DNA of 64,000 nt from contig CP003316.1 in the NCBI GenBank assembly GCA_000247545.1, positions 2,265,233-2,329,232 of the forward strand. Reading direction: 5' to 3'. Origin of the DNA: Pyrobaculum oguniense TE7 (GTDB taxonomy: Archaea > Thermoproteota > Thermoprotei > Thermoproteales > Thermoproteaceae). The notes under the pieces were generated by a model. That model was not told where the DNA came from. It saw only the letters and a list, made by a program, of their open reading frames with translations, and ran no database searches. The position numbers and the translations under genes are program-made. Positions 1 to 64,000 of the stretch are shown piece after piece (positions within the stretch are counted from its first letter, which is position 1; each line of letters opens with the position of its first letter).

Positions 1-417
1 TTTATGTACCCTGTGAGAAGTCCAGTTCCTTATTATCTCCACTGCGTACCCAGGCGCGACGCCCCTACCCATGGACACCGGCGCTGGCTTAATCAACGAG
101 GGCATCGTGTAATTCTGCGGAGCCGCCGGTAGCACAAACACAGAGCCGTTTATAGGCCCGAGGTCGTCCTCAACATACAGCCTTATAAAGCCGCGGCGGG
201 TCTCGCCGTTGTCCGCACGCGGCGCTGGGACGGTGTCGGAAGGGGACACCCAACCTTCATGCCCTTCCGAAATCGAAGATCTGTTCGCCGTCGCTTTGGT
301 ATCCATCAAAGGCGGCTTTACCTGAGGAGTCTGGCTTATCGTAATATGGAGTAAGGTTATCGCAATCGCAACGGCGAACGTGGCGAGCATTATGTGTTTG
401 ATTCTTAACTTCTGCAT
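1..417 (-). CDS. Secreted or membrane-anchored protein of unknown function (partial, C-terminus outside window)
   Basis: The frame is open from an ATG at 417 to the window edge, so only the first 139 codons are seen. Residues 1-5 are polar and basic, followed by a hydrophobic stretch (about residues 9-28, MLATFAVAIAITLLHITI). That looks like a signal peptide or signal anchor. The next 40 residues are polar and low in complexity, after which a more ordered region starts (RGFIRLYVEDDLGPINGSVFVLP), consistent with an extracellular beta-rich domain. An A/T box (TTTTTAAACC on the minus strand, about 433-442) lies just over 20 bp upstream of the ATG and supports this start. The family is not recognised. 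Confidence 0.6.
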   Translation of the reverse strand, partial: MQKLRIKHIMLATFAVAIAITLLHITISQTPQVKPPLMDTKATANRSSISEGHEGWVSPSDTVPAPRADNGETRRGFIRLYVEDDLGPINGSVFVLPAAPQNYTMPSLIKPAPVSMGRGVAPGYAVEIIRNWTSHRVHK

Positions 418-632
418 AAGCGGTAAAAAAAGGTTTAAAAACTTTAACTCTTATACCTATTCGTCTTGACGCGTTGGGAAGATGTTAGACTATTGTTGTG
501 GAACTAGTGTTGCTTGATTCTAACACCTTATTTAACTCGCTTCGGAGTAACCGTGATGATAGACAAATGGCGTAAGGCAACGCTACCTTGTAGACGTGCA
601 ATATATATAATTAGCCACAACGCATATGCAGT

Positions 633-1604
633 ATGGACACGAAGACTGTAGACCTCCTCATGGAGGTGCAGTACAACTTCCCCCTTGTCGAGAGGCCTTT
701 CCTCGCAGTCGCCGAGAGGATAGGCGCCAGCGAGGAGTGGGTGATAAATAGGCTCAGGGAGGCCGTCGTGGAGGGGGTTTTGAAGAGGATCGGCGCAATT
801 CTAAATTACAGAAGCCGCGGACTCACGGCGGCGCTGGTGGGCATGGCGGTTCCCGAGGAGAAGATCGAGGAGGTAGCCGCCGAGGTGAACAAAGACCCCT
901 ACGTCAGCCACAACTTCCAGCGGGACTACAAGCCGTACAACCTGTGGTTCGTAACGAAGGCCCAGACGAAGGAGGAGCTGGAGGCCAAGGTAGCCGCCGT
1001 TGCGAAGAAGTACGGGCTGGACTACGTAATTCTCTACTCCCTCAGAAGCTATAAGGTGGACGTCCGCTTCGATCTCAGAAAGGGCATTTCCTGGACCAAA
1101 GGCTACGTAATGCCGGAGAACCCCCCAAGCGTCTCCGAGGCGGGAGTCCCAATGGCGTTTTTTGGCAAGATAAAATCCCTGCCCTTGACCCCCGAGCCTT
1201 TTAAAGAGGCGGCGCAGATCCTAGGCGTATCGGTGCCGGAGGCCTTGCAGAAGATAAGGCAGCTCATAGAGCTGGGCATACTCCGCGACCTCCACGCCAC
1301 ATTAGACGGAGAGAAAGCCGGTTTTAGAGAAAACGCCATGGTGGTGATGAGAGACGTCAAGTGCGAGGAAATAGCGGTGTTGCCCATCTCCACCCACGTC
1401 GTCCTCCGAAACACAGTGCCTGGGAAGTGGGAATACCCGTGTTACTTCATGGTGCACGGCGTGTCGAGACAAGTCATTGAGGACTACGTCGGGGAGGCGT
1501 TGAGGAAGCTTGGCGTGAGGGAGTATAAGCTACTCTACAGCGTCAGGGACTTCTTAGGCGGAAGGGAAATGGCACGGCGCGTAGAGAAGGTGGCTGAGGA
1601 CTAA
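633..1604 (+). CDS. Siroheme decarboxylase, AhbA/AhbB (NirD/NirL-like) two-domain fusion
   Basis: This protein is 323 residues and is built from two Lrp/AsnC-like halves. Each has a winged-helix segment (about residues 5-60 and 185-245) followed by a ferredoxin-like RAM-type domain. Paired AsnC-like domains next to hemC and a radical SAM/SPASM gene are characteristic of siroheme decarboxylase (AhbA plus AhbB, or NirD/NirL in the heme d1 route), which converts siroheme to 12,18-didecarboxysiroheme. In many organisms the two halves are separate proteins; here they are one chain. A TATATATA box at about 600-609 lies about 28 bp before the ATG, which implies a leaderless transcript. The gene converges on hemC, and the two stops overlap by 4 bp (1601-1604). 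Whether the product feeds heme b or heme d1 cannot be told from this gene alone. Confidence 0.85.
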
Positions 1605-2494
1605 ACGCCTCCGTCTTTAAACTTACGGATTTCCTCCGCGGCTCTCCGCCCCACCTCAACAGGGTCGTCGCCTACAACCCTGACTATGTACTTTCTGCCG
1701 CCGGAGGCGTATCCCGCTATGAATTCCACAGTGCCGTTTCTAGCGAATGCCACGCCTCCGACAGCCACGTGGCAGCCGGCGCCCACCGCTTTGAGGAATT
1801 CCCTCTCAGCTATTGCCTCCAACGCGGCTTTGGGGTCGCTCGCCTTCTTTAACAAATCAATTAACCAACTATCGGCCTCCTTCACAACGGCCGCGACGAT
1901 GCCCTGGCCTGGCGGTGGGGGCAAGACCTCAGGCCTCAAGACTGCCAGCTTTATGGGGGGCGAGGCTCCGTATAGCCTATATATGCCGGCTACTGCCATA
2001 ATAGCGGCGTCGTACTTTCCCTGGAGTATTTTGTTGATCCTGGTATCGACGTTCCCCCTCAGCGGCTCAACCCTCACATCGGGCCTGATAGCCTTTATGA
2101 ACTCAGCCCTCCTGACGCTGGAGGTGCCGACTAAAGCGCCCCGGGGCAACGTCTCGAGGACGTACCCAGCCGTGCTCACTAACGCATCGAAGGGCGGTGC
2201 CCTTTTAGAAAACCCCGCGACGACGAGCCCCGGCGAGAGCTCCGACGGGAGGTCTTTAAGCGAGTGCACAGCGATATCCGCCTCGCCCCTCAGCACTGCC
2301 AGGTTTACCTCCTTCTCAAAAATGCCCTTTACCCCTATCTGGTAAAGCGGCTTGTCCTGTATCTCGTCTCCAGTTGTTTTTACTATCTTTATCTCAAACT
2401 CGATGTTAGGTTCAACCGCCTTTATCTGCGCAAGCAACTCTTCCGTTTGGAGTAGGCTTAGTTTACTCCCCCTGGTGGCCACTACCAGCCTCAT
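1601..2494 (-). CDS. hemC: Porphobilinogen deaminase (hydroxymethylbilane synthase)
   Basis: This enzyme polymerises four porphobilinogens to hydroxymethylbilane, the precursor of uroporphyrinogen III and siroheme. The family's N-terminal signature ([17 protein letters not shown]) starts at the ATG at 2494. HSLKDLP supplies the catalytic Asp at residue 81, and [10 protein letters not shown] supplies the cysteine (C241) that carries the dipyrromethane cofactor. The length of 297 residues is normal. The reading frame stays open upstream to 2620, but that part lies inside the preceding radical SAM gene and carries no HemC homology, so I use the ATG at 2494. Only 2 bp separate it from the upstream radical SAM stop, so the two genes form an operon. 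Confidence 0.95.
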
Positions 2495-2496
2495 TT

Positions 2497-3633
2497 TCAG
2501 CCGTTGAACAAAGCCGGTATAGGGCAGAGGGGATCGTCGCCAAACATGTCGCCGGTCAAGTAGTACGCCCTGGCCCTGTCCCCGCCCTTGCAGTACTTCT
2601 TGTAGGGGCACGCAGAGCATTTAGGGCCTTTGAGGTATTTTTCGGTTTCGACAAAGGGCGCCAATCTCTCGGGGGCTAAGATTTCCCTTAGCCTCTTCTC
2701 CCGGACGTTGCCCAGCTTGTAGAAGTCGATGAATTGGCAGGGGTACACATCGCCGTTTGGGTAGATTGACACGATTTTTCTGCCACACCCCCCTGTGGAC
2801 TCCACAAATTCTAGGTACTTGGCATCGCCCCCGCCCAGACTCAGGGCTATGTATATGCCGTCGTAGGGGGCTAGAGTGGTCTCAATTTCTAACACGCCGG
2901 CGTATTGCCTCGCCTTGGATATGAGGGTTTCGATAAACTGCCTATACTGCTGCGGGGTGTACCACCAGTCCTCTTCGAGCTTCTGGGCCCTCCCAGCGGC
3001 GGAGAGGTGGTAGAAGGTCACGCGCTTGACGCCCAGCGCGGCGGCGAAGTCGACGTAGTGGCCCACCTCGTGTATGTTCTTCGCCGTGACCACGAAGCGG
3101 AGGCCGACGTCGAGGCCGGCGGCCATGGCGTTTTTTATGCCTGCAAGAGCCGCGGCGAAGCTGCCGGGCACCCCCCTAAACTTGTCGTGGAAGTCTGCGC
3201 TCACCGAGTCTAGGCTAACTCCCACATAGACGAAGCCTACCTCCCTTAGCCTCTTAGCCACCTCCGGCGTGATGAGGGTGCCGTTTGTGGAAAGGACAAG
3301 CTTAATCCCCACGTCCCTCGCCCGCTCGGCGATTTCGAAGAAGTCGGGGCGAGTAAGCGGCTCGCCCCCCGTGAACAATATCAGAGGCACCCCCACCTCG
3401 GCCATTTGGTTAACGACGTCCAGAGCCTCCTTCGTGGTCAACTCTCCGGCATCGGCAGGCCCTGCGTCTATGTAGCAGTGGACGCAGCGGAGGTTGCACA
3501 GCCTAGTGATATTCCAGCTCACAATAGGCCTAAGAGGTGCGGAGAAGTCGCTGGGCTTCTGCACGCCGAACTTGCCCTTGACCTTAAAAGAGGTGGTGCC
3601 CACGCCGGCCACCATTACGCTGATAGGTATCAT
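2497..3633 (-). CDS. Radical SAM/SPASM enzyme of heme or heme d1 synthesis (AhbC/AhbD/NirJ family)
   Basis: This is a 378-residue protein. The radical SAM cluster motif is C46-x3-C50-x2-C53 ([11 protein letters not shown]), followed by the SAM-binding GGEP motif ([14 protein letters not shown]). The C-terminal SPASM region has further cysteines ([23 protein letters not shown]) for auxiliary Fe-S clusters. Members of this family act late in the siroheme-dependent route: AhbC removes acetate side chains and AhbD oxidatively decarboxylates to heme; NirJ acts in heme d1 synthesis. Lying directly upstream of hemC and opposite the AhbAB fusion places it in that pathway, but motifs alone do not tell me which step it performs. 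The ATG at 3633 lies about 25 bp from an AATTTTAAATTT box at 3653-3664, as expected for a leaderless start. Confidence 0.85.
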
Positions 3634-3949
3634 GAGGTATAATCATGAGACAAATTTTAAATTTGCATATAACAGCCAAACTCGCTGGTGAGGAGAAGAC
3701 CCGGTTGAAACTGGTGACAGAGGCATCCTGGGCCGATTGTCTTCCTCCAATATTGTGCCTAGGCGGCATTACAAGACTGTAAAGAGCTGCCTTTTAGTGG
3801 GCGAGGATGTCAGCTAAATCCACACGTAGAGGATGTAGATAAAAAACAAGGCAACTGCGAGATGCCCGTTGCGATGGTGTCCGAAAACATTTAATGGCGT
3901 GGTGGGGCTAGTGGTGTGATGACCCGCCAGTGGCTTATAGGTGCCGAGC
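3634..3949. other. Intergenic region with promoter and an sRNA candidate
   Basis: This gap of about 315 bp holds the box A of the radical SAM gene (3653-3664) at one end and a C/D box sRNA candidate with its own box A (ACATTTAAT, about 3888-3896) at the other. The rest (about 3670-3885) shows no convincing reading frame, RNA motif or repeat in my reading. Confidence 0.5.
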
Positions 3950-3965
3950 TCACCCTTTGCTGATT
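3914..3965 (+). ncRNA. Candidate C/D box guide sRNA
   Basis: A perfect C box GTGATGA (3916-3922) and a perfect D box CTGA (3960-3963) span 48 nt, the usual size in Pyrobaculum. Between them a degenerate D' (CTTA) and C' (TGCCGA) fall at the expected places, leaving guides of about 11 and 12 nt. An ACATTTAAT box lies about 24 bp upstream. The RNA would run antisense over the 3' end of the DUF6884-like gene. The weak D'/C' boxes limit confidence, and no methylation target was derived. Confidence 0.45.
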
Positions 3966-4426
3966 CCCGATAGGCTGAGGAGCAAATTCCTGAGAATTAT
4001 GTGCCTGTTGAAATTCCCTGTCTTTACCCACCGGCCGCATGCCCTGTATGGCGCCAAGACGTAGACGTCGTACTGGCATGCCACCTCCTCAACTGCCTTG
4101 AAATACGGCCTAGAGACCACAAGAAACACCGTCGACGTCTCCGCCAGCCTTTTAAAAGCGTCGAGTAGTCCCACTTCTCTTGCCCATTTTTTTATCTCCG
4201 CATCGTTTCGCCCGCTGAGAGTTTCGTCGTAGGGCTCCAAGACTTGGTGTTCCTCGACAAGCCCGTAGCGCGCCGAGATTATGTAGAGCGCTACGGGGAT
4301 GCCGGCGGCCCTCGCTTCGTCCACCACTTTTGCAACCCTCCTAACGGAGGGGCCTCTGTAGAGCTCCCTGGCGAGGCTCGGCGTGGGAAGCTTCTCCGCA
4401 GTGCAGTTGGTGACAACGGAGATCAC
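3950..4426 (-). CDS. DUF6884-like protein
   Basis: This 158-residue cytoplasmic protein has a GTG start. Motifs include an N-terminal cysteine and lysine (NCTAEK), SARYGLV in the middle and PYDETL shortly after, followed by a hydrophobic strand (FLVVSRPYF). The arrangement 'C..K - SA[KR]YGL - PYD.TL' is that of the DUF6884 family, which resembles the YaaA fold and often occurs near 7-deazaguanine tRNA or DNA modification genes. A queuosine-precursor transporter lies 0.8 kb away (5251-5922), which may or may not be related. The biochemical function is unknown. It is divergent from uppP across a shared A/T-rich gap (4427-4463). Confidence 0.6.
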   Translation of the reverse strand: MISVVTNCTAEKLPTPSLARELYRGPSVRRVAKVVDEARAAGIPVALYIISARYGLVEEHQVLEPYDETLSGRNDAEIKKWAREVGLLDAFKRLAETSTVFLVVSRPYFKAVEEVACQYDVYVLAPYRACGRWVKTGNFNRHIILRNLLLSLSGISKG

Positions 4427-4463
4427 ACTAAACCTTTTTTAACGGAATTTATACAGAGCCGCC

Positions 4464-5273
4464 GTGGACATCGGCGTTTTCATCCTGCTGGGTATCGTAC
4501 AAGGCGTGGCGGAGTGGTTGCCCATAAGCAGTAAGACCCAAATCATGTTCGTCGCCACGGCGCTGATGGGCTACTCCCCGGCTTTGGCCTACTCGCTGGG
4601 GCTATTTCTAGAGGCGGCGTCTGTGATAGCCGCTCTGCTATATTTCCGGAACGTCTACGTAAGCGCGCTACGCGGTCTTTTGGGCGACAGGGCGGGGCGC
4701 AGGTGGCTTACCTACTTCGTGGTCACCACCGTAGTTACTGCGGTTGTTGGCTTGCCGCTCTACCTCACGGCGAGGGCATTCTTGATGGGAAGCGCCGCCG
4801 CGGGGTGGCTAATGATCGCGCTGGGCCTCGCGGTTATGATTAACGCATTTCTCTTGCAAAAGGCAAGGCGCGCCGCCGCCGGGCTAAAGTCGTTCGGCGA
4901 CATGACTCTACGCGATATGGCTCTTGTGGGCATCGCCCAAGCCCTCTCTGTATTGCCCGGGGTGAGCAGATCGGGCGCCACCACGTCCGCTCTGCTGTTG
5001 TTGGGCTATAAGCCAGAGGAGGCTTTCAAGGCGTCGTTTGCCCTAGTCCCGATAGCGGGCTTAGGCGCGGCGGTTTTGTCGTATCTGACTGAAAAGGGCG
5101 CTGTCGCCACGCCTGAGGCCGCATTAGCCATGGCGGTTGGAGTAGTGGTGAGCCTGGCAACGATCAGCGCCTTGTTGAGATTTGCCAAGAGCGGCCGCGC
5201 CGCCTTGGTGAACGTCGTGGTGGGGGCATTGGCGGTGGCTGGGGGCGTTGTCAGGTTGTTGGCGCCCGGATAA
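4464..5273 (+). CDS. uppP: Undecaprenyl-diphosphatase (UppP/BacA family)
   Basis: This is an integral membrane pyrophosphatase that recycles polyprenyl diphosphate to the monophosphate lipid carrier. In archaea the substrate is presumably the dolichol-type carrier used for glycosylation. The two family signatures are present: GIVQGVAEWLPISSKTQ near the N-terminus, with the catalytic EWLPISS, and PGVSRSGATT at about residues 168-177. There are around eight hydrophobic segments over 269 residues, the normal size. The GTG start at 4464 lies about 26 bp after a TTTTTTAAC box (about 4433-4442). The 3' end overlaps the convergent VUT-family gene by 23 bp. Confidence 0.92.
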   Translation: MDIGVFILLGIVQGVAEWLPISSKTQIMFVATALMGYSPALAYSLGLFLEAASVIAALLYFRNVYVSALRGLLGDRAGRRWLTYFVVTTVVTAVVGLPLYLTARAFLMGSAAAGWLMIALGLAVMINAFLLQKARRAAAGLKSFGDMTLRDMALVGIAQALSVLPGVSRSGATTSALLLLGYKPEEAFKASFALVPIAGLGAAVLSYLTEKGAVATPEAALAMAVGVVVSLATISALLRFAKSGRAALVNVVVGALAVAGGVVRLLAPG

Positions 5274-5922
5274 CCCCCACGTAGCGCCTCGCGCCGTATA
5301 CCAACAAGGCCTCCAGGGGTATCTGCAACCACTTAACGATTATCTGGCCTACGATAACCTCGGCGCTGGGGCCGAAGGCCAGCGTGATAAAGAGCGCCGT
5401 GTCGACGACTTGGGCTACTAGGGAGGAGCTATACACCCTGGCGAGTACGTGGAGCCTCGGCCACCTAGTCACTATGTAGACGTCTATAGTGGAGGAGGCA
5501 AGGTACGCCGTTAGGGAGGCTATTGCGATCCTCGCCGAGGGGGCTATGACGCTGTCCACCACGGCCGCCCTCTCGGCAAACCAAGCGGGCGGCGGTAGTT
5601 GAGACGCCGACCATGCCGCGAAGGCAACTGCTGCTTGGAAGAAGAATCCAAGCCTGACGGCCCTCATGGCGAACTGCCTCCCGTAGAAGACAGCCATGGC
5701 GTCGAGGACTGCGACGTTAGTCATAAAGATCACCGTGCCCGCCGGAGCCACGCCGACGCCGTAGTCGACGAGCTTGTTGGCGATGAACTGCGCCGCTGTT
5801 AAGGTGCCGAAGAAAAGCCCTACTAGGACGGTTTCTGCTCTCTCACGCCAGAGCCACAGTAGAAAAAGGTAGGCGGAATAGAGGACGAGGCCGTAGAGCC
5901 ATGCCATGAACAGGGCCAGCAT
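5251..5922 (-). CDS. Queuosine precursor transporter (VUT/YhhQ family)
   Basis: This membrane protein of about 223 residues has roughly six hydrophobic helices. Its conserved stretches are typical of the VUT (DUF165) family: AQFIANKLVDYGVGVAPAG, FYGRQFAMRAV, DVYIVTRW, SSLVAQVVDTALFITLAF. Family members import 7-deazaguanine precursors. In archaea, preQ0 serves archaeosine synthesis, so that is the inferred role. The frame is open upstream to 6144, but that extension overlaps trpC and is not hydrophobic. The ATG at 5922 sits about 26 bp from the AAAAATATAA box at 5943-5953, so I use it. The promoter region is shared with divergent trpC. Confidence 0.85.
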   Translation of the reverse strand: MLALFMAWLYGLVLYSAYLFLLWLWRERAETVLVGLFFGTLTAAQFIANKLVDYGVGVAPAGTVIFMTNVAVLDAMAVFYGRQFAMRAVRLGFFFQAAVAFAAWSASQLPPPAWFAERAAVVDSVIAPSARIAIASLTAYLASSTIDVYIVTRWPRLHVLARVYSSSLVAQVVDTALFITLAFGPSAEVIVGQIIVKWLQIPLEALLVYGARRYVGVIRAPTT

Positions 5923-5940
5923 GCGCCCGTGAGCCGGTCC

Positions 5941-5956
5941 AATTAAAAATATAAGG
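5941..5956. promoter_or_regulatory. Bidirectional box A between VUT transporter and trpC
   Basis: The A/T-rich stretch AATTAAAAATATAAGG lies about 26 bp from the ATG at 5922 on the minus strand and about 25 bp from the GTG at 5975 on the plus strand. It can therefore serve as a TATA box in both directions for two leaderless transcripts. Confidence 0.6.
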
Positions 5957-5974
5957 CCTTTATTTGGCAAATCC

Positions 5975-6724
5975 GTGGACTTCCTGGCCCAGGTTAAAAA
6001 GGCCGTGGAGCTCCGCCTCGCCACCGAGCCGAGTCCCCCCGCGAGGTCGCTGCCCCTTGTCGATTTCTCGAAGGCACTGGGGGAATTTGGAATAATTGCC
6101 GAGTATAAGAGAGCGTCTCCGCGGGGGGTTGTGCGTCTTGACATGCAGCCGTGGGCCTACTTCGCCATGCTTCAGCCCTATGCGGCCGCGTTTTCGGTAC
6201 TTACAGAGCCCTTCTGGTTTCTCGGCGACTACCGATTCATCCCCATGGCCAAGCCCTTCAAGCCGGTACTCATGAAAGACTTCGTTTTGGACAAAAGACA
6301 AATTGAAATTGCATATGGATACGGCGCAGACGCCGTCCTCATAATCTATCGCCTAGTGGGAAGGGAGAAGGCCATGGAACTCGCGGAGTACGCCCAGCGG
6401 CTTGGCTTGACGCCGGTGGTGGAGGTAGACAACCTCCAAGACGCCAAGGAAGCCGCCACGTGGGGAGGCAAGATCATGTTGGGCATAAATTCCAGGGACT
6501 TAGCCACGCTGGAGGTGAGCTTCCATAAGGCGATTGAGATCGCTAAGGCGTTGCGGGGTGACGTCGACTTTATAATAGAGAGCGGTATATCAAAGCCAGA
6601 GGAGGTGGAAAAAGCATGTATGCTATACGCCAAGGGAGTCCTCGTCGGGACAGCCCTAATGAAAAACCCCGCATTAATAAAGGAGCTTAGGCACGCCGCC
6701 GAGTCGTGTGTCTCGCGGCGGTGA
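5975..6724 (+). CDS. trpC: Indole-3-glycerol phosphate synthase
   Basis: This TIM-barrel enzyme of tryptophan synthesis converts CdRP to indole-3-glycerol phosphate. Diagnostic residues are visible in order: the EYKRASP loop with catalytic Lys, VLMKDFV with catalytic Lys, VVEV with the general-acid region Glu, GINSRDL with Asn, IESGI with Glu, and GVLVGTALMK for phosphate binding. The length of 249 residues matches archaeal TrpC. The GTG start at 5975 is supported by the box A about 25 bp upstream. The stop is followed after 1 bp by the cation efflux ATG, so the two are probably cotranscribed. No other trp gene is in the window. Confidence 0.95.
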   Translation: MDFLAQVKKAVELRLATEPSPPARSLPLVDFSKALGEFGIIAEYKRASPRGVVRLDMQPWAYFAMLQPYAAAFSVLTEPFWFLGDYRFIPMAKPFKPVLMKDFVLDKRQIEIAYGYGADAVLIIYRLVGREKAMELAEYAQRLGLTPVVEVDNLQDAKEAATWGGKIMLGINSRDLATLEVSFHKAIEIAKALRGDVDFIIESGISKPEEVEKACMLYAKGVLVGTALMKNPALIKELRHAAESCVSRR

Positions 6725-6725
6725 G

Positions 6726-7643
6726 ATGGATAAGCTAAGAGTGGCGCTAGTCTCTCTGTTAGCCGGCGTCGCAGTGACTACTTTAAAAATCACGGCCTGG
6801 GCCCAGAGCTTCTCCGTAGCTGTGCTTGCAGATGCGGTGCATTCGGCTGTGGACCTCCTTGCGTTGACTGTAACCTATCTTGCAATTAGGGCCAGCCTCA
6901 AGCCCCCCGATTTGGAACACCCATACGGCCACCACAAGGCCGAGACTCTGGGCGGGATAGGGGGTTCTCTTGCCGTAATGGCCTCGGCCACTTTTATCGC
7001 CTATGAGGCGGTCTCTAAGTTGCTACGCTGGGAGACCTACTTGCCGACTTTGGCGAGTATTTTGGCCATAGTTGCGGCCGTGGCCATTGATTTCAACAGA
7101 GTGCGAGTTCTCCGACGATTTAGGGGGGTGTCGAGGGCCCTCGAGGCCGACGCCTTGCACTTTTCCACAGAATTGGCGTCTTCGGCGGCCATATTGGCAG
7201 TGCTAGCCATGGGCGCGTGGGCCTCGGCCTACTATCCCGAGCTCTTTGCGCAGTGGGGCCCGGCGGTGGATGTGGCAATCGCAACGGTTATAACGATATA
7301 CTTTGTCAAGCTCAGCTTAGCCCTATTAAAGACCTCTGTAGTGGAGCTTCTGGACTACGCTCCGCCGGACGTGGTGGCGAGAGCAAAGGCTAAGGCAGAG
7401 AGTGTAAATGGCGTCAAATCGGTGAAGTCGATAAAGGTGAGGAAATCGGGGAGCATATACCACGCCGAAGTAACAATTACAGTAGATGAAAACCTAACGG
7501 TTAAGGAGGCGCACGAAATAGCTGACGGCGTGGAAAAAACGCTCAAACAGGAGCTAGGCGGCGAAGTTACTGTACACGTTGAGCCGCACCAGCACGCAGA
7601 GAGGAAAAGCCAGAAAACCGCCGATACTAAGAAAGGCCAGTAA
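6726..7643 (+). CDS. Cation diffusion facilitator (CDF) family divalent-metal efflux protein
   Basis: This 305-residue protein has six predicted transmembrane helices and a cytoplasmic ferredoxin-like C-terminal domain (GVKSVKSIKVRKSG onward, ending EVTVHVEPHQH). The transport-site motif in TM2 is intact (ADAVHSAVDLL). The HPYGHHKAETLGG loop is classic for CDF proteins. TM5 reads HFSTE where HxxxD is usual, an Asp to Glu change at a metal ligand. I use the ATG at 6726, 1 bp after the trpC stop, rather than the in-frame GTG at 6708, which lies inside trpC. A purine-rich stretch before the ATG could serve as a ribosome binding site. The metal exported cannot be read from sequence. Confidence 0.9.
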   Translation: MDKLRVALVSLLAGVAVTTLKITAWAQSFSVAVLADAVHSAVDLLALTVTYLAIRASLKPPDLEHPYGHHKAETLGGIGGSLAVMASATFIAYEAVSKLLRWETYLPTLASILAIVAAVAIDFNRVRVLRRFRGVSRALEADALHFSTELASSAAILAVLAMGAWASAYYPELFAQWGPAVDVAIATVITIYFVKLSLALLKTSVVELLDYAPPDVVARAKAKAESVNGVKSVKSIKVRKSGSIYHAEVTITVDENLTVKEAHEIADGVEKTLKQELGGEVTVHVEPHQHAERKSQKTADTKKGQ

Positions 7644-7706
7644 CTAGTCGTAAGTCTGGCCACCGGGAGAAGTGTAAATTATTTTAATATCAACTTCGAC
7701 GGGGGC

Positions 7707-9215
7707 GTGGACGCGGTGATATGGTTTATTCTCAGCTGGCTGGCGCTCGTAGGTGTGTTATACATTTTCAAAAAAGACGCAGTGAAGTACTTCGTCGCGA
7801 TATACTGGAAAAGCGAGAAACTTGTGAAGTACGTGGTGTTGTTTACAGAGAAGCTGAGGTTCATCCCGTTGAAGGTATACCTCGTCTCGGTGTTGGTGCT
7901 GTTTGCGTTGCCTTTGTTTCTAGCTATGCCTTTGATAAGGCCTGACGGACAGCTGAGCTCTCTGCCAGGTTTCCTCTACATCTTGGTAGGTGGCACGGTA
8001 AACGCAATGAGGATGCTTTTAGGCGGAGCGCCAGTACAAGAAGCCGCCGCAGGCTCCGCAGGCGTCACGCCGATTGTGCCGGGCCTTACCCTTCCGTGGG
8101 ATCAACTGCCCTATCTCGCTGTGGCTATTGCCGTAGCTGTAGTACTGCACGAGCTGATGCACGGCTACGCCGCGCTGAGATACGGAATACCGGTGAAATC
8201 CGTGGGCGTCTTCTCCCTATTCTACGTACTAAGCGGCGCCTTTGTGGAGCCCGACGAAGACCAGTTCAAAAAAGCAAGTACCGAGGCCAAAGCCGCGGTG
8301 CTGGCCAGCGGCGTCGCCGCAAACGTCGTGATAGCCATCATCGCAATGTTAATAGGAGTTTTTGGTGCCTGGGCTGGACTTGGCGGCGCCGTGTTTGGCA
8401 CATCAGCTTACGGCATACATCCCGGCGACAGAGTGATAGAAATCCGGGGGTGCGGCTTTGTGGAGAGGGTCTACACGCCAGATGATTTTGTGACGAAGAT
8501 CAACGTGTTAGCGGGACTTGGTCCCCTGCTGGGGATTAACGAAACTATTAGTTGCAAGCCCGGCGACAAAGTGACTCTGGTTGCCTATTCTTGGTTTCAC
8601 AAGTACGAGGTGCAGGTAGACTACTCGAATTTCACAACGCCTTCACAGCTGAGGTGGCTCTACACCGATGGCTCTCTCTACCAAGGCGGGGTTAGGCCTG
8701 GCGACGTTATCAAGAGAGTGGAGGGTTGCGGGGTGGCCAGAGACATCACAAGTAGCGGGGACTTCCTCGCCTTCGTACTGGAGTCGAAAAGAATCTGCAA
8801 GGCAGGCGATGCGGTAAAGGTATATGTTGAGAGAAACGGCACAATCCACGTCTTTAATGTCACACTTGTGGAAAAAGACGGGCGGTTGTTTTACGGCATC
8901 GGGCCAACCAGCTTCCCATTACTGGGATATGACTATGGGCCCGTGAAGAGGGAACAGCTTTACAACACAGATTTTACAAAACTAATTTTCTGGCTCCTGG
9001 TGGTGAACTACGGCCTGGCAGCTATAAACGCCTTGCCAATCTATCCACTAGACGGGGGGCAACTTCTCGCGGCTGTGGCACAGCGGAAGCTCGGCGAAAA
9101 GAAAGGCGCCGCAGTAGTCAACGTAGTGACCTGGGTCCTCGCCGCGATGCTGATCTTCAACATCGCCCTGGGGCTAATAGGCGAGCAGTACAGAGTCCTA
9201 GAAGCGATAAGATGA
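7707..9215 (+). CDS. Site-2-protease-type membrane metalloprotease (M50 family) with PDZ-like insert
   Basis: This 502-residue intramembrane zinc protease has HExxH (LHELMH, H148-E149-H152) in a transmembrane helix and the second M50 signature NALPIYPLDGG at about residues 441-451, which supplies the third zinc ligand Asp. Between them are two PDZ-like repeats, each starting with a G-x-R-P-G-D or H-P-G-D type turn (IHPGDRVIEI, VRPGDVIKRV). The family cleaves transmembrane substrates, often anti-sigma or regulatory proteins; the archaeal substrate is unknown. The GTG at 7707 lies about 25 bp from the ATTATTTTAATATC box. The stop overlaps the next gene's ATG by 4 bp, so they form an operon. Confidence 0.88.
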   Translation: MDAVIWFILSWLALVGVLYIFKKDAVKYFVAIYWKSEKLVKYVVLFTEKLRFIPLKVYLVSVLVLFALPLFLAMPLIRPDGQLSSLPGFLYILVGGTVNAMRMLLGGAPVQEAAAGSAGVTPIVPGLTLPWDQLPYLAVAIAVAVVLHELMHGYAALRYGIPVKSVGVFSLFYVLSGAFVEPDEDQFKKASTEAKAAVLASGVAANVVIAIIAMLIGVFGAWAGLGGAVFGTSAYGIHPGDRVIEIRGCGFVERVYTPDDFVTKINVLAGLGPLLGINETISCKPGDKVTLVAYSWFHKYEVQVDYSNFTTPSQLRWLYTDGSLYQGGVRPGDVIKRVEGCGVARDITSSGDFLAFVLESKRICKAGDAVKVYVERNGTIHVFNVTLVEKDGRLFYGIGPTSFPLLGYDYGPVKREQLYNTDFTKLIFWLLVVNYGLAAINALPIYPLDGGQLLAAVAQRKLGEKKGAAVVNVVTWVLAAMLIFNIALGLIGEQYRVLEAIR

Positions 9216-9673
9216 CGAGGCAACTCTTAATCTTAGTGATAATCGCCGCGGCGTCTGTTCTCTCGGCATTTCTGCCGGTTGAGTACTTCGTCTCAGACGC
9301 CTTCAGACCACCTCCCAACAAAGTGCTCACCCCCGAGGGCATAGCCACAGTGGCATACACGCCGATATGGTTATACTTCTGGCGCATTGAGGTAGTTTAC
9401 ATAACGCTCCTCTTCGCGGCGATTGTAGCTACGTTTTTCGTAAAGCCGAATCCGAGAACTCGGTGGACGTTGGCCATGCTGTCTATCGCGGCGGCGTTTT
9501 TCCACTACTTGGCGTTGTTATTCACCTCATCTCCCCCAGGATATGGAATATCACTATACCCACTCGTGTATACGATAAGCATAAAAAACGTCACGCAGTA
9601 CTACCTAGACATTGGACAGATCTTGATGATATATGCCGCGTACAACGTTTATATGGCCAAGCGGCTATCTTAA
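9212..9673 (+). CDS. Small membrane protein of unknown function, cotranscribed with the M50 protease
   Basis: This 153-residue protein has about four hydrophobic segments (residues about 5-22, 53-76, 86-104, 130-146), with short charged loops between. No catalytic motif or known family was recognised. It starts on an ATGA overlap with the protease stop, so it is translationally coupled and could be a partner or substrate of that protease, but this is inference from position only. Its last 9 bp overlap the convergent TIP49-like gene. Confidence 0.65.
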   Translation: MTRQLLILVIIAAASVLSAFLPVEYFVSDAFRPPPNKVLTPEGIATVAYTPIWLYFWRIEVVYITLLFAAIVATFFVKPNPRTRWTLAMLSIAAAFFHYLALLFTSSPPGYGISLYPLVYTISIKNVTQYYLDIGQILMIYAAYNVYMAKRLS

Positions 9674-11017
9674 AAACTTCTCCTCCAGCGACTTCACGTA
9701 CTCCACGGACTCCTTCACCGAAACGAAATGCCTCCTCACCTCTTCTATCTCCTCTCTGCCCACAGACCCCTTGCCGCGTTCTTTTGCGACTATATAAGCC
9801 GGCGTCAACAACTGGAGGGCGTACCTCAGCGAGTGGTCTACGCCTATTGATGTGAGGAGATCAAGGGCCTCTTTGGTCAGCGGTACCTTCTGCTCATTCG
9901 CCTTTATGGAGATAATCTCGCGTATCTCCTCTGCCGTATAGGGCCGAGTACGAATAATGACGAGTCTATCCAGCATGTCCTGGGGGATTCCGTGCGGCGC
10001 CTCTATGTCAGTACCCCTAATCCTTGCAATCCCCCTATTGGTGGCCATAATTATGATGGGGGCAAACTCCGTCTCCATAGCCCTCATTAGGAATGAGAAG
10101 CTCTCTATATCGAGGAGGTGGACGTCGTCGATGAACAACACTCCTGGCACCAGCTCCGCCTTGCCTTCCTCTAGTACTTTCTTGACTATTTCGTCGCTTT
10201 GCCTCCTAATCTCTTCTGGGATCTCCTTTACCTCCTCGGCAAAGCCGAACAGCATGGCCGAGATCAGTCCCCTCTGCCTGGCCAGGGACATATCCACATC
10301 GTGAAGCGTGTAGAACCTGACTATCTCCTTCTCCTTGTAGACGGGCCCCTTGGGGAGCTCGACCCTCCTCCTACCCACGTCGTATTGCTCGCCGCCCTCG
10401 CCTCTGCCCACCAGCGACACAGCGCCTGTCTCCTCGTCTATCATAATCACGTCCCCCTCCTCCACGCCGAGCTCAATTAGCTGTTGCGCAATCTCAGCTG
10501 GCACCCTCAGCGTCTTCTCCTCATCCCGAGTCCTCAGCTTGATGGTGGCCCCCAACACCCTCTGCAGGTATGGGTTGTAGGGGTGGCGCCCATATCTAAT
10601 ATCAATAGACCTCAGCTCTCCCTCATATACCTTCCTCCACTCCCTAATCCTAATCCCTATGGCCCTCCTCAGAGCCCTCATCAAAAACTCCGACTTCTTC
10701 ACCTCAAGCGAGTATATCTCGCCGCCGGAGATCGCCACAAAGGGCGTCTCCGGGCCCAGCTCCCGGGCTATTCCCAAAGCCAGCGCCGTCTTCCCCGTGC
10801 CCGGGGGGCCGACGATAAGTACCCCCCTCCCTGCGAACTTTCCCTCCTTAATCATCTGGACAATTATGTAAGCGGCCTCCCGCGCCTCGGTCTGCCCCAC
10901 AAAGCCGTCAGCCACAAATTGGACTTTCCCATCTCTAACTCCCAGCCCCTTAATGTGGCTGTGGGCCGCAAACCTCTCCAGGGAGGTCTTTACCTCTTCA
11001 ATTTTAATAGAAGACAT
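9665..11017 (-). CDS. TIP49/RuvB-like AAA+ ATPase (archaeal RuvBL)
   Basis: This 450-residue homologue of eukaryotic Pontin/Reptin (RuvBL1/2) has Walker A GPPGTGKT at residues 70-77 and Walker B LFIDDVH at about residues 294-300, followed by sensor ATNRG. The insert between the two Walker motifs (about residues 125-285), containing an OB-like segment, is typical of TIP49 and absent from bacterial RuvB. The C-terminal lid follows (AEEIREIISIKANEQ). In eukaryotes these hexameric ATPases serve chromatin-remodelling and snoRNP assembly; the archaeal role is not established. The ATG at 11017 is supported by the TTTTTAAA box about 25 bp upstream. Confidence 0.93.
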   Translation of the reverse strand: MSSIKIEEVKTSLERFAAHSHIKGLGVRDGKVQFVADGFVGQTEAREAAYIIVQMIKEGKFAGRGVLIVGPPGTGKTALALGIARELGPETPFVAISGGEIYSLEVKKSEFLMRALRRAIGIRIREWRKVYEGELRSIDIRYGRHPYNPYLQRVLGATIKLRTRDEEKTLRVPAEIAQQLIELGVEEGDVIMIDEETGAVSLVGRGEGGEQYDVGRRRVELPKGPVYKEKEIVRFYTLHDVDMSLARQRGLISAMLFGFAEEVKEIPEEIRRQSDEIVKKVLEEGKAELVPGVLFIDDVHLLDIESFSFLMRAMETEFAPIIIMATNRGIARIRGTDIEAPHGIPQDMLDRLVIIRTRPYTAEEIREIISIKANEQKVPLTKEALDLLTSIGVDHSLRYALQLLTPAYIVAKERGKGSVGREEIEEVRRHFVSVKESVEYVKSLEEKFLR

Positions 11018-11036
11018 AAGGCGCTCCTATTATCCC

Positions 11037-11054
11037 GTTTAAAAACTTTATAAC
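11037..11054. promoter_or_regulatory. Adjacent divergent box A elements
   Basis: The run GTTTAAAAACTTTATAAC holds two box A cores back to back. On the minus strand TTTTTAAA sits about 25 bp from the ATG at 11017. On the plus strand CTTTATAAC sits about 25 bp from the GTG at 11075. Both genes are therefore expected to be leaderless. Confidence 0.6.
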
Positions 11055-11074
11055 GGCCTTACTACACTTGCTTC

Positions 11075-11638
11075 GTGAAAAGCAGGGAGGTGGCTTATTT
11101 ACAGATGCTCGCCTTGCTCAGCCTATCAAAAACGCCAAGAGGCAGGAAAAACTTAGCCGAAGAGTTGAGGATAGGCGAAGGCATTGTGAGGACGTTGCTG
11201 GAAGGCGCACGTGATCTGGGCCACGTAGCCGTAATGAGGGGCGGGGTGGTGGCTACTGAGCAGGGACTCTCCTTTCTAAAAGAGGCGCTAAATCTCTGCG
11301 GCGTCGCAGATATATTCGCCGTCGAAGAGGCGAAGAGGCTGTTATGCGGAAGGCGTTGCATGGCCTACGTTTTGCAAGAGGAAGTAAAAGACCCGTTGAA
11401 GACAAGAGACTCGCTGGTGCGGCTCGGAGCATGCGGCGCATTGATCCTAGAAAAGAGAGGAGACCGGTTTTTCCTCCCTCCGCTGGGGGAGAGCCTAGAA
11501 TCGTACGACACAGCCCTTGCAAGTTTACTTAAGGCAAAGGTGGCGGGGGACTTTTCTGTAATTATCTCGTGCGGCGAAAATTACGCCGACGCCTTTGCTT
11601 ACATAGCTCTGAAGTGCCCCCAGAGGCTAAGCTTTTAA
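11075..11638 (+). CDS. Winged-helix domain protein of unknown function (DUF4443-like)
   Basis: This 187-residue protein starts with GTG. The first 75 residues read as a winged helix (AYLQMLALLSLSKTPRGRKNLAEELRIGEGIVRTLLEGARDLGHV, then a wing and EQGLSFLKEAL). The C-terminal half has a cysteine pair (LLCGRRCMAY) and alternating strands and helices ending in a putative small-molecule-type domain. The layout resembles archaeal DUF4443 proteins, but I am not certain of that family. DNA binding is inferred from the N-terminal fold. The stop lies inside the box A of the sRNA candidate immediately downstream. Confidence 0.6.
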   Translation: MKSREVAYLQMLALLSLSKTPRGRKNLAEELRIGEGIVRTLLEGARDLGHVAVMRGGVVATEQGLSFLKEALNLCGVADIFAVEEAKRLLCGRRCMAYVLQEEVKDPLKTRDSLVRLGACGALILEKRGDRFFLPPLGESLESYDTALASLLKAKVAGDFSVIISCGENYADAFAYIALKCPQRLSF

Positions 11639-11658
11639 AACTACGCTGGGGCATCACG

Positions 11659-11711
11659 GCGTGATGAAGAGAACCCGAAGGATGTGTGACTGGCGGCATC
11701 CTATCTGACTC
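11659..11711 (+). ncRNA. Candidate C/D box guide sRNA
   Basis: C box GTGATGA (11661-11667) and D box CTGA (11705-11708) are both perfect and span 48 nt. An internal CCGA (D'-like) and TGTGA (C'-like) fall near the middle. A TTTTAAAAC box at about 11631-11640, overlapping the stop codon of the upstream gene, lies about 25 bp before the C box. This is the right spacing for an independent promoter. The sequence just before the C box is also its inverted complement (CATCAC-GGC-GTGATG), so a hairpin is an alternative reading. Confidence 0.6.
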
Positions 11712-11778
11712 GTTGGCTAAAAAATTTGCATGAATTATCAAAGACAAGAGACATTTTAGGGTGTTACGACATACGTCT

Positions 11779-13008
11779 ATGAGTGAACAAACTGTACAAA
11801 TTAGGACATCGGGAAAAGTTTTGCAATCGCCATGCGGCCCCATTGTACACGGCCTTGAGGATGTACTAATAAAAAACACCACAATCAGCGACATAGACGG
11901 GGAGAAGGGCATCTTGTGGTACAGGGGGTACAGAATTGAGGACTTGGCTAAGTTCTCAAACTACGAAGAGGTCTCGTTCTTAGTCCTATACGGCAGGTTG
12001 CCCACTAGGTCCGAGTTGAAAGAGTATGAGAGAAGACTAAAATCTTCGAGGGACTTGCACCCAGCCACAGTGGAGGTAATAAGGGCGTTGGCGAAGGCGC
12101 ACCCAATGTTCGCTCTCGAAGCCGCTGTCGCGGCTGAGGGGGCCTACGACGAAGATAACCAGAAGCTGATCGAGGCGTTGAGAGTGGGGAGGTACAAGGC
12201 AGAGGAGAAGGAGTTGGCCTACAGAATTGCGGAGAAACTCATAGCCAAGTTGCCGACTATGGTGGCGTACCACTACAGGTTTTCCAAGGGCCTAGAGCTG
12301 GTGAGGCCTCGGGACGACTTATCACACGCAGCTAACTTCCTCTACATGATGTTTGGCAAAGAGCCAGACCCCCTGGCGGCCAAGGGCATCGACCTATACT
12401 TAATCCTACACGCAGACCACGAGGTACCCGCCAGCACCTTTACAGCCCACGTGGTGGTCTCCACGCTAAGCGATCTGTACTCCTCTGTGGCCGCCGCTAT
12501 CGCTGCGCTTAAGGGCCCGCTCCACGGCGGGGCCAACGAGATGGCCGTGAGAAACTACCTTGAAATCGGGGATCCCTCCAAGGCAAAGGAACTGGTGGAA
12601 GCGGCTACTAAGCCAGGCGGCCCTAAGCTAATGGGTGTGGGGCATAGAGTATACAAGGCGTACGATCCTAGGGCCAGGATCTTTAAGGAGTTTTCCAGAG
12701 ACTACGTGGCCAAGTTCGGGGATCCGAAGAACCTATTTGCCGTGGCCAGCGCCATAGAGCACGAGGTGCTGAATAACCCGTACTTCCAGCAGAGGAAGCT
12801 GTACCCAAACGTCGACTTCTGGTCCGGCATCGCGTTCTACTACATGGGCGTGCCCTACGAGTACTTCACCCCCATATTCGCGGTATCGAGAGTAGTCGGC
12901 TGGGTGGCGCACATACTCGAATATTGGGAGAACAATAGGATATTCAGACCGCGTGCGTGCTACGCAGGTCCACACGACCTACAGTACATACCAATTGACC
13001 AAAGATAA
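11779..13008 (+). CDS. gltA: Citrate synthase
   Basis: This is a 409-residue enzyme condensing oxaloacetate and acetyl-CoA. The active-site blocks are complete: GPLHGGANE (first His), LMGVGHRVYK (second His) and NVDFWSGI (catalytic Asp). The N-terminal GILWYRGYRIEDLA block is also typical. An in-frame GTG exists at 11761, but the ATG at 11779 lies about 23-26 bp from the ATTTTAGG box (about 11753-11760) and gives the usual N-terminus, so I use it. The gene converges on a malic enzyme gene with only 16 bp between the stops, an A/T-rich stretch that probably terminates both. Confidence 0.95.
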   Translation: MSEQTVQIRTSGKVLQSPCGPIVHGLEDVLIKNTTISDIDGEKGILWYRGYRIEDLAKFSNYEEVSFLVLYGRLPTRSELKEYERRLKSSRDLHPATVEVIRALAKAHPMFALEAAVAAEGAYDEDNQKLIEALRVGRYKAEEKELAYRIAEKLIAKLPTMVAYHYRFSKGLELVRPRDDLSHAANFLYMMFGKEPDPLAAKGIDLYLILHADHEVPASTFTAHVVVSTLSDLYSSVAAAIAALKGPLHGGANEMAVRNYLEIGDPSKAKELVEAATKPGGPKLMGVGHRVYKAYDPRARIFKEFSRDYVAKFGDPKNLFAVASAIEHEVLNNPYFQQRKLYPNVDFWSGIAFYYMGVPYEYFTPIFAVSRVVGWVAHILEYWENNRIFRPRACYAGPHDLQYIPIDQR

Positions 13009-13024
13009 TTAAAAACTAAAGATT

Positions 13025-14329
13025 TTATTCAATTATTTTCTCCCTCATCAAGATTTCAAGAGTCTTTATGCTTTTTGATATTATACTCCTCGCAATCTCA
13101 AGCTCCTCGTTGTAAGATCTCGGAATCCTCGCCACTCTTTGTGAAGAGGCCATCGCCGCGACGGCTGCCGCCTCTCTTACATAAACTTCCCACTCTGTCA
13201 TCTTTGGCACTATATACTCTTCGTGGATTCCTTTTTCCTCGGCGAATTTCGCCACCTCTTCTGCCGCGGCTATGAGCATTTCGTCAGTTATGGTAGTAGC
13301 TCTGACGTCTAGCGCGCCTCTGAACACTGCGGGGAATATCAACGAGTTGTTGATCTGGTTGGGGAAGTCGCTCCTCCCAGTAGCCACAATCTTGGCCCCA
13401 GCCTCCTTTGCCTCCCAGGGCCAGATCTCGGGGACGGGGTTGGCCAAGGCAAATACAATGGCATCTTTGTTCATTGATGCTACCCACTCCTTCTTTATGA
13501 CGCCGGGACCCGGCCTTGACGCTCCAATAACTACATCTGCGCCTTTCATAGCTTCGGGAATGCCGCCTTTACGCCGCTCTGCGTTGGTCTCAATGGCGTA
13601 TTTATACTTCCACGGGTTTTCAAGCATCATTTTGTCTATGTCGTCGCGCTCGGGGTGGAGAATCCCCTTGCTGTCTACTAAGATGAGGTTTCCCGGCTTA
13701 GCGCCGTATTTGATAAGGATGCGGGCAGTGTATATATTCGAGGCGCCTGCGCCTATAAGGGCGATCACGACGTCGCTTATCTTCTTACCCACGAGCTTAA
13801 GTGCATTTATAAGTCCCGCGAGCGTTGCGGTGGCTGTGCCCTGCTGGTCGTCGTGCCACACCGGGATTTTCAACTCTTCCCGTAACTTGTCTAGCAGGTA
13901 GAAGCACTTGGGGGACTCTATATCTTCGAGGTTTATACCTCCCAGCGCCGGTTCGAGGGCCTTTGCTACAAATATGAACTCCTCAGGCGTCTGCGCCTTA
14001 ATAGGAATGGGAATAGCGTCTACTCCTCCTAAGTACTTGAAAATAAGTGCTTTGCCTTCCATCACAGGATACGCCGCCTCTGGGCCTATGTTGCCTAGAC
14101 CTAGGACTCTTGTGCCGTCTGTCAATACGCCAATAATATTCCACCTAGAGGTAAGCTCAAACACCATTTCTGGGTTTTTGTGAATCTGGCGCGACACCTC
14201 AGCTATACCAGGTGTGTAGTAAATTGCGAAATCTTCTATAGACCTAACCGGCACCTTGGGTATTACAGAGATTTTGCCGCCGTATCTCCGGTGCGTCTCA
14301 ACCGAGAGTTGGTACCATTTTTCTGTCAC
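13025..14329 (-). CDS. NAD(P)-dependent malic enzyme
   Basis: This 434-residue short-form malic enzyme carries out oxidative decarboxylation of malate to pyruvate. It shows YYTPGIAEV with the catalytic Tyr, [19 protein letters not shown], the substrate-loop Lys (MEGKALIFK), the metal-binding HDDQQGTA, the Rossmann motif LIGAGASN and the cofactor-distal VDSKG. The acidic Asp at the end of beta-2 (LVDSKG) suggests NAD use, but this is not decisive. Translation starts at GTG 14329. With the neighbouring citrate synthase it is part of central carbon metabolism. Confidence 0.93.
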
Positions 14330-14478
14330 ATTAAGAGCAAAGGATATATAATTAAATATTACGTCAAGAGGTGGTTAGGAGAGATAGCAATAAGCAATTG
14401 CACATAGTAACGTACAGATCAAAATTAGTACAAAATAGATGTCTCATTGTTATAAAGAATTTAAATAATGATAAAAAT

Positions 14479-14778
14479 GTGTTTAAGGTAATTCCATGCA
14501 GTAAAATTAAAATCTATTTAACTAATCTATTACGACAAAAAAACTTTATAAAAATAAAGTTATTAAGCCTTGAAGGCAACTATGTAAAAATAAACACAGC
14601 AATAAAGGGATCTGGGTGGCTGTATTTTCCAACTCACAAAAAGGCTGTGGGGGTTGTGTTCTACGGTAGGCAAGGGGTAGTGGCTTCGCCGGCCCTACCT
14701 TCCCGAGAGGCGTATTATATCCCCCTTCAATCGCCTATCCTAAGCCTAATAGACGTGCAAGTGATCGATTTCTACTAA
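14479..14778 (+). CDS. Hypothetical protein, AT-rich 5' half
   Basis: About 99 residues follow from a GTG at 14479. The frame is open further upstream to 14371. I prefer 14479 because a TTATAAAGAATTTAAAT box at about 14450-14466 puts the GTG at leaderless distance. The N-terminal half is lysine- and isoleucine-rich and encoded by unusually AT-rich DNA. The C-terminal half (GSGWLYFPTHKKAVGVVFYG onward) has normal codon use and looks like a folded beta-rich domain. No family is recognised. The gene ends next to a C/D sRNA candidate encoded on the other strand. The composition jump may mark acquired DNA. Confidence 0.45.
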   Translation: MFKVIPCSKIKIYLTNLLRQKNFIKIKLLSLEGNYVKINTAIKGSGWLYFPTHKKAVGVVFYGRQGVVASPALPSREAYYIPLQSPILSLIDVQVIDFY

Positions 14779-14832
14779 GTCAGACACACGGCTCCGCTCA
14801 TCCGCTCGCTCCGGAAACCTCTGCATCACCAT
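14777..14832 (-). ncRNA. Candidate C/D box guide sRNA
   Basis: Reading the minus strand, a near-perfect C box GTGATGC (14829-14823) and a perfect D box CTGA (14783-14780) span 50 nt. D'-like CGGA and C'-like GGATGAG lie between them at the expected positions. An A/T box (AAAAATTAAATTT) at about 14847-14861 lies about 24 bp upstream of the C box, an appropriate promoter. The 3' end abuts the stop codon of the opposite-strand gene ending at 14778, the same gene-end placement as the other sRNA candidates here. Confidence 0.58.
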
Positions 14833-15069
14833 GTTGCTACCACATCGGAAATTTAATTTTTCACGTCTGTTGTCTGGGCGCCTTAGTGGCGGCAACGTCC
14901 ATAAAGTGGACGCTTCTGGTCCGAGAGCGCGTATTGAATATACGGCGTATAGCACTATCAAGAATTGACCTGCGTGAGGTGGCTAGAATTTATGCGGAGG
15001 TTTGGCCTATAGGCGAAGTCGTTTTTCATCCTACACTTAAAGTATATAAAAGCGGGGTGTATAGCCTCT

Positions 15070-15645
15070 GTGCCTTTCAGACTAGTAGAGGCAGAGGACT
15101 ACGTCCGTATCCCACCAAGCGAGTTTGGAAAACCCCTCGAGGAGACTGCTTTGTTGCAACTTAAAAACAGGTACGAGGGAAGAGTGCTGAGGGAGGTGGG
15201 CTATGTTGTGGCTGTATTAAACACAAAGGTAAGCAGAGAAGGCAAGATAGTATTCGGCGACGGTGGGACGTACCACAAGGCTGTATTCACAATGTTGGCC
15301 TTCATGCCGCTAGATGGCGAGATTGTAGAAGGCGTCGTGGAGAACGTCAGGGAGATGGGGATGCTTGTTAGGATAGGGCCTGTGCTGGGCTTTATCAACA
15401 AGATACACGTTATGGACGAGCCCAACATCTTCTTCGACGCAAGCACCAAGAGCTACATAGGAGAGAGGACAAAGAGGAAGGTTACCGTAGGCGATATAGT
15501 GAGGGCTAGAATTACCGGAGTCAGCTTCACGACGCCCCGCGAGGGGACGGAGCTACTGCTAAGAGTAACCCTCACCATGAGGATGCCAGGTCTAGGCAAG
15601 CTTGAGTGGATAAAGGAGAGGAAGCCCGCCGCTAAGAAGGCATGA
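15070..15645 (+). CDS. rpo7: DNA-directed RNA polymerase subunit Rpo7 (RpoE')
   Basis: This 191-residue subunit forms the polymerase stalk with Rpo4. The N-terminal tip domain (residues 1-80, MPFRLVEAEDYVRIPPSEFGKP) is followed by an S1/OB domain (PLDGEIVEGVVENVREMGMLVRIGPVLGFI) that binds emerging RNA. The C-terminus is lysine-rich. The GTG start at 15070 lies about 25 bp after the AGTATATAAAAG box (15041-15052). It overlaps spt4 by 4 bp, an arrangement conserved across archaea. Confidence 0.96.
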   Translation: MPFRLVEAEDYVRIPPSEFGKPLEETALLQLKNRYEGRVLREVGYVVAVLNTKVSREGKIVFGDGGTYHKAVFTMLAFMPLDGEIVEGVVENVREMGMLVRIGPVLGFINKIHVMDEPNIFFDASTKSYIGERTKRKVTVGDIVRARITGVSFTTPREGTELLLRVTLTMRMPGLGKLEWIKERKPAAKKA

Positions 15646-15863
15646 GTACGAAGAGACGCACCCTATCAGGATACAAGGCCTGCCGCCGCTGTAAGCTAGT
15701 GGTGCCAGAGGACGCGAAGCAGTGTCCCAATTGTGGGTCAGAGGAGTTCGCCCTGAAGTGGCGCGGGATGATAGCCGTAATCGATCCGGCAAAGTCCTGT
15801 ATTGCCAAGAGACTGGGGCTCAATAAGCCTGGCATTTACGCCCTCGAGCTTGTTGAGGAGTAG
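15642..15863 (+). CDS. spt4: Transcription elongation factor Spt4 (RpoE'')
   Basis: This 73-residue zinc protein partners with Spt5/NusG for processive elongation. The zinc ribbon is complete: CRRC at residues about 14-17 and CPNC at about 28-31, followed by the WRGMIAVIDPAKSCIAKRLG segment typical of Spt4. The ATG lies in an ATGA overlap with the rpo7 stop. The 3' end overlaps the convergent hypothetical gene by 28 bp. Confidence 0.95.
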   Translation: MSTKRRTLSGYKACRRCKLVVPEDAKQCPNCGSEEFALKWRGMIAVIDPAKSCIAKRLGLNKPGIYALELVEE

Positions 15864-16225
15864 CACCTCAGCACCCTCTCGGCTATTGAAAATACGTACT
15901 TCCGGTAGTTTTCTAGTTCTTTTAACAAAACGTCGTACTCAATAGGCTCCCCATAGAACTCCTCGCCAAGGATCTCCCTCGCAATTGCCCTAAGCGAGCC
16001 GCGTGTCAATTTATTGTACAGCTCCAACACGCGCCGAACTCTCGACTCGAACACGTAGTAGTTGTTTACTAGCTCGGCGGCTTCCCTAGGCTCTATGAAC
16101 CCCCCACACTCATATGCCGCGAGTAGCATCTCTATTGCGGTGGCAGTTTGTCCTCCTACCGCCTTTCTAAAAGACCTACTTTTTAACTTCTCGCGTAGAA
16201 GTAATACTGCCTCGTGGAGGTCCAC
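15836..16225 (-). CDS. Hypothetical helical protein
   Basis: This 129-residue, almost entirely alpha-helical protein is rich in Glu, Arg and Leu (for example EAAELVNNYYVFESRVRRVLELYNKL). No catalytic motif or recognised family was found. The GTG start at 16225 is supported by a TTTATAAA box about 23 bp upstream, shared with alaS on the other strand. Regular codon use and a proper promoter make it a likely real gene. Confidence 0.6.
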   Translation of the reverse strand: MDLHEAVLLLREKLKSRSFRKAVGGQTATAIEMLLAAYECGGFIEPREAAELVNNYYVFESRVRRVLELYNKLTRGSLRAIAREILGEEFYGEPIEYDVLLKELENYRKYVFSIAERVLRCYSSTSSRA

Positions 16226-16241
16226 GGGGTTCTGAGATAAG

Positions 16242-16254
16242 CTTTATAAATAAC
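16242..16254. promoter_or_regulatory. Bidirectional box A between a hypothetical gene and alaS
   Basis: CTTTATAAATAAC lies about 23 bp from the minus-strand GTG at 16225 and about 22-26 bp from the plus-strand GTG at 16270. It can drive both leaderless genes. Confidence 0.6.
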
Positions 16255-16269
16255 TAACCATGTCACGGG

Positions 16270-18948
16270 GTGCTTTCGGCCAAAATTTTGGAGCGCTCCG
16301 GCTATCTGAGGAAGCAATGTCCGCTGTGTAAGTCTTACTTCTGGACTTTAAGACACGACCAGGTCTACTGTGGCGACCAGCCCTGTGTGCCTTACGGCTT
16401 CATAGGCAGTCCTCCTGTCAAGGTGGCCGTGGATTCCCTAACTGAGTTGAGGGAGAGGTTTTTGAGATTTTTCGAGCGGCGGAGCCACGCGAGGATAAAG
16501 CGATACCCAGTAGTGGCGAGGTGGCGCGACGATGTCTACCTCGTTGGCGCATCTATATACGACTTCCAGCCTTGGGTTACAAGCGGCGCCGTGCCCCCGC
16601 CGGCGAACCCCCTCGTCATATCTCAGCCGTCGATTAGGCTAACCGACGTGGATAAGGTGGGGAGGAGCGGCCGCCACCTCACCGGCTTCGAGATGATGGC
16701 GCATCACGCCTTTAACTACCCGGACAAGTACGTTTACTGGATCGACGAAACTACGGAGTACGCCTACGAGTTCTTCACCAAGGAGCTGGGGATACCGCCG
16801 GAGGAGATAACCTTTAAGGAGTCTATGTGGGAGGGCGGGGGCAACGCCGGCGAGTGCTATGAGGTGCTTGTCAGGGGGCTGGAGGTGGCGACGCTGGTGT
16901 TTATGCACTACGAAACAAAAGAGGGGAAGTACGTGGAGCTTCCGCTGAAGATCGTGGATACGGGCTACGGCCTTGAGCGTATCTACTGGCTTTTGAAAGG
17001 CACCCCGACGATCTACGACGCTGTTTTTGGGCCGTTTCTGGACAGGGCCCGGCAGAAGCTGGGGGTGCCTGAGCCGCCTGCCGAGGTGATGGGCAAGGCT
17101 TCGATATACTTCGGCCAGATGGATCCCGAGGTGATCGGCTTGGAGAAGGCGTACGACCTCATAGCGGAGAAAATCGGAGTCGATGGGAAGTGGCTGAGGG
17201 AGGTGTTTAGGCCCCAGGAGGCTTTATACGTCCTCGCCGACCACAGCCGCACTGTGTCGTGGATGATCGCCGATGGAGTGATTCCCTCCAACAGCGGGGC
17301 GGGCTACCTCGCCAGGCTTCTCATCCGGCGCATATTGAAGAACTTGAAGCTCGCCGGCATAGAGGCGCCGCTGGTAGAGCTTATCGATATGCACCTAAAA
17401 GAGCTTAAAGCAGACTACCCTGAGGTTTGGGCCGCGCGCGACTTGATACTGGAGCTTGTTGATCTAGAGGAGAGGAAGTACAAGGAGATGCTTAAGTCAG
17501 CCCCCACAGTTGTGAAGAAGGCCTTAGACGAGGCTAGGAGGAAAGGCGCCGCCTCCCTGTCGCCCGATGACCTAGTCGCCCTATACGACAGCTTCGGCCT
17601 CCCGCCTGAGATCGTTGCGGACGTCGCCAAGACGCAGGGTGTTGAGGTGAAGGTGCCCGACGACTTCTACTCTAGGCTTGCCGCGAGACATGCCAAGAAG
17701 GAGAAACAGCCGGAGTCCACCCTAGTGGAGATGGCCAAGGTGATAGATCTGCCCAGGACGAGGGAGCTTTTCTACGAAGATCCGTATATGCGTAGCTTCA
17801 AGGCAAAGGTGCTTAGGGTGGTGGACGGGAAATATGTTGTTCTCGACCAAACCGCCTTCTACGCAGAGGGGGGTGGCCAGCCGGGGGATGTGGGCGTGTT
17901 GAAGTACAGCGGCGGCGCGGCGAAGGTGGTGGACGTACAGCGGGTTGGCCACGTAATTGTCCACGTGGTGGAGGGTCAGCCGCCTCCCGAGGGGGCCGAG
18001 GTGGTGGGCGAAATCGACTGGGAGAGGAGGTACGCCCTTATGAAAATGCACACGGGGACGCATGTCTTGATCCAGAGTATTAGGCGTGTTCTCGGGCCAC
18101 ACATATGGCAGGCAGGGGCGCAGAAGGACATCCCCTCCAGCCGCCTAGACGTAACCCACTATAAGTTACCCACCCCCGAGGAGGTCGCCGAGATTGAGAG
18201 GCTTGCCAACTCGACCGTCCAGGCCAACTTGCCGGTGTATGTAAAGATTATGCCCCGGAACGAGGCGGAGGCGAAGTACGGCTTCATTCTGTACCAAGGC
18301 GGTGTCGTGCCTGCTAGGGAGATAAGGGTGGTGCAAATTGGGCCCGACTCCGACCCGTACGATGTGCAGGCGTGCGGAGGGACGCACCTAAAGTCAACGG
18401 GGGAGATCGGCATTATAAAAATACAGAAGGTGGAGCGCATAGCCGACGGGGTGGTGCGGTTTATCTTCACCACGGGCCTACATGCCTTGTCCTACATCCA
18501 GGAGCTTGAAAGACAACTGGGGCAAGCGGCCCAGGTGTCCGGGGGAAGTAGAGACAACGTGGTAGAGGCGGTGAAGAGGCTGGCGTCAAGAGCGGAGGAG
18601 GCGGAGAGAAAGTGGCGGCGCTACGCCGAACTCTATGCCAAGCAACTGGCGCAGAGCCTCAAGGCCGAGCAAGTTGGGCGGTACAAACTGGCCGTGGTGG
18701 AGCTCGACGACGAGGACTTAGCCAAGAAGGTGGCGGAGGAGACCACTGGGAAGGACAAGGACCTCGTCTTGGTGGTGTTGGGGGGCAACAAGTTGTCTAT
18801 ATTTACAGGCGGCGTGGACGTAGCACCAATAGTTAAGTCCCTCCGCGAAGTCGGCTTTAGAGGAGGCGGGTCGCGGACATTTGCCCAGGGCGTGTACAGC
18901 GGCGACGTGAAGACATTAATAGACGCCTTGAGGAAGGCCCTGTCATGA
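16270..18948 (+). CDS. alaS: Alanyl-tRNA synthetase
   Basis: This 892-residue class II synthetase is of the archaeal type, with a zinc-ribbon-like N-terminal extension ([17 protein letters not shown]). The catalytic core follows ([26 protein letters not shown], and [11 protein letters not shown] as motif 3). The editing domain carries HTGTH and CGGTH, the four zinc/catalytic ligands that clear mischarged Ser/Gly. The C-terminal domain ends with [10 protein letters not shown]. The GTG start is supported by the shared box A. It overlaps the NAC gene by 4 bp. Confidence 0.97.
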
Positions 18949-19331
18949 TCCCCACAAGTCCTAAGGATCTAGAAAGGTTGCTGAAGCGGATGGGCATTAA
19001 GGTGGAGGAGGTAGACGCCGCCTACGTAGAGATAAGGCTGAGAAACGGCGAGGTTTTACGTATTGACAACCCCACCGTGGCTCTTATGAGGATGCCTAAT
19101 AAGGTGTTGGCGTTCCAGATACAGACTTCAGAGAGCTCAGTGCAGAAAATCGCGCCGGCACCCCAGCCTCAGCCAGCGTCGGAGTATATGCCAAGCGAGG
19201 AGGACATCGCGCTTGTCGCCGAACAGACTGGCGCGCCGAGGGAGGAGGTGGTGAAAGCTCTCATAGAGGCCAAAGGCGACCTGGTGCAAGCCGCCATGAA
19301 GCTGATGTCAAAAAAACAGTCAAATTTATAA
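18945..19331 (+). CDS. nac: Nascent polypeptide-associated complex (NAC) protein
   Basis: This 128-residue archaeal NAC-alpha homologue binds the ribosome exit tunnel as a homodimer. A NAC domain covers about residues 5-65 ([33 protein letters not shown]). A proline/glutamine linker follows, then a C-terminal UBA domain ([36 protein letters not shown]). The start overlaps the alaS stop (ATGA). It is followed by rpl10e after 20 bp, giving a translation-related operon. Confidence 0.95.
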
Positions 19332-19351
19332 TACTCACCCATTGAAGGGAC

Positions 19352-19900
19352 ATGCCAGTAAGGCCGGCGAGGTGCTACAGGAGGATTAAGGGGCCCCCTT
19401 ACACTAGGGAGGAGTACATACACGGAGCGCCGATGATCCAGATTCCTAAGTTCGATATGGGCACCACAAGCGCCGCGGCGAGGGCTGCCTTCTCCATGGT
19501 AGCCAAGCTCATCGTAGAGGAGCGAGGCCAGATAAGAATGCAAGCCCTAGAGGCGGCTAGGCAGATGGCGTCTAAGTACCTTACTAAATACGTTGGAGAC
19601 GCCAACTACTATCTCAGACTCAACGTAATCCCCCACCACGTGTTGCGCGAAAACAGAATGCTTGCCATGGCGGGCGCAGACCGTCTCCAAGAGGGGATGA
19701 GGCTGGCCTTCGGCTCCCCGGCTGGCAGGGCTGCCAGAGTGGAGCCGGGCCAGATACTCTTCTACGCCGAGTTCAAGCCCGAGCACCTTGCCCACATAAA
19801 AGAGGCGTTTAGGCGAGCCGCGTCAAAACTACCGTTGCCCACGAGAATCGTGATAGAGCCAAAGGGCGATGGAGACGGCAAAACAGCTACACAAGGATAG
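19352..19900 (+). CDS. rpl10e: 50S ribosomal protein L10e (uL16)
   Basis: This 182-residue large-subunit protein is the archaeal counterpart of bacterial L16. Recognisable stretches are the N-terminal MPVRPARCYRRIKGPPYTR, NPHHVLRENRMLAMAGADR-type block (IPHHVLRENRMLAMAGADRL) and GRAARVEPGQILFYAEF. It lies downstream of alaS and nac. Its last 32 bp overlap the ATG of the next gene in another frame, an unusually deep but plausible operon overlap. Confidence 0.95.
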   Translation: MPVRPARCYRRIKGPPYTREEYIHGAPMIQIPKFDMGTTSAAARAAFSMVAKLIVEERGQIRMQALEAARQMASKYLTKYVGDANYYLRLNVIPHHVLRENRMLAMAGADRLQEGMRLAFGSPAGRAARVEPGQILFYAEFKPEHLAHIKEAFRRAASKLPLPTRIVIEPKGDGDGKTATQG

Positions 19901-20609
19901 GATCGAAGCCGCCCTCATCCTCCTAGAGCGGGTTCTCAACGGGTTCATTACCTCCCGCTCCGCCCTAGTGGCTGAGTTGCAGGAAATATACAAAGCAAAA
20001 AGGATAGAGCCTTTCCGCGGCCTTTCCAAAGAAGGAGTCTACGACAAGGAGGTCGCAACGGTCTACCTTGTCGGCGTTTTCGGAACTGGGATATTAGCCC
20101 CAGGTGACTTCGACAACGTTTTCTACATAGAAAACAGAAGCCTAGAAGCCGTCGAGATTATCCGCAACGTAGGCGAAGTTGTCACCCAGGAAACAGCGGA
20201 GTCCCTAAGGCGGAAGACGGACGAGATAAAAGGCAAGTCAGAAGAAGACAAGGTTTTCAGAGTGCTAAGGCTGGTCTTTACAGGGACAATACTCGGCTAC
20301 TACCCAGAGATGCTTCTAGTAAAGGCGATTAAGACATACGAAGTAGTCTACCCAAGCCTCGCCGAGCGCCTCGTGAACTACGCCGCGTTCTACAGCGCCT
20401 ATAAAATAGCAGAGGAGATAGCGCTGGGGAAAATAAGGAGCGCCGACAATTTAAAAATCCTGAAATACACCTACTGTCTCAAGATGGGCTTCCAGCAGTG
20501 CAAACCCAGCGACCGTCTGATAGCGGAGGTCGCCCACCACATATACAAAGTTGACAAATCAACACTCTCGAAGCTTTTCGCAAAGGGCGTCCTGCCTAAA
20601 CTAGGCTAG
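19869..20609 (+). CDS. DUF2192-like protein of unknown function
   Basis: This 246-residue, mostly helical protein contains no transmembrane segment. Conserved-looking blocks are ALVAELQEIYKAKRIEPFRGLS, GVFGTGILAPGDFDN and KILKYTYCLKMGFQQCKPSDRLIAEVAHHIYKV. I believe it matches the crenarchaeal DUF2192 family, but this should be checked. Cotranscription with rpl10e, nac and alaS hints at a ribosome- or RNA-linked job, which is inference from position. Its stop overlaps the convergent hydrolase gene by 4 bp. Confidence 0.75.
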   Translation: METAKQLHKDRIEAALILLERVLNGFITSRSALVAELQEIYKAKRIEPFRGLSKEGVYDKEVATVYLVGVFGTGILAPGDFDNVFYIENRSLEAVEIIRNVGEVVTQETAESLRRKTDEIKGKSEEDKVFRVLRLVFTGTILGYYPEMLLVKAIKTYEVVYPSLAERLVNYAAFYSAYKIAEEIALGKIRSADNLKILKYTYCLKMGFQQCKPSDRLIAEVAHHIYKVDKSTLSKLFAKGVLPKLG

Positions 20610-21202
20610 GGGGCACAGTACTTCGCCACAAACTTTTTCACCGCATCAGCAACGACGGCCACGTGGCCCTCTCTCTGTGGGCTATGCGCCATGCCCTCTA
20701 TCTCAACCACCTCGAGGGGGAAGTTGAAGCGGTCTGACAGCCCGGCGAGAATATCGACGTGGGTCCTGGGCACGACCCGATCCTCAGAGCCTCTTATGTA
20801 GAGCACAGGCGGCATCCCATTGCCAATAAAGCGGGAGGGCGACGTCTGCTCCAGCTTATTCCCGAGAGAGGCGAGATTGTTGGCCAACTTTTTCAGGTAA
20901 GGATCCTCCGACTGAAGCAGGTACTGCAGTTGTAGCCTCCTATCGACGGGGGAAGCCACCGCAATTACACATTTAACACTGCCGGGGTTCCGGGCCGCCA
21001 GTAGGAGCGCCACTGTACCCCCCATGCTGTGGCCCGCCACCACGTCTGCGGGTAGCTCCTTCAGCCCCTCCTCGTAGCCGTCATCCACATCTCTAATAAC
21101 CGGCGTCACAACTTTGAACCCCGCCTCGCGGAGCGGGGCTATAAGCCAGTCGATGTTTTCCGGGGAGCTTTTGTATCCGTGGAAAGCAACCGCCTTACCC
21201 AT
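20606..21202 (-). CDS. Alpha/beta hydrolase
   Basis: This 198-residue serine hydrolase has a complete triad: Ser in GHSMGG (about residue 58), Asp in GSEDRVVP and His in GMAHSPQ. It also shows the oxyanion stretch HGYKSSPENIDWL near the N-terminus. The frame is open to 21238, but the ATG at 21202 lies about 24 bp from the CTTTAAAAATTT box (21221-21232), and the longer version would start inside or upstream of that promoter. The substrate is unknown; the small size resembles esterase or dienelactone-hydrolase-like enzymes. Confidence 0.85.
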   Translation of the reverse strand: MGKAVAFHGYKSSPENIDWLIAPLREAGFKVVTPVIRDVDDGYEEGLKELPADVVAGHSMGGTVALLLAARNPGSVKCVIAVASPVDRRLQLQYLLQSEDPYLKKLANNLASLGNKLEQTSPSRFIGNGMPPVLYIRGSEDRVVPRTHVDILAGLSDRFNFPLEVVEIEGMAHSPQREGHVAVVADAVKKFVAKYCAP

Positions 21203-21276
21203 GGCGCGTACAGTGGAGAGCTTTAAAAATTTAGACAACGGCAGAAATATTTAATACACGATGTGCAGCCAGGTAC

Positions 21277-22098
21277 ATGCGTCTCGAAGTAAAGATCAGC
21301 GGACTGCCGCGGGACAAAAAGAACATCCTCGTGATGGCTTGCCCCGAGCCCTCGTTGGCAGGTGTCATAGCAGTTGAGTATCTAATAGATGCGCTTAAGA
21401 TGGAGGAGATAGGGGCAATTAAAATCACGGAGATGCCTCCAGTAATCGCCGTCGTCAACGGCGCGGCGAAACTGCCTCACAGGCTGTTCTACTCGAAAGA
21501 GGCGGGTATCCTTGCCATTAGGCAACACGTCCCCATACCGCCGCAGATCTACGCTGAGTTCATCCACAAGGTCCTAGATTGGGCCGAGGAAAACAAGGTA
21601 AAACTCGTGGTCTGCCTATCGGCCATGCCAGCCGCCGGCGAGAGGGAAAGTGAAAACGTCTACTTCGTCACGGAGGAGGGCCTAGTGGAGAAGTTTAAGC
21701 AGTACGGCTTCGAGCCTATAAAAGAAGCCACTGTGACCGGGCTCGAGGGGGCATACCTAGACGCTGTGCTCGGCAGGGGCATAGACGGCGCACTCATAAT
21801 CGCCGAGTCTAAGCTACTCACCGCCATAAAGAGGCTGGTAGACAGCGGCAAAATCGCCACCCACCGCGACGTGATGCTTATACTCAACGACCTGGTCGGG
21901 CGGGTCGGCCCCGACGTAGGCGCCGCGTTGAAGCTAATAAACGCCGTGGCCAAGCTCGCAGATATCCAAATAGACACGACAAAGTTGCAAGAACACGCAA
22001 CTAAGTACGCCTTCCTCATCGAGAAGAACATAGAGGCAATCTTAAAGCCGGCGGAGGCCATGGCGCCGGCGAGGCGCGAGGTGCCGCTGGTGTTCTAA
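21277..22098 (+). CDS. PAC2 domain protein (proteasome assembly chaperone family)
   Basis: This 273-residue protein has the PAC2 pattern: an N-terminal ILVMACPEPSLAGVIAVEYLIDAL, then ITEMPPVIAVVNG, then the ADP/AMP-like P-loop-free fold with FVTEEGLVEKFKQYG and DAVLGRGIDGALIIAES. Eukaryotic PAC1/2 and archaeal PbaA-type proteins help build proteasomes, so the role here is inferred by family. The ATG at 21277 is about 26 bp from the GAAATATTTAATAC box. Its last 59 bp, including the stop codon, recur at 23150-23208 in a degenerate form (see findings). Confidence 0.85.
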   Translation: MRLEVKISGLPRDKKNILVMACPEPSLAGVIAVEYLIDALKMEEIGAIKITEMPPVIAVVNGAAKLPHRLFYSKEAGILAIRQHVPIPPQIYAEFIHKVLDWAEENKVKLVVCLSAMPAAGERESENVYFVTEEGLVEKFKQYGFEPIKEATVTGLEGAYLDAVLGRGIDGALIIAESKLLTAIKRLVDSGKIATHRDVMLILNDLVGRVGPDVGAALKLINAVAKLADIQIDTTKLQEHATKYAFLIEKNIEAILKPAEAMAPARREVPLVF

Positions 22099-22424
22099 TT
22101 TTTCTTTAGACCCATTGGAGAGGCCTCGCCAGCTGTCCCCGGGTGATTGGGCCGTTCTACTCGTTTAGAGGATGACTCATGCACCCAATGGAAGTCCTTA
22201 GAAAGGTCGGCGTGCCAGAATTTGCCGCCGATACAAACGCCCCTAGGGACGGCATCTCCGCACAGCAAGCGACGGGGCGAGGGCTTTTTTAATGCCTCTC
22301 CTAGGCTACGGCGACCACTCGCCAAGCGCCTTCGCGCATCACCTGAGCAGTTCCTAGCCGACGCCTTTGACCGGGGTTTTGGGAAGGGCGCCGCTAGTAT
22401 TTAAAAAAAGACCAAGATCTTTAC
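22099..22424. other. Intergenic region upstream of PaREP1 gene, inside the duplicated-3'-end interval
   Basis: No convincing gene is seen. An inverted repeat CCATTGG (22112-22118) / CCAATGG (22185-22191) could close a structured transcript of about 80 nt after the PAC2 stop. The right end holds the box A (AGTATTTAAAAAAAG, about 22397-22411) of the PaREP1 gene. Confidence 0.4.
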
Positions 22425-22892
22425 GTGGAGAACATAATGGCAGAGGCCAGGAAGAGGGGAATAGACGTGGAATATGTCATCATTTCAGCCCTATCAAAGG
22501 CCATGGGGGCAGACCCGGCTGAAGAGGCAAAGGCCCATTTAGAGTTGGCAATGCGGTATTTAGAAGAGGCGGAGAAATTAGAGGATCCCGTACAGGCCTC
22601 TGTAAAGGCGTATAAGGCCTTTGAGCAGGCGGTTAAGGCCGCCGCGATTTATCTGGGTCTCGAAGAGGCGAGGCAAGCAGAACGAGAGGGCCGGTGGAGG
22701 GCCGCTACTTTTTTCTCCGCCATTAAGAAGTTGGAGAAGAAATTCGGCATAGAATTTCGCCTAGCCGCACGGGAGGCTTGGTTTCTCCACGTAGAAGGGT
22801 TTCACGAGGGGAGACTAAGTCTTGAAGAGGTGAAAGAGAGCGTAACATATGTGAGGCGCGGGATCAACCTCGTGGCCGTAGCGGTGCGCTGA
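22425..22892 (+). CDS. PaREP1 family protein
   Basis: This 155-residue helical protein belongs to the PaREP1/PaREP8 family, a lineage-specific multicopy family in Pyrobaculum and relatives. Diagnostic blocks are AHLELAMRYLEEAEKLEDPVQASVKAYKA, EQAVKAAAIYLGL, EGRWRAATFFSAIKKLEKKFG and AWFLHVEGFHEGRLS, which resemble HEPN-like helical bundles. Function is unknown. The GTG start lies about 23 bp from a box A. It sits between the true and the displaced copies of the PAC2 3' end, which suggests it arrived with, or is the cargo of, an insertion. Confidence 0.85.
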   Translation: MENIMAEARKRGIDVEYVIISALSKAMGADPAEEAKAHLELAMRYLEEAEKLEDPVQASVKAYKAFEQAVKAAAIYLGLEEARQAEREGRWRAATFFSAIKKLEKKFGIEFRLAAREAWFLHVEGFHEGRLSLEEVKESVTYVRRGINLVAVAVR

Positions 22893-23149
22893 GCCACCTA
22901 GACGGCATAATGTTTTATTATGGGGCAAAGCAATTGGGTTGCGCCTAGTTGAGAGGTAAAGAGAGGCAATACTTAGATGTTGACTCTTTACAGACTTCCA
23001 GTCATGGCCCGGTATAATGAATATATCGCTAAGGGGGCACATCTCAGGGGTGCTACTGGGCCTATGCGTGAGGCTTTAGATTATGGCCCAGTCTCACAAA
23101 CTCACCTAGGCCTCAAAGCTACCTCGCCAGTTCCGCTGATTGTTCCGCC
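22893..23149. other. Gene-free stretch between PaREP1 and the displaced PAC2 tail
   Basis: Short frames here (for example one from 22977) run through several unrelated compositions into the displaced PAC2 tail and the rpl5 promoter, and do not look like a gene. No RNA motif or repeat other than the PAC2 tail was recognised. Confidence 0.4.
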
Positions 23150-23208
23150 TCTTCAAGCCCGCAGAGGCCGTGGCGGCGAAGGGGCCAGAGGTGCCGCTGG
23201 TGTTCTAA
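23150..23208 (+). pseudogene. Displaced, degenerate copy of the PAC2 gene 3' end
   Basis: These 59 bp align without gaps to the last 59 bp of the PAC2 gene (22040-22098), with about ten mismatches. The final 21 bp, including the stop codon, are identical (22078-22098 versus 23188-23208). The peptide reads LFKPAEAVAAKGPEVPLVF, against ILKPAEAMAPARREVPLVF in the intact gene. The frame is closed just upstream by TGA, so this is only a tail. It lies directly before the rpl5 promoter. Confidence 0.8.
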
Positions 23209-23239
23209 AAATTTTAAAAACAGCCAAAGCTAGACGCCT

Positions 23240-23779
23240 ATGCACAGCTGGAAGGAGCTAGTGCTCGTAAAACAGCACCCAATGCAGAGGATCTTCATCG
23301 AGAAGGTCGTCGTGAACATCGGAGTTGGGACCGGAGGCGAGAGGCTAGAAAAGGCGGCTGAACTGTTAAAAGAACTAACGGGGGCAGAGCCCTCTAGGAG
23401 GAGGGCGAAGCGGTCGATTAAGGACTTCGGCATTAGGAAGGGGGAGCCGATAGGCGTGATGGTCACGCTGAGGAGAGACCAAGCAGTCAACTTCTTAATG
23501 AGGGCGTTGCAGGCGGTGAACAACCGCGTAAAGAGGACCAGCTTCGACGACAGGGGGAACGTCTGCTTCGGCATCAAGGAGCACATCCTCCTACCCGGCG
23601 TCAAGTACGACCCAGCTGTTGGAATATGGGGCATGGACGTCTGCGTGAAGCTAGCAAAGCCGGGGCTCAGGGTGCAACTGAGGAGAAGGAGGAGGAGTAA
23701 AGTAGGCAAAAAACAGCTCGTCACCAGGGAGGAGGCAGTAGAATTCTTCCAGAAGGTTCTAGGCGTACAGGTTGACTAG
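23240..23779 (+). CDS. rpl5: 50S ribosomal protein L5
   Basis: This 179-residue 5S-rRNA-binding protein shows the L5 hallmarks IEKVVVNIGVGTGGERLEKA, RRRAKRSIKDFGIRKGEPIGVMVTLR and FDDRGNVCFGIKEH. The ATG at 23240 lies about 26 bp from the CTAAAAATTTTAAAA box at about 23207-23221. The gene stands alone here rather than in the large ribosomal protein operon. Confidence 0.95.
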   Translation: MHSWKELVLVKQHPMQRIFIEKVVVNIGVGTGGERLEKAAELLKELTGAEPSRRRAKRSIKDFGIRKGEPIGVMVTLRRDQAVNFLMRALQAVNNRVKRTSFDDRGNVCFGIKEHILLPGVKYDPAVGIWGMDVCVKLAKPGLRVQLRRRRRSKVGKKQLVTREEAVEFFQKVLGVQVD

Positions 23780-24038
23780 GACAGTCGGCGGCGCCCCGCG
23801 GTTGACCTCGGGGTAAAACCCTACACCATTAGGGCCAACGGCGCCGAGTTCTAGTACTCCCCTAAGAGTGGCGCGCTAGTTGCAGCGCAGGTGAAGAGCC
23901 GATAGAGCCAGAGATCTCGGCGTAGGTTTAAACAACATTGCGCCTCCGCCGCGGGCTACATGCCCATCCCGTTACTCGTAGCGTCGGCGCCTGCCTGTCC
24001 AGGAGAAGAGTTTTTTAATCTAGTCTACTTGCCGCATT

Positions 24039-24545
24039 ATGCTAGTGGTTGCCATTTCAGACAGCCATGACAACGTCGTAGCTATTAGGCGGGTTGGTGA
24101 GGAGGCGAGGCGCAGGGGGGTTAAGCTGATCCTGCACGCCGGCGACTGGGTATCGCCATTTGCCGCTAGGTTTTTAAGGGAGGCGGTGGGCGAGGGGGTA
24201 AGGATAGTTGGCGTATGGGGCAACAACGAGGGGGAGAGACCCTATTTTCTAGAAACGGCGCGGAAATACGGCGTTGAAATCGCTGGCGACGCCGCGGAGC
24301 TGGAGGTCAGCGGCAGGAAAATAGCGGTGTACCACGGCACATCGCCAGTGTTGCTGAGGGCGTTGGCTGAGTCCGGCCTCTACGACGTGGTGATCTACGG
24401 CCACACCCACCAAGCCTCGCTGGAGAGGAGGGGGAGGACGCTGGTGGTGAACCCCGGGGAGCTGTGCGGTTGCCTAACCGGCAGGTCGAGCTACGCCCTT
24501 ATAGACTTGGCGAAGCTGGAGGCCGATTTGGTATTTCTCACGTGA
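24039..24545 (+). CDS. Phosphodiesterase, YfcE/MJ0936 metallophosphatase family
   Basis: This 168-residue dimetal phosphoesterase has all metal-ligand blocks: SDSHDN, HAGDWV, GNNEG, YHGTSP and YGHTHQ. Archaeal relatives such as MJ0936 hydrolyse phosphodiesters in vitro; the natural substrate is unknown. The ATG lies about 24 bp from a TTTTTTAATC box (about 24010-24019). The stop overlaps the next gene's GTG (GTGA), so the two are an operon. Confidence 0.9.
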   Translation: MLVVAISDSHDNVVAIRRVGEEARRRGVKLILHAGDWVSPFAARFLREAVGEGVRIVGVWGNNEGERPYFLETARKYGVEIAGDAAELEVSGRKIAVYHGTSPVLLRALAESGLYDVVIYGHTHQASLERRGRTLVVNPGELCGCLTGRSSYALIDLAKLEADLVFLT

Positions 24546-25786
24546 AGTGGACTCCTGGAGAGCTGATATCCTTCACTGCCAAGGTTCTCTACGAAATAAG
24601 CAAAGGTCTTACTCTTGACTACGCTTTTCAAAAGGTAAAGAGGGGGTGGCGTGAGTTAGATAGCTTCAAGGTATTTTACGACGTGGTCTTCGACGCTGTG
24701 CGCCATTACTATTTTCTCCAATTCGCCGCTTCGAAGATGTTCGGCTCTTCTGGCGCAAAAGCCGTAGCTAAGGCGTGGTTTATTTTTAGGGCAGACTCTC
24801 TCCTCTACAACAAAGACATGGTTAACAGCGTGCGGAAACGGCTGTTAAAAAGGGCTCTGACAAAGCCGGACCACGTAATGGCGGCGTTGGAGGAGTTAAG
24901 GGAGGATCGCGCCAGATACTTCTCGGTGAAGTACAGCTATCACCCCAACATAGTGTCGACACTGCTGTCGCATTTCCCGCCGGATGAAGTGGAGAAGTTG
25001 CTAGAAGCGGGGAACCACACCTGGATTTGGCTGAGGATAAACACGCTGAAGGCGGACGTGGACAAGGCGTTGAGGCAGTTGGAGGCCGAGGCCGAGGTGG
25101 AGCCCCATCCTAAAATCCCCTTCGCCGTGTTGCTTAAATCAGCTAAGAGGCCTGTCCAGTACCTAGAGGCCGTGAGGCGGTTTGTGGCCGTTCCCCAAGA
25201 CCTGGCCTCAATATACGCCGTGCTTTCGCTTAGGCCAGAGCCCGGCGACAGGATAATCGACCTCGCCGCGGCGCCGGGGATGAAGACCAGCCTAATAGCC
25301 CAGCTAGCGGAGGGAAGGGCCAAGATCGTTGCCGTGGACCTCTCGGCGAAGCGTGTAGCGAGGATGAGGCACCTCCTGAAAAACCTAGGCGCAGGAGACT
25401 TCGTAGAGGTCGTCAGGGGAGACTCCCGGGTCTTAAAGACAAGGAAGTTCGACAAGGCGCTTCTAGACGCGCCTTGCACCTCCAGCGGGGCCTTTACAAA
25501 GGAGCCCGCCGTGAAGATATACCCCCGTGTCGAGGAGGCGCCGAGGTACTCCGCCTTGCAGAAAGCCCTCCTCAAAAACGCATTGGCGCTGGCAGAGGAG
25601 GTTGTGTACGCCGTCTGTAGCATACTTCCACAAGAAGGCGAAGAGGTGGCGGCGTCTGCCGGCGCAGAGGTGGAAAAGCCCCATCCTGACCTCGCCCCGT
25701 CGTACACGCCCGGCGTCGGCGGGAGAACCTTCCCCCACATCCACAGAAGCGAGGCCTTCTTCATAGCGCGTCTCAGGAAAAGATAG
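24542..25786 (+). CDS. RNA 5-methylcytosine methyltransferase (NOL1/NOP2/Sun, RsmB family)
   Basis: This SAM-dependent methyltransferase of about 414 residues targets rRNA or tRNA. It has an N-terminal NusB-like helical region, then motif I DLAAAPGMKTS, motif IV DAPCTSSGAF with the release cysteine, and motif VI AVCSILPQEGEE with the nucleophilic cysteine. The frame is open upstream to 24464, but the GTG at 24542 in a GTGA overlap with the phosphodiesterase stop is the natural start. The last part of its coding sequence (25733-25777) recurs at 28704-28748 with 43 of 45 identical bases (see findings). Confidence 0.9.
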   Translation: MKWTPGELISFTAKVLYEISKGLTLDYAFQKVKRGWRELDSFKVFYDVVFDAVRHYYFLQFAASKMFGSSGAKAVAKAWFIFRADSLLYNKDMVNSVRKRLLKRALTKPDHVMAALEELREDRARYFSVKYSYHPNIVSTLLSHFPPDEVEKLLEAGNHTWIWLRINTLKADVDKALRQLEAEAEVEPHPKIPFAVLLKSAKRPVQYLEAVRRFVAVPQDLASIYAVLSLRPEPGDRIIDLAAAPGMKTSLIAQLAEGRAKIVAVDLSAKRVARMRHLLKNLGAGDFVEVVRGDSRVLKTRKFDKALLDAPCTSSGAFTKEPAVKIYPRVEEAPRYSALQKALLKNALALAEEVVYAVCSILPQEGEEVAASAGAEVEKPHPDLAPSYTPGVGGRTFPHIHRSEAFFIARLRKR

Positions 25787-25948
25787 GCGTACGCCACCCG
25801 CGTCTTAGGTAGAGGAACTGTGGTTGACCGCGACAAGTACTAGAGGTGGACGCGGGGTCTACTCCGTGGCCTACAAGCGCCAATTATAATGCCATGCGCT
25901 TAGGCCCGCCTCAAGGCGCGACATGCGGCGGGGTTCGCGCCGTGGGCG

Positions 25949-26707
25949 CTACTTTGGGCGTCGGGGCGGCGTTTTGTCAACACCGCGTGCGTACATCTTC
26001 CAGACTATCCAAGCCACGGGTATGAGGGTTGCAACGCCCTGAAGACCTACAGGTTCCCAAAGCCACCTCACATCCGCGAGCTGTGGATACAGCATATAGT
26101 ACGTAGGCGCCCACGAGTTGACGGCCCCGTGTAGCAATGCGGCCCCCCATACGCCGTATTGTAAATAAGCCGCTGTGTGGAGTAGGGAGAGGAGAATAGT
26201 GGGAAGGACGAAGAGGAGCACGCCCTCAACGCGCCAAGACCAGCCGTACTCATAGCCGAGTAGAATAGCCGGCGTGTGCCAAAAACCCCACACAACCCCC
26301 ACCATGAGAGACGCCTTGAAGTAGCCAAATCTCTGGGCGAGTGCTGGCAGTAAATAGCCCCGCCAGCCGTACTCCTCGCCGAAGGCGCCTATAAATGCCA
26401 CGGCCGCCGGCATAAAAGGAGCTGTGAGCAAGTACATTAAGTGGCTCGGCGCCGCCTGGGGCTGGACGGGCTGAAATGGCAACGTGGAGACCACCAATAG
26501 GGCGACCCACAGCGCGATCGGCCACACAGACTTCCAGTAACTTATCCTCCTCCCGGCGGTCAGCGCCGGGGGCGGGGGCCTAAACCCCTCAGCAAGCGCG
26601 CCCAGTGCAGGCGCCCACATAGCGGCGAACAGCCAGAAGTAGGAGGTGGGATGGGCAAACTGAAAAGCCCACCCTAGGCCGAAGGTCACCGCTATAAACC
26701 TGCGCAT
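25949..26707 (-). CDS. CPBP family intramembrane metalloprotease
   Basis: This 252-residue protein has about seven or eight hydrophobic segments and the three CPBP (CAAX/Abi) motifs: EEYGWRG with paired glutamates, WGFWHTP with His, and LLHGAVNS with His. Members process prenylated or bacteriocin-type peptides and often serve as self-immunity proteins. The start overlaps the upstream PH-like gene by 16 bp, so they are one transcript. It lies between the true and displaced 3' ends of the methyltransferase gene, together with a radical SAM gene. Confidence 0.85.
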   Translation of the reverse strand: MRRFIAVTFGLGWAFQFAHPTSYFWLFAAMWAPALGALAEGFRPPPPALTAGRRISYWKSVWPIALWVALLVVSTLPFQPVQPQAAPSHLMYLLTAPFMPAAVAFIGAFGEEYGWRGYLLPALAQRFGYFKASLMVGVVWGFWHTPAILLGYEYGWSWRVEGVLLFVLPTILLSLLHTAAYLQYGVWGAALLHGAVNSWAPTYYMLYPQLADVRWLWEPVGLQGVATLIPVAWIVWKMYARGVDKTPPRRPK

Positions 26708-27204
26708 ACCTCCCTATCCCCCTCTTCGCAACATATTACATACCGCTTACCGTCTACCTCTACCACTATCCACTCGTCGGAACAGGAAGGCGTAGAAAAC
26801 GCGACCGCCCTCCCAAACGCAGTGGAGCAGATGCCGTAAAGAGACCAGAGGTCGAGGCGCCATCCCACGGGGCACATGTAGATGTAGTTCAGGAGCTCCG
26901 ACGTGGAGAACTTCTTCACCACCCTGAAGCCTGTGATTCTCTTAGTAAGCCAACGGGTCTTGAGGATAATCTCGCCGCGCCTCACAACAACGCGGACAGG
27001 CTCCAACAAAGGGATAGTAGCCATCGCCGCCAGCCCCGTTCCCATGACCAGATAAGGCCCTAGGCGCGCCAGAGGCTCTTTTGGAGGATTTACGCTGTGC
27101 AAATAGAAGAGGAAGATCCCCGAAGCCGTTGCACCGGCTGAGATTAGGAAAAAGACAACAAGCGAAATCTTGTGTTTCCTCCACCTGCGCTGGGCCATCG
27201 ACAT
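26692..27204 (-). CDS. Two-TM membrane protein with a bacterial-PH-like domain
   Basis: This 170-residue protein begins with a basic N-terminus, followed by two transmembrane helices (about residues 14-33 and 46-66). A soluble domain then starts with VRVVVRRGEIILKTRWLTKRITGFRVV, a strand pattern like bacterial PH domains (YdbS/YdbT type). The tail is cysteine-containing (CSDEWIVVEVDGKRYVICCEEGDREVC). The family assignment is by pattern and tentative. It is cotranscribed with the CPBP protease and divergent from a Tat-signal protein. Small PH-like membrane proteins are known in some bacteriocin-immunity loci, which gives the neighbourhood some meaning. Confidence 0.6.
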   Translation of the reverse strand: MSMAQRRWRKHKISLVVFFLISAGATASGIFLFYLHSVNPPKEPLARLGPYLVMGTGLAAMATIPLLEPVRVVVRRGEIILKTRWLTKRITGFRVVKKFSTSELLNYIYMCPVGWRLDLWSLYGICSTAFGRAVAFSTPSCSDEWIVVEVDGKRYVICCEEGDREVCAGL

Positions 27205-27234
27205 GAAAACTTAAAAATTCGCATAAAAAACTTT

Positions 27235-27633
27235 ATGGCGGAAGAGGTTACCTCCCAAAGAAATTCGGAAAGAAACTACGAAGATTTGATAAAGAGACGT
27301 GAGGCGATTCAGTGTATTGCATCAGCCGGGTTGTTGGCATTGTCCATAAACCCAATATTGGCGATGGCTTTTGCTCCACGGGATGTATCGGGCGCACAAC
27401 CAGTTGACAGAGTAGTTGTAGATTTCATGGAAAAAGAGAAGTGGAAAGATGATAGTACAGATGTATACTACATAAAGATGCAAGTCACTACTAATCAGCA
27501 AAAATCTACAGTAATAGGCTTCGTCGTACGCGATGTGGCAAGCGACTTCTTGCCGCCGCTTATAGTAATTGGCGAAGGCGAAAAAGATGCAAATATTCTT
27601 GCTTTTAGTTTTTCTACTTACTTACAGGTGTGA
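27235..27633 (+). CDS. Small exported protein with Tat-like signal, unknown function
   Basis: This 132-residue protein starts at ATG 27235, about 20 bp after an A/T box shared with the divergent PH-like gene. Residues 18-45 read KRREAIQ followed by a hydrophobic run CIASAGLLALSINPILAMAFA. This matches a twin-arginine (Tat) signal preceded by a 17-residue polar leader. The mature part is about 85 residues, beta-rich and acidic. DNA here is more AT-rich than in its surroundings. Its 3' end overlaps the radical SAM start by about 47 bp in another frame. No family was recognised. Confidence 0.6.
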   Translation: MAEEVTSQRNSERNYEDLIKRREAIQCIASAGLLALSINPILAMAFAPRDVSGAQPVDRVVVDFMEKEKWKDDSTDVYYIKMQVTTNQQKSTVIGFVVRDVASDFLPPLIVIGEGEKDANILAFSFSTYLQV

Positions 27634-28538
27634 TTTTTTGTGTGCTCACTGTAGTGTTGGGGCTGGGCCGCATCGTGGTGAGGTTTTGCCGAGAGAGCTT
27701 ATGATTAAGGCAATCAAGGAGGCTTACGACGTTGCATCTATCAGGTTGGTAGTTTTTACTGGCGGCGAGCCGACTCTCTTTTTAGATCAGGTAGTGGAAG
27801 GTGTAAAGTTAGCTTCAGAGCTTGGTTTTTCAACTAGGCTTGTGACTAACGGGTGGTGGGCTACGACGTATGAAAAGGCATATGAAATCTTATCTAGGCT
27901 GAAATCTGCCGGTCTTAAAGAGCTTAATATAAGCTATGACAGATTCCATGATCCTTGGCTGGCCAAGTTTGGCAGGTTTACAAATGTGGTAAATGCGGTG
28001 AGAGCGACGCGGGAGCTGGGAATAGTTGCGCTAATAGGGGTTTTAAAGCTGGCCGATGAACGTCAGCCTACACGAGAGCTTATAAAAAAGAAGCTAGAAG
28101 AATTCGGGCTAGCAGATGTGATGGTTATAGAGGATTTCCCCGCTCGTATTGGCAGAGCTTCTCAGCTACCCGGCGAGCTGATACCTCGCAACGACAAGCT
28201 TCTTAACATGGGGTGTAACGAAGCTGGGGCTAGGCTCACCATCTCCTAATGGTGATGCCATGTATTGTTGCGGCCATCCAATAACCAGGAGTGAGGCACA
28301 GTGGTTTTTTAAAGTAGGCAATATCTCGCAAGACTCGCTTGTAGATATAGAAAAGAGAATTAGGAGAAACGCATTGGTTCTTGCATTAAGGTATGCCGGC
28401 CCTCTTGCTATATTAAGAGAACACGGCATTGAGTTAGAGGAAGATTTTAAAACACCGTGCGAGGTCTGTTATCACGTAGCAACAAGAGGGCATAGGCTTG
28501 ATAGGTCAAAGCTTATAAAGCTAGCCCGTTTAGATTAG
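27587..28538 (+). pseudogene. Radical SAM/SPASM enzyme gene, frameshifted
   Basis: The first part (27587-28249) has the cluster motif CDFLCAHC, then FTGGEPT for SAM binding, and ends GCNEAGARLTIS before a TAA. In another frame the text resumes immediately: PNGDAMYCCGHPI, followed by FKVGNI and FKTPCEVCYH to 28538. GARLTIS-PNGDAMYCCG is a standard SPASM junction, so the intact gene would be one chain of about 317 residues. A net 2-bp loss (or 1-bp gain) in the CTCCT run at about 28243-28249 splits it. It may be a true pseudogene, a sequencing error or a programmed frameshift. The neighbours (CPBP protease, small peptide gene) suggest a peptide-modifying role. Codon use is AT-shifted compared with flanking genes. 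Confidence 0.75.
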
Positions 28539-28539
28539 T

Positions 28540-28692
28540 GTGTTTGACGTAGTTGCTGTAGGCGTATTAGCCGGCTTGGCGGCGTATGTATACAACGAGA
28601 TCTATAAATTTGTAAAAAGCTCGCTCAAATTAGCCATTGCGGCGGCTGCTACGGCGTCGGCAATCGCCTTATTGCCTTATCTCATACGTTAA
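28540..28692 (+). CDS. Unannotated 50-residue hydrophobic peptide
   Basis: A GTG at 28540 follows the radical SAM stop by 1 bp and opens a frame of 50 codons ending TAA at 28690-28692. The peptide has two hydrophobic helices (FDVVAVGVLAGLAAYVY and LKLAIAAAATASAIALLPYL) joined by a charged link (NEIYKFVKSS). It is too short for standard length cut-offs. Tight coupling to a radical SAM gene suggests either a small membrane partner or a precursor peptide; this is inference. It contains no cysteine, so a thioether (sactipeptide) product is unlikely. Confidence 0.55.
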   Translation: MFDVVAVGVLAGLAAYVYNEIYKFVKSSLKLAIAAAATASAIALLPYLIR

Positions 28693-28703
28693 TGCATGCG
28701 TAT

Positions 28704-28748
28704 CCCCACATCCGCAGAAGCGAGGCCTTCTTCGTAGCGCGTCTCAGG
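28704..28748 (+). pseudogene. Displaced copy of the RNA methyltransferase gene 3' end
   Basis: These 45 bp match 25733-25777 within the m5C methyltransferase gene at 43 positions, with the coding frame kept. The copy reads PHIRRSEAFFVARLR and then meets a TAG stop; the intact gene reads PHIHRSEAFFIARLRKR. The distance between copies is 2,971 bp. Everything between is accessory (CPBP protease to the 50-residue peptide). Confidence 0.85.
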
Positions 28749-28789
28749 TAGAGCTGAAGCCCAGCTGTGTGTTGTATATATAACTGCAA

Positions 28790-29206
28790 ATGGGAAGGAT
28801 TGTGCTGGACTGCGATGAGTACTGGAGGTGGATGAGGCAGACCGAGCATACTTTACAGTCTATACGGGCTGACTTGGACATCGGGTCCTACTCATTGGCC
28901 TGCTTCAAGGCGCTACAAGCCGCTGAGTTTGCAACTAGGGCGTTGCTACGGGCGTTAGGGCGGCCTGCGTTTGGCCACAACCTAGTTGCGCTGTTTAACG
29001 AGTTGGCTGGGCTGTGCCCCTCAACTGGCGGGGAGTTGAGGTTCTGCGTCGGCTATCTGGATAAGATGTACCTAACGCCTAGGTACCCAGATGCCTTGAC
29101 CGAGGGCTTCCCCTACGAGCGGTATACGGAAGAGGAGGTGGCTAAGGCGCGGGAGTGCGCCGAGCAGGTAATCGGCTGGGTTAAGGGCTGTTCCCCATGT
29201 CGATAG
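28790..29206 (+). CDS. HEPN domain protein (probable toxin or RNase partner of MNT)
   Basis: This 138-residue helical protein carries the HEPN R-x4-H motif as RPAFGHNL at about residues 59-66. The preceding helix (SLACFKALQAAEFATRALLRAL) is typical of HEPN domains. HEPN proteins paired with minimal nucleotidyltransferases form toxin-antitoxin-like modules, in which the HEPN protein is an RNase neutralised by nucleotidylation. The ATG lies about 22 bp from a TATATATAAC box (about 28764-28773). It overlaps the MNT gene by 10 bp. Confidence 0.85.
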   Translation: MGRIVLDCDEYWRWMRQTEHTLQSIRADLDIGSYSLACFKALQAAEFATRALLRALGRPAFGHNLVALFNELAGLCPSTGGELRFCVGYLDKMYLTPRYPDALTEGFPYERYTEEEVAKARECAEQVIGWVKGCSPCR

Positions 29207-29559
29207 AGGAGATAATAAGAAAAAGGACGCGGGAGCGGGAGGAGGTAATTGAGGGAGTAAAGAGGTACGTGGAGGCGCTTAGGGCGAGGTGGGGCAAACT
29301 AACAGCCGTGCTCTACGGTTCGTACGCCAGGTGCGACTTTAATTTGTGGAGCGACATCGACGTGATAATAGTATCCGAGCGGTTTAGAGGCACAAACTTC
29401 GTGACTAGGTGTGTCGAGTTGTTCGACGCCCCGCCTAGGATGGAGGCGATCTGCTGGACGCCGGAAGAGGGGGCAAAGGCTCTGGAAAAACCTTGGTGGC
29501 GCGAGGCCTTAAAACACCGCGTGGTCCTAGCCGACGACTACGGCCTATTCTGCGAATAA
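29197..29559 (+). CDS. Minimal nucleotidyltransferase (MNT) partner of HEPN protein
   Basis: This 120-residue protein has the nucleotidyltransferase core motif GSYARCDFNLWSDIDVIIV, which gives GSxxR and the DxD metal ligands, at about residues 41-59. It resembles the antitoxin of HEPN/MNT modules. The N-terminal helix is highly charged (EEIIRKRTREREEVIEGVKRY). It overlaps the upstream HEPN gene, so expression is coupled. A strong hairpin follows its stop. Confidence 0.87.
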   Translation: MSIEEIIRKRTREREEVIEGVKRYVEALRARWGKLTAVLYGSYARCDFNLWSDIDVIIVSERFRGTNFVTRCVELFDAPPRMEAICWTPEEGAKALEKPWWREALKHRVVLADDYGLFCE

Positions 29560-29561
29560 CT

Positions 29562-29590
29562 GTAGCGTCGCGTTGCGAGCAAGACGCTAC
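29562..29590. terminator. Hairpin after the HEPN/MNT module
   Basis: GTAGCGTC (29562-29569) and GACGCTAC (29583-29590) pair perfectly over 8 bp around a 13-nt loop, starting 3 nt past the MNT stop codon. There is no U-tract directly after it, so termination is not certain; it could instead protect the transcript end. Confidence 0.4.
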
Positions 29591-29755
29591 CGGATTGGGT
29601 TATCTCGTAGATTAGCCGCCACAGACAGAGGAGGCTGGGCCTTTTCTTAAGACAGCCGGCATAGGGCCTCCGGTGTTGCCCCGCCGCGAGTTGTATTGAA
29701 AAATTTCTACTATTGGCAATATTCACCTTAAAAAAGTGCTCAAAAAGAAGCAACT

Positions 29756-30526
29756 ATGAAAATAGCGGTACTCATAAAAACAGCTCTTGACACTAGCCAG
29801 CTCCGGGTAAGGGATACGGTGGTGGTGGAGGAGACTCCGCTAAAGATAAGCGACATAGACAGAAACGCGGTGGAGGAGGCAGTTAAGCTGAAGGGCCAAG
29901 ACAAGGCATATGGCGTAACTGTTCTGAAATGGGGCCCGTTGCAGAGGAGGATACAGGAGGCCGAGAACGTGTTGAGGGAGGCGTTGGCGATGGGGCTAGA
30001 CGAGGCCTACCTAGTGGCCGACGAGAAGTTGATAAACGCCAGCCACGCCGCCACGGCTAAGGCGATTGCCGCGGTGGTGAAGAAGGTGGGCGCAGACTTG
30101 GTACTCGCCGGCGAGGCCACTGTGGACAACTACACGGGGCAGATACCGCCGAGGGTAGCCGCCGAGCTGGGCTGGCCGGTAGTCACCTATGTCAGGGAGC
30201 TGAAGGTGGAGGGCGGAAAGCTGGTGGCGAGGCGCGATCTGGAAGACCACGTAGAGGTGGTGGAGGTGCCCCTCCCCGCAGTTGTATCCGTTACGAGGGA
30301 GATAAACCAGCCAAGGATACCCACTCTCCTGGCCATCAGGGCGGCGATGAAAAAGCCGATCAACAAGCTAACCCTCGCCGACCTGGGCATATCAGTCGAG
30401 CCTAAGGTATCGGCGGCTTACAAGCCGTTGCTAATGCAGAGAAAGAAGGTGGTAATTAAGGACGGGACGCCTGAGGAAAAGGCAGAAAAGCTCATACAAT
30501 ATCTAAAACAGGAGGGGGTGATATGA
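29756..30526 (+). CDS. etfB: Electron transfer flavoprotein beta subunit
   Basis: This 256-residue subunit of the ETF heterodimer accepts electrons from acyl-CoA dehydrogenases. It begins MKIAVLIKTALDTSQLRV and shows the AMP-binding stretch DNYTGQIPPRVAAELGWPVVTYV and the recognition-loop segment PRIPTLLAIRAAMKKPI. The ATG at 29756 lies about 25 bp from the CCTTAAAAAAG box. It overlaps etfA by 4 bp. The catabolic cluster at 35.7-54.7 kb contains an acyl-CoA dehydrogenase that would need such a carrier. Confidence 0.95.
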   Translation: MKIAVLIKTALDTSQLRVRDTVVVEETPLKISDIDRNAVEEAVKLKGQDKAYGVTVLKWGPLQRRIQEAENVLREALAMGLDEAYLVADEKLINASHAATAKAIAAVVKKVGADLVLAGEATVDNYTGQIPPRVAAELGWPVVTYVRELKVEGGKLVARRDLEDHVEVVEVPLPAVVSVTREINQPRIPTLLAIRAAMKKPINKLTLADLGISVEPKVSAAYKPLLMQRKKVVIKDGTPEEKAEKLIQYLKQEGVI

Positions 30527-31422
30527 AGACGCTGGTAGTCTACCCCAGTAAGGAGCTTCTGTACGTAGCCTCAACACTTGGCGGGGAAGTGGTAGCCCTT
30601 GTCTTCAACGAGGGCGAGGCAGAGGCGATCAAGGGCAAGGCGCATAGGGTGGTTGTGGCAAATGTAGATGCAAGGTTGCCGGACGCCGTTGCCGAGGCTG
30701 CGGCGAAGGTCGCGCAGGGCGTAGACGTCGTGTTGTTGCCATCTACTAAAAACGGCAAGACCGTGGGCGGCCTCCTCGCCCAGAGGATCGGCGCAGAGCT
30801 AATAGTAGACGCGACCTCTCTCAGAGTAGAGGGCGGTGCTCTCAAGGCGGAGAGATACGTCTTCGGAAACAAGGCCGTGGCCACCGTAGAAGTCCCGCTC
30901 CCCGCCGTCGCCACCGTGCCCCCAGGTAGGTTCCAAGGAGAGCCGCCGGCTGTACAGACGTCAGTAGAGAAGCTACAGCTGGACACTGCGCCCAAGACGA
31001 GGATAGTGTCGGTAGAGGAGAAGGCGAGGGGGGCCGTCAAGCTGGAGGAGGCTGAGATAATAGTCTCGGTAGGCAGGGGCTTCAAGAAGAAGGAGGACTT
31101 GCAGATGGCCTTCGAGCTCGCCAAGGTTCTCGGAGGCCAGGTAGGATGCTCCCGCCCAATCGCCGCCGACCTCAAGTGGTTGCCGGAAGAGCACTGGGTC
31201 GGCCTCTCGGGCAAGAAGGTGAAGCCGAAGCTATACCTGGCAGTCGGAATCTCGGGCCAGCCCCAGCACATTGCCGGCATATTGGAGAGCAGAATCATAG
31301 CCGCAATAAACAACGACCCCTCTGCCCCAATATTCCAAAACGCCGATTACGGCGTTGTGGAGGATCTATACAAAATAGTGCCGATACTTATAAACAAGAT
31401 ATCCAAACTAAAGGGTCAATAA
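30523..31422 (+). CDS. etfA: Electron transfer flavoprotein alpha subunit
   Basis: This 299-residue subunit carries FAD. The C-terminal FAD domain is complete: VSVGRGFKKKEDL, GCSRPIAADLKWLP, KLYLAVGISGQPQHIAGI and INNDPSAPIFQNADYGVVEDLYKIVP. The start is in an ATGA overlap with etfB. No ETF-quinone oxidoreductase (FixC) gene adjoins it. A pyrimidine-rich tract (31429-31442) follows the stop. Confidence 0.95.
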   Translation: MKTLVVYPSKELLYVASTLGGEVVALVFNEGEAEAIKGKAHRVVVANVDARLPDAVAEAAAKVAQGVDVVLLPSTKNGKTVGGLLAQRIGAELIVDATSLRVEGGALKAERYVFGNKAVATVEVPLPAVATVPPGRFQGEPPAVQTSVEKLQLDTAPKTRIVSVEEKARGAVKLEEAEIIVSVGRGFKKKEDLQMAFELAKVLGGQVGCSRPIAADLKWLPEEHWVGLSGKKVKPKLYLAVGISGQPQHIAGILESRIIAAINNDPSAPIFQNADYGVVEDLYKIVPILINKISKLKGQ

Positions 31423-31428
31423 CTCCTG

Positions 31429-31442
31429 TTTTTCTTCTCTTT
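31429..31442 (+). terminator. Poly-pyrimidine terminator-like tract after etfA
   Basis: TTTTTCTTCTCTTT follows the etfA stop by a few bases. Archaeal termination commonly uses U-rich tracts without hairpins, so this is a plausible terminator in the convergent gap with the proteasome gene. Confidence 0.35.
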
Positions 31443-31483
31443 ATAGAATCTGCATAACAGAGGTAGCTATCCAATCTGTCTTG

Positions 31484-32095
31484 CTATATCAGTAGCTGTA
31501 CTTTGACCTCCTCCTCCTTTGCCCCTGTCTGGTCGATCAATACCAGATCTATGCCGCCTCCCGAGACTGGGTCTCTTTCAATTGCCGCTTTCAGAGCCTT
31601 CACCGCGAGTTTCTTAGCATCCTGAAGAGTTATGTCCTCCCTGTAGCCCGTGTCCAGCACGGAGATGGCGAGTTTAGCGCCAGTGCCCAAGGCGGCGTAG
31701 TTGTCCTCGATCAAACTGCCGAGGGGGTCCATCACGATTAGATGGTTACCCTCTTCGTCTACGCCTCCTACTAGCACCTCTGCGAAAAATGGCATATACC
31801 TCCTGCTAAACATTATCACCGAGAGCAGTTTAGCCATCGACCTGACAGTGGGCTTCTTCCTCGTCTCCAGTTCATACGCCTTGGCGTTGATCTTAACGAT
31901 CCGGGCCAGGGACTGCATATCGGCAATTATGCCTGCCGACGCTATAGCCAACTTGTCGTCGATTACGAATACTTTTTTCCCCGCGGAGCTGAGAGTGTAG
32001 AACCCGTACGAGACCCGCTTCTCAGCGGCTAGGACAACCCCATCTTTCGCCTTGATGCCAACTGCAGTTGCCCCAATCTGCACCTCCTCTCCCAT
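31484..32095 (-). CDS. psmB: Proteasome beta subunit, non-catalytic variant (no Thr1)
   Basis: This 203-residue beta-type subunit of the 20S proteasome starts at ATG 32095. The frame extends to 32116, but the TTTATAAATATA box (32116-32129) places a leaderless start at 32095. A gap-free alignment with the Thermoplasma beta subunit from memory puts Ala where the mature Thr1 should be (the intact proteins read G-TTTVGI, this one G-ATAVGI). Glu17, Lys33 and the Asp of RDPVSGG are retained. Crenarchaea usually have two beta subunits, one catalytic and one not; this appears to be the inactive one. Confidence 0.88.
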
Positions 32096-32114
32096 GGGCT
32101 TCGCCACACTTCTC

Positions 32115-32129
32115 ATTTATAAATATATC
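32115..32129. promoter_or_regulatory. Bidirectional box A between psmB and rtcA
   Basis: ATTTATAAATATATC is centred about 26 bp from both the minus-strand ATG at 32095 and the plus-strand GTG at 32148. It therefore fixes the start of both genes as leaderless. Confidence 0.65.
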
Positions 32130-32147
32130 ACGTTCCTAGAACGAGAC

Positions 32148-33194
32148 GTGGTTGTCCGGATCGACGGCTCCTACGGGGAGGGCGGTGGCCAAATTTTGCG
32201 GACCTCAATCGCTCTGTCAGCCCTACTTGGGAAACCCGTAGAAATTATCAACATTAGGGCAAAGAGGGCCAACCCGGGGCTCCAGCCGCAACACCTCACC
32301 GGCGTAAAGGCCGCCGCCTTGCTTACAGACGCGGAGGTGGAAGGCGCCGTTAAGGGCTCAACGAGGCTTTTCTTCAAACCCAAAAATATCAGGTGCGGAT
32401 CCTTCGACATAGACATAGGCACTGCCGGGAGCATCTCCCTCGTCGTCCAGACCCTCGTCCCAGTTTTGCTGTTCGCCCCGTGCCCCACCCGCATAGCCAT
32501 CACCGGTGGCACGGACGTGTCGTGGTCGCCTCCCATCGACTATATGCGGTTTGTATTCGCAAAGGTCTTATCCCTATTCGGCGCAAGGGTGGAGATAGAG
32601 CTTATAAGGCGTGGTCACTACCCCAAAGGAGGGGGGAGGGCGGTGCTGAGAGTAGATCCTGTGAAAAAGCTCTTGCCAGTAAGGCTAGAGGAGTTCGGGA
32701 GGGTGCTGGAAATACGTGGGATTTCTCACGCTGTGAATCTCCCAAGCCACGTGGCAGAGAGACAAGCGAGGGCGGCCGCCGAAGTCCTAGCAAAGCTTGG
32801 GTACAGAGCTGAGATATCTACTGAGGTGAGGAGCGACGGCCTCGGACCTGGTAGCGGCGTAGTTGTCTGGGCCTACTCGGAAAGCGGGAGCGCCGTGGGC
32901 GGGGACTCATTAGGAGAGAAGGGAAAGCCCGCCGAGGTGGTTGGCCGCGAAGCCGCCGAGAGGCTTGTTGCCGTGCTTAAAACCGGCGCCACGTTAGATC
33001 CACACATGGCCGATATGGCGGTTGTGTACATGGCCCTGGCCGACGGGAGGTGCAGGTTTAGCACATCAGAGGAGACGATGCACCTCAAGACAAACATCTA
33101 CATTGTGGAGCAGTTCTTGCCAGTGAAGTTCAATGTGGAAAAACAGGCGGCAAGGTACGTACTAGAAGTAGACGGAGTGGGCTACAGCAGGTGA
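32148..33194 (+). CDS. rtcA: RNA 3'-terminal phosphate cyclase
   Basis: This 348-residue enzyme converts RNA 3'-phosphate ends to 2',3'-cyclic phosphate using ATP. It starts with the family signature [17 protein letters not shown] and includes [32 protein letters not shown] and [12 protein letters not shown]. The catalytic histidine lies in the C-terminal block with DPHMADM. The frame is open to 32052, but the GTG at 32148 gives the standard N-terminus and leaderless spacing to the box A. Confidence 0.94.
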
Positions 33195-33531
33195 GCCCAG
33201 CCGCGGCGTTTCACGCATGCATCCAACGCAATCGTCGGCTTGTTCGCCTCCCAGCTTTGACCGGCCACCTCTCGCCTCTTCTAGCACCGTAGAACTCGCT
33301 GTTTGTTCGGCGCCTATACTTCGCCCTAAGAGTGGCTCACAGCACTTGACACCGCATCTACCGACTATATTACAAGTGCCGCCTACTGTCGCTACGTGGT
33401 AGGTACGTGGGTTGGGGGGGTGCAGTCATAGGTCACTGTTTGGCCGGCTAAACCTCACCCGCTCAGCTTCATGACGAGGCTTCGAGGCTCATGCCGCCTA
33501 TCGATTGTTTGTCTATGTATGTACAGGGAGA
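33195..33531. other. Non-coding interval downstream of 5S rRNA and rtcA
   Basis: These 337 bp between the convergent rtcA and 5S genes have no convincing frame. A short stretch (CCCTAAGAGTGGC, at about 33323-33335) recurs at about 23861-23873 in the gap after rpl5, but the surrounding sequence does not align well, so I assign no function. Confidence 0.35.
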
Positions 33532-33663
33532 GAAGCCCCCTCCCAGCACGCCGGTTTCCCGGGCCCTCTCGGAGCCCAGTACTCCCGTGCGCGGCGCCGG
33601 CCTTAGCTTCCGGGTTCTGATGAGTCCGGGCGTAGCACCGGCGCCTATGGCCGGGTTAGGGGC
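33532..33663 (-). rRNA. 5S ribosomal RNA
   Basis: The minus strand carries the universal 5S landmarks: CCCGGACTCATCAGAACCCGGAAG in helix III and loop C (33600-33632 area), CTAAG after it, GTACTGGG and then GGGAAACC. Helix II pairs GGCGCCGG with CCGGCGCC. The ends GCCCC and GGGGGC form the terminal stem; boundaries are accurate to a few bases. An AATTTATAAA box at about 33682-33692 lies about 24 bp upstream of the 5' end. The gene is not linked to 16S or 23S here, as is usual in Thermoproteales. Confidence 0.92.
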
Positions 33664-33711
33664 GTAACTAAATTTCCTCGTGTTTATAAATTTTTCTCGT
33701 GCGGCGCCGGG

Positions 33712-33792
33712 AACGTATATTTAAACCACCAAAAACTGTTCTCTGGGGCTGAGTAGCCCCTACGGGGCGTCGATGAAAGCTCCGCGTACGCC
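33712..33792. other. Possible structured RNA between 5S promoter and the C/D sRNA
   Basis: A plus-strand box A (GTATATTTAAACC, about 33715-33727) is followed about 20 bp later by GGGGCT-GAGT-AGCCCC, a 6-bp hairpin. Its second arm can alternatively pair with the next GGGGC. No plus-strand gene follows, so if transcribed this would be a small RNA of unknown class. It could instead be part of the end of the minus-strand sRNA transcript. Confidence 0.25.
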
Positions 33793-33794
33793 AG

Positions 33795-33849
33795 TGGTCA
33801 GCACTTTGCCTTTCTTCACCCCTCAGGGCGGCGGTTAGGTCATCACTTC
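33795..33849 (-). ncRNA. C/D box guide sRNA
   Basis: All four boxes are present in order on the minus strand: C GTGATGA (33846-33840), D' CTGA (33826-33823), C' TGAAGAA (33818-33812) and D CTGA (33801-33798). The guides are about 13 nt (CCTAACCGCCGCC) and 10 nt (AGGCAAAGTG), and short complementary ends flank the boxes. The TGA stop codon of the upstream minus-strand gene is inside the C box. The RNA therefore either reads through from that gene or has a promoter within it. This is the strongest of five such candidates in the window. Confidence 0.85.
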
Positions 33850-34628
33850 TGTTGACATCTCCGGATTTTTAGCTCTTGGCCCTGTCTTAGGCCGTATTTC
33901 GCGGCGGCGTTGCCCATGGAGATTGCCAGTTCTAGATAGCCCTCGCTGTTTACCAACATGACCGCCTCTCCTGGCTGTGCATAGCCGTAAGACTTGACGA
34001 AAGTCGCCAACACCTCCCCCGCTGGCGTCTCTACACAGAGCTTGTCGCCTACAGAGGCGATTTGGTATATCTCAGCTCCGGCCGACGTATAGGCGTTGCC
34101 AAACCTGTCTATGTAAATCACATTTACGTAGAGAACGCCGTTTTCTAGGCGCGGCTTGGGCATTGTCAGCTTCGTCCACCGGCTGGTGGGGATGCCTAGC
34201 ATCGGCGGCTCTACGCCCAGCGAGAGGTACGCAGCCGCTGGGGCAAAGACGTCCCGGCCGTGGAAAGTAGACGAAGCACGGGGAAGCGACCCGGTTATTC
34301 TGTATAACTCCTCTACGCCGTCTTCCTCAGCGGCGAGGGAGAGCAAACCGTTGTCGGGACCTACGAAGAAGTAGCGCCTCGTTTTAATAATGAGGGGAGC
34401 CCTCTCCGTGCCCACGCCGGGGTCCACCACAGCCAAGAAAATTGTGCCACGGGGGAACCACTTATACGCGGATTTCAGCACGAAGGCTCCAGTCCATACG
34501 TCTTGTGGCGGGATTTCGTGAGTGATATCGACTACGGCCGCTTTGGGGTTTATCGACAGTATTACGCCCTTCATAGCGGCTACGAAGTAGTCCCTAGTCC
34601 CGAAATCGGTCAACAAGGCGATTACCAC
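33843..34628 (-). CDS. SAM hydroxide adenosyltransferase / S-adenosylmethionine hydrolase (DUF62 family)
   Basis: This 261-residue protein is of the SAM-dependent halogenase/hydrolase fold family, whose archaeal members hydrolyse SAM to adenosine and methionine. Diagnostic blocks are LLTDFGTRDYFVAAMKGVI, ITHEIPPQDV, VVDPGVGTERAPL, VGPDNGLL, FHGRDVFAPAAA and YIDRFGNAYTS. Length is typical. It starts at GTG 34628, with an ATTATAAAAA box about 22 bp upstream in the gap shared with the divergent NOG1-like gene. The stop codon lies inside the C box of a guide sRNA. Confidence 0.92.
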   Translation of the reverse strand: MVIALLTDFGTRDYFVAAMKGVILSINPKAAVVDITHEIPPQDVWTGAFVLKSAYKWFPRGTIFLAVVDPGVGTERAPLIIKTRRYFFVGPDNGLLSLAAEEDGVEELYRITGSLPRASSTFHGRDVFAPAAAYLSLGVEPPMLGIPTSRWTKLTMPKPRLENGVLYVNVIYIDRFGNAYTSAGAEIYQIASVGDKLCVETPAGEVLATFVKSYGYAQPGEAVMLVNSEGYLELAISMGNAAAKYGLRQGQELKIRRCQQK

Positions 34629-34672
34629 GTCTCAATTTTACATGTTTTTATAATTGAGATAAAGCTCCCCAC

Positions 34673-35710
34673 GTGGAGGTTGTAGATAAGGCGAAGTTGC
34701 CGTACATCTACTCAACAGATGAGCTTATCTCAATGTTTCTAGCCGCGTACGGGAGAGAAGAGGCAAGAGGCTCCGAGGCGGAGCCCGCGTTTGTGAGGCA
34801 GAAAAGGCTGGAAATAAGGCGAATTGTAACATCAGGAAAAACCCTTGCCGCCACGCTCAGAGAAATGGCTTTAAGAATGCCGTTTTTAGACAAGCTACAC
34901 CCCTTCTACCGGGAGCTCGTAGACGTGGTATTCGGGGCCCAGAGCTACAAGCACGTGGTGGCCAAGGTGGGGAATGCGTATGTGGCCATCAGAGCCATCG
35001 CCAAGGAGGCAATTACAGTAGTCCGCACGGCGCCTGACAAAAAGGGCATTTTAGAAGCTAGGAGGATATACAAGGCGCGCATCATAGACTTGCTAAATGA
35101 TCTGAAACCCGAATTAGACAAGATGAGAGAAATAGTCCTATTTTTACGAAAGCTTCCAGCCATTGACCCAAACCTCTTCACAATTGTGGTGGCCGGCGCG
35201 CCCAATGTGGGTAAGAGTAGCTTCGTCCGTTGCGTCTCCACCGCTAAGCCAGAAGTGGCCGAGTACCCCTTCACCACTAAGCAGATACACCTTGGTCACA
35301 TCGTACTGAGGGGGGACAAGGTACAGGTCATCGACACGCCGGGCCTCCTCGACAGGCCGCTCTCAGAGCGGAACCAAATAGAGCGGCAAGCCATACTTGC
35401 GTTAAAACACCTAGCCGGCGCCATACTCTTCATAGTCGACCCCACCCCGCACAGCGGCTACTCCCTGGACACGCAGCTAAACCTCTGGAGGGAAATTAGG
35501 GAGAGCTTCCCCGCCCCTGCCGTAGCTGTGCTGAACAAAGTCGACATAGCCACCGAAGAGGAGGTGAAAAAAGCGCGGGAGCTATTCTCACCAATTGCAG
35601 AGATGTCCACAGCAAACTGCCAAGGCACAAAGGCCGTAGTTGACTACATACTAAACAAATACTACGTACCACAAGCCTTGGAGAAGCTAAGAGCAACAGC
35701 CCGCAGATAA
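34673..35710 (+). CDS. NOG1-like GTP-binding protein
   Basis: This 345-residue GTPase is related to nucleolar NOG1, which acts in large-subunit ribosome assembly. It has an N-terminal helical domain (about residues 1-165). The G domain follows: G1 GAPNVGKSS (about residues 179-187), G3 DTPGLLDRP, and G4 NKVD in VAVLNKVDI. G5-like STAN closes the domain. The protein ends shortly after, lacking the long C-terminal extension of eukaryotic NOG1. The start is GTG at 34673. It ends 31 bp before the convergent HpaB-like gene. Confidence 0.9.
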   Translation: MEVVDKAKLPYIYSTDELISMFLAAYGREEARGSEAEPAFVRQKRLEIRRIVTSGKTLAATLREMALRMPFLDKLHPFYRELVDVVFGAQSYKHVVAKVGNAYVAIRAIAKEAITVVRTAPDKKGILEARRIYKARIIDLLNDLKPELDKMREIVLFLRKLPAIDPNLFTIVVAGAPNVGKSSFVRCVSTAKPEVAEYPFTTKQIHLGHIVLRGDKVQVIDTPGLLDRPLSERNQIERQAILALKHLAGAILFIVDPTPHSGYSLDTQLNLWREIRESFPAPAVAVLNKVDIATEEEVKKARELFSPIAEMSTANCQGTKAVVDYILNKYYVPQALEKLRATARR

Positions 35711-35741
35711 GCAAAAAACTGCACTAGCTACCCTTTTTATA

Positions 35742-37136
35742 TTACTCCAACAATCTTTCAACGAGATCTAAGGCCTCTTTATAGTCGTAGCTTCTAAATA
35801 GTTCAAGCTTGCTTGCCTCCATCGATCCCTCAGCGTGCATCATAGTTGTTAAATACCAGCCACCACCGCCCACCACAAGTTCTCTTAACAACTCGATTAT
35901 CTTTATTCTGGTCTCCCCGTCTACCGCGGCACGCATATACTTAGAGATGTATTTCCTTGTAGCCTCGTTCTCTAAGTCCTCGTACGTGGGGAAGGTAGCT
36001 ATTATACCGCCAGCGACGTCAACCGTTGCCTTCAGCACATCTGCAAACTTAGCATTTGAATACAGTTTGGCAATATTTGTATACACAGGGTTGGGTATAG
36101 CTACCCCCTCCTGGACAATTGGATACATGGCCGCCGCCAATGCGCCCATCCGCTGGATCTCCTTATATATTACAATCTCCAGGATATCATCTCGAATATG
36201 TTTAGCATCCAATACGCCGTTAGCCTCAGCCATTTTATACGCAGCGCCTAGATATAGATTCGCAAGAGCCGCCCTATAAGACACAGCCGTGAACCTATGA
36301 TAAGTGGCAAAAGTAATTGCAAGCAAGCCAGCATAGTCGTATTCCCCAAACATGAACACCCTGTCCCACGGCACAAAAACATTATCGAAAATAGTCAACG
36401 TCTCGGGCTCTACGCCCTCTTTCCTTCCAATAAAAGTCCTGCCAACTTTACCAGTCTCTCTAACAATCAACTTAAGCCCAGGAGCGTCGATAGGTATTGC
36501 AAATGCCACAGCATAGTTTTTGTCATGCTGTGTCATAGCCCTTGTGGGCAACACTATTATCTCATCCACCGCCACCGCATGGGTGGTGTGAGCTTTCGCC
36601 CCGCTTACAACAATACCGTCGCTCCTCACCTCTACAACTCTCACATAGAGGTCCGGGTCAGGCTGTTGATGGGGCCTTAGTTTTCTATGCCCCTTCACAT
36701 CTGTCTGTGCCACGGCTATAGTCAAATCTTCAGAAACAACACGGCGATAGTAATTCCACACACGCGAATAATAATCAGTACCGGCCCTCTTGTCAATAAT
36801 CTTGCTGACAATCAACAATGCAAATAAGGCATCGCTTCCAATAGCTTGGGAAATATTGAAAAGACCATATCCATATAAAGTATTGTCATAAATCAATTGG
36901 TGTCTCTCTAGTAGATCAGTAGAATTCCGAGGTATTTTATAATATTTGCTTATCTCTTGCTTAAATTCCTCATTAAAATAAGTTCTCTTAGGATATTCAA
37001 AAAGTCGTGCAGTATGATAAACCGCGTATCTTAAATCATCATCTTCAAGTGGCGACGATAATTTCTTCCCCCTGAAATATATCTCAGCTTTTCTATTCGA
37101 TATATCCTTTAGAAAAATATCTTTAGTTCTAACCAT
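35742..37136 (-). CDS. HpaB / 4-hydroxybutyryl-CoA dehydratase family protein lacking iron-sulfur cysteines
   Basis: This 464-residue protein has the acyl-CoA-dehydrogenase-like flavoprotein fold of 4-hydroxyphenylacetate 3-hydroxylase and 4-hydroxybutyryl-CoA dehydratase. It resembles the latter in blocks such as GAKAHTTHAVAVDEIIVLPT and FDNVFVPWDRVFMFGE. The dehydratase needs three cysteines and a histidine to bind its [4Fe-4S] cluster. Here the first cysteine site reads DNTLYGYGLFN, the histidine is present (YHRF, H280) and the last cysteine position is Tyr/Ser. No cysteine occurs anywhere in the chain. So it is probably a flavin enzyme without a cluster. It has its own box A at about 37158-37166 and sits last in the catabolic cluster. 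Confidence 0.75.
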   Translation of the reverse strand: MVRTKDIFLKDISNRKAEIYFRGKKLSSPLEDDDLRYAVYHTARLFEYPKRTYFNEEFKQEISKYYKIPRNSTDLLERHQLIYDNTLYGYGLFNISQAIGSDALFALLIVSKIIDKRAGTDYYSRVWNYYRRVVSEDLTIAVAQTDVKGHRKLRPHQQPDPDLYVRVVEVRSDGIVVSGAKAHTTHAVAVDEIIVLPTRAMTQHDKNYAVAFAIPIDAPGLKLIVRETGKVGRTFIGRKEGVEPETLTIFDNVFVPWDRVFMFGEYDYAGLLAITFATYHRFTAVSYRAALANLYLGAAYKMAEANGVLDAKHIRDDILEIVIYKEIQRMGALAAAMYPIVQEGVAIPNPVYTNIAKLYSNAKFADVLKATVDVAGGIIATFPTYEDLENEATRKYISKYMRAAVDGETRIKIIELLRELVVGGGGWYLTTMMHAEGSMEASKLELFRSYDYKEALDLVERLLE

Positions 37137-37172
37137 TAAACATTGTTAAATAAATAGTTTTTAAACTTTTTC

Positions 37173-38243
37173 CTACGTCTTACGTCGAACTTTAATTGAC
37201 GGAATATATTCCCTATATCTTCGCTTCCTGTAGAGCCCCCACAATCCCTCGGGAAGTAGAAAGATCATACTAAGTGCCACGGCATAAAAAACAACTATTG
37301 AATACCCACCTAGAAATATCCTAGTTAATTCTCTTACACCGATTACGAAATAAGATCCCACTACAGCTCCATACACGGCGCCCTTTCCGCCAACAACAGC
37401 TGATAATAAAATAAGTGTTAAAAACTCAGGAGACAAATAAAGCACACCTGTAAAAGACATGTAATAGTGTGCCAAAAACCAGCCTGCCAAACTTATCATT
37501 CCACTTGTTATAGAATATATAATAATCTTTATATAATTTGTATTAATACCATACATGTTTGCAATATCTTCGTCTTCATTTAAAACGCCCATCATAAGCC
37601 CGTATTTAGAGCGTAAGACCTTGTCAACAAAAAATACGTATGCTAACACAAAAACTGCGCTCAAATAGAAATAAGCAAGTTCTGCCTCAATGGGGTTTAT
37701 GAGGGGCAGTAAAGGAGGGACACCGGGTATGCCTGTCTCTGCACCGAAAATATCGGATCGCCAGTATGCTATCTCATATAAAACAAAAGGCAAGACAAAT
37801 GTAATAAGCGTATAATATATCCCTCTAGATATAACTACTATAGGGCTTAATAAAAATCCTATAAATATTCCCATTAAGAAAGCAATAAAAAATGTTTCTA
37901 GCGGGCCTAATCCGTACCATTTTGAAGTAAGAGCCGCCACATACCCGCCTAAAGCAACGAAGAAGATTGGACCAAAATCTAGCCTGCCCGTGCCAATTAC
38001 TCTAAGACTGTAGGCCACTGAAATCATTGCAACCACATTTGCAAATACCAACGTAGATATGAGAGAGTACCGACCTACCATCCATAGAAACACAGGCGCC
38101 AACAGCCAGAGAATAGTTGCAATAATTGGATTTCTCCAATACCTAGGCTCAACTGTCCACTCAAAGCGACGCGAAATACCCCTAAACTGGATTTCAAATA
38201 TTAGACGGCCACGTCTCTCTTTTCTTAATATCTTTACTACCAT
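37173..38243 (-). CDS. livM: Branched-chain-type ABC transporter permease LivM
   Basis: This 356-residue inner-membrane permease of the HAAT/Liv family has about nine or ten hydrophobic helices after a 50-residue polar N-terminus. The characteristic cytoplasmic loop motif of LivM is present (SKYGLMMGVLNEDEDIANMYGINTNYIK). It overlaps livH by 7 bp. Its substrate is whatever LivK binds. The neighbouring CoA-transferases and beta-oxidation genes suggest a carboxylic acid rather than an amino acid, which is inference. Confidence 0.9.
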   Translation of the reverse strand: MVVKILRKERRGRLIFEIQFRGISRRFEWTVEPRYWRNPIIATILWLLAPVFLWMVGRYSLISTLVFANVVAMISVAYSLRVIGTGRLDFGPIFFVALGGYVAALTSKWYGLGPLETFFIAFLMGIFIGFLLSPIVVISRGIYYTLITFVLPFVLYEIAYWRSDIFGAETGIPGVPPLLPLINPIEAELAYFYLSAVFVLAYVFFVDKVLRSKYGLMMGVLNEDEDIANMYGINTNYIKIIIYSITSGMISLAGWFLAHYYMSFTGVLYLSPEFLTLILLSAVVGGKGAVYGAVVGSYFVIGVRELTRIFLGGYSIVVFYAVALSMIFLLPEGLWGLYRKRRYREYIPSIKVRRKT

Positions 38244-39106
38244 ATGCTTTCCGCTCTTGCTAACCCCCTAGGTCTAATTAACAATATTACAATAATTGCG
38301 ATCAGAGAGGCTAAGTTCATTGCCCGCGGATCAATTAAAAATCCAACTGCTGAATGGATAAAACCAATCACATAAGCAGCGATCAACGTCCCCTTTAAGT
38401 TGCCTAGCCCTCCTAGTACTGCAACTTGCAAAGCCGTTATAAATAGTGGAAATCCCATAAATGGATCTAGTCTAGTCAGTGGCGAATAGAAAATAACTAA
38501 AAAAGCCGGCGCTACTACAGCAAACCCAAGAGACATTGCATAGATTAGATTCACATTAACTCCAAATAATTTCGAAGTATCTAAATCTTGACTTATAGCT
38601 CTTATAATCAACCCAGTTTTTGTAAATTTTAAAATAAATATATATAGAACAAAAATAACAAGAGACAAAAAGGAGAGAAATATATACTGAGACGTTATAG
38701 AAATTGCTCCGAGTTTTATAGTCTCAGCAAAAATATATGTAGGAAGATATACGCCTGTCTCAATTGGGTAAATTATATTAATCACTTCCTCTCCTATCAG
38801 GAAAATTAATACCAGAGTGATTAACAGGTAATCCTCAGCATCGAGATATCTTCTAATAACAGGAAAGAGCGCCATGGAGATTAGTCCCGTTGCCGCTACA
38901 GCCATCGGTATAGATAACCAAAGATCAAAACCCAACATTTTCCAGAATGTCCACGTCAAATAAACTGATGTTAAGAAAGACAGCCCGTATCCCATATGGA
39001 AAACTCGTAATACGCCAGCTATTATTGAAAAACCTAAAGAAAAACCTAAATATATACTTCCAAAAATAAATCCCCAAATTACTACATAAAAAAATAAATC
39101 TAACAT
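38237..39106 (-). CDS. livH: Branched-chain-type ABC transporter permease LivH
   Basis: This 289-residue permease has about eight hydrophobic helices. It shows FSIIAGVLRVFHMGYG near the N-terminus, the EAA-like loop RAISQDLDTSKLFGVNVN, and GGLGNLKGTLIAAYVIGF near the C-terminus, all typical of LivH. It starts 4 bp after the livK stop and overlaps livM at its 3' end. Confidence 0.92.
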   Translation of the reverse strand: MLDLFFYVVIWGFIFGSIYLGFSLGFSIIAGVLRVFHMGYGLSFLTSVYLTWTFWKMLGFDLWLSIPMAVAATGLISMALFPVIRRYLDAEDYLLITLVLIFLIGEEVINIIYPIETGVYLPTYIFAETIKLGAISITSQYIFLSFLSLVIFVLYIFILKFTKTGLIIRAISQDLDTSKLFGVNVNLIYAMSLGFAVVAPAFLVIFYSPLTRLDPFMGFPLFITALQVAVLGGLGNLKGTLIAAYVIGFIHSAVGFLIDPRAMNLASLIAIIVILLIRPRGLARAESIW

Positions 39107-39110
39107 GTTT

Positions 39111-40607
39111 TTACTTACAAGTTTCTCTCAATACTTTAGGACTTTTATAATCTTGAGGTCTGAGGACCGAGAAGTCAACTTCTGCCGGGGTATAAATCTT
39201 ATACCCCTCGTAATCCGGTCTGGAGATGAATACTATTTTACCGCCGCATTGGAATTGCGCTACGAAACCTGGCACGGCAATATATGAGTGGAATCTATAG
39301 TCCTTTGATCCCAAGTAGGCGCTATCAGGAGGATACAGCGTATGTTCGCTGAATTTTACTTCTTCTAGTGTCTTAATAATATTTTCAATATCATCGGGAT
39401 TACCAACTTTTTCGATTACGATTTTTAATAAATAAGCAGTAGAATAATACATGTGCACACTAGAGTCAACTCTTAAGCCTAAGGCGTGTGCCTTAGGTAT
39501 CAACGAACGCGCTTTGATATAGGGATAGTCAGGAACATCGTAATTTAGCGTAATTACGCCTAATGCGGCACCCCCTGTTATATTCCAGAAAACAGCCCAC
39601 TGGTTAGGTCCTCCAAATAAAGCTAACGGTATATCTCTGGCAGAGGAGGTTGCCCATTGTTTTGTCAATGTCGTCGTGTCAGTATACCAACTTGACAATA
39701 CAAAAATAAACTCAGCACCCCTCCTTGCCGCCTCTTCAAGATAAGGCACAAAATTCTTTTCACCTACAGCAATTTTTACTTCATAAACGACGTCAAGGCC
39801 AAACTCCTCCTTCACCCACTCTCTCATAGGCTTAAATTTATATGAACCAAACTTTGTATCAACCGTACAACCCTCTCTTGAGCACAGCGTCCAAGCAGCA
39901 TCTTCGAGAAATAGCGCAACCTTCTTAGCCCCAATTACATTCTTTGCGATATCAAAATAAGGCTTAGTAACTACATAGTTTAAGTCAGGATCTGGGAAGA
40001 ATGGCCTAAAATAGAACTTGTACTTATCATAATCATTTATCACTTTCAGAGTAGTAGCCATGGCACCTTGTCCAGGAACAATTACAACGTGTTTGTAACT
40101 AGGGTAGAGTGTTGCACCTGCCTCCATTACGGCTAGCGCTATTTCAGATACGCCATCAATGAATACATATTTACAACCTTTTTCTGTGACAAGTCTTCTA
40201 TAAGCTGCCACGGCTAAATCTGCCTTACCCTGATGGTCCTCCTCTAGTAGAACTACTTGCCTCCCCAATATACCTCCCCTTTCATTTATCTCCTTAATGC
40301 CAAGCTTAAAAGCTTCGGCCATTGCTTTTAGCACACTAACTCTGGGATTGTAGATTATACACGCTACAATAGGCTGAGACGTCGGTGGCGGCGTCGTCAC
40401 GGTAGGAGAAGGCACCGTCTCTGGGGGAGGCGTCGGCGACGGAGTTATCGCTGTAGGGCTTGTAGGACTGGGGGTTGTAGTTTGAGGAGTGGTTGGAGTA
40501 GTTGTTGGCAAAGGTTGTGCCGGCTGTGATAGGTATACAACAGCGCCGATTACCAAAAGTACTAGAATAACTCCAATAATTAATCCTAGGTTTTTACCCT
40601 TTGACAT
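39111..40607 (-). CDS. livK: Liv-type ABC transporter substrate-binding protein
   Basis: This 498-residue extracellular receptor begins with a basic N-terminus and a hydrophobic signal or anchor (about residues 7-28, LGLIIGVILVLLVIGAVVYL). Some 55 residues of Thr/Pro/Ser linker follow, as in archaeal glycosylated, membrane-tethered binding proteins. The type I periplasmic-binding fold comes next (IVACIIYNPRVSVLKAMAEAF, NERGGILGRQVVLLEEDHQG). The ATG at 40607 is about 26 bp from the CTTTTTAATG box, and a 16-bp palindrome lies just upstream of that box. The ligand is unknown. Confidence 0.9.
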   Translation of the reverse strand: MSKGKNLGLIIGVILVLLVIGAVVYLSQPAQPLPTTTPTTPQTTTPSPTSPTAITPSPTPPPETVPSPTVTTPPPTSQPIVACIIYNPRVSVLKAMAEAFKLGIKEINERGGILGRQVVLLEEDHQGKADLAVAAYRRLVTEKGCKYVFIDGVSEIALAVMEAGATLYPSYKHVVIVPGQGAMATTLKVINDYDKYKFYFRPFFPDPDLNYVVTKPYFDIAKNVIGAKKVALFLEDAAWTLCSREGCTVDTKFGSYKFKPMREWVKEEFGLDVVYEVKIAVGEKNFVPYLEEAARRGAEFIFVLSSWYTDTTTLTKQWATSSARDIPLALFGGPNQWAVFWNITGGAALGVITLNYDVPDYPYIKARSLIPKAHALGLRVDSSVHMYYSTAYLLKIVIEKVGNPDDIENIIKTLEEVKFSEHTLYPPDSAYLGSKDYRFHSYIAVPGFVAQFQCGGKIVFISRPDYEGYKIYTPAEVDFSVLRPQDYKSPKVLRETCK

Positions 40608-40647
40608 ATGATATTATTATAATTCACATTAAAAAGTTTTCCCCTCT

Positions 40648-40663
40648 TTACAAATATTTGTAA
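40648..40663. promoter_or_regulatory. 16-bp palindrome upstream of the livKHM promoter
   Basis: TTACAAATATTTGTAA is a perfect inverted repeat. It lies about 11 bp upstream of the box A (40629-40637) that serves livK, where a regulator could block or recruit TBP/TFB. An inverted repeat sits at the same distance from the promoter at the far end of the cluster (54729-54745). Confidence 0.5.
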
Positions 40664-40694
40664 TTATAATATTGTAAACTATATAGATATATAG

Positions 40695-41915
40695 TCATGT
40701 TTTTGTCCTTGTAGCTGAGAACTTGAATGGCGAAGCGGGAAGTACAACATCTCTTTCGCCGATCCTAACTACCTGTAAACTTTTACGGACATACCAATGG
40801 CGTTCTTCTAACACTCTTTTAAGAGGATAAAGTTCTACTACTACGGGCGCGCCGACATGTCTCTCTATGAATTTTAATACAGGTATTTTTCTATATAATT
40901 GAATATATCTTATAATTTTTTCAATAAGTTTTTTCGAACTATACTTTGAAGCAGCTTGTCTTAATTTTTCGTCAAGTTCCTTAATCCTTTCTACATCGTC
41001 TGAAATTCTATCAATGGCAAATCTCCAGTCAGGCTCTATTTTCCACAAACCAAGGATTTTTAATAACGCCCTAAAATCTGCATCGGTAGGAGTGGCAATT
41101 GAAACGTATCCATCAGCAGTTTTATAATAACCAAATGGATATATTATATAGTCTAGCAGTCCGTACTTCTCTCTGTGTTTTTCAAAAAAGAAACCAACTA
41201 TATATGGGACAAGATGTACGGCAGATAAAACTTCGTTTACGGCGACATCGATGAATTGCCCTTCTCCGCTAATTTCTCTCCAGTACAATGCGACTAGTGC
41301 CGATATGGCGGCTTGGACGCCCGCCATGATGGTCGCCACCCATATTCCTGCTCTTAGCGGGTATTGATATTTTTCACCTTGAAGATAGGGGTTTCCGATG
41401 AGTGTTGGGTATCCGTTATATGCCTGTGCTGTCAAGTCTGAATAGGGTATATTACTATATTTTTCAGCAAGCTCACCAAAACTTCCAAATGGTGATATAG
41501 CAACATAGATAATGTCATGATTAATATTCTGGATTTGTCTATAGCCAACACCTAAGTGGTCTAATTCACCTGGTTTATAACCGTCAATAATAATATCAGA
41601 TTGTTTTACATAGTCTAAAATTTTTTCTTTCTCATTATTAAAGTCTATCTCTACAATATTTTTACACCTATTTTCAATAAAGTAGGGAATGCCGACTTTC
41701 TCATCAATTAACACGCCATAGGGAGTCACGTATCGTGAAGGATCTCCTCCCAATGGTTCTATTTTTATTACATCGGCGCCTAGCTCGCATAGAATTGCAG
41801 CCGCAATTTGTGCGGCAAAATTCGTGTAGCTTATTTCTACTACTTTTACTCCCTCAAGCGCATAAGGCTTATTATTAGGCTCAAATAATGTTTCAACTTT
41901 TTGGCGGCTAGACAT
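40695..41915 (-). CDS. Class III CoA-transferase (CaiB/BaiF family), subunit 1
   Basis: This 406-residue enzyme moves CoA between carboxylic acids. Family blocks are LEGVKVVEISYTNFAAQIAAAILCELGADVIKIEPLGGDPSR at the N-terminus, IDGYKPGELDHLGVGY, and the catalytic Asp in PYSDLTAQAYNG. The C-terminal quarter is divergent. It overlaps a second CoA-transferase by 8 bp, as in two-subunit enzymes such as succinyl-CoA:benzylsuccinate CoA-transferase. I infer that the pair activates the acid taken up by the Liv importer. Confidence 0.88.
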   Translation of the reverse strand: MSSRQKVETLFEPNNKPYALEGVKVVEISYTNFAAQIAAAILCELGADVIKIEPLGGDPSRYVTPYGVLIDEKVGIPYFIENRCKNIVEIDFNNEKEKILDYVKQSDIIIDGYKPGELDHLGVGYRQIQNINHDIIYVAISPFGSFGELAEKYSNIPYSDLTAQAYNGYPTLIGNPYLQGEKYQYPLRAGIWVATIMAGVQAAISALVALYWREISGEGQFIDVAVNEVLSAVHLVPYIVGFFFEKHREKYGLLDYIIYPFGYYKTADGYVSIATPTDADFRALLKILGLWKIEPDWRFAIDRISDDVERIKELDEKLRQAASKYSSKKLIEKIIRYIQLYRKIPVLKFIERHVGAPVVVELYPLKRVLEERHWYVRKSLQVVRIGERDVVLPASPFKFSATRTKT

Positions 41916-43239
41916 AGTCTAATTCGTCTTTTTCTCCTTGAAAAACTGGATCTTTTTCAGGTTCCCACGTGGGAGGAGGCATTGCCCCGATGATATTATC
42001 CCAGAAGCCAACCACCCCTTTTTCAATCAGTGTCTTAATTTCTTGATTGCTATACCCTACCTTCTTCAACACAAGGCGGTTGTGATATCCCACAGGTCTC
42101 CCGAGCCACTTTATTCGGGGTTTAATGCTGCTAAATACTGAAGGGATGTTCACCACCGCCACACGCCCATATAATCTGTCATTTACGTACTCTATTGTGC
42201 CTCTTATCCACTTCCATTTGTCAAACGTCACTTCTACATCATTTAAAACTGGTGCCGCCGGGAATCCGTAGGTAGTAGCAAGGCTGATAATATCCTCTAA
42301 GGTCTTGCTACGTATCCACGTACCTACTTTCTCATTTATTGTCTCAATCATCTTTGGTTCAAGACGTTCAAGATGTGGTTTTTTCAGTTCTTCTATACCT
42401 GTTACCTCTGCGAGGGCTTTTGCTTGTTCGTCGTTAAGTACTGCAATAGCTACGTATTTCCCATCATATGTCTTGAAAATGCCTGAAGGCGATGCGGAGG
42501 GGTCTATATTTCCAGTTTTCCCAATTTCTTTACCTGTAATTGAGTAGTAAGTAAGCTCGTAGTGAAATCTTAATAAAGATTCTGTTTGAGATATGTCAAT
42601 GTATTGACCAGTGCCCGTTTTCTTTCTATATATCAACGCCGCCATTATAGCGGCCACGGCAATCAACGCCGGTAAGTAGTCGCCAAAGTAGTCAGGTAAT
42701 TTATAGAACTCATCTATTTCGGGCCAGCCGGTTGTTCTAGCTATTCCGGCTACTCCCTGTGCCGCGACGTCAAAACTTGGGAATCTGCTAAGAGGCCCAA
42801 ATTGTCCGTATCCCGAACAACTAACGTAGATGAGCTTAGGATTTATTTTACTTAGTTGGAAATACCCAATTCCCATCGATTCAGCTAGGCCTGCTCTAAG
42901 ATTTTCAATAAATATATCAGCATCCTTCACAAGTTTGTATATAATTTCCCTACCTTCTTTTTCTCTAGCATCAGTAGCAATGAAATATTTATTTACATTT
43001 AATATAAGAAAATATGGGTTGGCTAGTTTATAAAATCTTCCCCATATAGCGGCTTGTCTAAATCTATCACCTTCTCCAGGGGGCTCTACTTTAATTACCT
43101 CAGCCCCCAAAAGCGCCAGATACCTACCAATAGTGGGTCCAAATACAAAATGCGTCACTTCAACTACTCGCAATCCTTTCAACGGCTCTGTCCCTCCCTT
43201 TTGTCTTATTACGTTTTCTATGTACTTAAAATAATTCAT
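41908..43239 (-). CDS. Class III CoA-transferase (CaiB/BaiF family), subunit 2
   Basis: This 443-residue protein shows LKGLRVVEVTHFVFGPTIGRYLALLGAEVIKVEPPGEGDRFR, IENLRAGLAESMGIGY and the catalytic Asp block PSFDVAAQGVAGIARTTGWP. Both it and its partner keep the Asp nucleophile, so each could be active, or they may form a heteromer. It is wedged between livF and the first subunit, with 4- and 8-bp overlaps. That ties CoA activation to transport in one transcript. Confidence 0.9.
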   Translation of the reverse strand: MNYFKYIENVIRQKGGTEPLKGLRVVEVTHFVFGPTIGRYLALLGAEVIKVEPPGEGDRFRQAAIWGRFYKLANPYFLILNVNKYFIATDAREKEGREIIYKLVKDADIFIENLRAGLAESMGIGYFQLSKINPKLIYVSCSGYGQFGPLSRFPSFDVAAQGVAGIARTTGWPEIDEFYKLPDYFGDYLPALIAVAAIMAALIYRKKTGTGQYIDISQTESLLRFHYELTYYSITGKEIGKTGNIDPSASPSGIFKTYDGKYVAIAVLNDEQAKALAEVTGIEELKKPHLERLEPKMIETINEKVGTWIRSKTLEDIISLATTYGFPAAPVLNDVEVTFDKWKWIRGTIEYVNDRLYGRVAVVNIPSVFSSIKPRIKWLGRPVGYHNRLVLKKVGYSNQEIKTLIEKGVVGFWDNIIGAMPPPTWEPEKDPVFQGEKDELDYV

Positions 43240-43943
43240 ACACCAAGATATGTAGTAACTATTAGTGGATTTCGCATCAAAGATGCAGCATCTCCTTCTA
43301 GTACAATCTTGCCATTTTCAATGACATACGCTCTATCAGCAGTTTTTAGTACTATCTCTGCATTTTGATCGGCAATGAATATGGTTATTTTCTCTTCGTC
43401 TCTTATCTTCTTAATGATGTCGTATACTTGGTCAACTATCTTAGGTGCTAATCCTAATGTTGGCTCATCGACAAGTACTAACTTAGGACGAGACATTAAC
43501 GCCCTTGCGATGACCAGCATCTGTTGTTCACCGCCGCTTAATTGGGAAGCAAATAATTTCCTCCTTTCCTTTAAACGCGGAAATAAATTATAGACAAATT
43601 CTAATGCCTCCTTTCTTCTATTCCAATTGCCTACCACTGAGCCCATTAGGAGATTTTCCTCTACCGTTAAATAGGGAAATACTTTCCGTCCTTCAGGTAC
43701 GACTGAGATACCTGCCTTTATTCTTGCAGTGATACTTAAGTTCGTAATGTCGCGCCCTTCCATTAATATTATACCTTTTTCTGGTTTAACAAAACCAATA
43801 ATAGAATTTATAGTAGTCGTTTTACCAGCCCCGTTGGGGCCTATTAAACCTACAATTTCACCTTTGTTCACATCAACGTTTACTCCCCAGAGTGCCTTTA
43901 ATTTTCCATACCTTACTTCGAGATTCTTAACAGACAACATCAT
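43236..43943 (-). CDS. livF: Liv-type ABC transporter ATPase LivF
   Basis: This 235-residue ATPase has Walker A GPNGAGKTT, signature LSGGEQQML and Walker B LVLVDEPTLGLAP. VPEGRKVFPYLTVEENL is typical of LivF. It overlaps livG and the CoA-transferase gene by 4 bp each. It energises the LivHM permease encoded 5 kb downstream. Confidence 0.93.
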   Translation of the reverse strand: MMLSVKNLEVRYGKLKALWGVNVDVNKGEIVGLIGPNGAGKTTTINSIIGFVKPEKGIILMEGRDITNLSITARIKAGISVVPEGRKVFPYLTVEENLLMGSVVGNWNRRKEALEFVYNLFPRLKERRKLFASQLSGGEQQMLVIARALMSRPKLVLVDEPTLGLAPKIVDQVYDIIKKIRDEEKITIFIADQNAEIVLKTADRAYVIENGKIVLEGDAASLMRNPLIVTTYLGV

Positions 43944-44680
43944 ATTGCCACCATTCGTTTACCAGTATACGCTTCTATAACAACTGGATTTTCAGCCACC
44001 TCTTTTGGACTACCTTCTGCAATAATCTTACCGTAGTGCATTACAACTACCCTATCTACTGTTTTCATAACTAATTTTAATACATGTTCTATCCATATAA
44101 TAGTTAAATCAAGTTGCTCTTTTATATTAATAATAAGCTTCCTCACCTTCTCCGCCTCAGCTGGGTTAAGGCCCGCCATGACTTCGTCTATTAATAACAA
44201 CTTAGGTCTCAAGGCGAGAGCACGAGCTAGTTCCAGAAGGCGCAATTCGTACAAGGGCATATCTTTAGCCAAAACATCTCTGCGTCTCAGCAGGCCTACA
44301 AGGTCGAGGTAGTAGATTGCCTCTGCTACCGCTTCATATAGCGACATATTTTTTGCATCCTCTCTACCAAGAACGGCGTAAGCAACATTGAGAAGTGCCG
44401 TCATATTAGACACTAACCTGGGATTTTGGAAAGTCCTAGCTATGCCCAATTTTGCACGTATATATGGAGGTTTTGTAGTAACATCACTCCCGTTAAATAA
44501 TATTTCTCCCCTATCAGGTTTGTAGAAACCTGATATAATATTTACAAGTGTAGTTTTGCCAGCCCCGTTTGGTCCTATAAGCCCTATGATTTCCCCCTTT
44601 TCTACTCTCATACTTACTCCGTCAACCGCCTTTACACCGCCAAAGCTCTTGTAAACATCGGTTAGGGTAAGTAAGGCCAT
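43940..44680 (-). CDS. livG: Liv-type ABC transporter ATPase LivG
   Basis: This 246-residue ATPase has Walker A GPNGAGKTT and Walker B LLLIDEVMAGLNPAE, with the LivG-specific GIARTFQNPRLVSNMTALLNV. The signature motif reads MPLYELRLLELARAL, where LSxGQ is usual: YELRL replaces SGGQQ, an unusual change. The H-loop (IEHVLKLVM) is normal. It starts 4 bp after the SDR stop and so belongs to the same transcript. Confidence 0.92.
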   Translation of the reverse strand: MALLTLTDVYKSFGGVKAVDGVSMRVEKGEIIGLIGPNGAGKTTLVNIISGFYKPDRGEILFNGSDVTTKPPYIRAKLGIARTFQNPRLVSNMTALLNVAYAVLGREDAKNMSLYEAVAEAIYYLDLVGLLRRRDVLAKDMPLYELRLLELARALALRPKLLLIDEVMAGLNPAEAEKVRKLIINIKEQLDLTIIWIEHVLKLVMKTVDRVVVMHYGKIIAEGSPKEVAENPVVIEAYTGKRMVAI

Positions 44681-44684
44681 GAAA

Positions 44685-45425
44685 TTAGGTAATTCTGCTC
44701 TTAAGCAATTCTCCGGAATCGATTACTATTACTTGACCAGTTATTGTAGGTATTTTTACTAACATCCAGACAACCTCTGCAACATCCTCCGGAGTTACCA
44801 TTCTCTCCAACAAAGTGTGTTTTTTTGCAAATTCCTCTTCAGACATTCCTAGTAATTTTACTAGGCTCTCACCCATTTTTGTTTTGACAACGCCGGGAGC
44901 CACGGCGTTTACGCGAATTCGCGGCGCTAACTCCATTGCGAGTGCTTGTGTTAAATTAAGTATGGCGGCCTTTGCAGCGCTGTATATAGATAATCCTACA
45001 AAAGGCCTAATTCCTGCTATAGATGCTATATTTATTATAGAACCCTCTTTCATTACTTTAGCCGCTTCTTGTGTACAATAAATTACTGATTTAAGAGAAA
45101 CTTCTAGTTGTTTATCTATAAGCCTATCATCGGCATTAAGAAACAGCGAAAAAAGGCCAAGACCAGCGTTGTTCACAAGTACGTCTAACCCGCCGAAGTT
45201 ATTCACCGCCGCTTGAACTACATTACGGCAACCTTCTCTTGTGGCGACGTCAGCTAATACAACAACGCCATTTCCGCCTACCTCTTTGACATTTTTCAAA
45301 GTTTCTTCTGCTTCTTCTTTGCCTTTCTTTGCATTTACTACTACATTCCAACCCTCCTTTGCAAATCTAATTGCAACAGCCCTGCCTATTCCCCGACCTG
45401 AGCCGGTAACAACAACAGTAGGCAT
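44685..45425 (-). CDS. Short-chain dehydrogenase/reductase
   Basis: This 246-residue SDR has the cofactor motif TGSGRGIG, NNAG, and the active site Ser-Tyr-Lys (SIAGIRPFVGLSIYSAAKAA). Loss of the acidic residue after beta-2 (NAKKGKEE) suggests NADP(H) rather than NAD. In this cluster it probably oxidises or reduces a 3-hydroxy or 3-oxoacyl-CoA; the exact substrate is unknown. It is separated from the thioesterase by 3 bp. Confidence 0.9.
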   Translation of the reverse strand: MPTVVVTGSGRGIGRAVAIRFAKEGWNVVVNAKKGKEEAEETLKNVKEVGGNGVVVLADVATREGCRNVVQAAVNNFGGLDVLVNNAGLGLFSLFLNADDRLIDKQLEVSLKSVIYCTQEAAKVMKEGSIINIASIAGIRPFVGLSIYSAAKAAILNLTQALAMELAPRIRVNAVAPGVVKTKMGESLVKLLGMSEEEFAKKHTLLERMVTPEDVAEVVWMLVKIPTITGQVIVIDSGELLKSRIT

Positions 45426-45428
45426 AAG

Positions 45429-45833
45429 TTATGGATTAACAACAGTTAAATTTTTTTCTAACCGAGTTCTTACATCATCTGGAACTTTTAATTTATTGCC
45501 TAGTTTATTTATAAAAACGTATACGATTTTGCCTTGAGATTTAAGTTCCCCATTTCCATATATAGAAAAGTTAAAAGACATACTAGTGTTACCTATTTTA
45601 TCTAGGTTTATATCGACTTCACAGATTTCTCCGTATCTAAGAGGTTTTTTGAAATCTATTTCAGAATGTACTACTGCGATGTATACGCCTTGCTTCTCAA
45701 GCGCTAATACGTCAACCCCACATGCCTTAAGGAACTTTCCTACGGCCTCGTCCGCGTATACTAGGTGTCGAGCGAAATAAATCAATCCCATTTGGTCAGT
45801 GTCCGCGTAGCGTAGCTCTACGGCGAATCTCAT
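45429..45833 (-). CDS. Acyl-CoA thioesterase (4-hydroxybenzoyl-CoA thioesterase-like hotdog)
   Basis: This 134-residue single hotdog domain shows the catalytic Asp block RYADTDQMGLIYFARHLVYADEA, characteristic of the 4HBT family, and IDFKKPLRYGEICEVDI. It hydrolyses an acyl-CoA thioester, perhaps releasing CoA from dead-end intermediates. It overlaps the crotonase gene by 4 bp. Confidence 0.88.
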   Translation of the reverse strand: MRFAVELRYADTDQMGLIYFARHLVYADEAVGKFLKACGVDVLALEKQGVYIAVVHSEIDFKKPLRYGEICEVDINLDKIGNTSMSFNFSIYGNGELKSQGKIVYVFINKLGNKLKVPDDVRTRLEKNLTVVNP

Positions 45834-46621
45834 CTACCCTTGAAAACAGGCTGTCTCTTCTCAACAAATGCCCTCACGCCTTCTTTATGATCCTCAGACC
45901 TAGCCGCCTTTTCTTGCATTTCCATTTCAATATCATAAGCGAAAGCAAAGTCTTTTAGTATTGTCATGTTTATTACTTGCTTCGCTAAAGCGTAGGCATA
46001 TGTAGGGCCTTCTGCATATTTCCTTGCCAAGTTTATAGTGGCTTCTTCAAATTTTTCGTCGTCAACTAAGTAGTCTACTAATCCTAGTTTATATGCTTCT
46101 TCTGCGGTGATTTCTCTATTAGTTGCGTAGATGTCGAATATTCTACCAGGAGGGAGATATTTCGACAAGAGGTAGATCAAACCGCCGTCGGGGATTAGGC
46201 CTATTCTCCCAAATGCGGGGATGAAGCGGGCAGATTTAGTGGCTATTCGTATATCACATGCCAAGGCAAGCGCTATTCCTATCCCAGCAACTACGCCATT
46301 TATAGCGGCAATTACGGGCTTGGGCATTTCTCTTATAGCCTCAAAAACCTTCTTCCTTCTCATTAGGCCGCTTCTAAAATCGGGTACTCTGCCCGATGCA
46401 TAGGCCTCGGCGAAGTCTCTCACGTCTTGGCCCGAACTAAACGCTCTTCCGGCACCTCTTAAAACCACAGCTCGTATCTCCGGGTCGTTTCTTGCTGTTA
46501 GTAACGCTTGGTGAAGCTCCTCGTCCATTACAGAATTTAGCGCATTTAAAACCTCAGGCCGGTTCATAATAATGTACGCTACATTGTTTTCTTTCCTGTA
46601 GATAACTGTTTTTAACTCCAT
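45830..46621 (-). CDS. Crotonase-family enoyl-CoA hydratase/isomerase (PaaG-like active site)
   Basis: This 263-residue protein keeps the CoA-binding and oxyanion blocks (GAGRAFSSGQDVRDF, INGVVAGIGIALALACDI). In ordinary hydratases two glutamates act at QPEINLG and in the following helix. Here the first site reads PAFGRIGLIPDGG and the second position is Asp (RIFDIYATN). The IGLIPDGG pattern resembles PaaG-type isomerases, so an isomerase or ring-modifying role is more likely than simple hydration. It has its own box A in the 37-bp gap before it (about 46640-46650). Confidence 0.85.
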   Translation of the reverse strand: MELKTVIYRKENNVAYIIMNRPEVLNALNSVMDEELHQALLTARNDPEIRAVVLRGAGRAFSSGQDVRDFAEAYASGRVPDFRSGLMRRKKVFEAIREMPKPVIAAINGVVAGIGIALALACDIRIATKSARFIPAFGRIGLIPDGGLIYLLSKYLPPGRIFDIYATNREITAEEAYKLGLVDYLVDDEKFEEATINLARKYAEGPTYAYALAKQVINMTILKDFAFAYDIEMEMQEKAARSEDHKEGVRAFVEKRQPVFKGR

Positions 46622-46658
46622 TAAGTGACTAGAAAAAGGTCTTTTTTTATCTTTTATT

Positions 46659-47705
46659 CTATATCTTTAATACTGCTCTGCCAACTATTTTTCCCTCTTC
46701 AAGTTCTTTGAATATTGTATTAATTTCGGATAGGTCGGCTATCATTGTTATGTGACTTTTCACTTTACCCGCCACGACGAGGTTAAAAAGCTCCTCAAAT
46801 TCGTGAGTAACCCCCACCACGCTTCCAAATACCCTTATGCCCATCCCGACGACTGTTAAGGGATATAGTGGAATGACACCCTCTTTAACGTCTGGTAAGC
46901 CAACAGAAACTAAGGCTCCTAGGGGTCGGAGCATCATAAGTCCTAATTCGTAACCTGCGATTTTTGGAGTAAATACCACAGAGGCATACACGCCGCCGAA
47001 CTTCTCCTTTGCGAATTTCTCTGCGCTCTTAGCGTCAATTGCGTAGTCCGCCCCAATTTTTTCAACAAATTTTACTCTGTCCTCTCCGACATCTACTCCT
47101 AATACGACATATCCAAAAGCCTTAGCAATCTGTACGGCGTAGTGGCCCAAGCCGCCGGCAGCCCCAATTATGGCAATTGGTTTTCCGGGAGGTATCCTCG
47201 CCTCTGTTACTAATTTCCTAATTGCGCCGTACGCTGTGACGCCGGCGCACATAAGCGGGGCTGCCTCTACATCGCCTATTTCTTTGGGGATCTTTGGAGC
47301 TGCCTTCTCGTGTATTATCGCGTATTCGGCATGTGTGCCATTTACGTGGACAGAGGTATTCACGGCATGTGGACACCAATGCGGATACCCACTTAGGCAG
47401 GACTCACATGCGCCGCACCAGCTGTTCATCCACGGCACGCCAACTCTATCGCCTTTTCTCAATCTAGAGACTCCGAGTCCAACCTCTTCAACAACACCAA
47501 TGCCTTCATGGCCTAATATCCTAACGCCGTGTTTCTCCATGATGTACTTGACAGAAGACCAGTCGCCTTTCCATTGATGTATGTCAGTGTGGCAAACACC
47601 TGAGGCGTGTATTCTAACCAAGACCTCGCCAGGTCCAGGCTCAGGCTTTGGCACATCTTCTATTGACAGGGGCTTTCCCCATTCTTTAATAACAGCAGCT
47701 CTCAT
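46659..47705 (-). CDS. Zinc-dependent alcohol dehydrogenase (MDR family)
   Basis: This 348-residue medium-chain dehydrogenase has catalytic zinc ligands in GVCHTDIHQW and GHEGIG. The structural zinc cysteines are in WCGACESCLSGYPHWC, and the Rossmann motif is GAAGGLGHYAVQIAKAFGY. It resembles propanol-preferring tetrameric ADHs. It is placed within the beta-oxidation cluster, 3 bp after the DUF35 gene, so it may oxidise an alcohol precursor of the acid. That is inference. Confidence 0.92.
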   Translation of the reverse strand: MRAAVIKEWGKPLSIEDVPKPEPGPGEVLVRIHASGVCHTDIHQWKGDWSSVKYIMEKHGVRILGHEGIGVVEEVGLGVSRLRKGDRVGVPWMNSWCGACESCLSGYPHWCPHAVNTSVHVNGTHAEYAIIHEKAAPKIPKEIGDVEAAPLMCAGVTAYGAIRKLVTEARIPPGKPIAIIGAAGGLGHYAVQIAKAFGYVVLGVDVGEDRVKFVEKIGADYAIDAKSAEKFAKEKFGGVYASVVFTPKIAGYELGLMMLRPLGALVSVGLPDVKEGVIPLYPLTVVGMGIRVFGSVVGVTHEFEELFNLVVAGKVKSHITMIADLSEINTIFKELEEGKIVGRAVLKI

Positions 47706-47708
47706 ATT

Positions 47709-48164
47709 TTATGTACAACTTAGATCCCTTAAATAGATAATATGTCTATCTTTTATAACGCGAATAGTGAGTTCAACTCTATTGCCAACTTTTACGCATT
47801 TTTCATCAGGTGGATCTACCCAACCCATTACCCTTACGCCATTTTCAAGTGTCGCGATGCCAATTACGTAGGGGTCGACGTCGTCAAAGCCTTGTGGGCG
47901 TGCATATACTTTAGTGAACGCCTCTAGTACTCCGAATTTTGGTAGCTCTACCCACTCCATGTCTGAGCTAAAATCGTCTGAACAATCCGCCTGTGGAGGG
48001 AAGTAAATCCTCCCGCATTTTTTACACCTAGTGGCGAAGATTTTTCCCTCTTTTAATCCTTCCCAGAATTTGTAAGTTTTTTGTATAGGTATTTTATGTT
48101 TATATATTAACGGTACGGAGTCAATAGTTGGCCCTTCTATTTTTGTGTATTTGCGTGTGCTCAT
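47709..48164 (-). CDS. DUF35 OB-fold / zinc-ribbon acyl-CoA-associated protein
   Basis: This 151-residue protein has an N-terminal helix, a rubredoxin-like zinc ribbon (ATRCKKCGRIYFPPQADC) and an OB-fold (FGVLEAFTKVYARPQGFDDVDPYVIGIATL). The fourth zinc ligand, usually Cys, is Asp here (CSDDF). DUF35 proteins act as partners of SCP-x-type thiolases; the gene overlaps that thiolase by 4 bp, so they are surely one enzyme complex. A similar pair ends the benzylsuccinate beta-oxidation operons (BbsA/BbsB). Confidence 0.9.
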   Translation of the reverse strand: MSTRKYTKIEGPTIDSVPLIYKHKIPIQKTYKFWEGLKEGKIFATRCKKCGRIYFPPQADCSDDFSSDMEWVELPKFGVLEAFTKVYARPQGFDDVDPYVIGIATLENGVRVMGWVDPPDEKCVKVGNRVELTIRVIKDRHIIYLRDLSCT

Positions 48165-49324
48165 CGCCTTAAAACCACGACGTATGATACAGGTCCCACG
48201 CCTGCGACGTTATGCGCAAGCGCTATGTATTTCTTGAGCGGGGCCTGTCTTGGTCCCGATCTTTCTTCTCTGAGTTGTTTGGTAAGTTCATATATCATTC
48301 CCAGCCCCGTAGCACCAAGCGGATGTCCTTTGGCTTTTAGACCACCGTCTATATTCACGGCCACTTTGCCGCCTGCGTAGGTTTGTCCTTCTGCAATTAG
48401 CTTAGGCCCTTCGCCCTTTTTAACAAATCCCAAATCCTCGTAGGCGATTATCTCTGCAATTGTAAACGCATCGTGGACGTTGGCAACTTCTACATCTCTG
48501 GGCTCAATTCCGGCTTTTTTATATGCCATCTCTGCGGCTAATCTCGTAGCTTGGAATGTTGTATAATCCTTTCGCCGGGTTAGCAATGGCGTATCGTTTG
48601 CATAACCAATTCCCGCTATCCAGACCGGGGTGTCGATCTTGTATTTTCTCACTGCGTCCTCGGATGCCAGTATGGCCGCAGCTGTGCCATCACTTATAGG
48701 TGAAGAGTCAAGTAGTTTTATGGGCCAGGCTATGGGCCTAGACTTAAGCACCTCCTCTACTGTGACTGTGTGTTGGAAATGAGCTTTGGGATTTAGCGAG
48801 CCGTAGTAGTGATTCTTAACTGCTACAAGCGCCATGTGCTCCTCCGTAGTGCCGAATTTGGCCATATGCGCGGTTGCGTACAGCGCATACCCCGCGGGCA
48901 TTGTAGTTCCGTAGAAGTGGAACTCCCAGAGATAATTCCCCGCCCTTCCGCCTACTGCTAATGAGGTGGGCGTATCGACCTCAGTCATTTTCTCAACGCC
49001 TACTGCTAGGACAACTTCGGCGCTTCCGCTAGCTATTAGATTGTACCCAACAGTCAACGCCACAAGGCCTGTGGCGCACGCCATTTCCACTCTAATAGGC
49101 CCCTTGGGGGTCATTCCTATGTAGTCGTTTACAGGTTGCGCTGGCATTAGCTCATATCCTCTTGTGCCAACATTGCCCACTACGCTTATGTCAACATCTC
49201 TTTGGGTAACACCCGCGTCTTCTAAAGCTTCTTTAACAGCTTCCCACGCAAGTTCTTGCATTGTCACATCGCTACGTACGCCGTAAAGAGATTGACCAAC
49301 CCCGATTACCGCTACTCTTCTCAT
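48161..49324 (-). CDS. Thiolase, SCP-x type (acyl-CoA acyltransferase)
   Basis: This 387-residue thiolase has the nucleophilic cysteine in MACATGLVAL and the histidine in KGHPLGATGLG. It lacks the second cysteine motif of classic thiolases (the C-terminus reads AHNVAGVGPVSYVVVL). That pattern is normal for the DUF35-dependent class. It lies directly after the acyl-CoA dehydrogenase and upstream of its DUF35 partner. It would cleave a 3-oxoacyl-CoA in the last step of the pathway. Confidence 0.92.
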   Translation of the reverse strand: MRRVAVIGVGQSLYGVRSDVTMQELAWEAVKEALEDAGVTQRDVDISVVGNVGTRGYELMPAQPVNDYIGMTPKGPIRVEMACATGLVALTVGYNLIASGSAEVVLAVGVEKMTEVDTPTSLAVGGRAGNYLWEFHFYGTTMPAGYALYATAHMAKFGTTEEHMALVAVKNHYYGSLNPKAHFQHTVTVEEVLKSRPIAWPIKLLDSSPISDGTAAAILASEDAVRKYKIDTPVWIAGIGYANDTPLLTRRKDYTTFQATRLAAEMAYKKAGIEPRDVEVANVHDAFTIAEIIAYEDLGFVKKGEGPKLIAEGQTYAGGKVAVNIDGGLKAKGHPLGATGLGMIYELTKQLREERSGPRQAPLKKYIALAHNVAGVGPVSYVVVLRR

Positions 49325-50539
49325 TTACAACTTGAAATATCCGCGCCTTACCGCATCTACAATAGTCAATAGATTAATCTCTGTGGTTCCCTCGTAGATA
49401 CGTGTCACTCTGTGATCTCTCCACGCTCTCTCTACTTCAAACTCTTCCATATAACCCCCTCCTCCTAAGATTTGAATTGCGTGATCTATAACTTTCGTAG
49501 CCGACTCTGTGACGAAGGTTTTAGTAATTGAAGATATTGCGGCCATGGTTCTTGGTTCTACTAATCCTTTGATGTAGTCGTCCAGTATGAGGTGTGCCCT
49601 ATACACAGCTAGCCTAGACAAGTCGATTAGCTGAATCATCTCTGCAAGTTTTTGTTGAATGAGTTGGTGTTCAATTATGGGCTTTCCAAATTGTATCCTT
49701 TTTTGCGCGTACTCAAATGCCTTGTCAAATGCGTTCAGCATCATTCCTAGTGCTACTGCACCGACGTGAGTACGCCCAATGTTTAGATATTGAAGCGCCC
49801 GGTAGAACCCCATGTTGTACTCCTTCTCGCCGCCGACTATGTTCTCCTTTGGCACTTTAACATTGTCAAGTCTTATCTCGCCTATTGGGGATCCTCTCTG
49901 CCCCATCTTCCCTTTCAGCGGCTTAATCTCGACGCCGGGCCAATCTGTGTGAATTAGAAACAACGTCTGCCCTCTGTATTTCTTTTCCGGCTCAGTCTGC
50001 GCAAGGACAATACCATATTCGGCAGTAGGGGCGTTTGTAATAAAAGTCTTTATGCCTTTTAAAATAAAGTAGTCGCCGTCCTTTTTAGCCACTGTAGAGA
50101 GCTCGGTGATGTCACTCCCGTGTTCTGGTTCGGTCAAGGCCAGGAAGAAAGTTTTCTCTCCTCGGACGACGGGGGGTATGTACTGTTTTTTCTGCTCCTC
50201 TGTCCCGAATAGGTACAAAACACCAAGGCCGAATGCTCCTGATAATATACACTGGCCTAGTGTGGTGTCAGCTCTGATTAGCTCTTCAGTTATAACAGCG
50301 CTCACTATTTCTGTACTAAACCCCGCACCGCCGTACTCTGTCGGAATTGTAGAACCAATTAGGCCTAGTTCACCCGCTTTTTTGTATAGATCCCAGGGAA
50401 AAGCCTCCTCTTTGTCTATTTTATGGGCCAGTTCTTTGGTAAAATACCTCTGCGCAAACTCTCTAGCTGTTTTACGAACTAAATCTACTTCTGATTTATA
50501 TTGCTCTGGAATTAAATAGGTATCTGTAATCTGAGACAT
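49325..50539 (-). CDS. Acyl-CoA dehydrogenase
   Basis: This 404-residue FAD enzyme shows LTEPEHGSDITEL and FITNAPTAEYG for FAD/substrate binding, and the catalytic Glu in RVTRIYEGTTEINL near the C-terminus. The ATG at 50539 lies about 24 bp from a TTTAAAAATC box, so a new transcript starts here. It introduces the double bond in beta-oxidation; EtfBA (29.8-31.4 kb) is the likely electron acceptor. Confidence 0.94.
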   Translation of the reverse strand: MSQITDTYLIPEQYKSEVDLVRKTAREFAQRYFTKELAHKIDKEEAFPWDLYKKAGELGLIGSTIPTEYGGAGFSTEIVSAVITEELIRADTTLGQCILSGAFGLGVLYLFGTEEQKKQYIPPVVRGEKTFFLALTEPEHGSDITELSTVAKKDGDYFILKGIKTFITNAPTAEYGIVLAQTEPEKKYRGQTLFLIHTDWPGVEIKPLKGKMGQRGSPIGEIRLDNVKVPKENIVGGEKEYNMGFYRALQYLNIGRTHVGAVALGMMLNAFDKAFEYAQKRIQFGKPIIEHQLIQQKLAEMIQLIDLSRLAVYRAHLILDDYIKGLVEPRTMAAISSITKTFVTESATKVIDHAIQILGGGGYMEEFEVERAWRDHRVTRIYEGTTEINLLTIVDAVRRGYFKL

Positions 50540-50577
50540 TAATAGTTGTAGTAAATAGATTTTTAAAGATTTCTCCT

Positions 50578-51783
50578 TTACGCCCTATGCAACACTATTG
50601 CGTGACCTTGTCCTCCCCCTACGCATGCTGTGGCTACGCCTATGTTTTTGCCCTTGTAGTTCAGAAGTCTTGCCAATGTGCCTACTAGTCTAGCGCCTGT
50701 TGCGCCAAGCGGATGTCCTATTGCAATAGCTCCTCCGTGGATGTTAACCTTATTTTCATCGAGGTTTAGCTCTCTAATTGCGTTTATAACAACGACTGCA
50801 AACGCCTCATTGATTTCCCACAAGTCTACATCGTCTACTCTTAGTCCTTTTTGTTTAAGCGCCTTTCTAACAGCCGGCACAGGTCCTTCGCCCATTACGG
50901 CGGGGTGTACGGCTGCCCAGCCTACAGATACGATTTCAGCTAAAGGCTTTATCCCTAGTTCGTGGACTTTTCTTTCCGACATTAAAACAACAAGAGTAGC
51001 ACCTGTGTTCATTGGCGACGAATTACCCGCCGTGATTACGCCATTTTCCTTAAAAGCCGGTGGAAGTTTTGCTAAGATCTCCAGACTAGTGTCCGGCCTC
51101 ACGCTGAGATCGCGATCTACAACAATCTTCTGACCCTCTTTGACTACTTCGACAGGCAACAGCTCATCTTTGAAGTAGCCCTCTTCGTATGCTTTAGCCG
51201 CAAGTTTGTGACTTCTATAAGCCCATCTATCCATATCCTCTCTTGAAATCTTTTTAACCTCGGCGAGTTTTTCAGCAGTTAAACCCATTACGTAACCTGT
51301 CTTCATATCGTAGATCCTTAGGTATTCTTCATCTTCTACAAGCTCCCTATGTCTTATGATGTAGGGATTCTGTGGACCCATTGGCACTCTAGACATGTGC
51401 TCATAACCACCTGCGATTACTATGTCGGAGTATCCCATTGCGATTTCCATAAACCCTATCTTGATAGCCTCAAGGCTCGAGGCGCATTGCATATCGACTG
51501 AGAGTGTGGGGATCGTAACGGGGAGTTTCGCGAAGAAAATCGGTATTCGGCCACCCATATTCCAATTATCACCTGCTTGTAATGCGCAACCGGTTATCAC
51601 TCTATCGATATCCTCTGGCTTGATGTTATATTCGCGAAGATCCTCTACGGCTTTTCTTAAAAGCATTGAGTATAGGACGGGGCCTTTTATGTCGTAATAA
51701 ACGTCGAATTTAGGATCGTCTCTCTTTACTCTAGAAAAGGGCACCCTTTTATAATAAACTAGGTATACTCGTTGAAGAGTCAT
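50578..51783 (-). CDS. Acetyl-CoA acetyltransferase (classic thiolase)
   Basis: This 401-residue thiolase has the nucleophile in MQCASSLEAIKIG, the His block HGGAIAIGHPLGATGAR, and the second Cys in CVGGGQGHAIVL, so the catalytic set is complete. It cleaves 3-oxoacyl-CoA to acetyl-CoA. It overlaps the esterase by 4 bp within a four-gene transcript that starts at 54689. Confidence 0.94.
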   Translation of the reverse strand: MTLQRVYLVYYKRVPFSRVKRDDPKFDVYYDIKGPVLYSMLLRKAVEDLREYNIKPEDIDRVITGCALQAGDNWNMGGRIPIFFAKLPVTIPTLSVDMQCASSLEAIKIGFMEIAMGYSDIVIAGGYEHMSRVPMGPQNPYIIRHRELVEDEEYLRIYDMKTGYVMGLTAEKLAEVKKISREDMDRWAYRSHKLAAKAYEEGYFKDELLPVEVVKEGQKIVVDRDLSVRPDTSLEILAKLPPAFKENGVITAGNSSPMNTGATLVVLMSERKVHELGIKPLAEIVSVGWAAVHPAVMGEGPVPAVRKALKQKGLRVDDVDLWEINEAFAVVVINAIRELNLDENKVNIHGGAIAIGHPLGATGARLVGTLARLLNYKGKNIGVATACVGGGQGHAIVLHRA

Positions 51784-52724
51784 GGCTCTTCAAACCGGGT
51801 TCTTATAGATATGGCGATTTGAGATATCGCTTCTTTTCCTTCTTCTAGTATTGGGTAGAAATTCACAAAACCGTGTATCACGCCATTATATCGCACTACT
51901 GTAGATCTTACGCCATTGACTTTAAGGTAGTATCCATATAGCTCGCCTTCGTCTCTCAGCGGGTCATATTCGGCGGTTATAATAAGAGCCGGCGGCAAGC
52001 CGCTCAGCTTTGCAAAAATTGGCGAAGCGTATGGACTGAACGCGTCCTCGAATTTTGATAGGTACTGTCTTCCGAACCAACTCATGAGATCTGATGTAAG
52101 AATAACGTATTCCTCTCCGCTGTACTCCACTCTTGAAATTGTGGGTGAAGCTGAGAGATTAACTGCGGGGTATATGAGGACTTGGTATTTTACGAAATCC
52201 TCCCCATGATCTCTTGCCATAATAGCAGTAACAGTAGCTAGATTGCCGCCCGCGGAGTCTCCCGCTACTGCTATTTTGCCATTGTCTATCCCGAGTTTGT
52301 CATAGTTGTCTGCAACCCACTTTGCAGATTCATAGGCGTCATGAACAGCAGCTGGGAATTTATGCTCAGGCGCTAGCCGGTAGTCAACTGAAACTACAAC
52401 AGCGCCGGAAAGCCTGGAGATTCTTCTACAGACATGATCGTGGGTTTCGATACTCCCAAGTACAAAGCCGCCTCCGTGGTAGAATACAACGGCCGGTAGC
52501 CTCTCCCTATCGCTAGGACGGTATATCCGCGCGCGGATTGTGCCCTCTTTTGTAGGTATAGTTATATCCTCTGTTTTGTAAATAGGTTCATTTGCCATTT
52601 TAACTAATAATTGTGATGACATATTGAACCCTTCTCTGAACTTATTTACATCTATATCAGGCTTAAATCTAAGTACTTTTGAAAGCTGTTCAAGTAGTTG
52701 TTTTACAGCTGGGCTAAGTGGCAT
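51780..52724 (-). CDS. Carboxylesterase of the hormone-sensitive lipase family (PestE-like)
   Basis: This 314-residue esterase has the HSL oxyanion motif HGGGFVLG, the nucleophile in GDSAGGN, Asp in EYDPLRDEG and His in VIHGFVN. It resembles the characterised esterase of Pyrobaculum calidifontis over most of its length (from memory). It overlaps both neighbours (4 and 11 bp). In this cluster it may free the acid from an ester; the natural substrate is unknown. Confidence 0.94.
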   Translation of the reverse strand: MPLSPAVKQLLEQLSKVLRFKPDIDVNKFREGFNMSSQLLVKMANEPIYKTEDITIPTKEGTIRARIYRPSDRERLPAVVFYHGGGFVLGSIETHDHVCRRISRLSGAVVVSVDYRLAPEHKFPAAVHDAYESAKWVADNYDKLGIDNGKIAVAGDSAGGNLATVTAIMARDHGEDFVKYQVLIYPAVNLSASPTISRVEYSGEEYVILTSDLMSWFGRQYLSKFEDAFSPYASPIFAKLSGLPPALIITAEYDPLRDEGELYGYYLKVNGVRSTVVRYNGVIHGFVNFYPILEEGKEAISQIAISIRTRFEEP

Positions 52725-53898
52725 ATTTATAAAATCCTTCTTTACTTTTTCTTCCTAGTTTACCTTCTTTTAACATTTGTATAAGAAGCTCGTCTGGCTT
52801 AGCTAATATAAGCCCGTATTTGTTATAGATATATTCTAGTTCTTTTACTACCTCGTCTATTCCCCATTCGTCGGCGTATTGAAGAATGCCCTTAGGATAT
52901 CCGAGGCCTAATCTCACGCCTGTATCTATGTCCTCCTTTGTAGCAATGCCGTTTCTTAAAAGCCAAGCCGCCATGTTGACGCTGCTTGCAAGAACTCTTA
53001 CTACGTTGACTCTCTCTCCAGCTTCTTTTGGGATGTTGGGCCTGTCTGATGGAGATTTGTATTCGTAGAACCCTTTTCCGCTTTTTACTCCCAACCACCC
53101 TTTCTTATAGTACTCCTCGATGAGGGGGCATTCTTGTCTAAATAAGGGGTCTCTTTCGGCGAGGGCTTTTGCTACCATATAGCCCACGTCGATACCAGTA
53201 AAGTCGCGTAGTTCAAATAGGCCCATTGGCAAGCCTGCCTTGTACTTGACAGCCGAGTCTATTTCGACCGGTGTGTATTCTCCTCTGTAAACTAGATGGC
53301 ATGCAACGTTCTGAATAGCGCCGAGGATGCGATTTACTATGAAGCCTGGCACATCTCTATTTACTATAATCGGCGTTTTGCCAAGAGACTTAACAAATTC
53401 AAAACTCCTCCTTACTGTATCGTCATCTGTCTTGTTTCCCTTTATTATCTCTACCAGCTGCATCAGAACAGGTGGATTGAAGAAGTGGATGCCAACGACT
53501 TTGTTCGGTCTTCTAGTTGCCTCCGCAATTTCGGAAATTGGAAGAGAGGACGTATTAGTAGCAAGAATGGCATCTTCATGCATTAATGAGTCTAATCTTG
53601 CAAAGATGTCTCTTTTAAGTTGTAGATTTTCAGGCACGGCCTCAATACCTATGTCAGAATTTCGTGCAGCCTCCTCGAAATTGAGTGTCGCTCTTATCCT
53701 GCTTAATACTTCTTCTACACTACTTATCCTTCTCTTCTCATAAAGTTTTTCAAGGCTCCATTTAATCTTTTCAATAGCCTTGTTTAAAATCTCTGCGCTG
53801 ATGTCGTAAATGTAGACCTCGTAGCCTGCCAGCGCCGCCACTTCTGCTATGCCATGTCCCATCGTGCCGGCGCCTACAACAAAGACGCGCCTGATCAT
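52714..53898 (-). CDS. 3-hydroxyacyl-CoA dehydrogenase
   Basis: This 394-residue enzyme has the NAD motif GAGTMGHGIAEVAALAGYEV and the catalytic stretch GIHFFNPPVLMQLVEII. Two helical C-terminal domains follow, the second a duplicate (residues about 290-394). It oxidises 3-hydroxyacyl-CoA to 3-oxoacyl-CoA. It overlaps the upstream crotonase by 4 bp, giving the usual hydratase-dehydrogenase pair. Confidence 0.93.
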   Translation of the reverse strand: MIRRVFVVGAGTMGHGIAEVAALAGYEVYIYDISAEILNKAIEKIKWSLEKLYEKRRISSVEEVLSRIRATLNFEEAARNSDIGIEAVPENLQLKRDIFARLDSLMHEDAILATNTSSLPISEIAEATRRPNKVVGIHFFNPPVLMQLVEIIKGNKTDDDTVRRSFEFVKSLGKTPIIVNRDVPGFIVNRILGAIQNVACHLVYRGEYTPVEIDSAVKYKAGLPMGLFELRDFTGIDVGYMVAKALAERDPLFRQECPLIEEYYKKGWLGVKSGKGFYEYKSPSDRPNIPKEAGERVNVVRVLASSVNMAAWLLRNGIATKEDIDTGVRLGLGYPKGILQYADEWGIDEVVKELEYIYNKYGLILAKPDELLIQMLKEGKLGRKSKEGFYKYAT

Positions 53899-54689
53899 CG
53901 TCCTCTAAACACCGGCTTTCTCTTTTCAAGAAACGCTCTTAACCCCTCTTTTCCGTCCTCTGAAACTAACGCTCTTTGGAATAACAACTGCTCATACTCA
54001 AGGCCCTTTGACAGAGGTAGTTCATATACAGCGTTGATTGCCTTCTTTGCAAGGGCAACAGCCAATGGGCTTTTCTGCTTTATCTCCTCTACCACAGACA
54101 TTACACATTTTTCAAGCTCTTCAGGTGCGCACACAGCATTAACTAACCCTAATTTTGCCGCCTCTTCTGCTGTGAGTCTACGACCTGTGTAGATTAACTC
54201 GCGGGCTTTTTTGTCCCCAATTAATCTTGGTAATAATTGAGTACCCCCACCGCCGGGGATAATCCCCAGATTTATCTCTCCCTGGAAGAACACGGCATCT
54301 GTTGAGGCAAAGACCATGTCGCAAAATTGAATAAGTTCCATTCCGCCTCCTACTACATATCCGTGTACCATTGCTATGACCGGTTTTGACATTTCTCTAA
54401 TATACATGCCGATATCTGCAATTCCGACTCCTTTTGGAAGTTTTTCAAAATCAGATAAAGTCATTTCTGATAACATTTTCAAATGAGAAGCATCTGCGCC
54501 GGCGCTAAACGCTTTTCCTGCACCTCTCAAGATCACAACTCTGATATCTTCTCGTGATTGCGCCTCTTGGAGACATCGTAACAAATTTTGTCTTACTTCT
54601 AGGTCCATTGCATTTAACTTATCAGGGCGATTGAGTGTGATCCAGAATACGCCGTCTCTAGCTTCACATAATACCTTACTATCAGACAT
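53895..54689 (-). CDS. Enoyl-CoA hydratase
   Basis: This 264-residue crotonase has both catalytic glutamates at standard places (FQGEINLGIIPGGGGTQ, and ARELIYTG), unlike the paralogue at 45830-46621. The GAGKAFSAGADASHL block forms the oxyanion hole. The ATG at 54689 lies about 24 bp from the CTTATAAG box. It heads the first transcript of the catabolic cluster. Confidence 0.93.
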   Translation of the reverse strand: MSDSKVLCEARDGVFWITLNRPDKLNAMDLEVRQNLLRCLQEAQSREDIRVVILRGAGKAFSAGADASHLKMLSEMTLSDFEKLPKGVGIADIGMYIREMSKPVIAMVHGYVVGGGMELIQFCDMVFASTDAVFFQGEINLGIIPGGGGTQLLPRLIGDKKARELIYTGRRLTAEEAAKLGLVNAVCAPEELEKCVMSVVEEIKQKSPLAVALAKKAINAVYELPLSKGLEYEQLLFQRALVSEDGKEGLRAFLEKRKPVFRGR

Positions 54690-54728
54690 TAAGTACCTTC
54701 ACTTAAAGCTCTTATAAGTATTAGCTTG

Positions 54729-54745
54729 GCTATTTGTTAAATAGC
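54729..54745. promoter_or_regulatory. Inverted repeat upstream of the beta-oxidation promoter
   Basis: GCTATTT-GTT-AAATAGC is an inverted repeat of 7 bp arms, about 12 bp upstream of the CTTATAAG box (54708-54717) of the hydratase operon. It is similar in placement, and in the core AACAAATA/TATTTGTT, to the palindrome near livK. A shared regulator is possible. Confidence 0.45.
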
Positions 54746-54766
54746 TTTACCTCATTAAATCGATAT

Positions 54767-55825
54767 TTATACTGATGGGGGCACAATCCACCTTTCCACA
54801 TACCTGTCCATGTTCTGGAGAACCACGATGCGGCTGGGCTCGTCGTCGTCCATGTAGATAAAGCGGGCGCCTATGTTCTCAAGCTCTTTCAACAGCTTGC
54901 GGGACCACTCCTTTACCTCTTCGTGGCTTAGCATGTCTTCCTTCTTTAGGCGGAAGGTGGAGTGGCCGAGGTGCATGTAGCTCTTCACCTCGACGAAGTG
55001 GGGGTTCCCCCTCTTGACAATTTGGGCGAACTCCGGTATGTACCTTTCATCGTAGTTTAGGCTTCTGATCAGGGTGATGCGGAGGACCGTCCTCGTCGGG
55101 ATTTTTGCCAATAGGTCAAGCGACTCCAGCCACTTCTTCCAAGCGTCCTCGACGTTGTACACGGGGACGTTTATCCTATAGTACAGCTCCTTGTTAGGCG
55201 CATTGGTGGAGAGGTAGAGCTGGGTGGGGAGGGCGTCCTCCTCCCACAGACGCCTCAGCATGTCGGGGTGTTGGCCGTTGGTGACTAGGAAGACGGACTT
55301 CGTGCTGGGGAGCGACTTAACTAGCTTTATCAGCTGGGGGAGCTTGGGGTACATGGTGGGCTCCCCCGACAGGGAGATGGCCCAATGGGTCGGCTCCAGG
55401 GCCTCCTTCACCCGCCGCCTCCCTTTGGGGTGACCCCAGTAGCCGGATAGGAGCCTCCTCCTCTCCTCCAGGACGCTTTTAACGATCTCCTCGGGCTCCA
55501 TGTAAAACCGCTCGTCGAGGAGGAAGGCGTCGAACTCCTCGGTGGGGCGCCAGCAGTAGACGCAACGGTTGCTACACACCAGCCCCACCGGGCTCATCTC
55601 GACGCACCGGTGCGACCCGCCCGCGGGGGCGTTGTAGAACTTCACCTTGTAGCACGACTTCCCCCCCTCCAGGGCGTCTTTTGTCCACTTGCACAGCTCT
55701 ACTGCGGCGTGCCCCGCAACGCCGTAGTGCCGCTCTATTAGGGCGCGGCCAGCGGAGGCTCTGACCTTAATCCGGGTCCCCTCCAGAACGTGGTATCTGC
55801 CAAGAGCCTCGTATTCGCAAGACAC
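54767..55825 (-). CDS. taw1: tRNA 4-demethylwyosine synthase Taw1 (TYW1 family)
   Basis: This 352-residue radical SAM enzyme of wyosine synthesis combines N1-methylguanosine-37 of tRNA-Phe with pyruvate. The radical SAM motif is C84-x3-C88-x2-C91 (CSNRCVYC). Three further cysteines upstream (C45, C58, C74) match the second Fe-S cluster of archaeal TYW1. SLSGEPTMYP binds SAM. The GTG start at 55825 lies about 22 bp from a TTAAATATTAA box. Confidence 0.93.
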   Translation of the reverse strand: MSCEYEALGRYHVLEGTRIKVRASAGRALIERHYGVAGHAAVELCKWTKDALEGGKSCYKVKFYNAPAGGSHRCVEMSPVGLVCSNRCVYCWRPTEEFDAFLLDERFYMEPEEIVKSVLEERRRLLSGYWGHPKGRRRVKEALEPTHWAISLSGEPTMYPKLPQLIKLVKSLPSTKSVFLVTNGQHPDMLRRLWEEDALPTQLYLSTNAPNKELYYRINVPVYNVEDAWKKWLESLDLLAKIPTRTVLRITLIRSLNYDERYIPEFAQIVKRGNPHFVEVKSYMHLGHSTFRLKKEDMLSHEEVKEWSRKLLKELENIGARFIYMDDDEPSRIVVLQNMDRYVERWIVPPSV

Positions 55826-55879
55826 GTAGAACCCGCGACATTAATATTTAAGCTTGAGGTGGCGTGCCCGCGCGTAGGG

Positions 55880-56353
55880 CTACAGAAACCCACATTGGAT
55901 AAGCACCTTGAGAATGCGGAAGGTGAGCCCCCAAATCACCCAGCTCCCCGCGAAGAAGGCCTCGCGTCCCACCCACTCGCCCTCTGTCAGCTCCTCTTTT
56001 GAGATCCACCGCACCTCTCTCACCTCCGCCGGGTTTGGCACCACCTCCCCCGACCACTTGTTAAATAGAAATGGGACGACCTTGAGCCAAGGGGCGTTCC
56101 GCGGACTCAGCGGCGGAAGGACGCCTATCAGCTCCTCCGGCTTCACCCCAACCTCCTCCTCCACCTCCCTAACCGCCGTGCCCAGGAGGTCTTCCCCCGG
56201 CTTCCACCTGCCGCCTGGAAAGGCCACTTGGCCGGACCAGGGGTCCCCCTCCCGCTCAACCCGGCGAATCATTAACACTCGGCCGCCGCTTACGAGGACG
56301 CCGACAGCGGCCCAGTCAGGACCGCCACGCGGCCAGGTCTTTTCCAGACACAC
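55880..56353 (-). CDS. Nudix hydrolase (CoA pyrophosphatase / NudL-like)
   Basis: This 157-residue protein has a complete Nudix box (GGRWKPGEDLLGTAVREVEEEVG). The preceding WSGQVAFPGG and the following LPPLSPRNAPWLKVVPF resemble coenzyme-A pyrophosphatases. The C-terminus carries a hydrophobic tail. The start is GTG at 56353, about 23 bp from the TTTAAAAA box shared with the plus-strand sRNA. The substrate assignment is tentative. Confidence 0.82.
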   Translation of the reverse strand: MCLEKTWPRGGPDWAAVGVLVSGGRVLMIRRVEREGDPWSGQVAFPGGRWKPGEDLLGTAVREVEEEVGVKPEELIGVLPPLSPRNAPWLKVVPFLFNKWSGEVVPNPAEVREVRWISKEELTEGEWVGREAFFAGSWVIWGLTFRILKVLIQCGFL

Positions 56354-56370
56354 ATCATAAAGAGGCTGTG

Positions 56371-56380
56371 TTTTTAAATG
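56371..56380. promoter_or_regulatory. Bidirectional box A between Nudix gene and C/D sRNA
   Basis: TTTTTAAATG lies about 23-26 bp from the minus-strand GTG at 56353 and about 26-30 bp before the C box of the sRNA candidate on the plus strand. Confidence 0.55.
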
Positions 56381-56402
56381 GATACATTACTGGGAGTTGG
56401 CA

Positions 56403-56456
56403 ATGAGGATGACTTGCCCCCTATTGACTTGTGAGATCTATTCCGCGGACTGAGCC
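56403..56456 (+). ncRNA. Candidate C/D box guide sRNA
   Basis: The boxes are C AGGATGA (56406-56412, one mismatch to RUGAUGA), D' TTGA, C' TGTGAGA and D CTGA (56450-56453). They enclose guides of 11 (CTTGCCCCCTA) and 13 nt. The C-to-D span is 48 nt, the same as two other candidates here. The bidirectional box A at 56371-56380 gives an independent promoter. No other feature explains this gap. Confidence 0.6.
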
Positions 56457-56496
56457 ACTGGTTTAGGCACAGCCCGGGGGTTGGAAGTTTGCGTTT

Positions 56497-56777
56497 TTAC
56501 CGCGTTTGGGCTAGGTGCATCTTTAAGGCCCTGATAGCCTCGGTGATCTTTATGCCGGCGGCGCACTCAGGTTCGCAGGAGCCGCATAGGAGACATCTCA
56601 TGACGCCTCCGTATGCCTCTTCCGACATCTCCCCGCTGAAGTTCTTTATTATGTTTATGCGCCCTCTGGGGCCGAAGTGCATTATCCTAATGGCGCAGAA
56701 GGTGGGCACGTAAATTCGCGGAAGCCGCAGAACTGGCACTTAGACGCCTCGGAGACCGCCTCCTTTAAATCAATCAT
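56497..56777 (-). pseudogene. Decayed GlcF-like iron-sulfur oxidoreductase subunit
   Basis: A frame from ATG 56777 reads MIDLKEAVSEASKCQFCGFREFTCP, the first ferredoxin motif of glycolate/lactate oxidase Fe-S subunits, but the third cysteine is Arg (CGFR, TGC to CGC type change). A 1-bp loss near 56728 then shifts the text to the frame TFCAIRIMHFGPRGRINII, which carries the second motif CLLCGSCEPEC and ends LAQTR. The downstream CCG domains of a full-length protein are absent. A mutated ligand, a frameshift and truncation together mark this as a relic. Confidence 0.8.
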
Positions 56778-57625
<848 letters not shown>

Positions 57626-58314
57626 AGGAGGCGCTCTTGCACAACAAGGAGCTGGGCGCGTTGTGGCCCAGTAGGTGTAGACGAATAGGACTCCTCCTCG
57701 GCCTTTACGGTCGCCTGCCTAGGCTTCTTCGGCGACGGCAGTTGAGGAGGACGGCTGGGCCTTGGCGGCACGCGCGAACCTCTAAGCGTTTTTGACGTGT
57801 GCAACCCCGCCCTCTTTTTTATATACGCCTCCAATGAGAAGTCGGTTGCGTAACGAGGCCCCCTTGGCGTTGGCCGCTACTCATGTAAATCGGGAGGCCG
57901 GAACTCGTAGCCTGGGCTACGTAGGATGGTTCAGGAGGCGAACAGATACTCAAGCCGGTCACAAATATTGCGGAGACCCCTCTCCTCTCCGTGCAATCTC
58001 CTAGATGGAGCGACTGTGGAACATGGAGCAGTGTTGCGCGCGTGCTTCGGCGAGATCTGCAAGCGGGCCGTCGGCCGGGCCGCAACGTCGGCCACCTCCA
58101 CAGCCGCGGGCTCCAATATCCCCTAAGGTGCCGAAACGGTCTTGCAGAGCGCGTCGGCCTTAATGAAGGAGCCGCCAGCTAGCACTACAGCGGCTAACGC
58201 CTCGGATGCGCTCGCTCTGAGCGCCCCGACAGCTATCGACGTCGATTTAGCCACCTCCCGCGCTACTACCGCCATGGCCGCCACCCTCTCGCGATCCTCG
58301 ATCCGCTTGTGGGG
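57626..58314. other. Long gene-poor interval
   Basis: No confident gene is seen in 690 bp of GC-rich DNA. On the minus strand, directly after the ABC permease stop and in the same frame, an alanine-rich open frame runs to 58123 (a GTG at 58284 would give 53 residues). It could be a decayed C-terminal extension or chance. A plus-strand TTTTTTATATAC box at about 57816-57827 has no clear gene behind it. Confidence 0.35.
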
Positions 58315-59598
58315 CTACGGCTTGGCGTATAGCTTAGCCCAGGCGAGTCCGACAGCGTAGGCTACGGCCGTAGCGGCGGCTGGGTAGGCCAACATGGCTA
58401 GCGGAGGGGAGCCGCCTTGAAGAGCCGCCAAGGCGAACGACATGGTGTAACTGGTCGGCATAGCCAAGGCGAAGTTGAGGAGGTCTCTGGGCAAGATCTC
58501 CAGCGGCATGAAGTAGCCGGTGGTGAAGGCGAAGAGGAGAAACAGCGCCGTGGCGGCGTTTACTACGCTGGCTGGTCTCACCTTTCTGAATACCACGGCG
58601 TTTGTCATTAAAAGCCCAATCCCGGCGAAGAAGAGGAAGTTCAATAGGTAGGAGGCCCAGAGTTGCCACGTGGCGGCCAGCCTAAGGCCGTCTACGCGGA
58701 AGAAGGTGGCAACAACAATTACGGCCGTAGCGCCTATAAGCGAGAACAAGAAGTTGGAGACGGTGGCGGCGGCCGCTACCTTGTATTTTCGTATTCTCGA
58801 CAGTGCGGCCCTCTTATTCAGCCCCAACGTGATCAACGACGTAAGGGTAGCAGCAGTGCCCACCACTCCAGCCTGCATAGCTACCACAAGCACGAGAGCT
58901 GTGGCTACCCGAAGAGCCCCTAAAGAGAGCGATCCGCCGTCGCTACCTACGATTTTCAAATCGACAGCTTGAGACGGCCAAGCCCCGCCGCCCCATACGG
59001 CGCCCGACTCGTTGACGTGCATCGTGATGTTTAGGTTTTGTAACACGACTTCAATCCCCGTCTTGTTATTGAAGCGCACAGCGACGCTAAGGGGAAGCTC
59101 CAGAGATGTAGAATTCGTAAAATTCACCATGGCGATCCCCGTAATCTGCACAGATTCCGGGCGCGTGGCGTTTGGAACCTCGGCATAGGGGGCTGAGAAC
59201 CCGCCGCGGAGATACCTGTCGTAGGCTACGCCCCGGAGGTAGCCGTGCACAATGTTCCCCCATATGGTCGAGGTGGAGTACACGGTGACTGATCTGTTCA
59301 CCACCACAAGTGTAACTGGCCTCCTCTCCTCAGCCGTTTTCTTGACCACAAAGGTCTCTGGATCTGATATGCTCTCCACAAGCTTGACGTCGAAGGCGGA
59401 GTTCAGCGCCTCTGCAAGCGATCTGCCCATCTGGCCACCGACGTCGTATATGTAGACGGGGATTTTGACCTCGCCGCCGCCCCCTCCCCATATGAGGCCA
59501 AAGACGACCATTAGAAACACAGGAAACGCCACGCCCCAGAATAGGCTCACCCTGTCCCTAAGCGCATCTTTTAAGAAGAGGATCGCGACCCTAATCAT
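58315..59598 (-). CDS. ABC-2 type transporter permease
   Basis: This protein of about 427 residues has an N-terminal transmembrane helix (FWGVAFPVFLMVVFGLIW), a large extracellular domain (about residues 45-215) and five or six C-terminal helices. This is the usual plan of ABC-2 exporters related to antibiotic or drug efflux. The ATG at 59598 overlaps the ATPase stop by 8 bp (ATGATTAG). The few preceding in-frame residues belong to the overlap. The substrate is unknown. Confidence 0.85.
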   Translation of the reverse strand: MIRVAILFLKDALRDRVSLFWGVAFPVFLMVVFGLIWGGGGGEVKIPVYIYDVGGQMGRSLAEALNSAFDVKLVESISDPETFVVKKTAEERRPVTLVVVNRSVTVYSTSTIWGNIVHGYLRGVAYDRYLRGGFSAPYAEVPNATRPESVQITGIAMVNFTNSTSLELPLSVAVRFNNKTGIEVVLQNLNITMHVNESGAVWGGGAWPSQAVDLKIVGSDGGSLSLGALRVATALVLVVAMQAGVVGTAATLTSLITLGLNKRAALSRIRKYKVAAAATVSNFLFSLIGATAVIVVATFFRVDGLRLAATWQLWASYLLNFLFFAGIGLLMTNAVVFRKVRPASVVNAATALFLLFAFTTGYFMPLEILPRDLLNFALAMPTSYTMSFALAALQGGSPPLAMLAYPAAATAVAYAVGLAWAKLYAKP

Positions 59599-60436
59599 GG
59601 GCCAATTTGCGGAATGCCTCAAACAAGTCGGGGGGCTTCACCTCTACAGACACGACGTTGTGTAAGTCGCGCAACGCGGCGGGGAGCTCCCCCACGTCGC
59701 TGAGCTCCACCACCCTCTCCTCCCCGTGCCTAAGCCTGTAGTGCACCCTCCATCTGCCGCCGTATCTCTGCGCCACCTCCTCAGGCCGCCCCGAGGCCGC
59801 CACCTTACCCCTTATGATCACCGAGATCTCCCATGCCTTGGCAGCCAGGGCGAGATCGTGGGTTGAGAACAGCACCGCAAGCCCTCCCTTGGCAAGCTTT
59901 CCTAACAGCTCAATCAGCTCGACCCTTGCCGCCGGGTCGAGGCCAGCCTCCGGCTCGTCGAGGATGACAAGCTCAGGATTGCCAAGCAAGGTCGCGGCTA
60001 TGTCAACCTTCCTCCTCTGCCCGGTGGACAAGTCGCCGTACAGCCTCTTGGCCAGATCTCCGGCGCCTACCAGCTCCAGAGCATGGAAGATGTCCCGTCT
60101 CGTGATCCTGATACCGGACAGCTCCGCGACGAGTTGCAAGTTCTCCACAGCCGTCAACATATCTAGCAGAGACATGCGCTCTAGAACTACGCCGATCTTC
60201 CTCGCCAAGCCCGGCGGGAGCTCGCCCCTAACCTCCTCCCCCAAAACCCACACCCTCCCCTCGTCCAACTTCCTAAGCCCCAGGAGCCCCTCAATCAGCG
60301 TGGTCTTCCCGGCGCCGTTTGGCCCCACGAGCGCCGTGAGGCCCCGCCGAGCTCTGAAATCGACACCGTCGAGGGCCACCACGCCTCCGTACCTCTTCCT
60401 AACCCCCACCGCCTCGATGACAAGGTCTTGAGACAC
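59591..60436 (-). CDS. ABC transporter ATP-binding protein (ABC-2 exporter)
   Basis: This 281-residue ATPase has Walker A GPNGAGKTT, signature LSTGQRRKV, Walker B LVILDEPEAGLDP and an H-loop in FSTHDL. The C-terminal 60 residues form a small regulatory domain. The GTG start at 60436 lies about 23 bp from the ATATAA box (about 60456-60462). It pairs with the permease to the left. Confidence 0.92.
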   Translation of the reverse strand: MSQDLVIEAVGVRKRYGGVVALDGVDFRARRGLTALVGPNGAGKTTLIEGLLGLRKLDEGRVWVLGEEVRGELPPGLARKIGVVLERMSLLDMLTAVENLQLVAELSGIRITRRDIFHALELVGAGDLAKRLYGDLSTGQRRKVDIAATLLGNPELVILDEPEAGLDPAARVELIELLGKLAKGGLAVLFSTHDLALAAKAWEISVIIRGKVAASGRPEEVAQRYGGRWRVHYRLRHGEERVVELSDVGELPAALRDLHNVVSVEVKPPDLFEAFRKLAHD

Positions 60437-61526
60437 GTAGCATTGTAGACGCGGTCTTATATGTCTATAGCAAGTTCACAACTGTGAACCTGCTTTACGC
60501 ACGTGCTGGCCAACCTCCGACGTCTCACAACGCGGCGAGTGGCCCGCGAGACATACCGAAGCAAATCAACAGCGGCAAGGCTACAGTGCCTATGTAGCCC
60601 TTGCAACAAGCCAGTTCACAACCACCGACAGCAACGACACTATAGTTTTTAGTGGATGGCATCGTGTGTTGGCTAGGCGAAAAAACATGGCCCGAAGGCT
60701 AGTGAAATGACGTTGCGATGCGCACACAGGCGGGTCGGAGGGCATGGCCAGATTCCTAAAGACCTGATATGCGCTCAGAAGGACGAATGGACCTCCCTAA
60801 AGGCCAGAGAGAGGAAGGGGGCGGCGAGATCCTTAAGGATGTAATAAATCGGCTTTTTTATACCAGAGGCGTCGGCTAAGGCGTTGCCTGCATTTACGAA
60901 CACGAGACGCGCCGCCTCTAAGAGAGGAGCCTTGTAGAACAGCTGGCCTCAGCCGCTCTGCGTCGCTGGCCTTGGGATGGCGCTTGCTGAGCTCTACTTC
61001 ATCCTCATATTCCTACGGAGCCTCACACGTGCCAGCTCCCCCGTAGCCGAACTTGTACCGTGTGCTTATAAAAGCTACAATGCTTGCTCTAATCACGCTA
61101 ATAAAGCAGTTCCAGAAAACGTTCTTCTGCCCACAAGCTGGCACGGCTTGAGTTCTTGACGAGGTGAGCGGGGTACGCGCCTTCTCATACAGCTTCTAGG
61201 TAACCGCTGGCCTCTACGGCGTTGACACATGGCATAGATCACACCCAGCGCACAGGTTGATAAATCGCCTAAAAACCCCGGGCCATCTGCGCGGAGAAGG
61301 GGATACACGGGGCGGGTCTTCAGGCGCCGATATCGGGGCGGGGTAAGTCCCGACTGCTTGAATATGTCTAGCCCTCGGCTTCCCAGGCTGGTTGAAACTC
61401 GTGCGTTCCCTATCCCAGAAACAAACGTTTAGTAAGAAGCAACCAGCTTACCCAACACGAAATCTAAGTCGTCTATTGACCCAATATGAGGGCCATAGTG
61501 ATAAAAAGCCCCGCGTAGGTTGGCTT
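60437..61526. other. About 1.1 kb without recognisable genes
   Basis: Frames are short and lack family motifs. A few box-A-like sites occur (CTTTTTTATAC at about 60854-60864, CTTATAAAAG at about 61060-61069), without a convincing gene or sRNA behind them. The stretch may be decayed accessory DNA. The right end contains the box A (about 61497-61505) of the Nudix gene. Confidence 0.4.
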
Positions 61527-61958
61527 GTGTACGATGAGGTTTCGGCTGGGGCTGTGGTCTTCTACATAGGCAACGACGTGGAGTACCTGTTGCTCCACTA
61601 CCCCTCGGGCCACTGGGATTTCCCAAAGGGGAATATAGAGTTCGGCGAGACGCCGGAGGAGGCCGCCTTGAGGGAGATAAGGGAAGAGGCGGGGCTAGAC
61701 GTGGTGCTGGTGCCGGGGTTTAGGGAGGAGATTGAGTACTTCTACGTCAAGGCTGGGAGGAGGGTTAGGAAGAAGGTCATCTTGTTCCTCGCCAAGGCCT
61801 TCTCGAAGGAGGTGAAGCTCAGCTGGGAGCACGTCGGGTATGTCTGGTTGCCTTATTCCCAGGCCCTCGCTAAGGTCACATACCCAAACTCGAGGCAAGT
61901 CTTGGCAAAGGCGCACAAGTACTTGCTCCAGAGCTTAAAGAAGGGCGACCAAGGCTGA
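61527..61958 (+). CDS. Nudix hydrolase (Ap4A hydrolase-like)
   Basis: This 143-residue protein starts at GTG 61527. The frame is open to 61392, but the GATAAAAAG box at about 61497-61505 lies about 25 bp before 61527, and the extra N-terminus is unlike the family. It begins with SAGAVVFYIG, then has HWDFPKGNIEFGETPEEAALREIREEAG, a complete Nudix box. FPKGxxExGE resembles diadenosine tetraphosphate hydrolases. Confidence 0.88.
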   Translation: MYDEVSAGAVVFYIGNDVEYLLLHYPSGHWDFPKGNIEFGETPEEAALREIREEAGLDVVLVPGFREEIEYFYVKAGRRVRKKVILFLAKAFSKEVKLSWEHVGYVWLPYSQALAKVTYPNSRQVLAKAHKYLLQSLKKGDQG

Positions 61959-62067
61959 CGACGCGGCGGACAGAGCTAGACGCTTCATGGACGCCGGCGC
62001 AACTCACTTCGGAAATAGAAAGTCATTTGTTGGGTAAGCCTTTTAAAATACTCTAGTTCCGCCCTTT

Positions 62068-62760
62068 GTGAACGCCGAATTGCTGGTGTGGTTTTATGCG
62101 GGTATCTTTGCCGGCGTTCTGTCTACGGCGGTGGAGGAGCCCGCCTATGCGTCAATCATCGTCATGCCGCTGATGTTAGCCGTGGGGGAGCAACCGCAGG
62201 TCGTCGTGTTGAGCTTTACGATCTCAACAGGTCTTTCAGGTTTGCTGAATTTAGTATACCAAAAATTCGGCGGACAGGGGGCGGTGATTCATTTTGACCG
62301 TCTACAGAGTGTCCCAGTACTACTCGGCGTGGTGATCGGCGTAGTCGTATACATAGTGCTTTCCTGGGAACTTCTAAAGTTTTTGATAGCTACCAGCGCT
62401 TTAGCGACTGCTGTTAAGATAGCCTCCCCTGAAATCTTCCCCATAAAGGCCCCGGCGCGGCTGAGGAGCGTTGTCAACTTCCTAGCAGGCTTCCTAGACT
62501 CCATATTAGGCACGACACTGTCATTTGCCTTCGTCAGAGTCATATTCGGCGAAGTGGAGGCCCTTATCCCCCTTCTTCGCACGTTAGAGGCAACTGAGGC
62601 CGTTGCGTTGAAGGGCAAGGTAATTATCGGCGGCATACTTGCAGGTCTGGGGATCTTCACAGGTCAGCGCCTAGTGTCCTGCACCCGCTCTAAACTAGCT
62701 GAATACGCTGTCACTACCGCCCTAGCAGTATTCGCCATATGGATACTGATTTTGTCGTGA
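62068..62760 (+). CDS. TauE/SafE-like membrane transporter
   Basis: This 230-residue integral membrane protein has about seven hydrophobic helices and two similar halves (AGIFAGVLSTAVEEPAYASIIVMPLM, and FLAGFLDSILGTTLSFAFV). This matches the pattern of DUF81/TauE sulfite or sulfonate exporters. Assignment is by topology and the repeated Gly-rich helix starts, so it is moderate. The GTG at 62068 is about 23 bp from a CTTTTAAAAT box. Confidence 0.6.
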   Translation: MNAELLVWFYAGIFAGVLSTAVEEPAYASIIVMPLMLAVGEQPQVVVLSFTISTGLSGLLNLVYQKFGGQGAVIHFDRLQSVPVLLGVVIGVVVYIVLSWELLKFLIATSALATAVKIASPEIFPIKAPARLRSVVNFLAGFLDSILGTTLSFAFVRVIFGEVEALIPLLRTLEATEAVALKGKVIIGGILAGLGIFTGQRLVSCTRSKLAEYAVTTALAVFAIWILILS

Positions 62761-62837
62761 CTTCCATAGTCGCCGTAGGGTCTGAGATAAAAAAGACGGC
62801 GTGAGCCAAAAAACTAAGGCTTTGTGCGGTTTAAGGC

Positions 62838-64000
62838 CTATTTCAGCGCGTTCTTGAACTGCTCCCTGAGTACTTTCTTGTCTATCTTGCCCGTTCCGGT
62901 GAGCGGCAACTGGTTGACGAATATCACCTTGTCAGGTAGCCACCACTTGGGTATCTTCCCCGCGTCGACGAATTTCTGCAAGTGGTTTATTATGTCTTGC
63001 TCCGTGGCCGCAGCGCCCGGCTTGAGGATCACCACGGCGACTGGGCGCTCGCCCCACTTCTCGTGTGGGACTCCGATGACTGCGACTTGCGCGACGGCGG
63101 GGTGTGTGGCGATTAAGTCTTCTAGTTGCAGGGAGGATATCCACTCGCCCCCGGATTTGATAACGTCTTTGGCCCTGTCCACTATGCGGAGGCGGCCGTC
63201 TGGATACCACACGGCGACGTCGCCGGTTCTGAACCAGCCCCCTCGGAATGACTCTCTGGTCTTCTCGGGGTCTCCCAAGTATTCAGGCGTCACCCAAGGC
63301 GCCTTAACGATTATCTCTCCCATAGTCTTCCCGTCGCGCGGGACGGGGTTGAGATTCTCGTCGGCTACCACCAGGTCTACAAACGGTATGGGCAGACCCG
63401 TCGCTGTTAGGACGCTGTAGTACTCCTCGACGTCTTGAGGCAACTTCTCCGTGGGTCTGAAATACCCAAGCGTCAGGACCGGCGCTGTCTCCGTGAGCCC
63501 GTAGCCAACTCTCGGGATGAACCCGGCTTCGGCCGCTCTTTTCGCCAGCTCCTTCGGGAGGGCTGCGCCGCCTACGACAAATATTGGCTTCACCTCTCTA
63601 ATCTTGTTTACGTACTTGGGAAACTCGGGCGCCGTGAGCAACATATAGAGCATTGTCGGCACGCCTGCCAAGCTCTTCACCCTCTCTTCCGCTATTAGCT
63701 TAACCACGTGGTTGGGGTCAAACCGGCCGGGGTACACTTGCCTCCACCCCATAAGGGCGAAGGTCCAGGGCGTGCCCCAGCCGTGGACGTGGAACATGGG
63801 GACCAGCTGTAGGAAGGTGCACACCTCCTCAGCGCACTCAGGCCTCGCGAAGCCCCGAGCCACTGAAAACATCAAGGCGCTGGACATGGTGTGTAGCGTT
63901 AGCGCCCTGTGGGTGAAGTAGGCGCCCTTCGGCTTGCCGGTAGTCCCGCTGGTGTATCCAATTGTCGCGATGGTGTCCTCGCTGAGATCGGGGAAGGGCC
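62838..64000 (-). CDS. AMP-forming acyl-CoA synthetase (partial, N-terminus outside window)
   Basis: The frame runs off the right edge. The part seen has the P-loop-like TSGTTGKPKG near the window end, then the adenylate blocks YGLTETAP, GWFRTGDVAVWYPDGRL and the hinge RAKDVIKSGGEWIS, ending in LTGTGKIDKKVLRE with the catalytic Lys. About 387 residues are visible of an expected 530-560. An internal ATG at 63887 is not the start, because the SGTTG motif lies upstream of it in frame. It could activate fatty or aromatic acids; it is not adjacent to the beta-oxidation cluster. Confidence 0.9.
   Translation of the reverse strand, partial: PFPDLSEDTIATIGYTSGTTGKPKGAYFTHRALTLHTMSSALMFSVARGFARPECAEEVCTFLQLVPMFHVHGWGTPWTFALMGWRQVYPGRFDPNHVVKLIAEERVKSLAGVPTMLYMLLTAPEFPKYVNKIREVKPIFVVGGAALPKELAKRAAEAGFIPRVGYGLTETAPVLTLGYFRPTEKLPQDVEEYYSVLTATGLPIPFVDLVVADENLNPVPRDGKTMGEIIVKAPWVTPEYLGDPEKTRESFRGGWFRTGDVAVWYPDGRLRIVDRAKDVIKSGGEWISSLQLEDLIATHPAVAQVAVIGVPHEKWGERPVAVVILKPGAAATEQDIINHLQKFVDAGKIPKWWLPDKVIFVNQLPLTGTGKIDKKVLREQFKNALK

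What the first reader, a model, noticed from the sequence alone, without database searches (positions are those of the whole stretch)
22040..23208. Second case of a displaced 3' gene end: PAC2 tail on both sides of a PaREP1 gene
The last 59 bp of the PAC2 gene (22040-22098) recur without gaps at 23150-23208 with about ten differences, and the last 21 bp are identical. The PaREP1 gene lies between. Two such structures within 7 kb suggest a repeated process rather than chance. The more diverged copy implies an older event. The rpl5 promoter follows the distal copy directly, as if PAC2 and rpl5 were once neighbours.
Basis: partly seen in the sequence, partly recalled or inferred. Interest (0 to 1): 0.8.

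Follow-up and report, generated by a model that had tools for sequence, protein, structure and literature searches.

The report
PaREP1 insertion with duplicated gene tail
In a heat-loving archaeon a small stretch of repeat-family DNA sits between two genes that are neighbours in most of its relatives, and the last 59 letters of the first gene are found on both sides of it; this is a real insertion scar, but no sign of a general process was found.

Summary
An intact PaREP1 gene lies between. Six of nine relatives with PAC2 have rpl5 directly behind it, 30-36 bp away, so the two were neighbours. The distal copy with the rpl5 promoter is the native junction: only it finds the relatives' junctions, and it is closer to the three nearest. 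So 1.1 kb of PaREP DNA (PaREP1 plus a relic of a PaREP2b end) entered at PAC2's 3' end, and PAC2 keeps a second, diverged tail. The 'repeated process' fails: among 43 PaREP1 matches only this one, none of 46 loci (35 places) in relatives, and 0 of 744 genes in evenly spaced samples show a nearby tail copy. Whether the proximal tail came with the insert or is a local duplicate is not settled; P. arsenaticum would decide it and was not available.

The parts
21277..22098 (+). PAC2-family gene, 273 aa, intact
   Evidence: PF09754 113.7 bits; found in 9 of 10 other genomes of the genus
22040..22098 (+). proximal tail copy (in frame, end of PAC2: ILKPAEAMAPARREVPLVF*)
22099..23149 (.). inserted DNA between the two tail copies, 1051 bp
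   Evidence: absent between PAC2 and rpl5 in six relatives; its flanks beside PaREP1 match nothing else in this genome except the PaREP2b relic
22317..22369 (-). relic of the last ~17 codons of a PaREP2b gene (two stops inside)
   Evidence: 40/52 identical to the PaREP2b 3' end near G000:C1:202097; matches further PaREP2b copies, none with the reversed control; PF07775 for the parent gene
22425..22892 (+). PaREP1 gene, 155 aa, intact, with a TATA-like stretch at 22397-22407
   Evidence: PF05942 89 bits; sequence match to 2jpu/2q00
23150..23208 (+). distal tail copy, displaced native end of PAC2 (LFKPAEAVAAKGPEVPLVF*); agreement with the nearest relative reaches one base further, to 23149
23209..23239 (+). 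rpl5 promoter region, 31 bp, TATA-like AAATTTTAAAAA
   Evidence: same place and spacing as in relatives
23240..23779 (+). rpl5 (ribosomal protein L5), 179 aa
   Evidence: PF00281, PF00673
25811..25970 (+). relic of the start of a HEPN gene after the native RsmB/F end
28704..28753 (+). second, decayed copy of the RsmB/F end, 92% identical
28790..29559 (+). HEPN gene (28790-29206) and MNT-type nucleotidyltransferase gene (29197-29559)
   Evidence: PF05168, PF01909

Best explanation
In this lineage PAC2 and rpl5 were direct tandem neighbours. About 1.1 kb of PaREP-island DNA (an intact PaREP1 gene and a broken end of a PaREP2b gene) entered at the 3' end of PAC2. The native last 59 bp were pushed downstream, where they still sit in front of the rpl5 promoter; the PAC2 gene was left whole because the entering DNA carried, or recombination supplied, another PAC2 tail of 83% identity. 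This works like integration into the 3' end of a protein gene with restoration of the end, the join being most likely by recombination between similar tail sequences (the 21 identical bases are the only long shared block). Shown: the repeat, the ancestral order, the native nature of the distal copy, the PaREP content. Inferred: that the proximal tail came from outside, and the recombination step; no recombinase gene is left in the insert.
For: Repeat 49/59. PAC2-rpl5 tandem, spacers 30-36 bp, in 6 of 9 relatives with PAC2 (spacers read from those coordinates). A genus-wide DNA search with 22040-23239 found the PAC2-rpl5 junction of G001, G002, G003 and G009 with the distal copy only (query from 1109/1110), never with the proximal copy. 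Codon-aligned tail differences, proximal/distal, to the three nearest: 17/11, 16/12, 18/12 of 57. My reading of the 11 base positions that differ between the copies (the 10 plus the base before the repeat): 5 clearly derived in the proximal, functional copy, 1 in the distal, 5 unclear; under neutral decay of the distal copy the reverse is expected. PaREP2b end relic in the insert.
Against: No integrase or transposase in the insert; the genome has no tyrosine integrase over cut-off, only a weak match on the 16.9-kb element. Integration sites usually leave identical repeats; these are 83% identical. The polarity count is small: 5 of 6 has p 0.11 against equal rates and 0.018 against a 2:1 rate in favour of the distal copy. 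PAC2's divergence from relatives by 20-codon windows shows no clear jump at the tail (the last windows are high but not unique). For the six more distant of the nine relatives the distal copy is closer by at most 3 bases or not at all, and for L011 the proximal is closer (22 against 25). No relative has PaREP1 behind PAC2, so no donor is seen. In two relatives other DNA sits between PAC2 and rpl5 without any tail copy.
Confidence: 0.5

Rival explanations
1. Local duplication at the insertion point: a staggered break or repair synthesis copied about 60 bp while PaREP DNA was joined in; both copies started identical and drifted apart.
For: The repeat flanks the insert on both sides and stops exactly where the insert begins. 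Divergence of 17% is of the order of the 20% or so between species here, so enough time is possible. Needs no donor and no recombinase.
Against: The functional copy has more clearly derived changes than the silent one (my count, weak statistics), and the differences avoid the last 21 bp.
Confidence: 0.3
2. Relic of a second PAC2 gene: a duplicated or imported PAC2 copy (with PaREP1) took over and the old gene's body was deleted, leaving its last 59 bp before rpl5.
For: The same genome has a tail of this kind elsewhere: at 1,799,229-1,799,297 only the last 69 nt of an archaeal ATPase gene are left 100 bp before a PaREP1 match, the spacing (100, 103 bp) of two fuller ATPase-PaREP1 pairs. G003 has a broken 3' part of a second PAC2 far from its PAC2 gene, with an rpl5 fragment 0.9 kb away in the other orientation.
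Against: The distal copy starts abruptly, with no trace of more PAC2 body before it. PAC2 as a whole is about as close to relatives as rpl5 is (90.5-90.8% and 92.7-93.3% to the nearest three), so nothing marks it as an incomer.
Confidence: 0.15
3. Chance similarity or assembly artefact.
For: None found.
Against: 49/59 against at most 36/59 in 100 random 64-kb sequences; the distal copy with its promoter is the orthologous junction of relatives; the copies differ at ten sites, so this is not one stretch assembled twice.
Confidence: 0.02

Closest known systems
Integrated elements of archaea in 3' ends of protein-coding genes (e.g. Thaumarchaeota, PMC6563490, passages read)
   Same: Insert at the 3' end of a protein gene, the end restored, a direct repeat at both sides; the paper gives 29-69 bp (median 45) for sites of crenarchaeal elements (citing She et al. 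2002) and 14 of 68 thaumarchaeal elements in 3' regions of protein genes.
   Different: No recombinase, only 1.1 kb, and the two repeats are 83% identical instead of the same.
PaREP1/8 (RHH-HEPN) and PaREP2 repeat families of Pyrobaculum (PMC3558965; PMC2701414; PMC3710099; passages read)
   Same: The insert holds a PaREP1 gene and a PaREP2b relic; P. oguniense regions absent from P. arsenaticum are listed with paREP types, and the paper names PaREP2b as a putative transposon.
   Different: The passages read describe no duplicated neighbour-gene ends at PaREP1 genes.
Target-site duplication by transposons
   Same: Direct repeat on both sides of inserted DNA.
   Different: 59 bp is long, the copies are unequal, and no terminal inverted repeats lie at the insert's ends.

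Membership tests
PaREP1 family (PF05942) | Profile match over the curated cut-off | tested here: met
   89 bits against 24.4, residues 37-145 on profile 1-113 of 115
Site-specific integrated element at a gene 3' end | Gene end restored in frame and displaced copy of the end at the far side | tested here: met
Site-specific integrated element at a gene 3' end | Identical attachment-site core in both copies | tested here: inconclusive
   21 bp identical at the stop-codon end, 28 of 38 before it
Site-specific integrated element at a gene 3' end | Recombinase gene in the element | tested here: not met
   PaREP1 is the only one of three ORFs tested in or over the insert with a Pfam match; no chromosomal tyrosine integrase over cut-off
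Site-specific integrated element at a gene 3' end | Empty site in relatives | tested here: met
   6 of 9 relatives with PAC2
Transposon insertion with target-site duplication | Terminal inverted repeats at the insert's ends | tested here: not met
   decay could have removed them
A PaREP1-linked process that duplicates neighbour gene ends | Other PaREP1 genes with the upstream neighbour's 3' end on the far side | tested here: not met
   1 of 43 matches (this one) in the genome; 0 of 46 loci (35 distinct places) in relatives, within 1.5 kb on each side

The most novel reading that the evidence does not exclude
PaREP islands enter at the 3' ends of genes by a recombination that swaps in a look-alike gene end, without a tyrosine integrase, so that they are littered with displaced 3' gene ends: PAC2, the RsmB/F-like gene, the PaREP2b end and the archaeal-ATPase ends beside PaREP1 genes would be marks of one process.
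Probability: 0.08. Interest if true: 0.65.

Novelty: new member of a known kind. Interest (0 to 1): 0.3.

Why it matters
It gives one well-resolved insertion scar for the PaREP families, which are numerous in Pyrobaculum (13-43 PaREP1 matches in each of 9 genomes) and whose way of moving is not explained in the passages I read. It also shows that DNA can enter between PAC2 and a ribosomal protein gene without breaking either one. It does not establish a new process.

Tried and rejected
Tested and not supported: tail copies at other PaREP1 genes. In one search two other PaREP1 places had strong repeats on both sides, but these are ordinary paralogues (two ATPase genes at 1774685; by my reading ferredoxin-type genes at 1235918), and a third (433480) is part of two neighbouring PaREP1 genes.

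A broader idea, that gene 3' ends are copied more often than starts or middles, looked strong at first: in 30 stretches (the window and 29 PaREP1-centred ones; 336 ORFs of 100 aa or more) 22 ends, 7 starts and 8 middles had copies with little further gene similarity. Reading 14 of the pairs showed that many were overlaps between my own stretches, antisense ORFs or shortened paralogues. In evenly spaced samples it vanished: of 392 genes here 0 ends, 2 starts, 3 middles; of 352 genes in G001 1 end, 2 starts, 1 middle, with 0 ends within 8 kb in either.

Other dead ends: no relative of the PaREP1 protein confirmed in viral contigs; no RNA family in 20000-31000; flank 22893-23149 has no convincing relative in held DNA. 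The genome collection scan gave six named relatives but not P. arsenaticum. PAC2 loci of the family outside the genus (8 of 8 genomes) did not show the tandem order within the 1.5 kb held; two have rpl5 tail to tail.

Full report
Genome. The window is G000:C1:2265233-2329232; G000 has 2,452,920 bases, its contig C1 2,436,033. These are the sizes of Pyrobaculum oguniense TE7, chromosome 2,436,033 and element 16,887 bp (PMC3558965, passages). Names of the unnamed relatives I could only guess from genome size; G006 (Pyrobaculum sp. WP30), G007 and G010 can be tied to named records through equal contig lengths.

Observation. The last 59 bp of PAC2 (22040-22098) recur at 23150-23208, 49 of 59 identical, no gap, last 21 identical. 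Similarity stops at once: the ten-base blocks upstream have 0-3 matches, and the bases after the two stop codons differ. The next best place in the window has 32 of 59; 100 random 64-kb sequences gave at most 36. A search of the whole genome with 22040-23239 found no third copy of the tail.

Ancestral order. PAC2 was found in 10 of 11 genomes of the genus, this one included; the one without it is 74% complete. Of the nine other genomes with PAC2, six have rpl5 directly behind it on the same strand: spacers 30-36 bp from those coordinates, with an A/T-rich TATA-like stretch at the same place. Here the distal tail is followed by rpl5 after 31 bp. Of the other three, G002 has 1.3 kb with a 380-aa gene between, G007 1.6 kb with a 488-aa gene on the other strand (no Pfam match for either), and in G006 rpl5 is not within the 12 kb read. 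Neither G002 nor G007 has a PAC2 tail copy before rpl5. So this junction has been opened more than once, and elsewhere without a duplicated tail.

Which copy is native. With the 1.2-kb query, the relatives' PAC2-rpl5 junctions were hit in G001, G002, G003 and G009, and each time by the distal copy. In a codon alignment the distal copy differs from G001, G003 and G009 at 11, 12 and 12 of 57 bases, the proximal at 17, 16 and 18; for the six more distant relatives the two are about equal, and for L011 the proximal is closer. The distal copy keeps LFKP and AVA, common in the genus; the proximal has ILKP and AMA. Of the 11 positions that differ I read five as derived in the proximal copy, one in the distal and five as unclear; this is my own reading and small (p 0.11 for equal rates). 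It argues mildly against a silent copy that decayed from a local duplication.

The insert. Between the copies are 1051 bp. PaREP1 (22425-22892) is intact and has a solved relative by sequence, 2jpu/2q00; 2q00 is the structure the HEPN survey gives for Parep1/8 (PMC3710099, passages). That survey counts the family as HEPN with the H but not the R of the motif; PMC2701414 (one passage) describes it as a fusion with an RHH domain, expanded in Pyrobaculum. Upstream of PaREP1, on the other strand, 22317-22369 is a relic of the last 17 or so codons of a PaREP2b gene: 40 of 52 identical to the copy near 202,097, weaker to others, none with the reversed sequence; the parent is PF07775, with 28 matches in the genome, several of them pieces of one gene. 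So the insert is a piece of a PaREP island. No terminal inverted repeats were found at its ends.

Is it a repeated process? The genome has 43 PaREP1 matches, 41 over the cut-off, some of them pieces of one gene. For all 43 I compared up to 2.5 kb on one side with that on the other: beside this place, only ordinary paralogues and parts of neighbouring PaREP1 genes gave strong pairs; the rest were 30 bits or less (15 best listed). In relatives, 46 loci were tested with 1.5 kb on each side; they come and stand for 35 distinct PaREP1 places, since both searches returned 12 of them, while alone counted 220 matches in eight genomes; none reached 38 bits. In evenly spaced samples of 400 kb each, 0 of 392 genes here and 0 of 352 in G001 have a tail-only copy within 8 kb, against 2 of 62 in the window. 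The window's two cases are thus unusual, but they do not show a genome-wide process.

The other case. The RsmB/F-like gene's end (25733-25782) recurs at 28704-28753 (46 of 50), but the similarity goes on into the start of a HEPN gene: a relic at about 25811-25970, the intact gene at 28790 with an MNT gene behind it. Here the proximal copy has the residues of the relatives (PHIHRSEAFFI) and the distal is decayed (PHIRRSEAFFV), the opposite of PAC2. In the six relatives where both ends of the stretch were read, the stretch between this gene and etfB is 4-5 kb long; in G001 it holds other genes, among them one that I take for citrate synthase, no family search made; its best match here is at 1,075,858. 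So this place has been rebuilt in another way.

Mechanism. The facts fit an entry of PaREP DNA at the 3' end of PAC2 with the end restored by a second tail. The join may have been recombination between similar tails, as the one long identical block is the last 21 bp, or a site-specific integration whose enzyme is lost; the genome has no chromosomal tyrosine integrase over the Pfam cut-off, only a weak match on the small element. Local duplication during a break repair is the main rival. A third way is seen in the same genome: an archaeal-ATPase gene (PF01637) stands 100 and 103 bp before a PaREP1 match at two places, and at a third only its last 69 nt are left, 100 bp before PaREP1, so a tail can also be what is left of a deleted gene.

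Novelty. Insertion into the 3' end of a protein gene with repeats on both sides is known in archaea (PMC6563490, passages; sites within protein genes also in PMC8371274, passages). For PaREP1 I found four papers in the held library and for PaREP2 with Pyrobaculum one; the passages that I read in three of them do not mention duplicated neighbour ends. I did not read them whole.

Noticed in passing
G000:C1:1773571-1774585, 1803351-1804361, 1799229-1799297 (stretches L055, L057): An archaeal ATPase gene (PF01637) stands 100 and 103 bp before a PaREP1 match on the same strand, which looks like a two-gene unit; at a third PaREP1 gene only the last 69 nt of the ATPase gene are left, at the same distance.
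   Followed up: partly
L015 (G003:C1:1280332-1283535): A broken 3' part of a second PAC2 gene, about 68% identical to G003's own PAC2, with a 94-bp rpl5 fragment 0.9 kb away in the other orientation and a DUF169 gene between.
   Followed up: partly
window 25786-29756: Between the RsmB/F-like gene and etfB, relatives have other genes (in G001 one that I take for citrate synthase, no family search); here a CAAX-protease-like gene, a radical SAM gene and a HEPN-MNT pair stand instead.
   Followed up: partly
whole genome G000: No tyrosine recombinase (PF00589) over the cut-off on the chromosome; one weak match in a 446-aa frame on the small contig, while all 14 control genomes have one.
   Followed up: no
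L065 (G000:C1:429500-438500), about 2761-2826 and 8161-8217: A 57-bp piece, 95% identical, occurs twice 5.4 kb apart; at one place it follows a metallophosphatase-like frame that seems broken (my reading).
   Followed up: no
window 22400-22416 and 23213-23229: The promoter regions of PaREP1 and rpl5 share 14 of 17 bases; probably only two A-rich TATA regions.
   Followed up: no

What the first reader, a model, noticed from the sequence alone, without database searches (positions are those of the whole stretch)
25733..28748. 3' end of the m5C methyltransferase gene recurs 3 kb away, bracketing an accessory island
25733-25777 and 28704-28748 match at 43 of 45 bases in the same orientation, and the coding frame is kept up to a stop codon. 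Only accessory genes lie between. This is what would be left if an element entered the end of a protein gene and supplied a replacement tail, as known integrases do at tRNA genes. A lost tandem paralogue is the main alternative. No integrase gene is present in the interval.
Basis: partly seen in the sequence, partly recalled or inferred. Interest (0 to 1): 0.85.

Follow-up and report, generated by a model that had tools for sequence, protein, structure and literature searches.

The report
Displaced gene tail beside accessory cassette
In the hot-spring archaeon Pyrobaculum oguniense, the end of a housekeeping gene and the start of the toxin-like gene beside it occur twice, with a small accessory cassette between the copies; this looks like a scar of DNA spliced in by recombination, not of a virus-like integrase, and a neighbouring gene carries a cleaner scar of the same type.

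Summary
The repeat is real: 25733-25777 and 28704-28748 match at 43 of 45 bases, in frame to a stop. It is also longer than reported. Behind the left copy lies a dead remnant of the HEPN gene that stands intact behind the right copy (25811-25982; alignment score 91.6, best of 150-300 shuffles 37.5). So the junction 'methyltransferase tail + HEPN start' is duplicated, about 276 bp on the right-hand copy.

Between the copies sits a decayed cassette found elsewhere in Thermoproteales. No held relative has HEPN, cassette or a second methyltransferase here. All eight with the region in reach have other genes, and the block most of them carry has moved 1.2 Mb away in this genome. No tyrosine integrase passes the family cut-off in this genome.

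Three kilobases upstream, the end of a PAC2 gene also recurs, around a PaREP1 gene. There five relatives give the empty site, and the displaced copy resembles relatives more than the active one does.

Best reading: accessory DNA entered by recombination anchored in the core genes and pushed the old tails downstream. Tandem duplication and site-specific integration remain possible. Pyrobaculum arsenaticum, the decisive relative, was not available.

The parts
24542..25786 (+). RsmB/F-type m5C methyltransferase gene, intact (414 aa)
   Evidence: Pfam PF01189 E=2.9e-34; one close homologue in nine of ten other held Pyrobaculum genomes
25733..25777 (+). left copy of the repeated tail, inside the active methyltransferase gene
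   Evidence: 43/45 identical to 28704-28748
25811..25982 (+). HEPN remnant: codons ~2-63 of a HEPN gene, same frame with two TAG stops, cut off at the RX4H motif
   Evidence: DNA local score 91.6 against HEPN 28790 versus 36.8-37.5 best shuffle and <=47.5 against all other loci held; protein score 68 in one frame
25949..26707 (-). CPBP (Rce1-like) membrane protease gene; its last ~11 codons read antisense through the HEPN remnant, placing the cassette edge near 25983
   Evidence: PF02517 E=3.1e-14; overlap alignment and ORF
26692..27204 (-). membrane protein of the cassette (170 aa)
   Evidence: homologues beside the same genes in other loci
27235..27633 (+). cassette protein with Tat-signal-like N terminus, C-terminally truncated here
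   Evidence: homologues in L077, L079 and other loci
27569..28249 (+). radical SAM protein, N-terminal part (frameshifted gene)
   Evidence: PF04055 E=5.3e-17; best NCBIfam TIGR04078 YydG-like, below cut-off
28260..28538 (+). radical SAM protein, C-terminal (SPASM-like) part in another frame
   Evidence: aligns with the C terminus of the intact 337-aa homologue in P. aerophilum L077
28540..28692 (+). small membrane protein (50 aa), last gene of the cassette
   Evidence: same place and size as the 54-aa ORF in L077
28704..28748 (+). right copy of the tail, orphaned; stop codon at 28749-28751; forms a 19-codon ORF from ATG 28692
28704..28979 (+). full extent of the duplicated junction on the right (tail + spacer + HEPN codons 1-63)
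28790..29206 (+). intact HEPN gene (RPAFGH = RX4H motif present)
   Evidence: PF05168 E=5.9e-25; sequence
29197..29559 (+). MNT (minimal nucleotidyltransferase) partner of HEPN
   Evidence: PF01909 E=6.5e-9
21277..22098 (+). PAC2-family gene; its last 59 nt (22040-22098) are the left copy of the second case
   Evidence: PF09754 E=1.4e-32; repeat
22425..22892 (+). PaREP1 gene between the two PAC2 tails
   Evidence: PF05942 E=2.5e-25
23150..23208 (+). displaced PAC2 tail, next to the native promoter-like sequence of ribosomal protein L5 gene 23240-23779
   Evidence: 49/59 to the left copy, 48/59 to P. aerophilum (left copy 43/59); L5 PF00281/PF00673

Best explanation
The locus is a recombination scar. 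A version of the junction 'methyltransferase 3' end followed by HEPN' and accessory DNA was added next to another version of the same junction. The incoming DNA was anchored by homology in or near the core gene, and its other end joined without homology. The gene nearest the anchor kept a working tail; the other tail, with its HEPN-MNT pair, was left about 3 kb downstream. Shown: the double junction, the dead left HEPN, the intact right HEPN-MNT, a cassette that recurs elsewhere, no integrase, and a twin case at PAC2 with an empty site and a displaced ancestral-looking tail. Inferred: the import step, its direction, and one-sided homology (the process called homology-facilitated illegitimate recombination).
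For: Double junction, not just a 45-bp repeat. The HEPN copies differ far more (71-76% identity in the best blocks) than the tails (96%), and the left HEPN keeps one reading frame over about 59 codons apart from two stops; this fits two alleles that diverged as genes before being joined better than one recent duplication. At PAC2: five relatives with PAC2 directly before the L5 gene; the copy beside the L5 gene is closer to P. aerophilum (48/59) than the active tail is (43/59). No tyrosine integrase above cut-off in the genome, while all 14 control genomes ring. The cassette recurs as a unit at unrelated loci. Precedent for displacement of old gene ends by anchored insertion: PMC5361080.
Against: No donor or empty site for the methyltransferase case was found. 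Sliding identity along the PAC2 and methyltransferase genes shows no clear crossover point. No microhomology could be shown at the outer joins because the donor is unknown. The process is documented in transformable bacteria; I found no archaeal report in the papers I searched. In a 0.8 Mb sample of this genome and 0.4 Mb of P. aerophilum I saw no further case at a core gene.
Confidence: 0.48

Rival explanations
1. Tandem duplication. A segment with methyltransferase and HEPN(-MNT) was duplicated in place; the first HEPN decayed, and the second methyltransferase was almost wholly lost when the cassette entered, leaving 45 bp.
For: The junction is duplicated in order and orientation. Recent loss of a longer second copy kept similar by gene conversion would explain 96% identity in the tails beside an old HEPN divergence. 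A remnant of a tandem antitoxin duplication exists elsewhere in this genome (77899/78628).
Against: No relative has a second close methyltransferase. No further methyltransferase remnant lies upstream of the right copy, and no HEPN 3' or MNT remnant lies in the cassette. It needs several steps and does not explain the PAC2 twin with its clean empty site.
Confidence: 0.22
2. Site-specific integration at the 3' end of the methyltransferase gene by an element that brought a replacement tail; the integrase was lost or acted in trans.
For: Repeat length fits crenarchaeal att sites (29-69 bp, median 45), and integration into 3'-distal parts of archaeal protein genes is known (PMC6563490). Gene function is preserved. 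The PAC2 twin ends exactly at its stop codon.
Against: Similarity continues into HEPN, so the 45 bp is not the element boundary. No integrase in the interval; the only PF00589 match in the genome is sub-threshold, 23.9 bits, on the extrachromosomal element. The two loci use unrelated sequences. The PAC2 tails match at only 83%. Cassette relatives are not flanked by comparable repeats.
Confidence: 0.15
3. Long target duplication: the cassette was captured at a break whose ends were staggered by ~276 bp, or by template switching during repair, so that tail + HEPN start were copied on both sides.
For: The cassette edges fall exactly between HEPN codon ~63 (25983) and the right tail (28703), and the duplicated unit is one contiguous target stretch 28704-28979.
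Against: Both parts would be equally old, but the tail differs by 2/45 while the HEPN part and spacer differ by roughly 25-45%. With 15-20% neutral change, two or fewer differences in 45 has p = 0.036-0.006. Duplications this long are not usual for transposases.
Confidence: 0.12

Closest known systems
Displacement of gene ends by homology-anchored insertion (Vibrio cholerae T6SS immunity arrays, Rhs loci; PMC5361080)
   Same: A conserved gene serves as anchor, new accessory DNA is added beside it, the old 3' part and its accessory partner are pushed downstream and kept; no integrase.
   Different: Here the anchors are housekeeping genes of a hyperthermophilic archaeon (an RNA methyltransferase and a PAC2 protein) and the cargo is HEPN/PaREP1 genes and a peptide-modification-like cassette.
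Integrative elements in 3' ends of archaeal tRNA and protein genes (tyrosine recombinases, casposons; PMC6563490)
   Same: Direct repeat at a gene's 3' end, gene function restored, repeat length in the crenarchaeal range.
   Different: No integrase or Cas1, no inverted ends seen, small inserts, repeat flanked by further homology, different sequence at the second locus.
Type VII HEPN-MNT toxin-antitoxin pairs
   Same: Adjacent overlapping HEPN and MNT genes with the RX4H motif and a GS...D.D motif.
   Different: Low similarity to the curated type VII models; a truncated relative sits 3 kb upstream.

Membership tests
Integrase-mediated island at a gene 3' end | direct repeat of att length restoring the gene end | tested here: met
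   43/45, frame kept; crenarchaeal att 29-69 bp (PMC6563490)
Integrase-mediated island at a gene 3' end | repeat marks the element boundary (homology stops there) | tested here: not met
   collinear HEPN remnant beyond the repeat
Integrase-mediated island at a gene 3' end | integrase in the element or genome | tested here: not met
   none in interval; no PF00589 above cut-off, one weak match on C2. Very divergent or serine/DDE enzymes were not searched.
Integrase-mediated island at a gene 3' end | empty site in relatives | tested here: inconclusive
   methyltransferase locus: relatives carry a different gene block; PAC2 locus: empty site in five relatives
Homology-anchored (HFIR-type) displacement scar | old gene end displaced downstream, resembling the ancestral sequence | tested here: met
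   PAC2: displaced copy 48/59 versus active copy 43/59 to P. aerophilum. Only suggestive at 59 bp; not distinguishable at the methyltransferase.
Homology-anchored (HFIR-type) displacement scar | mosaic core gene with a crossover point | tested here: inconclusive
   no clear shift along PAC2 or methyltransferase; donor unknown
Homology-anchored (HFIR-type) displacement scar | illegitimate join (microhomology) at the far end | not testable with these tools
   donor sequence unknown; junction bases listed
Tandem gene duplication with loss | second full methyltransferase in some relative, or further remnants | tested here: not met
HEPN-MNT toxin-antitoxin | HEPN and NTP_transf_2 domains above curated cut-off, adjacent | tested here: met
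   88.1 vs 22 bits; 36.5 vs 21 bits
HEPN-MNT toxin-antitoxin | toxicity neutralised by MNT | not testable with these tools
   needs expression assay
YydG epipeptide epimerase | score above TIGR04078 cut-off | tested here: not met
   104.5 bits for the intact homologue L077, 73.4 for the window copy, cut-off 300

The most novel reading that the evidence does not exclude
Pyrobaculum gains HEPN/PaREP1 and peptide-cassette genes by a recurrent, integrase-free process that adds accessory DNA exactly at the 3' ends of housekeeping genes and leaves displaced gene tails as a readable order of arrivals. Two such scars lie within 7 kb.
Probability: 0.2. Interest if true: 0.68.

Novelty: new variant of a known kind. 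Interest (0 to 1): 0.42.

Why it matters
How archaea without obvious integrases collect toxin-antitoxin, PaREP and peptide-modification genes at fixed chromosomal places is not well explained. Displaced gene tails are short but datable marks of such gains. Here one locus shows the empty site and the neighbouring one shows two alleles of a junction side by side. If close strains confirm it, gene gain at core-gene ends could be read from sequence and tested by recombination assays.

Tried and rejected
tRNA or tmRNA at the repeat: none in the window. An RNA gene under the repeat: no Rfam match there at E<=1. Chance repeat: rejected. Cassette carried by viruses: one viral-contig scan with the radical SAM protein found no relative. 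Donor arrangement PAC2-PaREP1 in relatives: no PaREP1 hit lies at the PAC2 locus of any relative. Named genome-contig scans: the protein scan gave no relative; the DNA pattern returned only Pyrobaculum sp. WP30. Other 3'-end flags in that survey: 15682/20076 falls in a doubtful ORF, more likely the start of a plus-strand gene, and 77899/78628 is a remnant of a tandem antitoxin.

Full report
Identity of the genome. The window is G000:C1:2265233-2329232 of an assembly of 2,436,033 + 16,887 bp. These are the published sizes of Pyrobaculum oguniense TE7; that paper reports about 96% nucleotide identity and wide synteny with P. arsenaticum (PMC3558965). P. arsenaticum did not turn up among the held genomes.

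The observation. 25733-25777 and 28704-28748 match at 43 of 45 bases in the same orientation, and the frame runs to a stop in both. A search of the whole genome with 25700-25960 finds only these two places. The left copy is the end of an RsmB/F-type methyltransferase (PF01189).

The similarity does not end at the stop codons. After a short spacer, 25811-25982 aligns with the first ~63 codons of the HEPN gene at 28790 (score 91.6; best of 300 block shuffles 37.5; repeated; found again by blastn as 25903-25970 / 28897-28964). The remnant stays in one frame with two TAG stops and breaks off at the RX4H motif, so it is dead. Against the other loci held at that point it scores at most 47.5. Other HEPN family members score up to 83 against the intact HEPN over the same stretch, so the remnant's similarity to it is only at the level of a diverged allele or close paralogue. 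The shared order tail-spacer-HEPN is what ties the two copies together. The last ~11 codons of the CPBP gene run antisense through this remnant, which places the left edge of the inserted cassette near 25983; the right edge is 28703.

Relatives. Eight held relatives have the region downstream of the methyltransferase in reach. In seven it continues into a 379-aa gene, or DUF711/UPF0210 directly, or (P. neutrophilum- and P. islandicum-sized genomes) a 1.5-kb stretch, read out in the former as a 511-aa gene, before DUF711; then ACT and, in most, citrate synthase, and etfB-etfA. In one fragmented genome a proteasome gene follows. In none do HEPN, MNT, the cassette or a second methyltransferase tail lie there. 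In P. oguniense the 379-aa/DUF711/ACT/citrate synthase block sits at 1.076-1.080 Mb with no methyltransferase remnant beside it. Each genome with the gene has one close methyltransferase, so a lost full paralogue has no support; no other methyltransferase, HEPN 3' or MNT remnant was found in the cassette.

A twin case. The scan for direct repeats gave one other strong case in the window: the last 59 nt of the PAC2 gene (22040-22098) recur at 23150-23208 at 83%, with a PaREP1 gene between. In five relatives PAC2 is followed about 38 bp later by the ribosomal L5 gene, which is the empty site. The copy next to the L5 gene and its AT-rich promoter-like sequence matches P. aerophilum at 48/59, the active copy only at 43/59. 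The old tail was thus displaced and the active gene carries a more diverged one. P. calidifontis has an unrelated gene at the same place without a tail copy. A survey of 0.8 Mb of this genome and 0.4 Mb of P. aerophilum found no further case at a core gene, so the process is rare or these two are linked.

The cassette. CPBP protease and membrane protein on one strand, and Tat-signal-like protein, radical SAM protein and a 50-aa membrane protein on the other, recur together in whole or part in P. aerophilum (twice), another Pyrobaculum and three more distant Thermoproteales. Five of those loci have a small peptide gene just before the radical SAM gene with a polar N part and a C part that is 45-53% valine plus alanine. 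The nearest curated model is the YydG peptide epimerase, well below its cut-off. In the window the peptide gene is missing and the radical SAM gene is frameshifted, so this copy looks decayed.

Mechanism. Integration by a site-specific integrase is known at 3' ends of archaeal protein genes, with att sites of 29-69 bp in Crenarchaeota (PMC6563490). Here the repeat is not the boundary, there is no integrase in the interval, and PF00589 gives no match above cut-off in the genome while all 14 control genomes ring. A long target duplication would make tail and HEPN copies equally old, but they differ by 4% and roughly 25-30%, with the spacer worse; at 15-20% neutral change two or fewer differences in 45 has p = 0.036-0.006. 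Joining of two versions of the same junction, with one end anchored by homology and the other joined without it, accounts for both loci and has a precedent in Vibrio T6SS and Rhs loci (PMC5361080). The import step is inferred. No crossover was visible along either core gene, and the donor is unknown.

Verdict. Observation confirmed and extended; interpretation partly supported (insertion yes as the leading reading, integrase-style replacement tail not supported). The finding is a small but informative scar of gene gain in an archaeon. It is not a new element class on present evidence.

Noticed in passing
window 25983-28703; L077:5999-9314; L079; L166; L167; L168: Conserved cassette in Thermoproteales: Tat-signal-like protein, small peptide with a valine/alanine-rich C-terminal part, YydG-like radical SAM/SPASM protein, 50-55-aa membrane protein, plus divergent membrane protein and often a CPBP protease. 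It looks like an archaeal peptide-modification (epipeptide-like) cluster; the window copy is decayed.
   Followed up: partly
window 22040-22098 and 23150-23208: 3' end of the PAC2 gene recurs 1.1 kb on, around a PaREP1 gene, with an empty site in five relatives. A cleaner case of the same pattern than the one reported.
   Followed up: yes
G000:C1:1075699-1079927 (L056): The citrate synthase-ACT-DUF711-379aa block, normally between methyltransferase and etfB, sits about 1.2 Mb away in this genome, intact and in inverted order.
   Followed up: partly
window 28692-28751: The orphan tail forms a 19-codon ORF (MHAYPHIRRSEAFFVARLR) whose ATG overlaps the stop codon of the preceding small gene (TAATG).
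   Followed up: no
window 28240-28260: Single-base frameshift splits the radical SAM gene; real decay or sequencing error.
   Followed up: no
L049 6201-7511 (P. calidifontis-sized genome): An unrelated ~1.3-kb gene is inserted between PAC2 and the L5 gene, without a tail copy: the same spot was used independently.
   Followed up: partly
L080 2500-8500 and L081 6000-7260: HEPN genes lie next to CPBP protease genes at other loci too; in P. aerophilum HEPN and MNT converge on a CPBP gene.
   Followed up: no

What the first reader, a model, noticed from the sequence alone, without database searches (positions are those of the whole stretch)
35742..54689. Large acid-degradation cluster with built-in Liv-type importer
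Eighteen same-strand genes combine a five-component importer with two CoA-transferases inserted between its ATPase and permease genes, and a full beta-oxidation set. Paired CoA-transferases, acyl-CoA dehydrogenase, SDR and a DUF35-thiolase pair recall the benzylsuccinate (bbs) operons, yet no benzylsuccinate synthase is present. The substrate is unknown and may be aromatic, alicyclic or branched.
Basis: partly seen in the sequence, partly recalled or inferred. Interest (0 to 1): 0.7.

Follow-up and report, generated by a model that had tools for sequence, protein, structure and literature searches.

The report
Imported acid-breakdown island with uptake-activation cassette
A heat-loving archaeon carries a borrowed 19-gene block that probably takes up an unidentified organic acid, attaches coenzyme A to it and burns it by beta-oxidation; the uptake and activation genes travel together as one conserved unit in several distantly related archaea.

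Summary
The cluster is real: 19 (not 18) minus-strand genes at 35742-54689 of what is, by size, the Pyrobaculum oguniense TE7 genome. Three points go beyond the finding. (1) The block is an AT-rich foreign island (GC3 39% against 68% around it); the same 19 genes in the same order (69-93% identity) lie on a 42%-GC 'Ca. Bathyarchaeota' contig. (2) Importer and CoA-transferase genes form a conserved seven-gene cassette (LivKHMGF-CaiB2-CaiB1), without beta-oxidation neighbours, in Archaeoglobi, Nezhaarchaeota and Ignisphaera genomes, so 'import then activate' is well supported. (3) The bbs resemblance is superficial: BbsA/BbsB models score far below cut-off, both CoA-transferases keep the catalytic Asp where a BbsEF chain has Gly, and the genome has no PFL-like glycyl radical enzyme. 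Several beta-oxidation genes resemble Sulfolobales fatty-acid-cluster genes (about 55-60%). Most likely function: uptake, CoA transfer and beta-oxidation of an organic acid, probably aliphatic. The exact substrate cannot be read from sequence.

The parts
53895..54689 (-). Enoyl-CoA hydratase (ECHb), first gene of the operon
   Evidence: best hits enoyl-CoA hydratases; both crotonase Glu motifs present (GGGMEL, GEINLGIIPG)
54711..54720 (-). TATA-like box (tacttataag) about 22-31 nt before the first ATG, compatible with a leaderless archaeal transcript
   Evidence: TATA-like tract also before ECHb on the Bathyarchaeota contig; inference
52714..53898 (-). 3-hydroxyacyl-CoA dehydrogenase (HAD)
   Evidence: 55% to the HAD half of a Sulfolobales HAD-ECH fusion
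51780..52724 (-). Hormone-sensitive-lipase-type esterase (LipP1 family)
   Evidence: LipP1 351.8 bits, cut-off 350; motifs HGGGF and GDSAG
50578..51783 (-). 3-ketoacyl-CoA thiolase with a complete Cys/His/Cys active site
   Evidence: PRK06445 620 bits, cut-off 511; motifs
49325..50539 (-). Acyl-CoA dehydrogenase (ACAD)
   Evidence: IYEGT catalytic Glu motif; 61-64% to the Vulcanisaeta-type ACAD next to the HpaB-like gene
48161..49324 (-). SCP-type thiolase, partner of DUF35; nucleophilic Cys (ACATG) present, second Cys motif (CxGGG) absent
   Evidence: PRK12578 637.8 bits, cut-off 485
47709..48164 (-). DUF35/ChsH2-type OB-fold, zinc-ribbon protein
   Evidence: PF01796, PF12172; BbsA model only 45.7 bits, cut-off 250
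46659..47705 (-). Zinc alcohol dehydrogenase (MDR)
   Evidence: catalytic and structural zinc cysteines present
45830..46621 (-). Crotonase-family protein (ECHa), probably an enoyl-CoA isomerase (PaaG-like IPDGG motif; lacks the first hydratase Glu)
   Evidence: PaaG best, 210 bits, below cut-off 345; isomerase role inferred
45429..45833 (-). Hot-dog acyl-CoA thioesterase (YbgC/FadM type)
44685..45425 (-). SDR 3-ketoacyl/3-hydroxyacyl reductase-dehydrogenase
   Evidence: PRK06077 423 bits, cut-off 320; 58% to Sulfolobales cluster SDR
43940..44680 (-). LivG, importer ATPase (cassette)
43236..43943 (-). LivF, importer ATPase (cassette)
41908..43239 (-). CaiB2, class III CoA-transferase, catalytic Asp157 (cassette)
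40695..41915 (-). CaiB1, divergent class III CoA-transferase, Asp160 kept (cassette)
40628..40637 (-). TATA-like box (actttttaat) 21-30 nt before LivK, second putative promoter; similar tract at the same place on the Bathyarchaeota contig
   Evidence: inference
39111..40607 (-). LivK, type I substrate-binding protein with N-terminal anchor helix and Pro/Thr-rich linker (cassette)
   Evidence: PF13458 95.7 bits; AlphaFold2 model pLDDT 83.9; fold matches
38237..39106 (-). LivH, importer permease (cassette)
37173..38243 (-). LivM, importer permease (cassette)
35742..37136 (-). HpaB/4-hydroxybutyryl-CoA-dehydratase-like flavoprotein without the Fe-S cysteines ('type 2')
   Evidence: PF11794, PF03241; closest solved 6vjr/1u8v; cysteine columns
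29756..31422 (+). Electron-transfer flavoprotein EtfB-EtfA, 4.3 kb outside the block and of host-like composition; possible electron acceptor of ACAD
   Evidence: read from the translations; composition; functional link inferred

Best explanation
A horizontally acquired catabolic operon for one class of organic acid, most likely aliphatic (fatty, branched or dicarboxylic). LivK captures the acid outside the cell and LivHMGF imports it with ATP. The CaiB1-CaiB2 pair, probably a heteromer, moves CoA onto it from an endogenous donor such as succinyl-CoA or acetyl-CoA, which replaces the acyl-CoA synthetase absent from the cluster. ACAD (electrons to ETF), ECHb, HAD or SDR, and the two thiolases then run beta-oxidation to acetyl-CoA. 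ECHa and possibly the HpaB-like flavoprotein shift double bonds; the esterase and zinc alcohol dehydrogenase feed in ester-bound or alcohol forms; the thioesterase frees trapped CoA. Shown: gene content, order, motifs, conservation of the cassette, foreign composition. Inferred: the direction of metabolism, the pairing of CaiB1 with CaiB2, the donor and the substrate.
For: 19 tightly packed co-directional genes. Catalytic motifs intact in ACAD, HAD, ECHb, thiolase, esterase and MDR and catalytic Asp in both CoA-transferases. Seven-gene cassette LivKHMGF-CaiB2-CaiB1 found without beta-oxidation genes beside it in Nezhaarchaeota, Archaeoglobi and Ignisphaera genomes (nine of 59 Archaeoglobi genomes carry this CaiB1). 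Pairwise identities of importer and CoA-transferase subunits correlate at r 0.86-0.95. No close LivK in other Pyrobaculum, no type-2 HpaB elsewhere in the family, sharp GC drop and a complete collinear copy in a 42%-GC Bathyarchaeota MAG: lateral gain as one unit. HAD, SDR, thiolase, esterase and HpaB relatives (about 39-60%) lie close together in Sulfolobales, where a cluster of the same enzyme kinds is tied to fatty-acid growth (PMC6449355).
Against: No expression or biochemical data. Known class III CoA-transferases act mostly on small polar acids (oxalate, carnitine, malate, benzylsuccinate), not on simple fatty acids (general knowledge), which sits uneasily with a fatty-acid reading. LivK's nearest folds include amino-acid and aromatic-acid binders at near-equal scores, so its ligand is open. 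Archaeal beta-oxidation genes may also run in the synthetic direction (discussed in PMC6449355).
Confidence: 0.65

Rival explanations
1. The substrate is a polar di- or hydroxy-acid (for instance glutarate-, adipate- or malate-like, or a branched dicarboxylate); the CaiB pair works like SmtAB or SUGCT, and beta-oxidation handles the remaining chain.
For: CaiB2's best solved relative is succinate--hydroxymethylglutarate CoA-transferase (206 bits); the succinate--glutarate and succinyl-CoA:mesaconate models score 178 and 155 bits. An ATP-driven importer suits a scarce polar substrate. Paired class III enzymes of known function use succinyl-CoA and substituted succinates (general knowledge).
Against: All those models are far below cut-off (750, 700). 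Two thiolases, an isomerase-like crotonase and an esterase suggest a longer chain.
Confidence: 0.3
2. An aromatic or alicyclic acid pathway related to bbs, phenylpropanoid or cyclohexanecarboxylate degradation.
For: DUF35-thiolase pair, CoA-transferase pair, SDR; LivK fold close to 4-hydroxybenzoate and p-coumarate binders (Z about 30).
Against: BbsA 45.7 against 250 bits, BbsB 227 against 750, cyclohexanecarboxyl-CoA dehydrogenases 240/160 against 650/575, BadI 170 against 468, 6-hydroxycyclohex-1-ene-1-carbonyl-CoA dehydrogenase 92 against 339; no PFL-like enzyme in the genome; no ring-attacking enzyme recognised in the cluster; amino-acid binders score equally in the fold search.
Confidence: 0.12
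3. The importer is an ordinary amino-acid transporter and the CoA-transferases belong to amino-acid (2-hydroxy acid) fermentation; the beta-oxidation genes are a separate unit placed next to it.
For: Strain grows on yeast extract and tryptone (PMC3558965); Liv-type family; 87-bp gap with a TATA-like box before LivK.
Against: Four other LivK proteins in the genome match PF13458 far better (142-192 bits against 92); the CaiB genes overlap LivF by 4 bp and stay with it across phyla; the whole block moved as one unit.
Confidence: 0.12
4. Membrane-lipid or fatty-acid remodelling module running in the synthetic direction, with the importer for salvage.
For: Archaeal beta-oxidation genes may be bidirectional (PMC6449355); thioesterase, zinc dehydrogenase and SDR reductase present.
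Against: ACAD with a canonical catalytic Glu motif and dedicated import/activation genes fit catabolism better.
Confidence: 0.08

Closest known systems
Sulfolobus acidocaldarius FadR-controlled fatty-acid/lipid cluster (Saci_1103-1126; PMC6449355)
   Same: ACAD, enoyl-CoA hydratase, HAD, thiolases and esterases together; Sulfolobales genomes hold HAD 50-55%, SDR 55-59%, thiolase 58-60%, esterase 39-51% near an HpaB-like gene at 52-56%
   Different: Here one compact operon with an ABC importer and class III CoA-transferases; no acyl-CoA synthetase, no TetR regulator; HAD and ECH are split genes
bbs operon (benzylsuccinate beta-oxidation, e.g. Thauera, Geobacter)
   Same: Paired class III CoA-transferases, ACAD, crotonase, SDR, DUF35-thiolase pair
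   Different: No BbsA/BbsB equivalogs, both CoA-transferases keep the Asp, no glycyl radical synthase in the genome, extra importer, esterase, MDR, HpaB-like gene and second thiolase
HAAT/Liv ABC importers for aromatic acids in Rhodopseudomonas (4-hydroxybenzoate, p-coumarate binding proteins)
   Same: Same importer type and SBP fold
   Different: Archaeal, 14-19% SBP identity, genetically tied to a CoA-transferase pair
4-hydroxybutyryl-CoA dehydratase (AbfD, 1u8v; vinylacetyl-CoA delta-isomerase 6vjr)
   Same: HpaB-family fold and near full-length similarity (208-217 bits), conserved YHR histidine
   Different: Three Fe-S cysteines absent in this clade; the Metallosphaera paralogue Msed_1220, listed as ND in PMC7078158, appears to be of this type (inference)

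Membership tests
bbs (benzylsuccinate degradation) operon | BbsA/BbsB thiolase equivalogs | tested here: not met
   45.7 of 250 bits and 226.7 of 750 bits required
bbs (benzylsuccinate degradation) operon | BbsEF-type CoA-transferase with one subunit lacking the catalytic Asp | tested here: not met
   9fn0_B has Gly at the aligned position; CaiB1 Asp160 and CaiB2 Asp157 are invariant
bbs (benzylsuccinate degradation) operon | Benzylsuccinate synthase (PFL-like glycyl radical enzyme) in the genome | tested here: not met
   no PF02901 match in the whole genome
Class III CoA-transferase (PF02515) | Family profile and catalytic Asp | tested here: met
   210 and 303 bits, cut-off 23; Asp aligned to solved members
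Class III CoA-transferase (PF02515) | Heteromeric assembly of CaiB1 with CaiB2 and CoA-transfer activity | not testable with these tools
   Inferred from constant adjacency and correlated divergence
HAAT/Liv-type ABC importer | SBP, two permeases, two ATPases of the family together | tested here: met
   SBP fold
HAAT/Liv-type ABC importer | Amino-acid specificity | tested here: inconclusive
   amino-acid and aromatic-acid binders tie
4-hydroxybutyryl-CoA dehydratase | [4Fe-4S] ligands Cys99, Cys103, His292, Cys299 (AbfD numbering, general knowledge) | tested here: not met
   only the His is kept; the Cys are absent in the window protein and its closest relatives
Sulfolobales FadR-type fatty-acid cluster | Homologous beta-oxidation set plus esterase in one region | tested here: met
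   for the published cluster
Sulfolobales FadR-type fatty-acid cluster | TetR (FadR) repressor in the cluster | tested here: not met
   No regulator gene among the 19 genes

The most novel reading that the evidence does not exclude
A previously undescribed archaeal 'import-and-charge' cassette: an ABC importer dedicated to an organic acid and genetically tied to a two-subunit CoA-transferase in which both subunits carry a catalytic Asp, perhaps handing imported acid directly to the transferase; mobile between archaeal phyla, and in Pyrobaculum joined to a complete pathway including a flavoprotein (Fe-S-free 4HBD homologue) with a new reaction on CoA esters.
Probability: 0.3. Interest if true: 0.65.

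Novelty: new variant of a known kind. Interest (0 to 1): 0.5.

Why it matters
It links an orphan Liv-type importer to its activating enzyme across distant archaea, giving a concrete handle on what hyperthermophilic archaea take up besides peptides. It shows a whole catabolic pathway moving between archaeal phyla as one block, and it places an unexplained Fe-S-free dehydratase homologue in a defined acyl-CoA context that can be assayed.

Tried and rejected
Beta-oxidation synteny in other Thermoproteaceae: only a distant CaiB pair without an importer. Its neighbours there (an aconitase-family protein; an NAD-binding hydroxyisobutyrate-dehydrogenase-like protein) gave no firm substrate clue. Fumarate-addition idea: 6 of 10 cassette genomes hold PFL-like proteins, but the four examined are PFL2-3/glycerol-dehydratase-type, and P. 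oguniense and ILS200 have none. Empty insertion site: the right-flank TYW1-like gene is conserved in the genus, but the left-flank genes were not beside it in the five relatives read, so no exact empty site; no tRNA in the window and no convincing terminal repeats. LivK fold search could not discriminate ligands. Binning error as the source of the ILS200 copy cannot be fully excluded: the MAG has 3.19% estimated contamination, but its ribosomal protein L5 is only 53% like Pyrobaculum's and the contig's GC fits the MAG. A literature search for a CaiB/ABC-transporter link in Archaeoglobus found nothing, on a limited open-access library.
Full report
What is there. Families were assigned with NCBIfam and Pfam. 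Catalytic motifs are intact in ACAD (IYEGT), HAD, ECHb, the FadA-type thiolase, the esterase and the zinc alcohol dehydrogenase; ECHa lacks the first hydratase Glu but has a PaaG-like IPDGG motif; the DUF35-linked thiolase lacks the second Cys motif.

The importer and the CoA-transferases are one unit. In all three, the genes run LivK-LivH-LivM-LivG-LivF-CaiB2-CaiB1. A scan of 85,000 species genomes found 13 relatives of CaiB1; the ten at 49% or more (Archaeoglobi, Nezhaarchaeota, Ignisphaera and one Bathyarchaeota record) all sit directly behind LivF and CaiB2, while the three at 35-38% (Thermoproteus, Pyrobaculum WP30) have no importer beside them. Nine of 59 Archaeoglobi genomes carry the CaiB1. 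Outside P. oguniense and ILS200 the flanking genes examined are unrelated (an AMP-binding acyl-CoA-ligase-like gene lies upstream in L131), so the cassette stands alone. Pairwise identities among six of its proteins correlate at 0.86-0.95 over eleven loci (closely related pairs of loci inflate this somewhat). In P. oguniense and ILS200 the order is a permutation, LivG-LivF-CaiB2-CaiB1-LivK-LivH-LivM, which is why the CoA-transferases appear 'inserted'.

The block is foreign. Eighteen ORFs inside average GC 0.426 and GC3 0.386; forty outside average 0.556 and 0.677 (p = 4e-9), with sharp edges near 35.6 and 54.8 kb. Within the family no other genome searched has LivK of this kind or a type-2 HpaB. 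The complete 19-gene block, in the same order and at 69-93% protein identity, lies on WUQU01000383.1 of 'Ca. Bathyarchaeota' ILS200, a MAG of 42.24% GC (PMC9241837). The composition of the block matches that genome, not Pyrobaculum, so the direction of transfer is most likely into P. oguniense from a low-GC lineage; ILS200 or a relative is the best candidate, with binning error as a caveat.

Relatives of the enzyme part. The HpaB-like protein is about 52-57% identical to proteins that in Vulcanisaeta-like genomes lie next to an ACAD 61-64% identical to the window's, and in Sulfolobales lie near HAD (50-55%), SDR (55-59%), thiolase (58-60%) and esterase genes (genus names from genome lengths and memory). 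The published S. acidocaldarius cluster of this kind is repressed by FadR, and its derepression speeds growth on hexanoate (PMC6449355). The window's HAD and ECHb correspond to the two halves of the fused Sulfolobales enzyme. The HpaB-like protein is closer to 4-hydroxybutyryl-CoA dehydratases (217 and 208 bits) than to 4-hydroxyphenylacetate hydroxylases (123 bits), but the three cysteine ligands of the [4Fe-4S] cluster are absent in it and its close relatives. A Metallosphaera paralogue, Msed_1220, is listed as ND for this activity (PMC7078158). My suggestion that this flavoprotein isomerises enoyl-CoA double bonds is inference.

Why not bbs. BbsA and BbsB equivalog scores are 45.7 (cut-off 250) and 226.7 (cut-off 750), while the archaeal thiolase model PRK12578 scores 637.8 (cut-off 485). 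One BbsEF chain (9fn0_B) has Gly where CaiB2 has its invariant Asp, and CaiB1 has the Asp too. There is no PFL-like protein in the genome. Alicyclic markers (cyclohexanecarboxyl-CoA dehydrogenase, BadI, 6-hydroxycyclohexenecarbonyl-CoA dehydrogenase) are all far below cut-off.

How it probably works. LivK, anchored by its N-terminal helix, binds the acid; LivHMGF imports it; CaiB1-CaiB2 transfers CoA from a cellular CoA ester; ACAD oxidises the acyl-CoA and passes electrons to ETF (EtfBA lie at 29756-31422, host-like in composition); hydratase, dehydrogenases and thiolases complete the spiral. Esterase and alcohol dehydrogenase widen the intake to esters or alcohols. TATA-like boxes about 22-31 nt before the first gene and before LivK, with similar tracts at those places on the ILS200 contig, suggest one or two leaderless transcripts. 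The substrate stays open: the CoA-transferase family favours polar acids, the enzyme set favours chains long enough for thiolysis, and LivK's fold neighbours include amino-acid and aromatic-acid binders.

Verdict. A real, well-organised and laterally acquired catabolic island with a conserved archaeal import-activation cassette. Its parts are known families; the combination and its distribution are, as far as I could search, undescribed.

Noticed in passing
window 35742-54689: The block is an AT-rich island with sharp edges and a collinear copy in a Bathyarchaeota MAG: lateral transfer of a full pathway between archaeal lineages.
   Followed up: yes
window 35742-37136: Fe-S-free 'type 2' 4-hydroxybutyryl-CoA dehydratase homologue, conserved in Sulfolobales, Vulcanisaeta-like and other archaeal genomes beside acyl-CoA genes; function unknown.
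   Followed up: partly
L034:8515-11886 and L031:8467-10952: Other Thermoproteaceae carry a more distant CaiB1-CaiB2 pair (about 37% and 50%) without importer; in Pyrobaculum it follows a hydroxyisobutyrate-dehydrogenase-like gene. Function unassigned.
   Followed up: partly
L125:16126-17748: On the ILS200 contig a 540-aa acyl-CoA dehydrogenase family gene follows the cluster on the opposite strand; it is not present at that place in the window.
   Followed up: no
window 52714-54689 and L078:17340-19298: ECHb and HAD are split, 4-bp-overlapping genes matching the two halves of the fused crotonase/3-hydroxyacyl-CoA dehydrogenase of Sulfolobales, in reversed gene order.
   Followed up: partly
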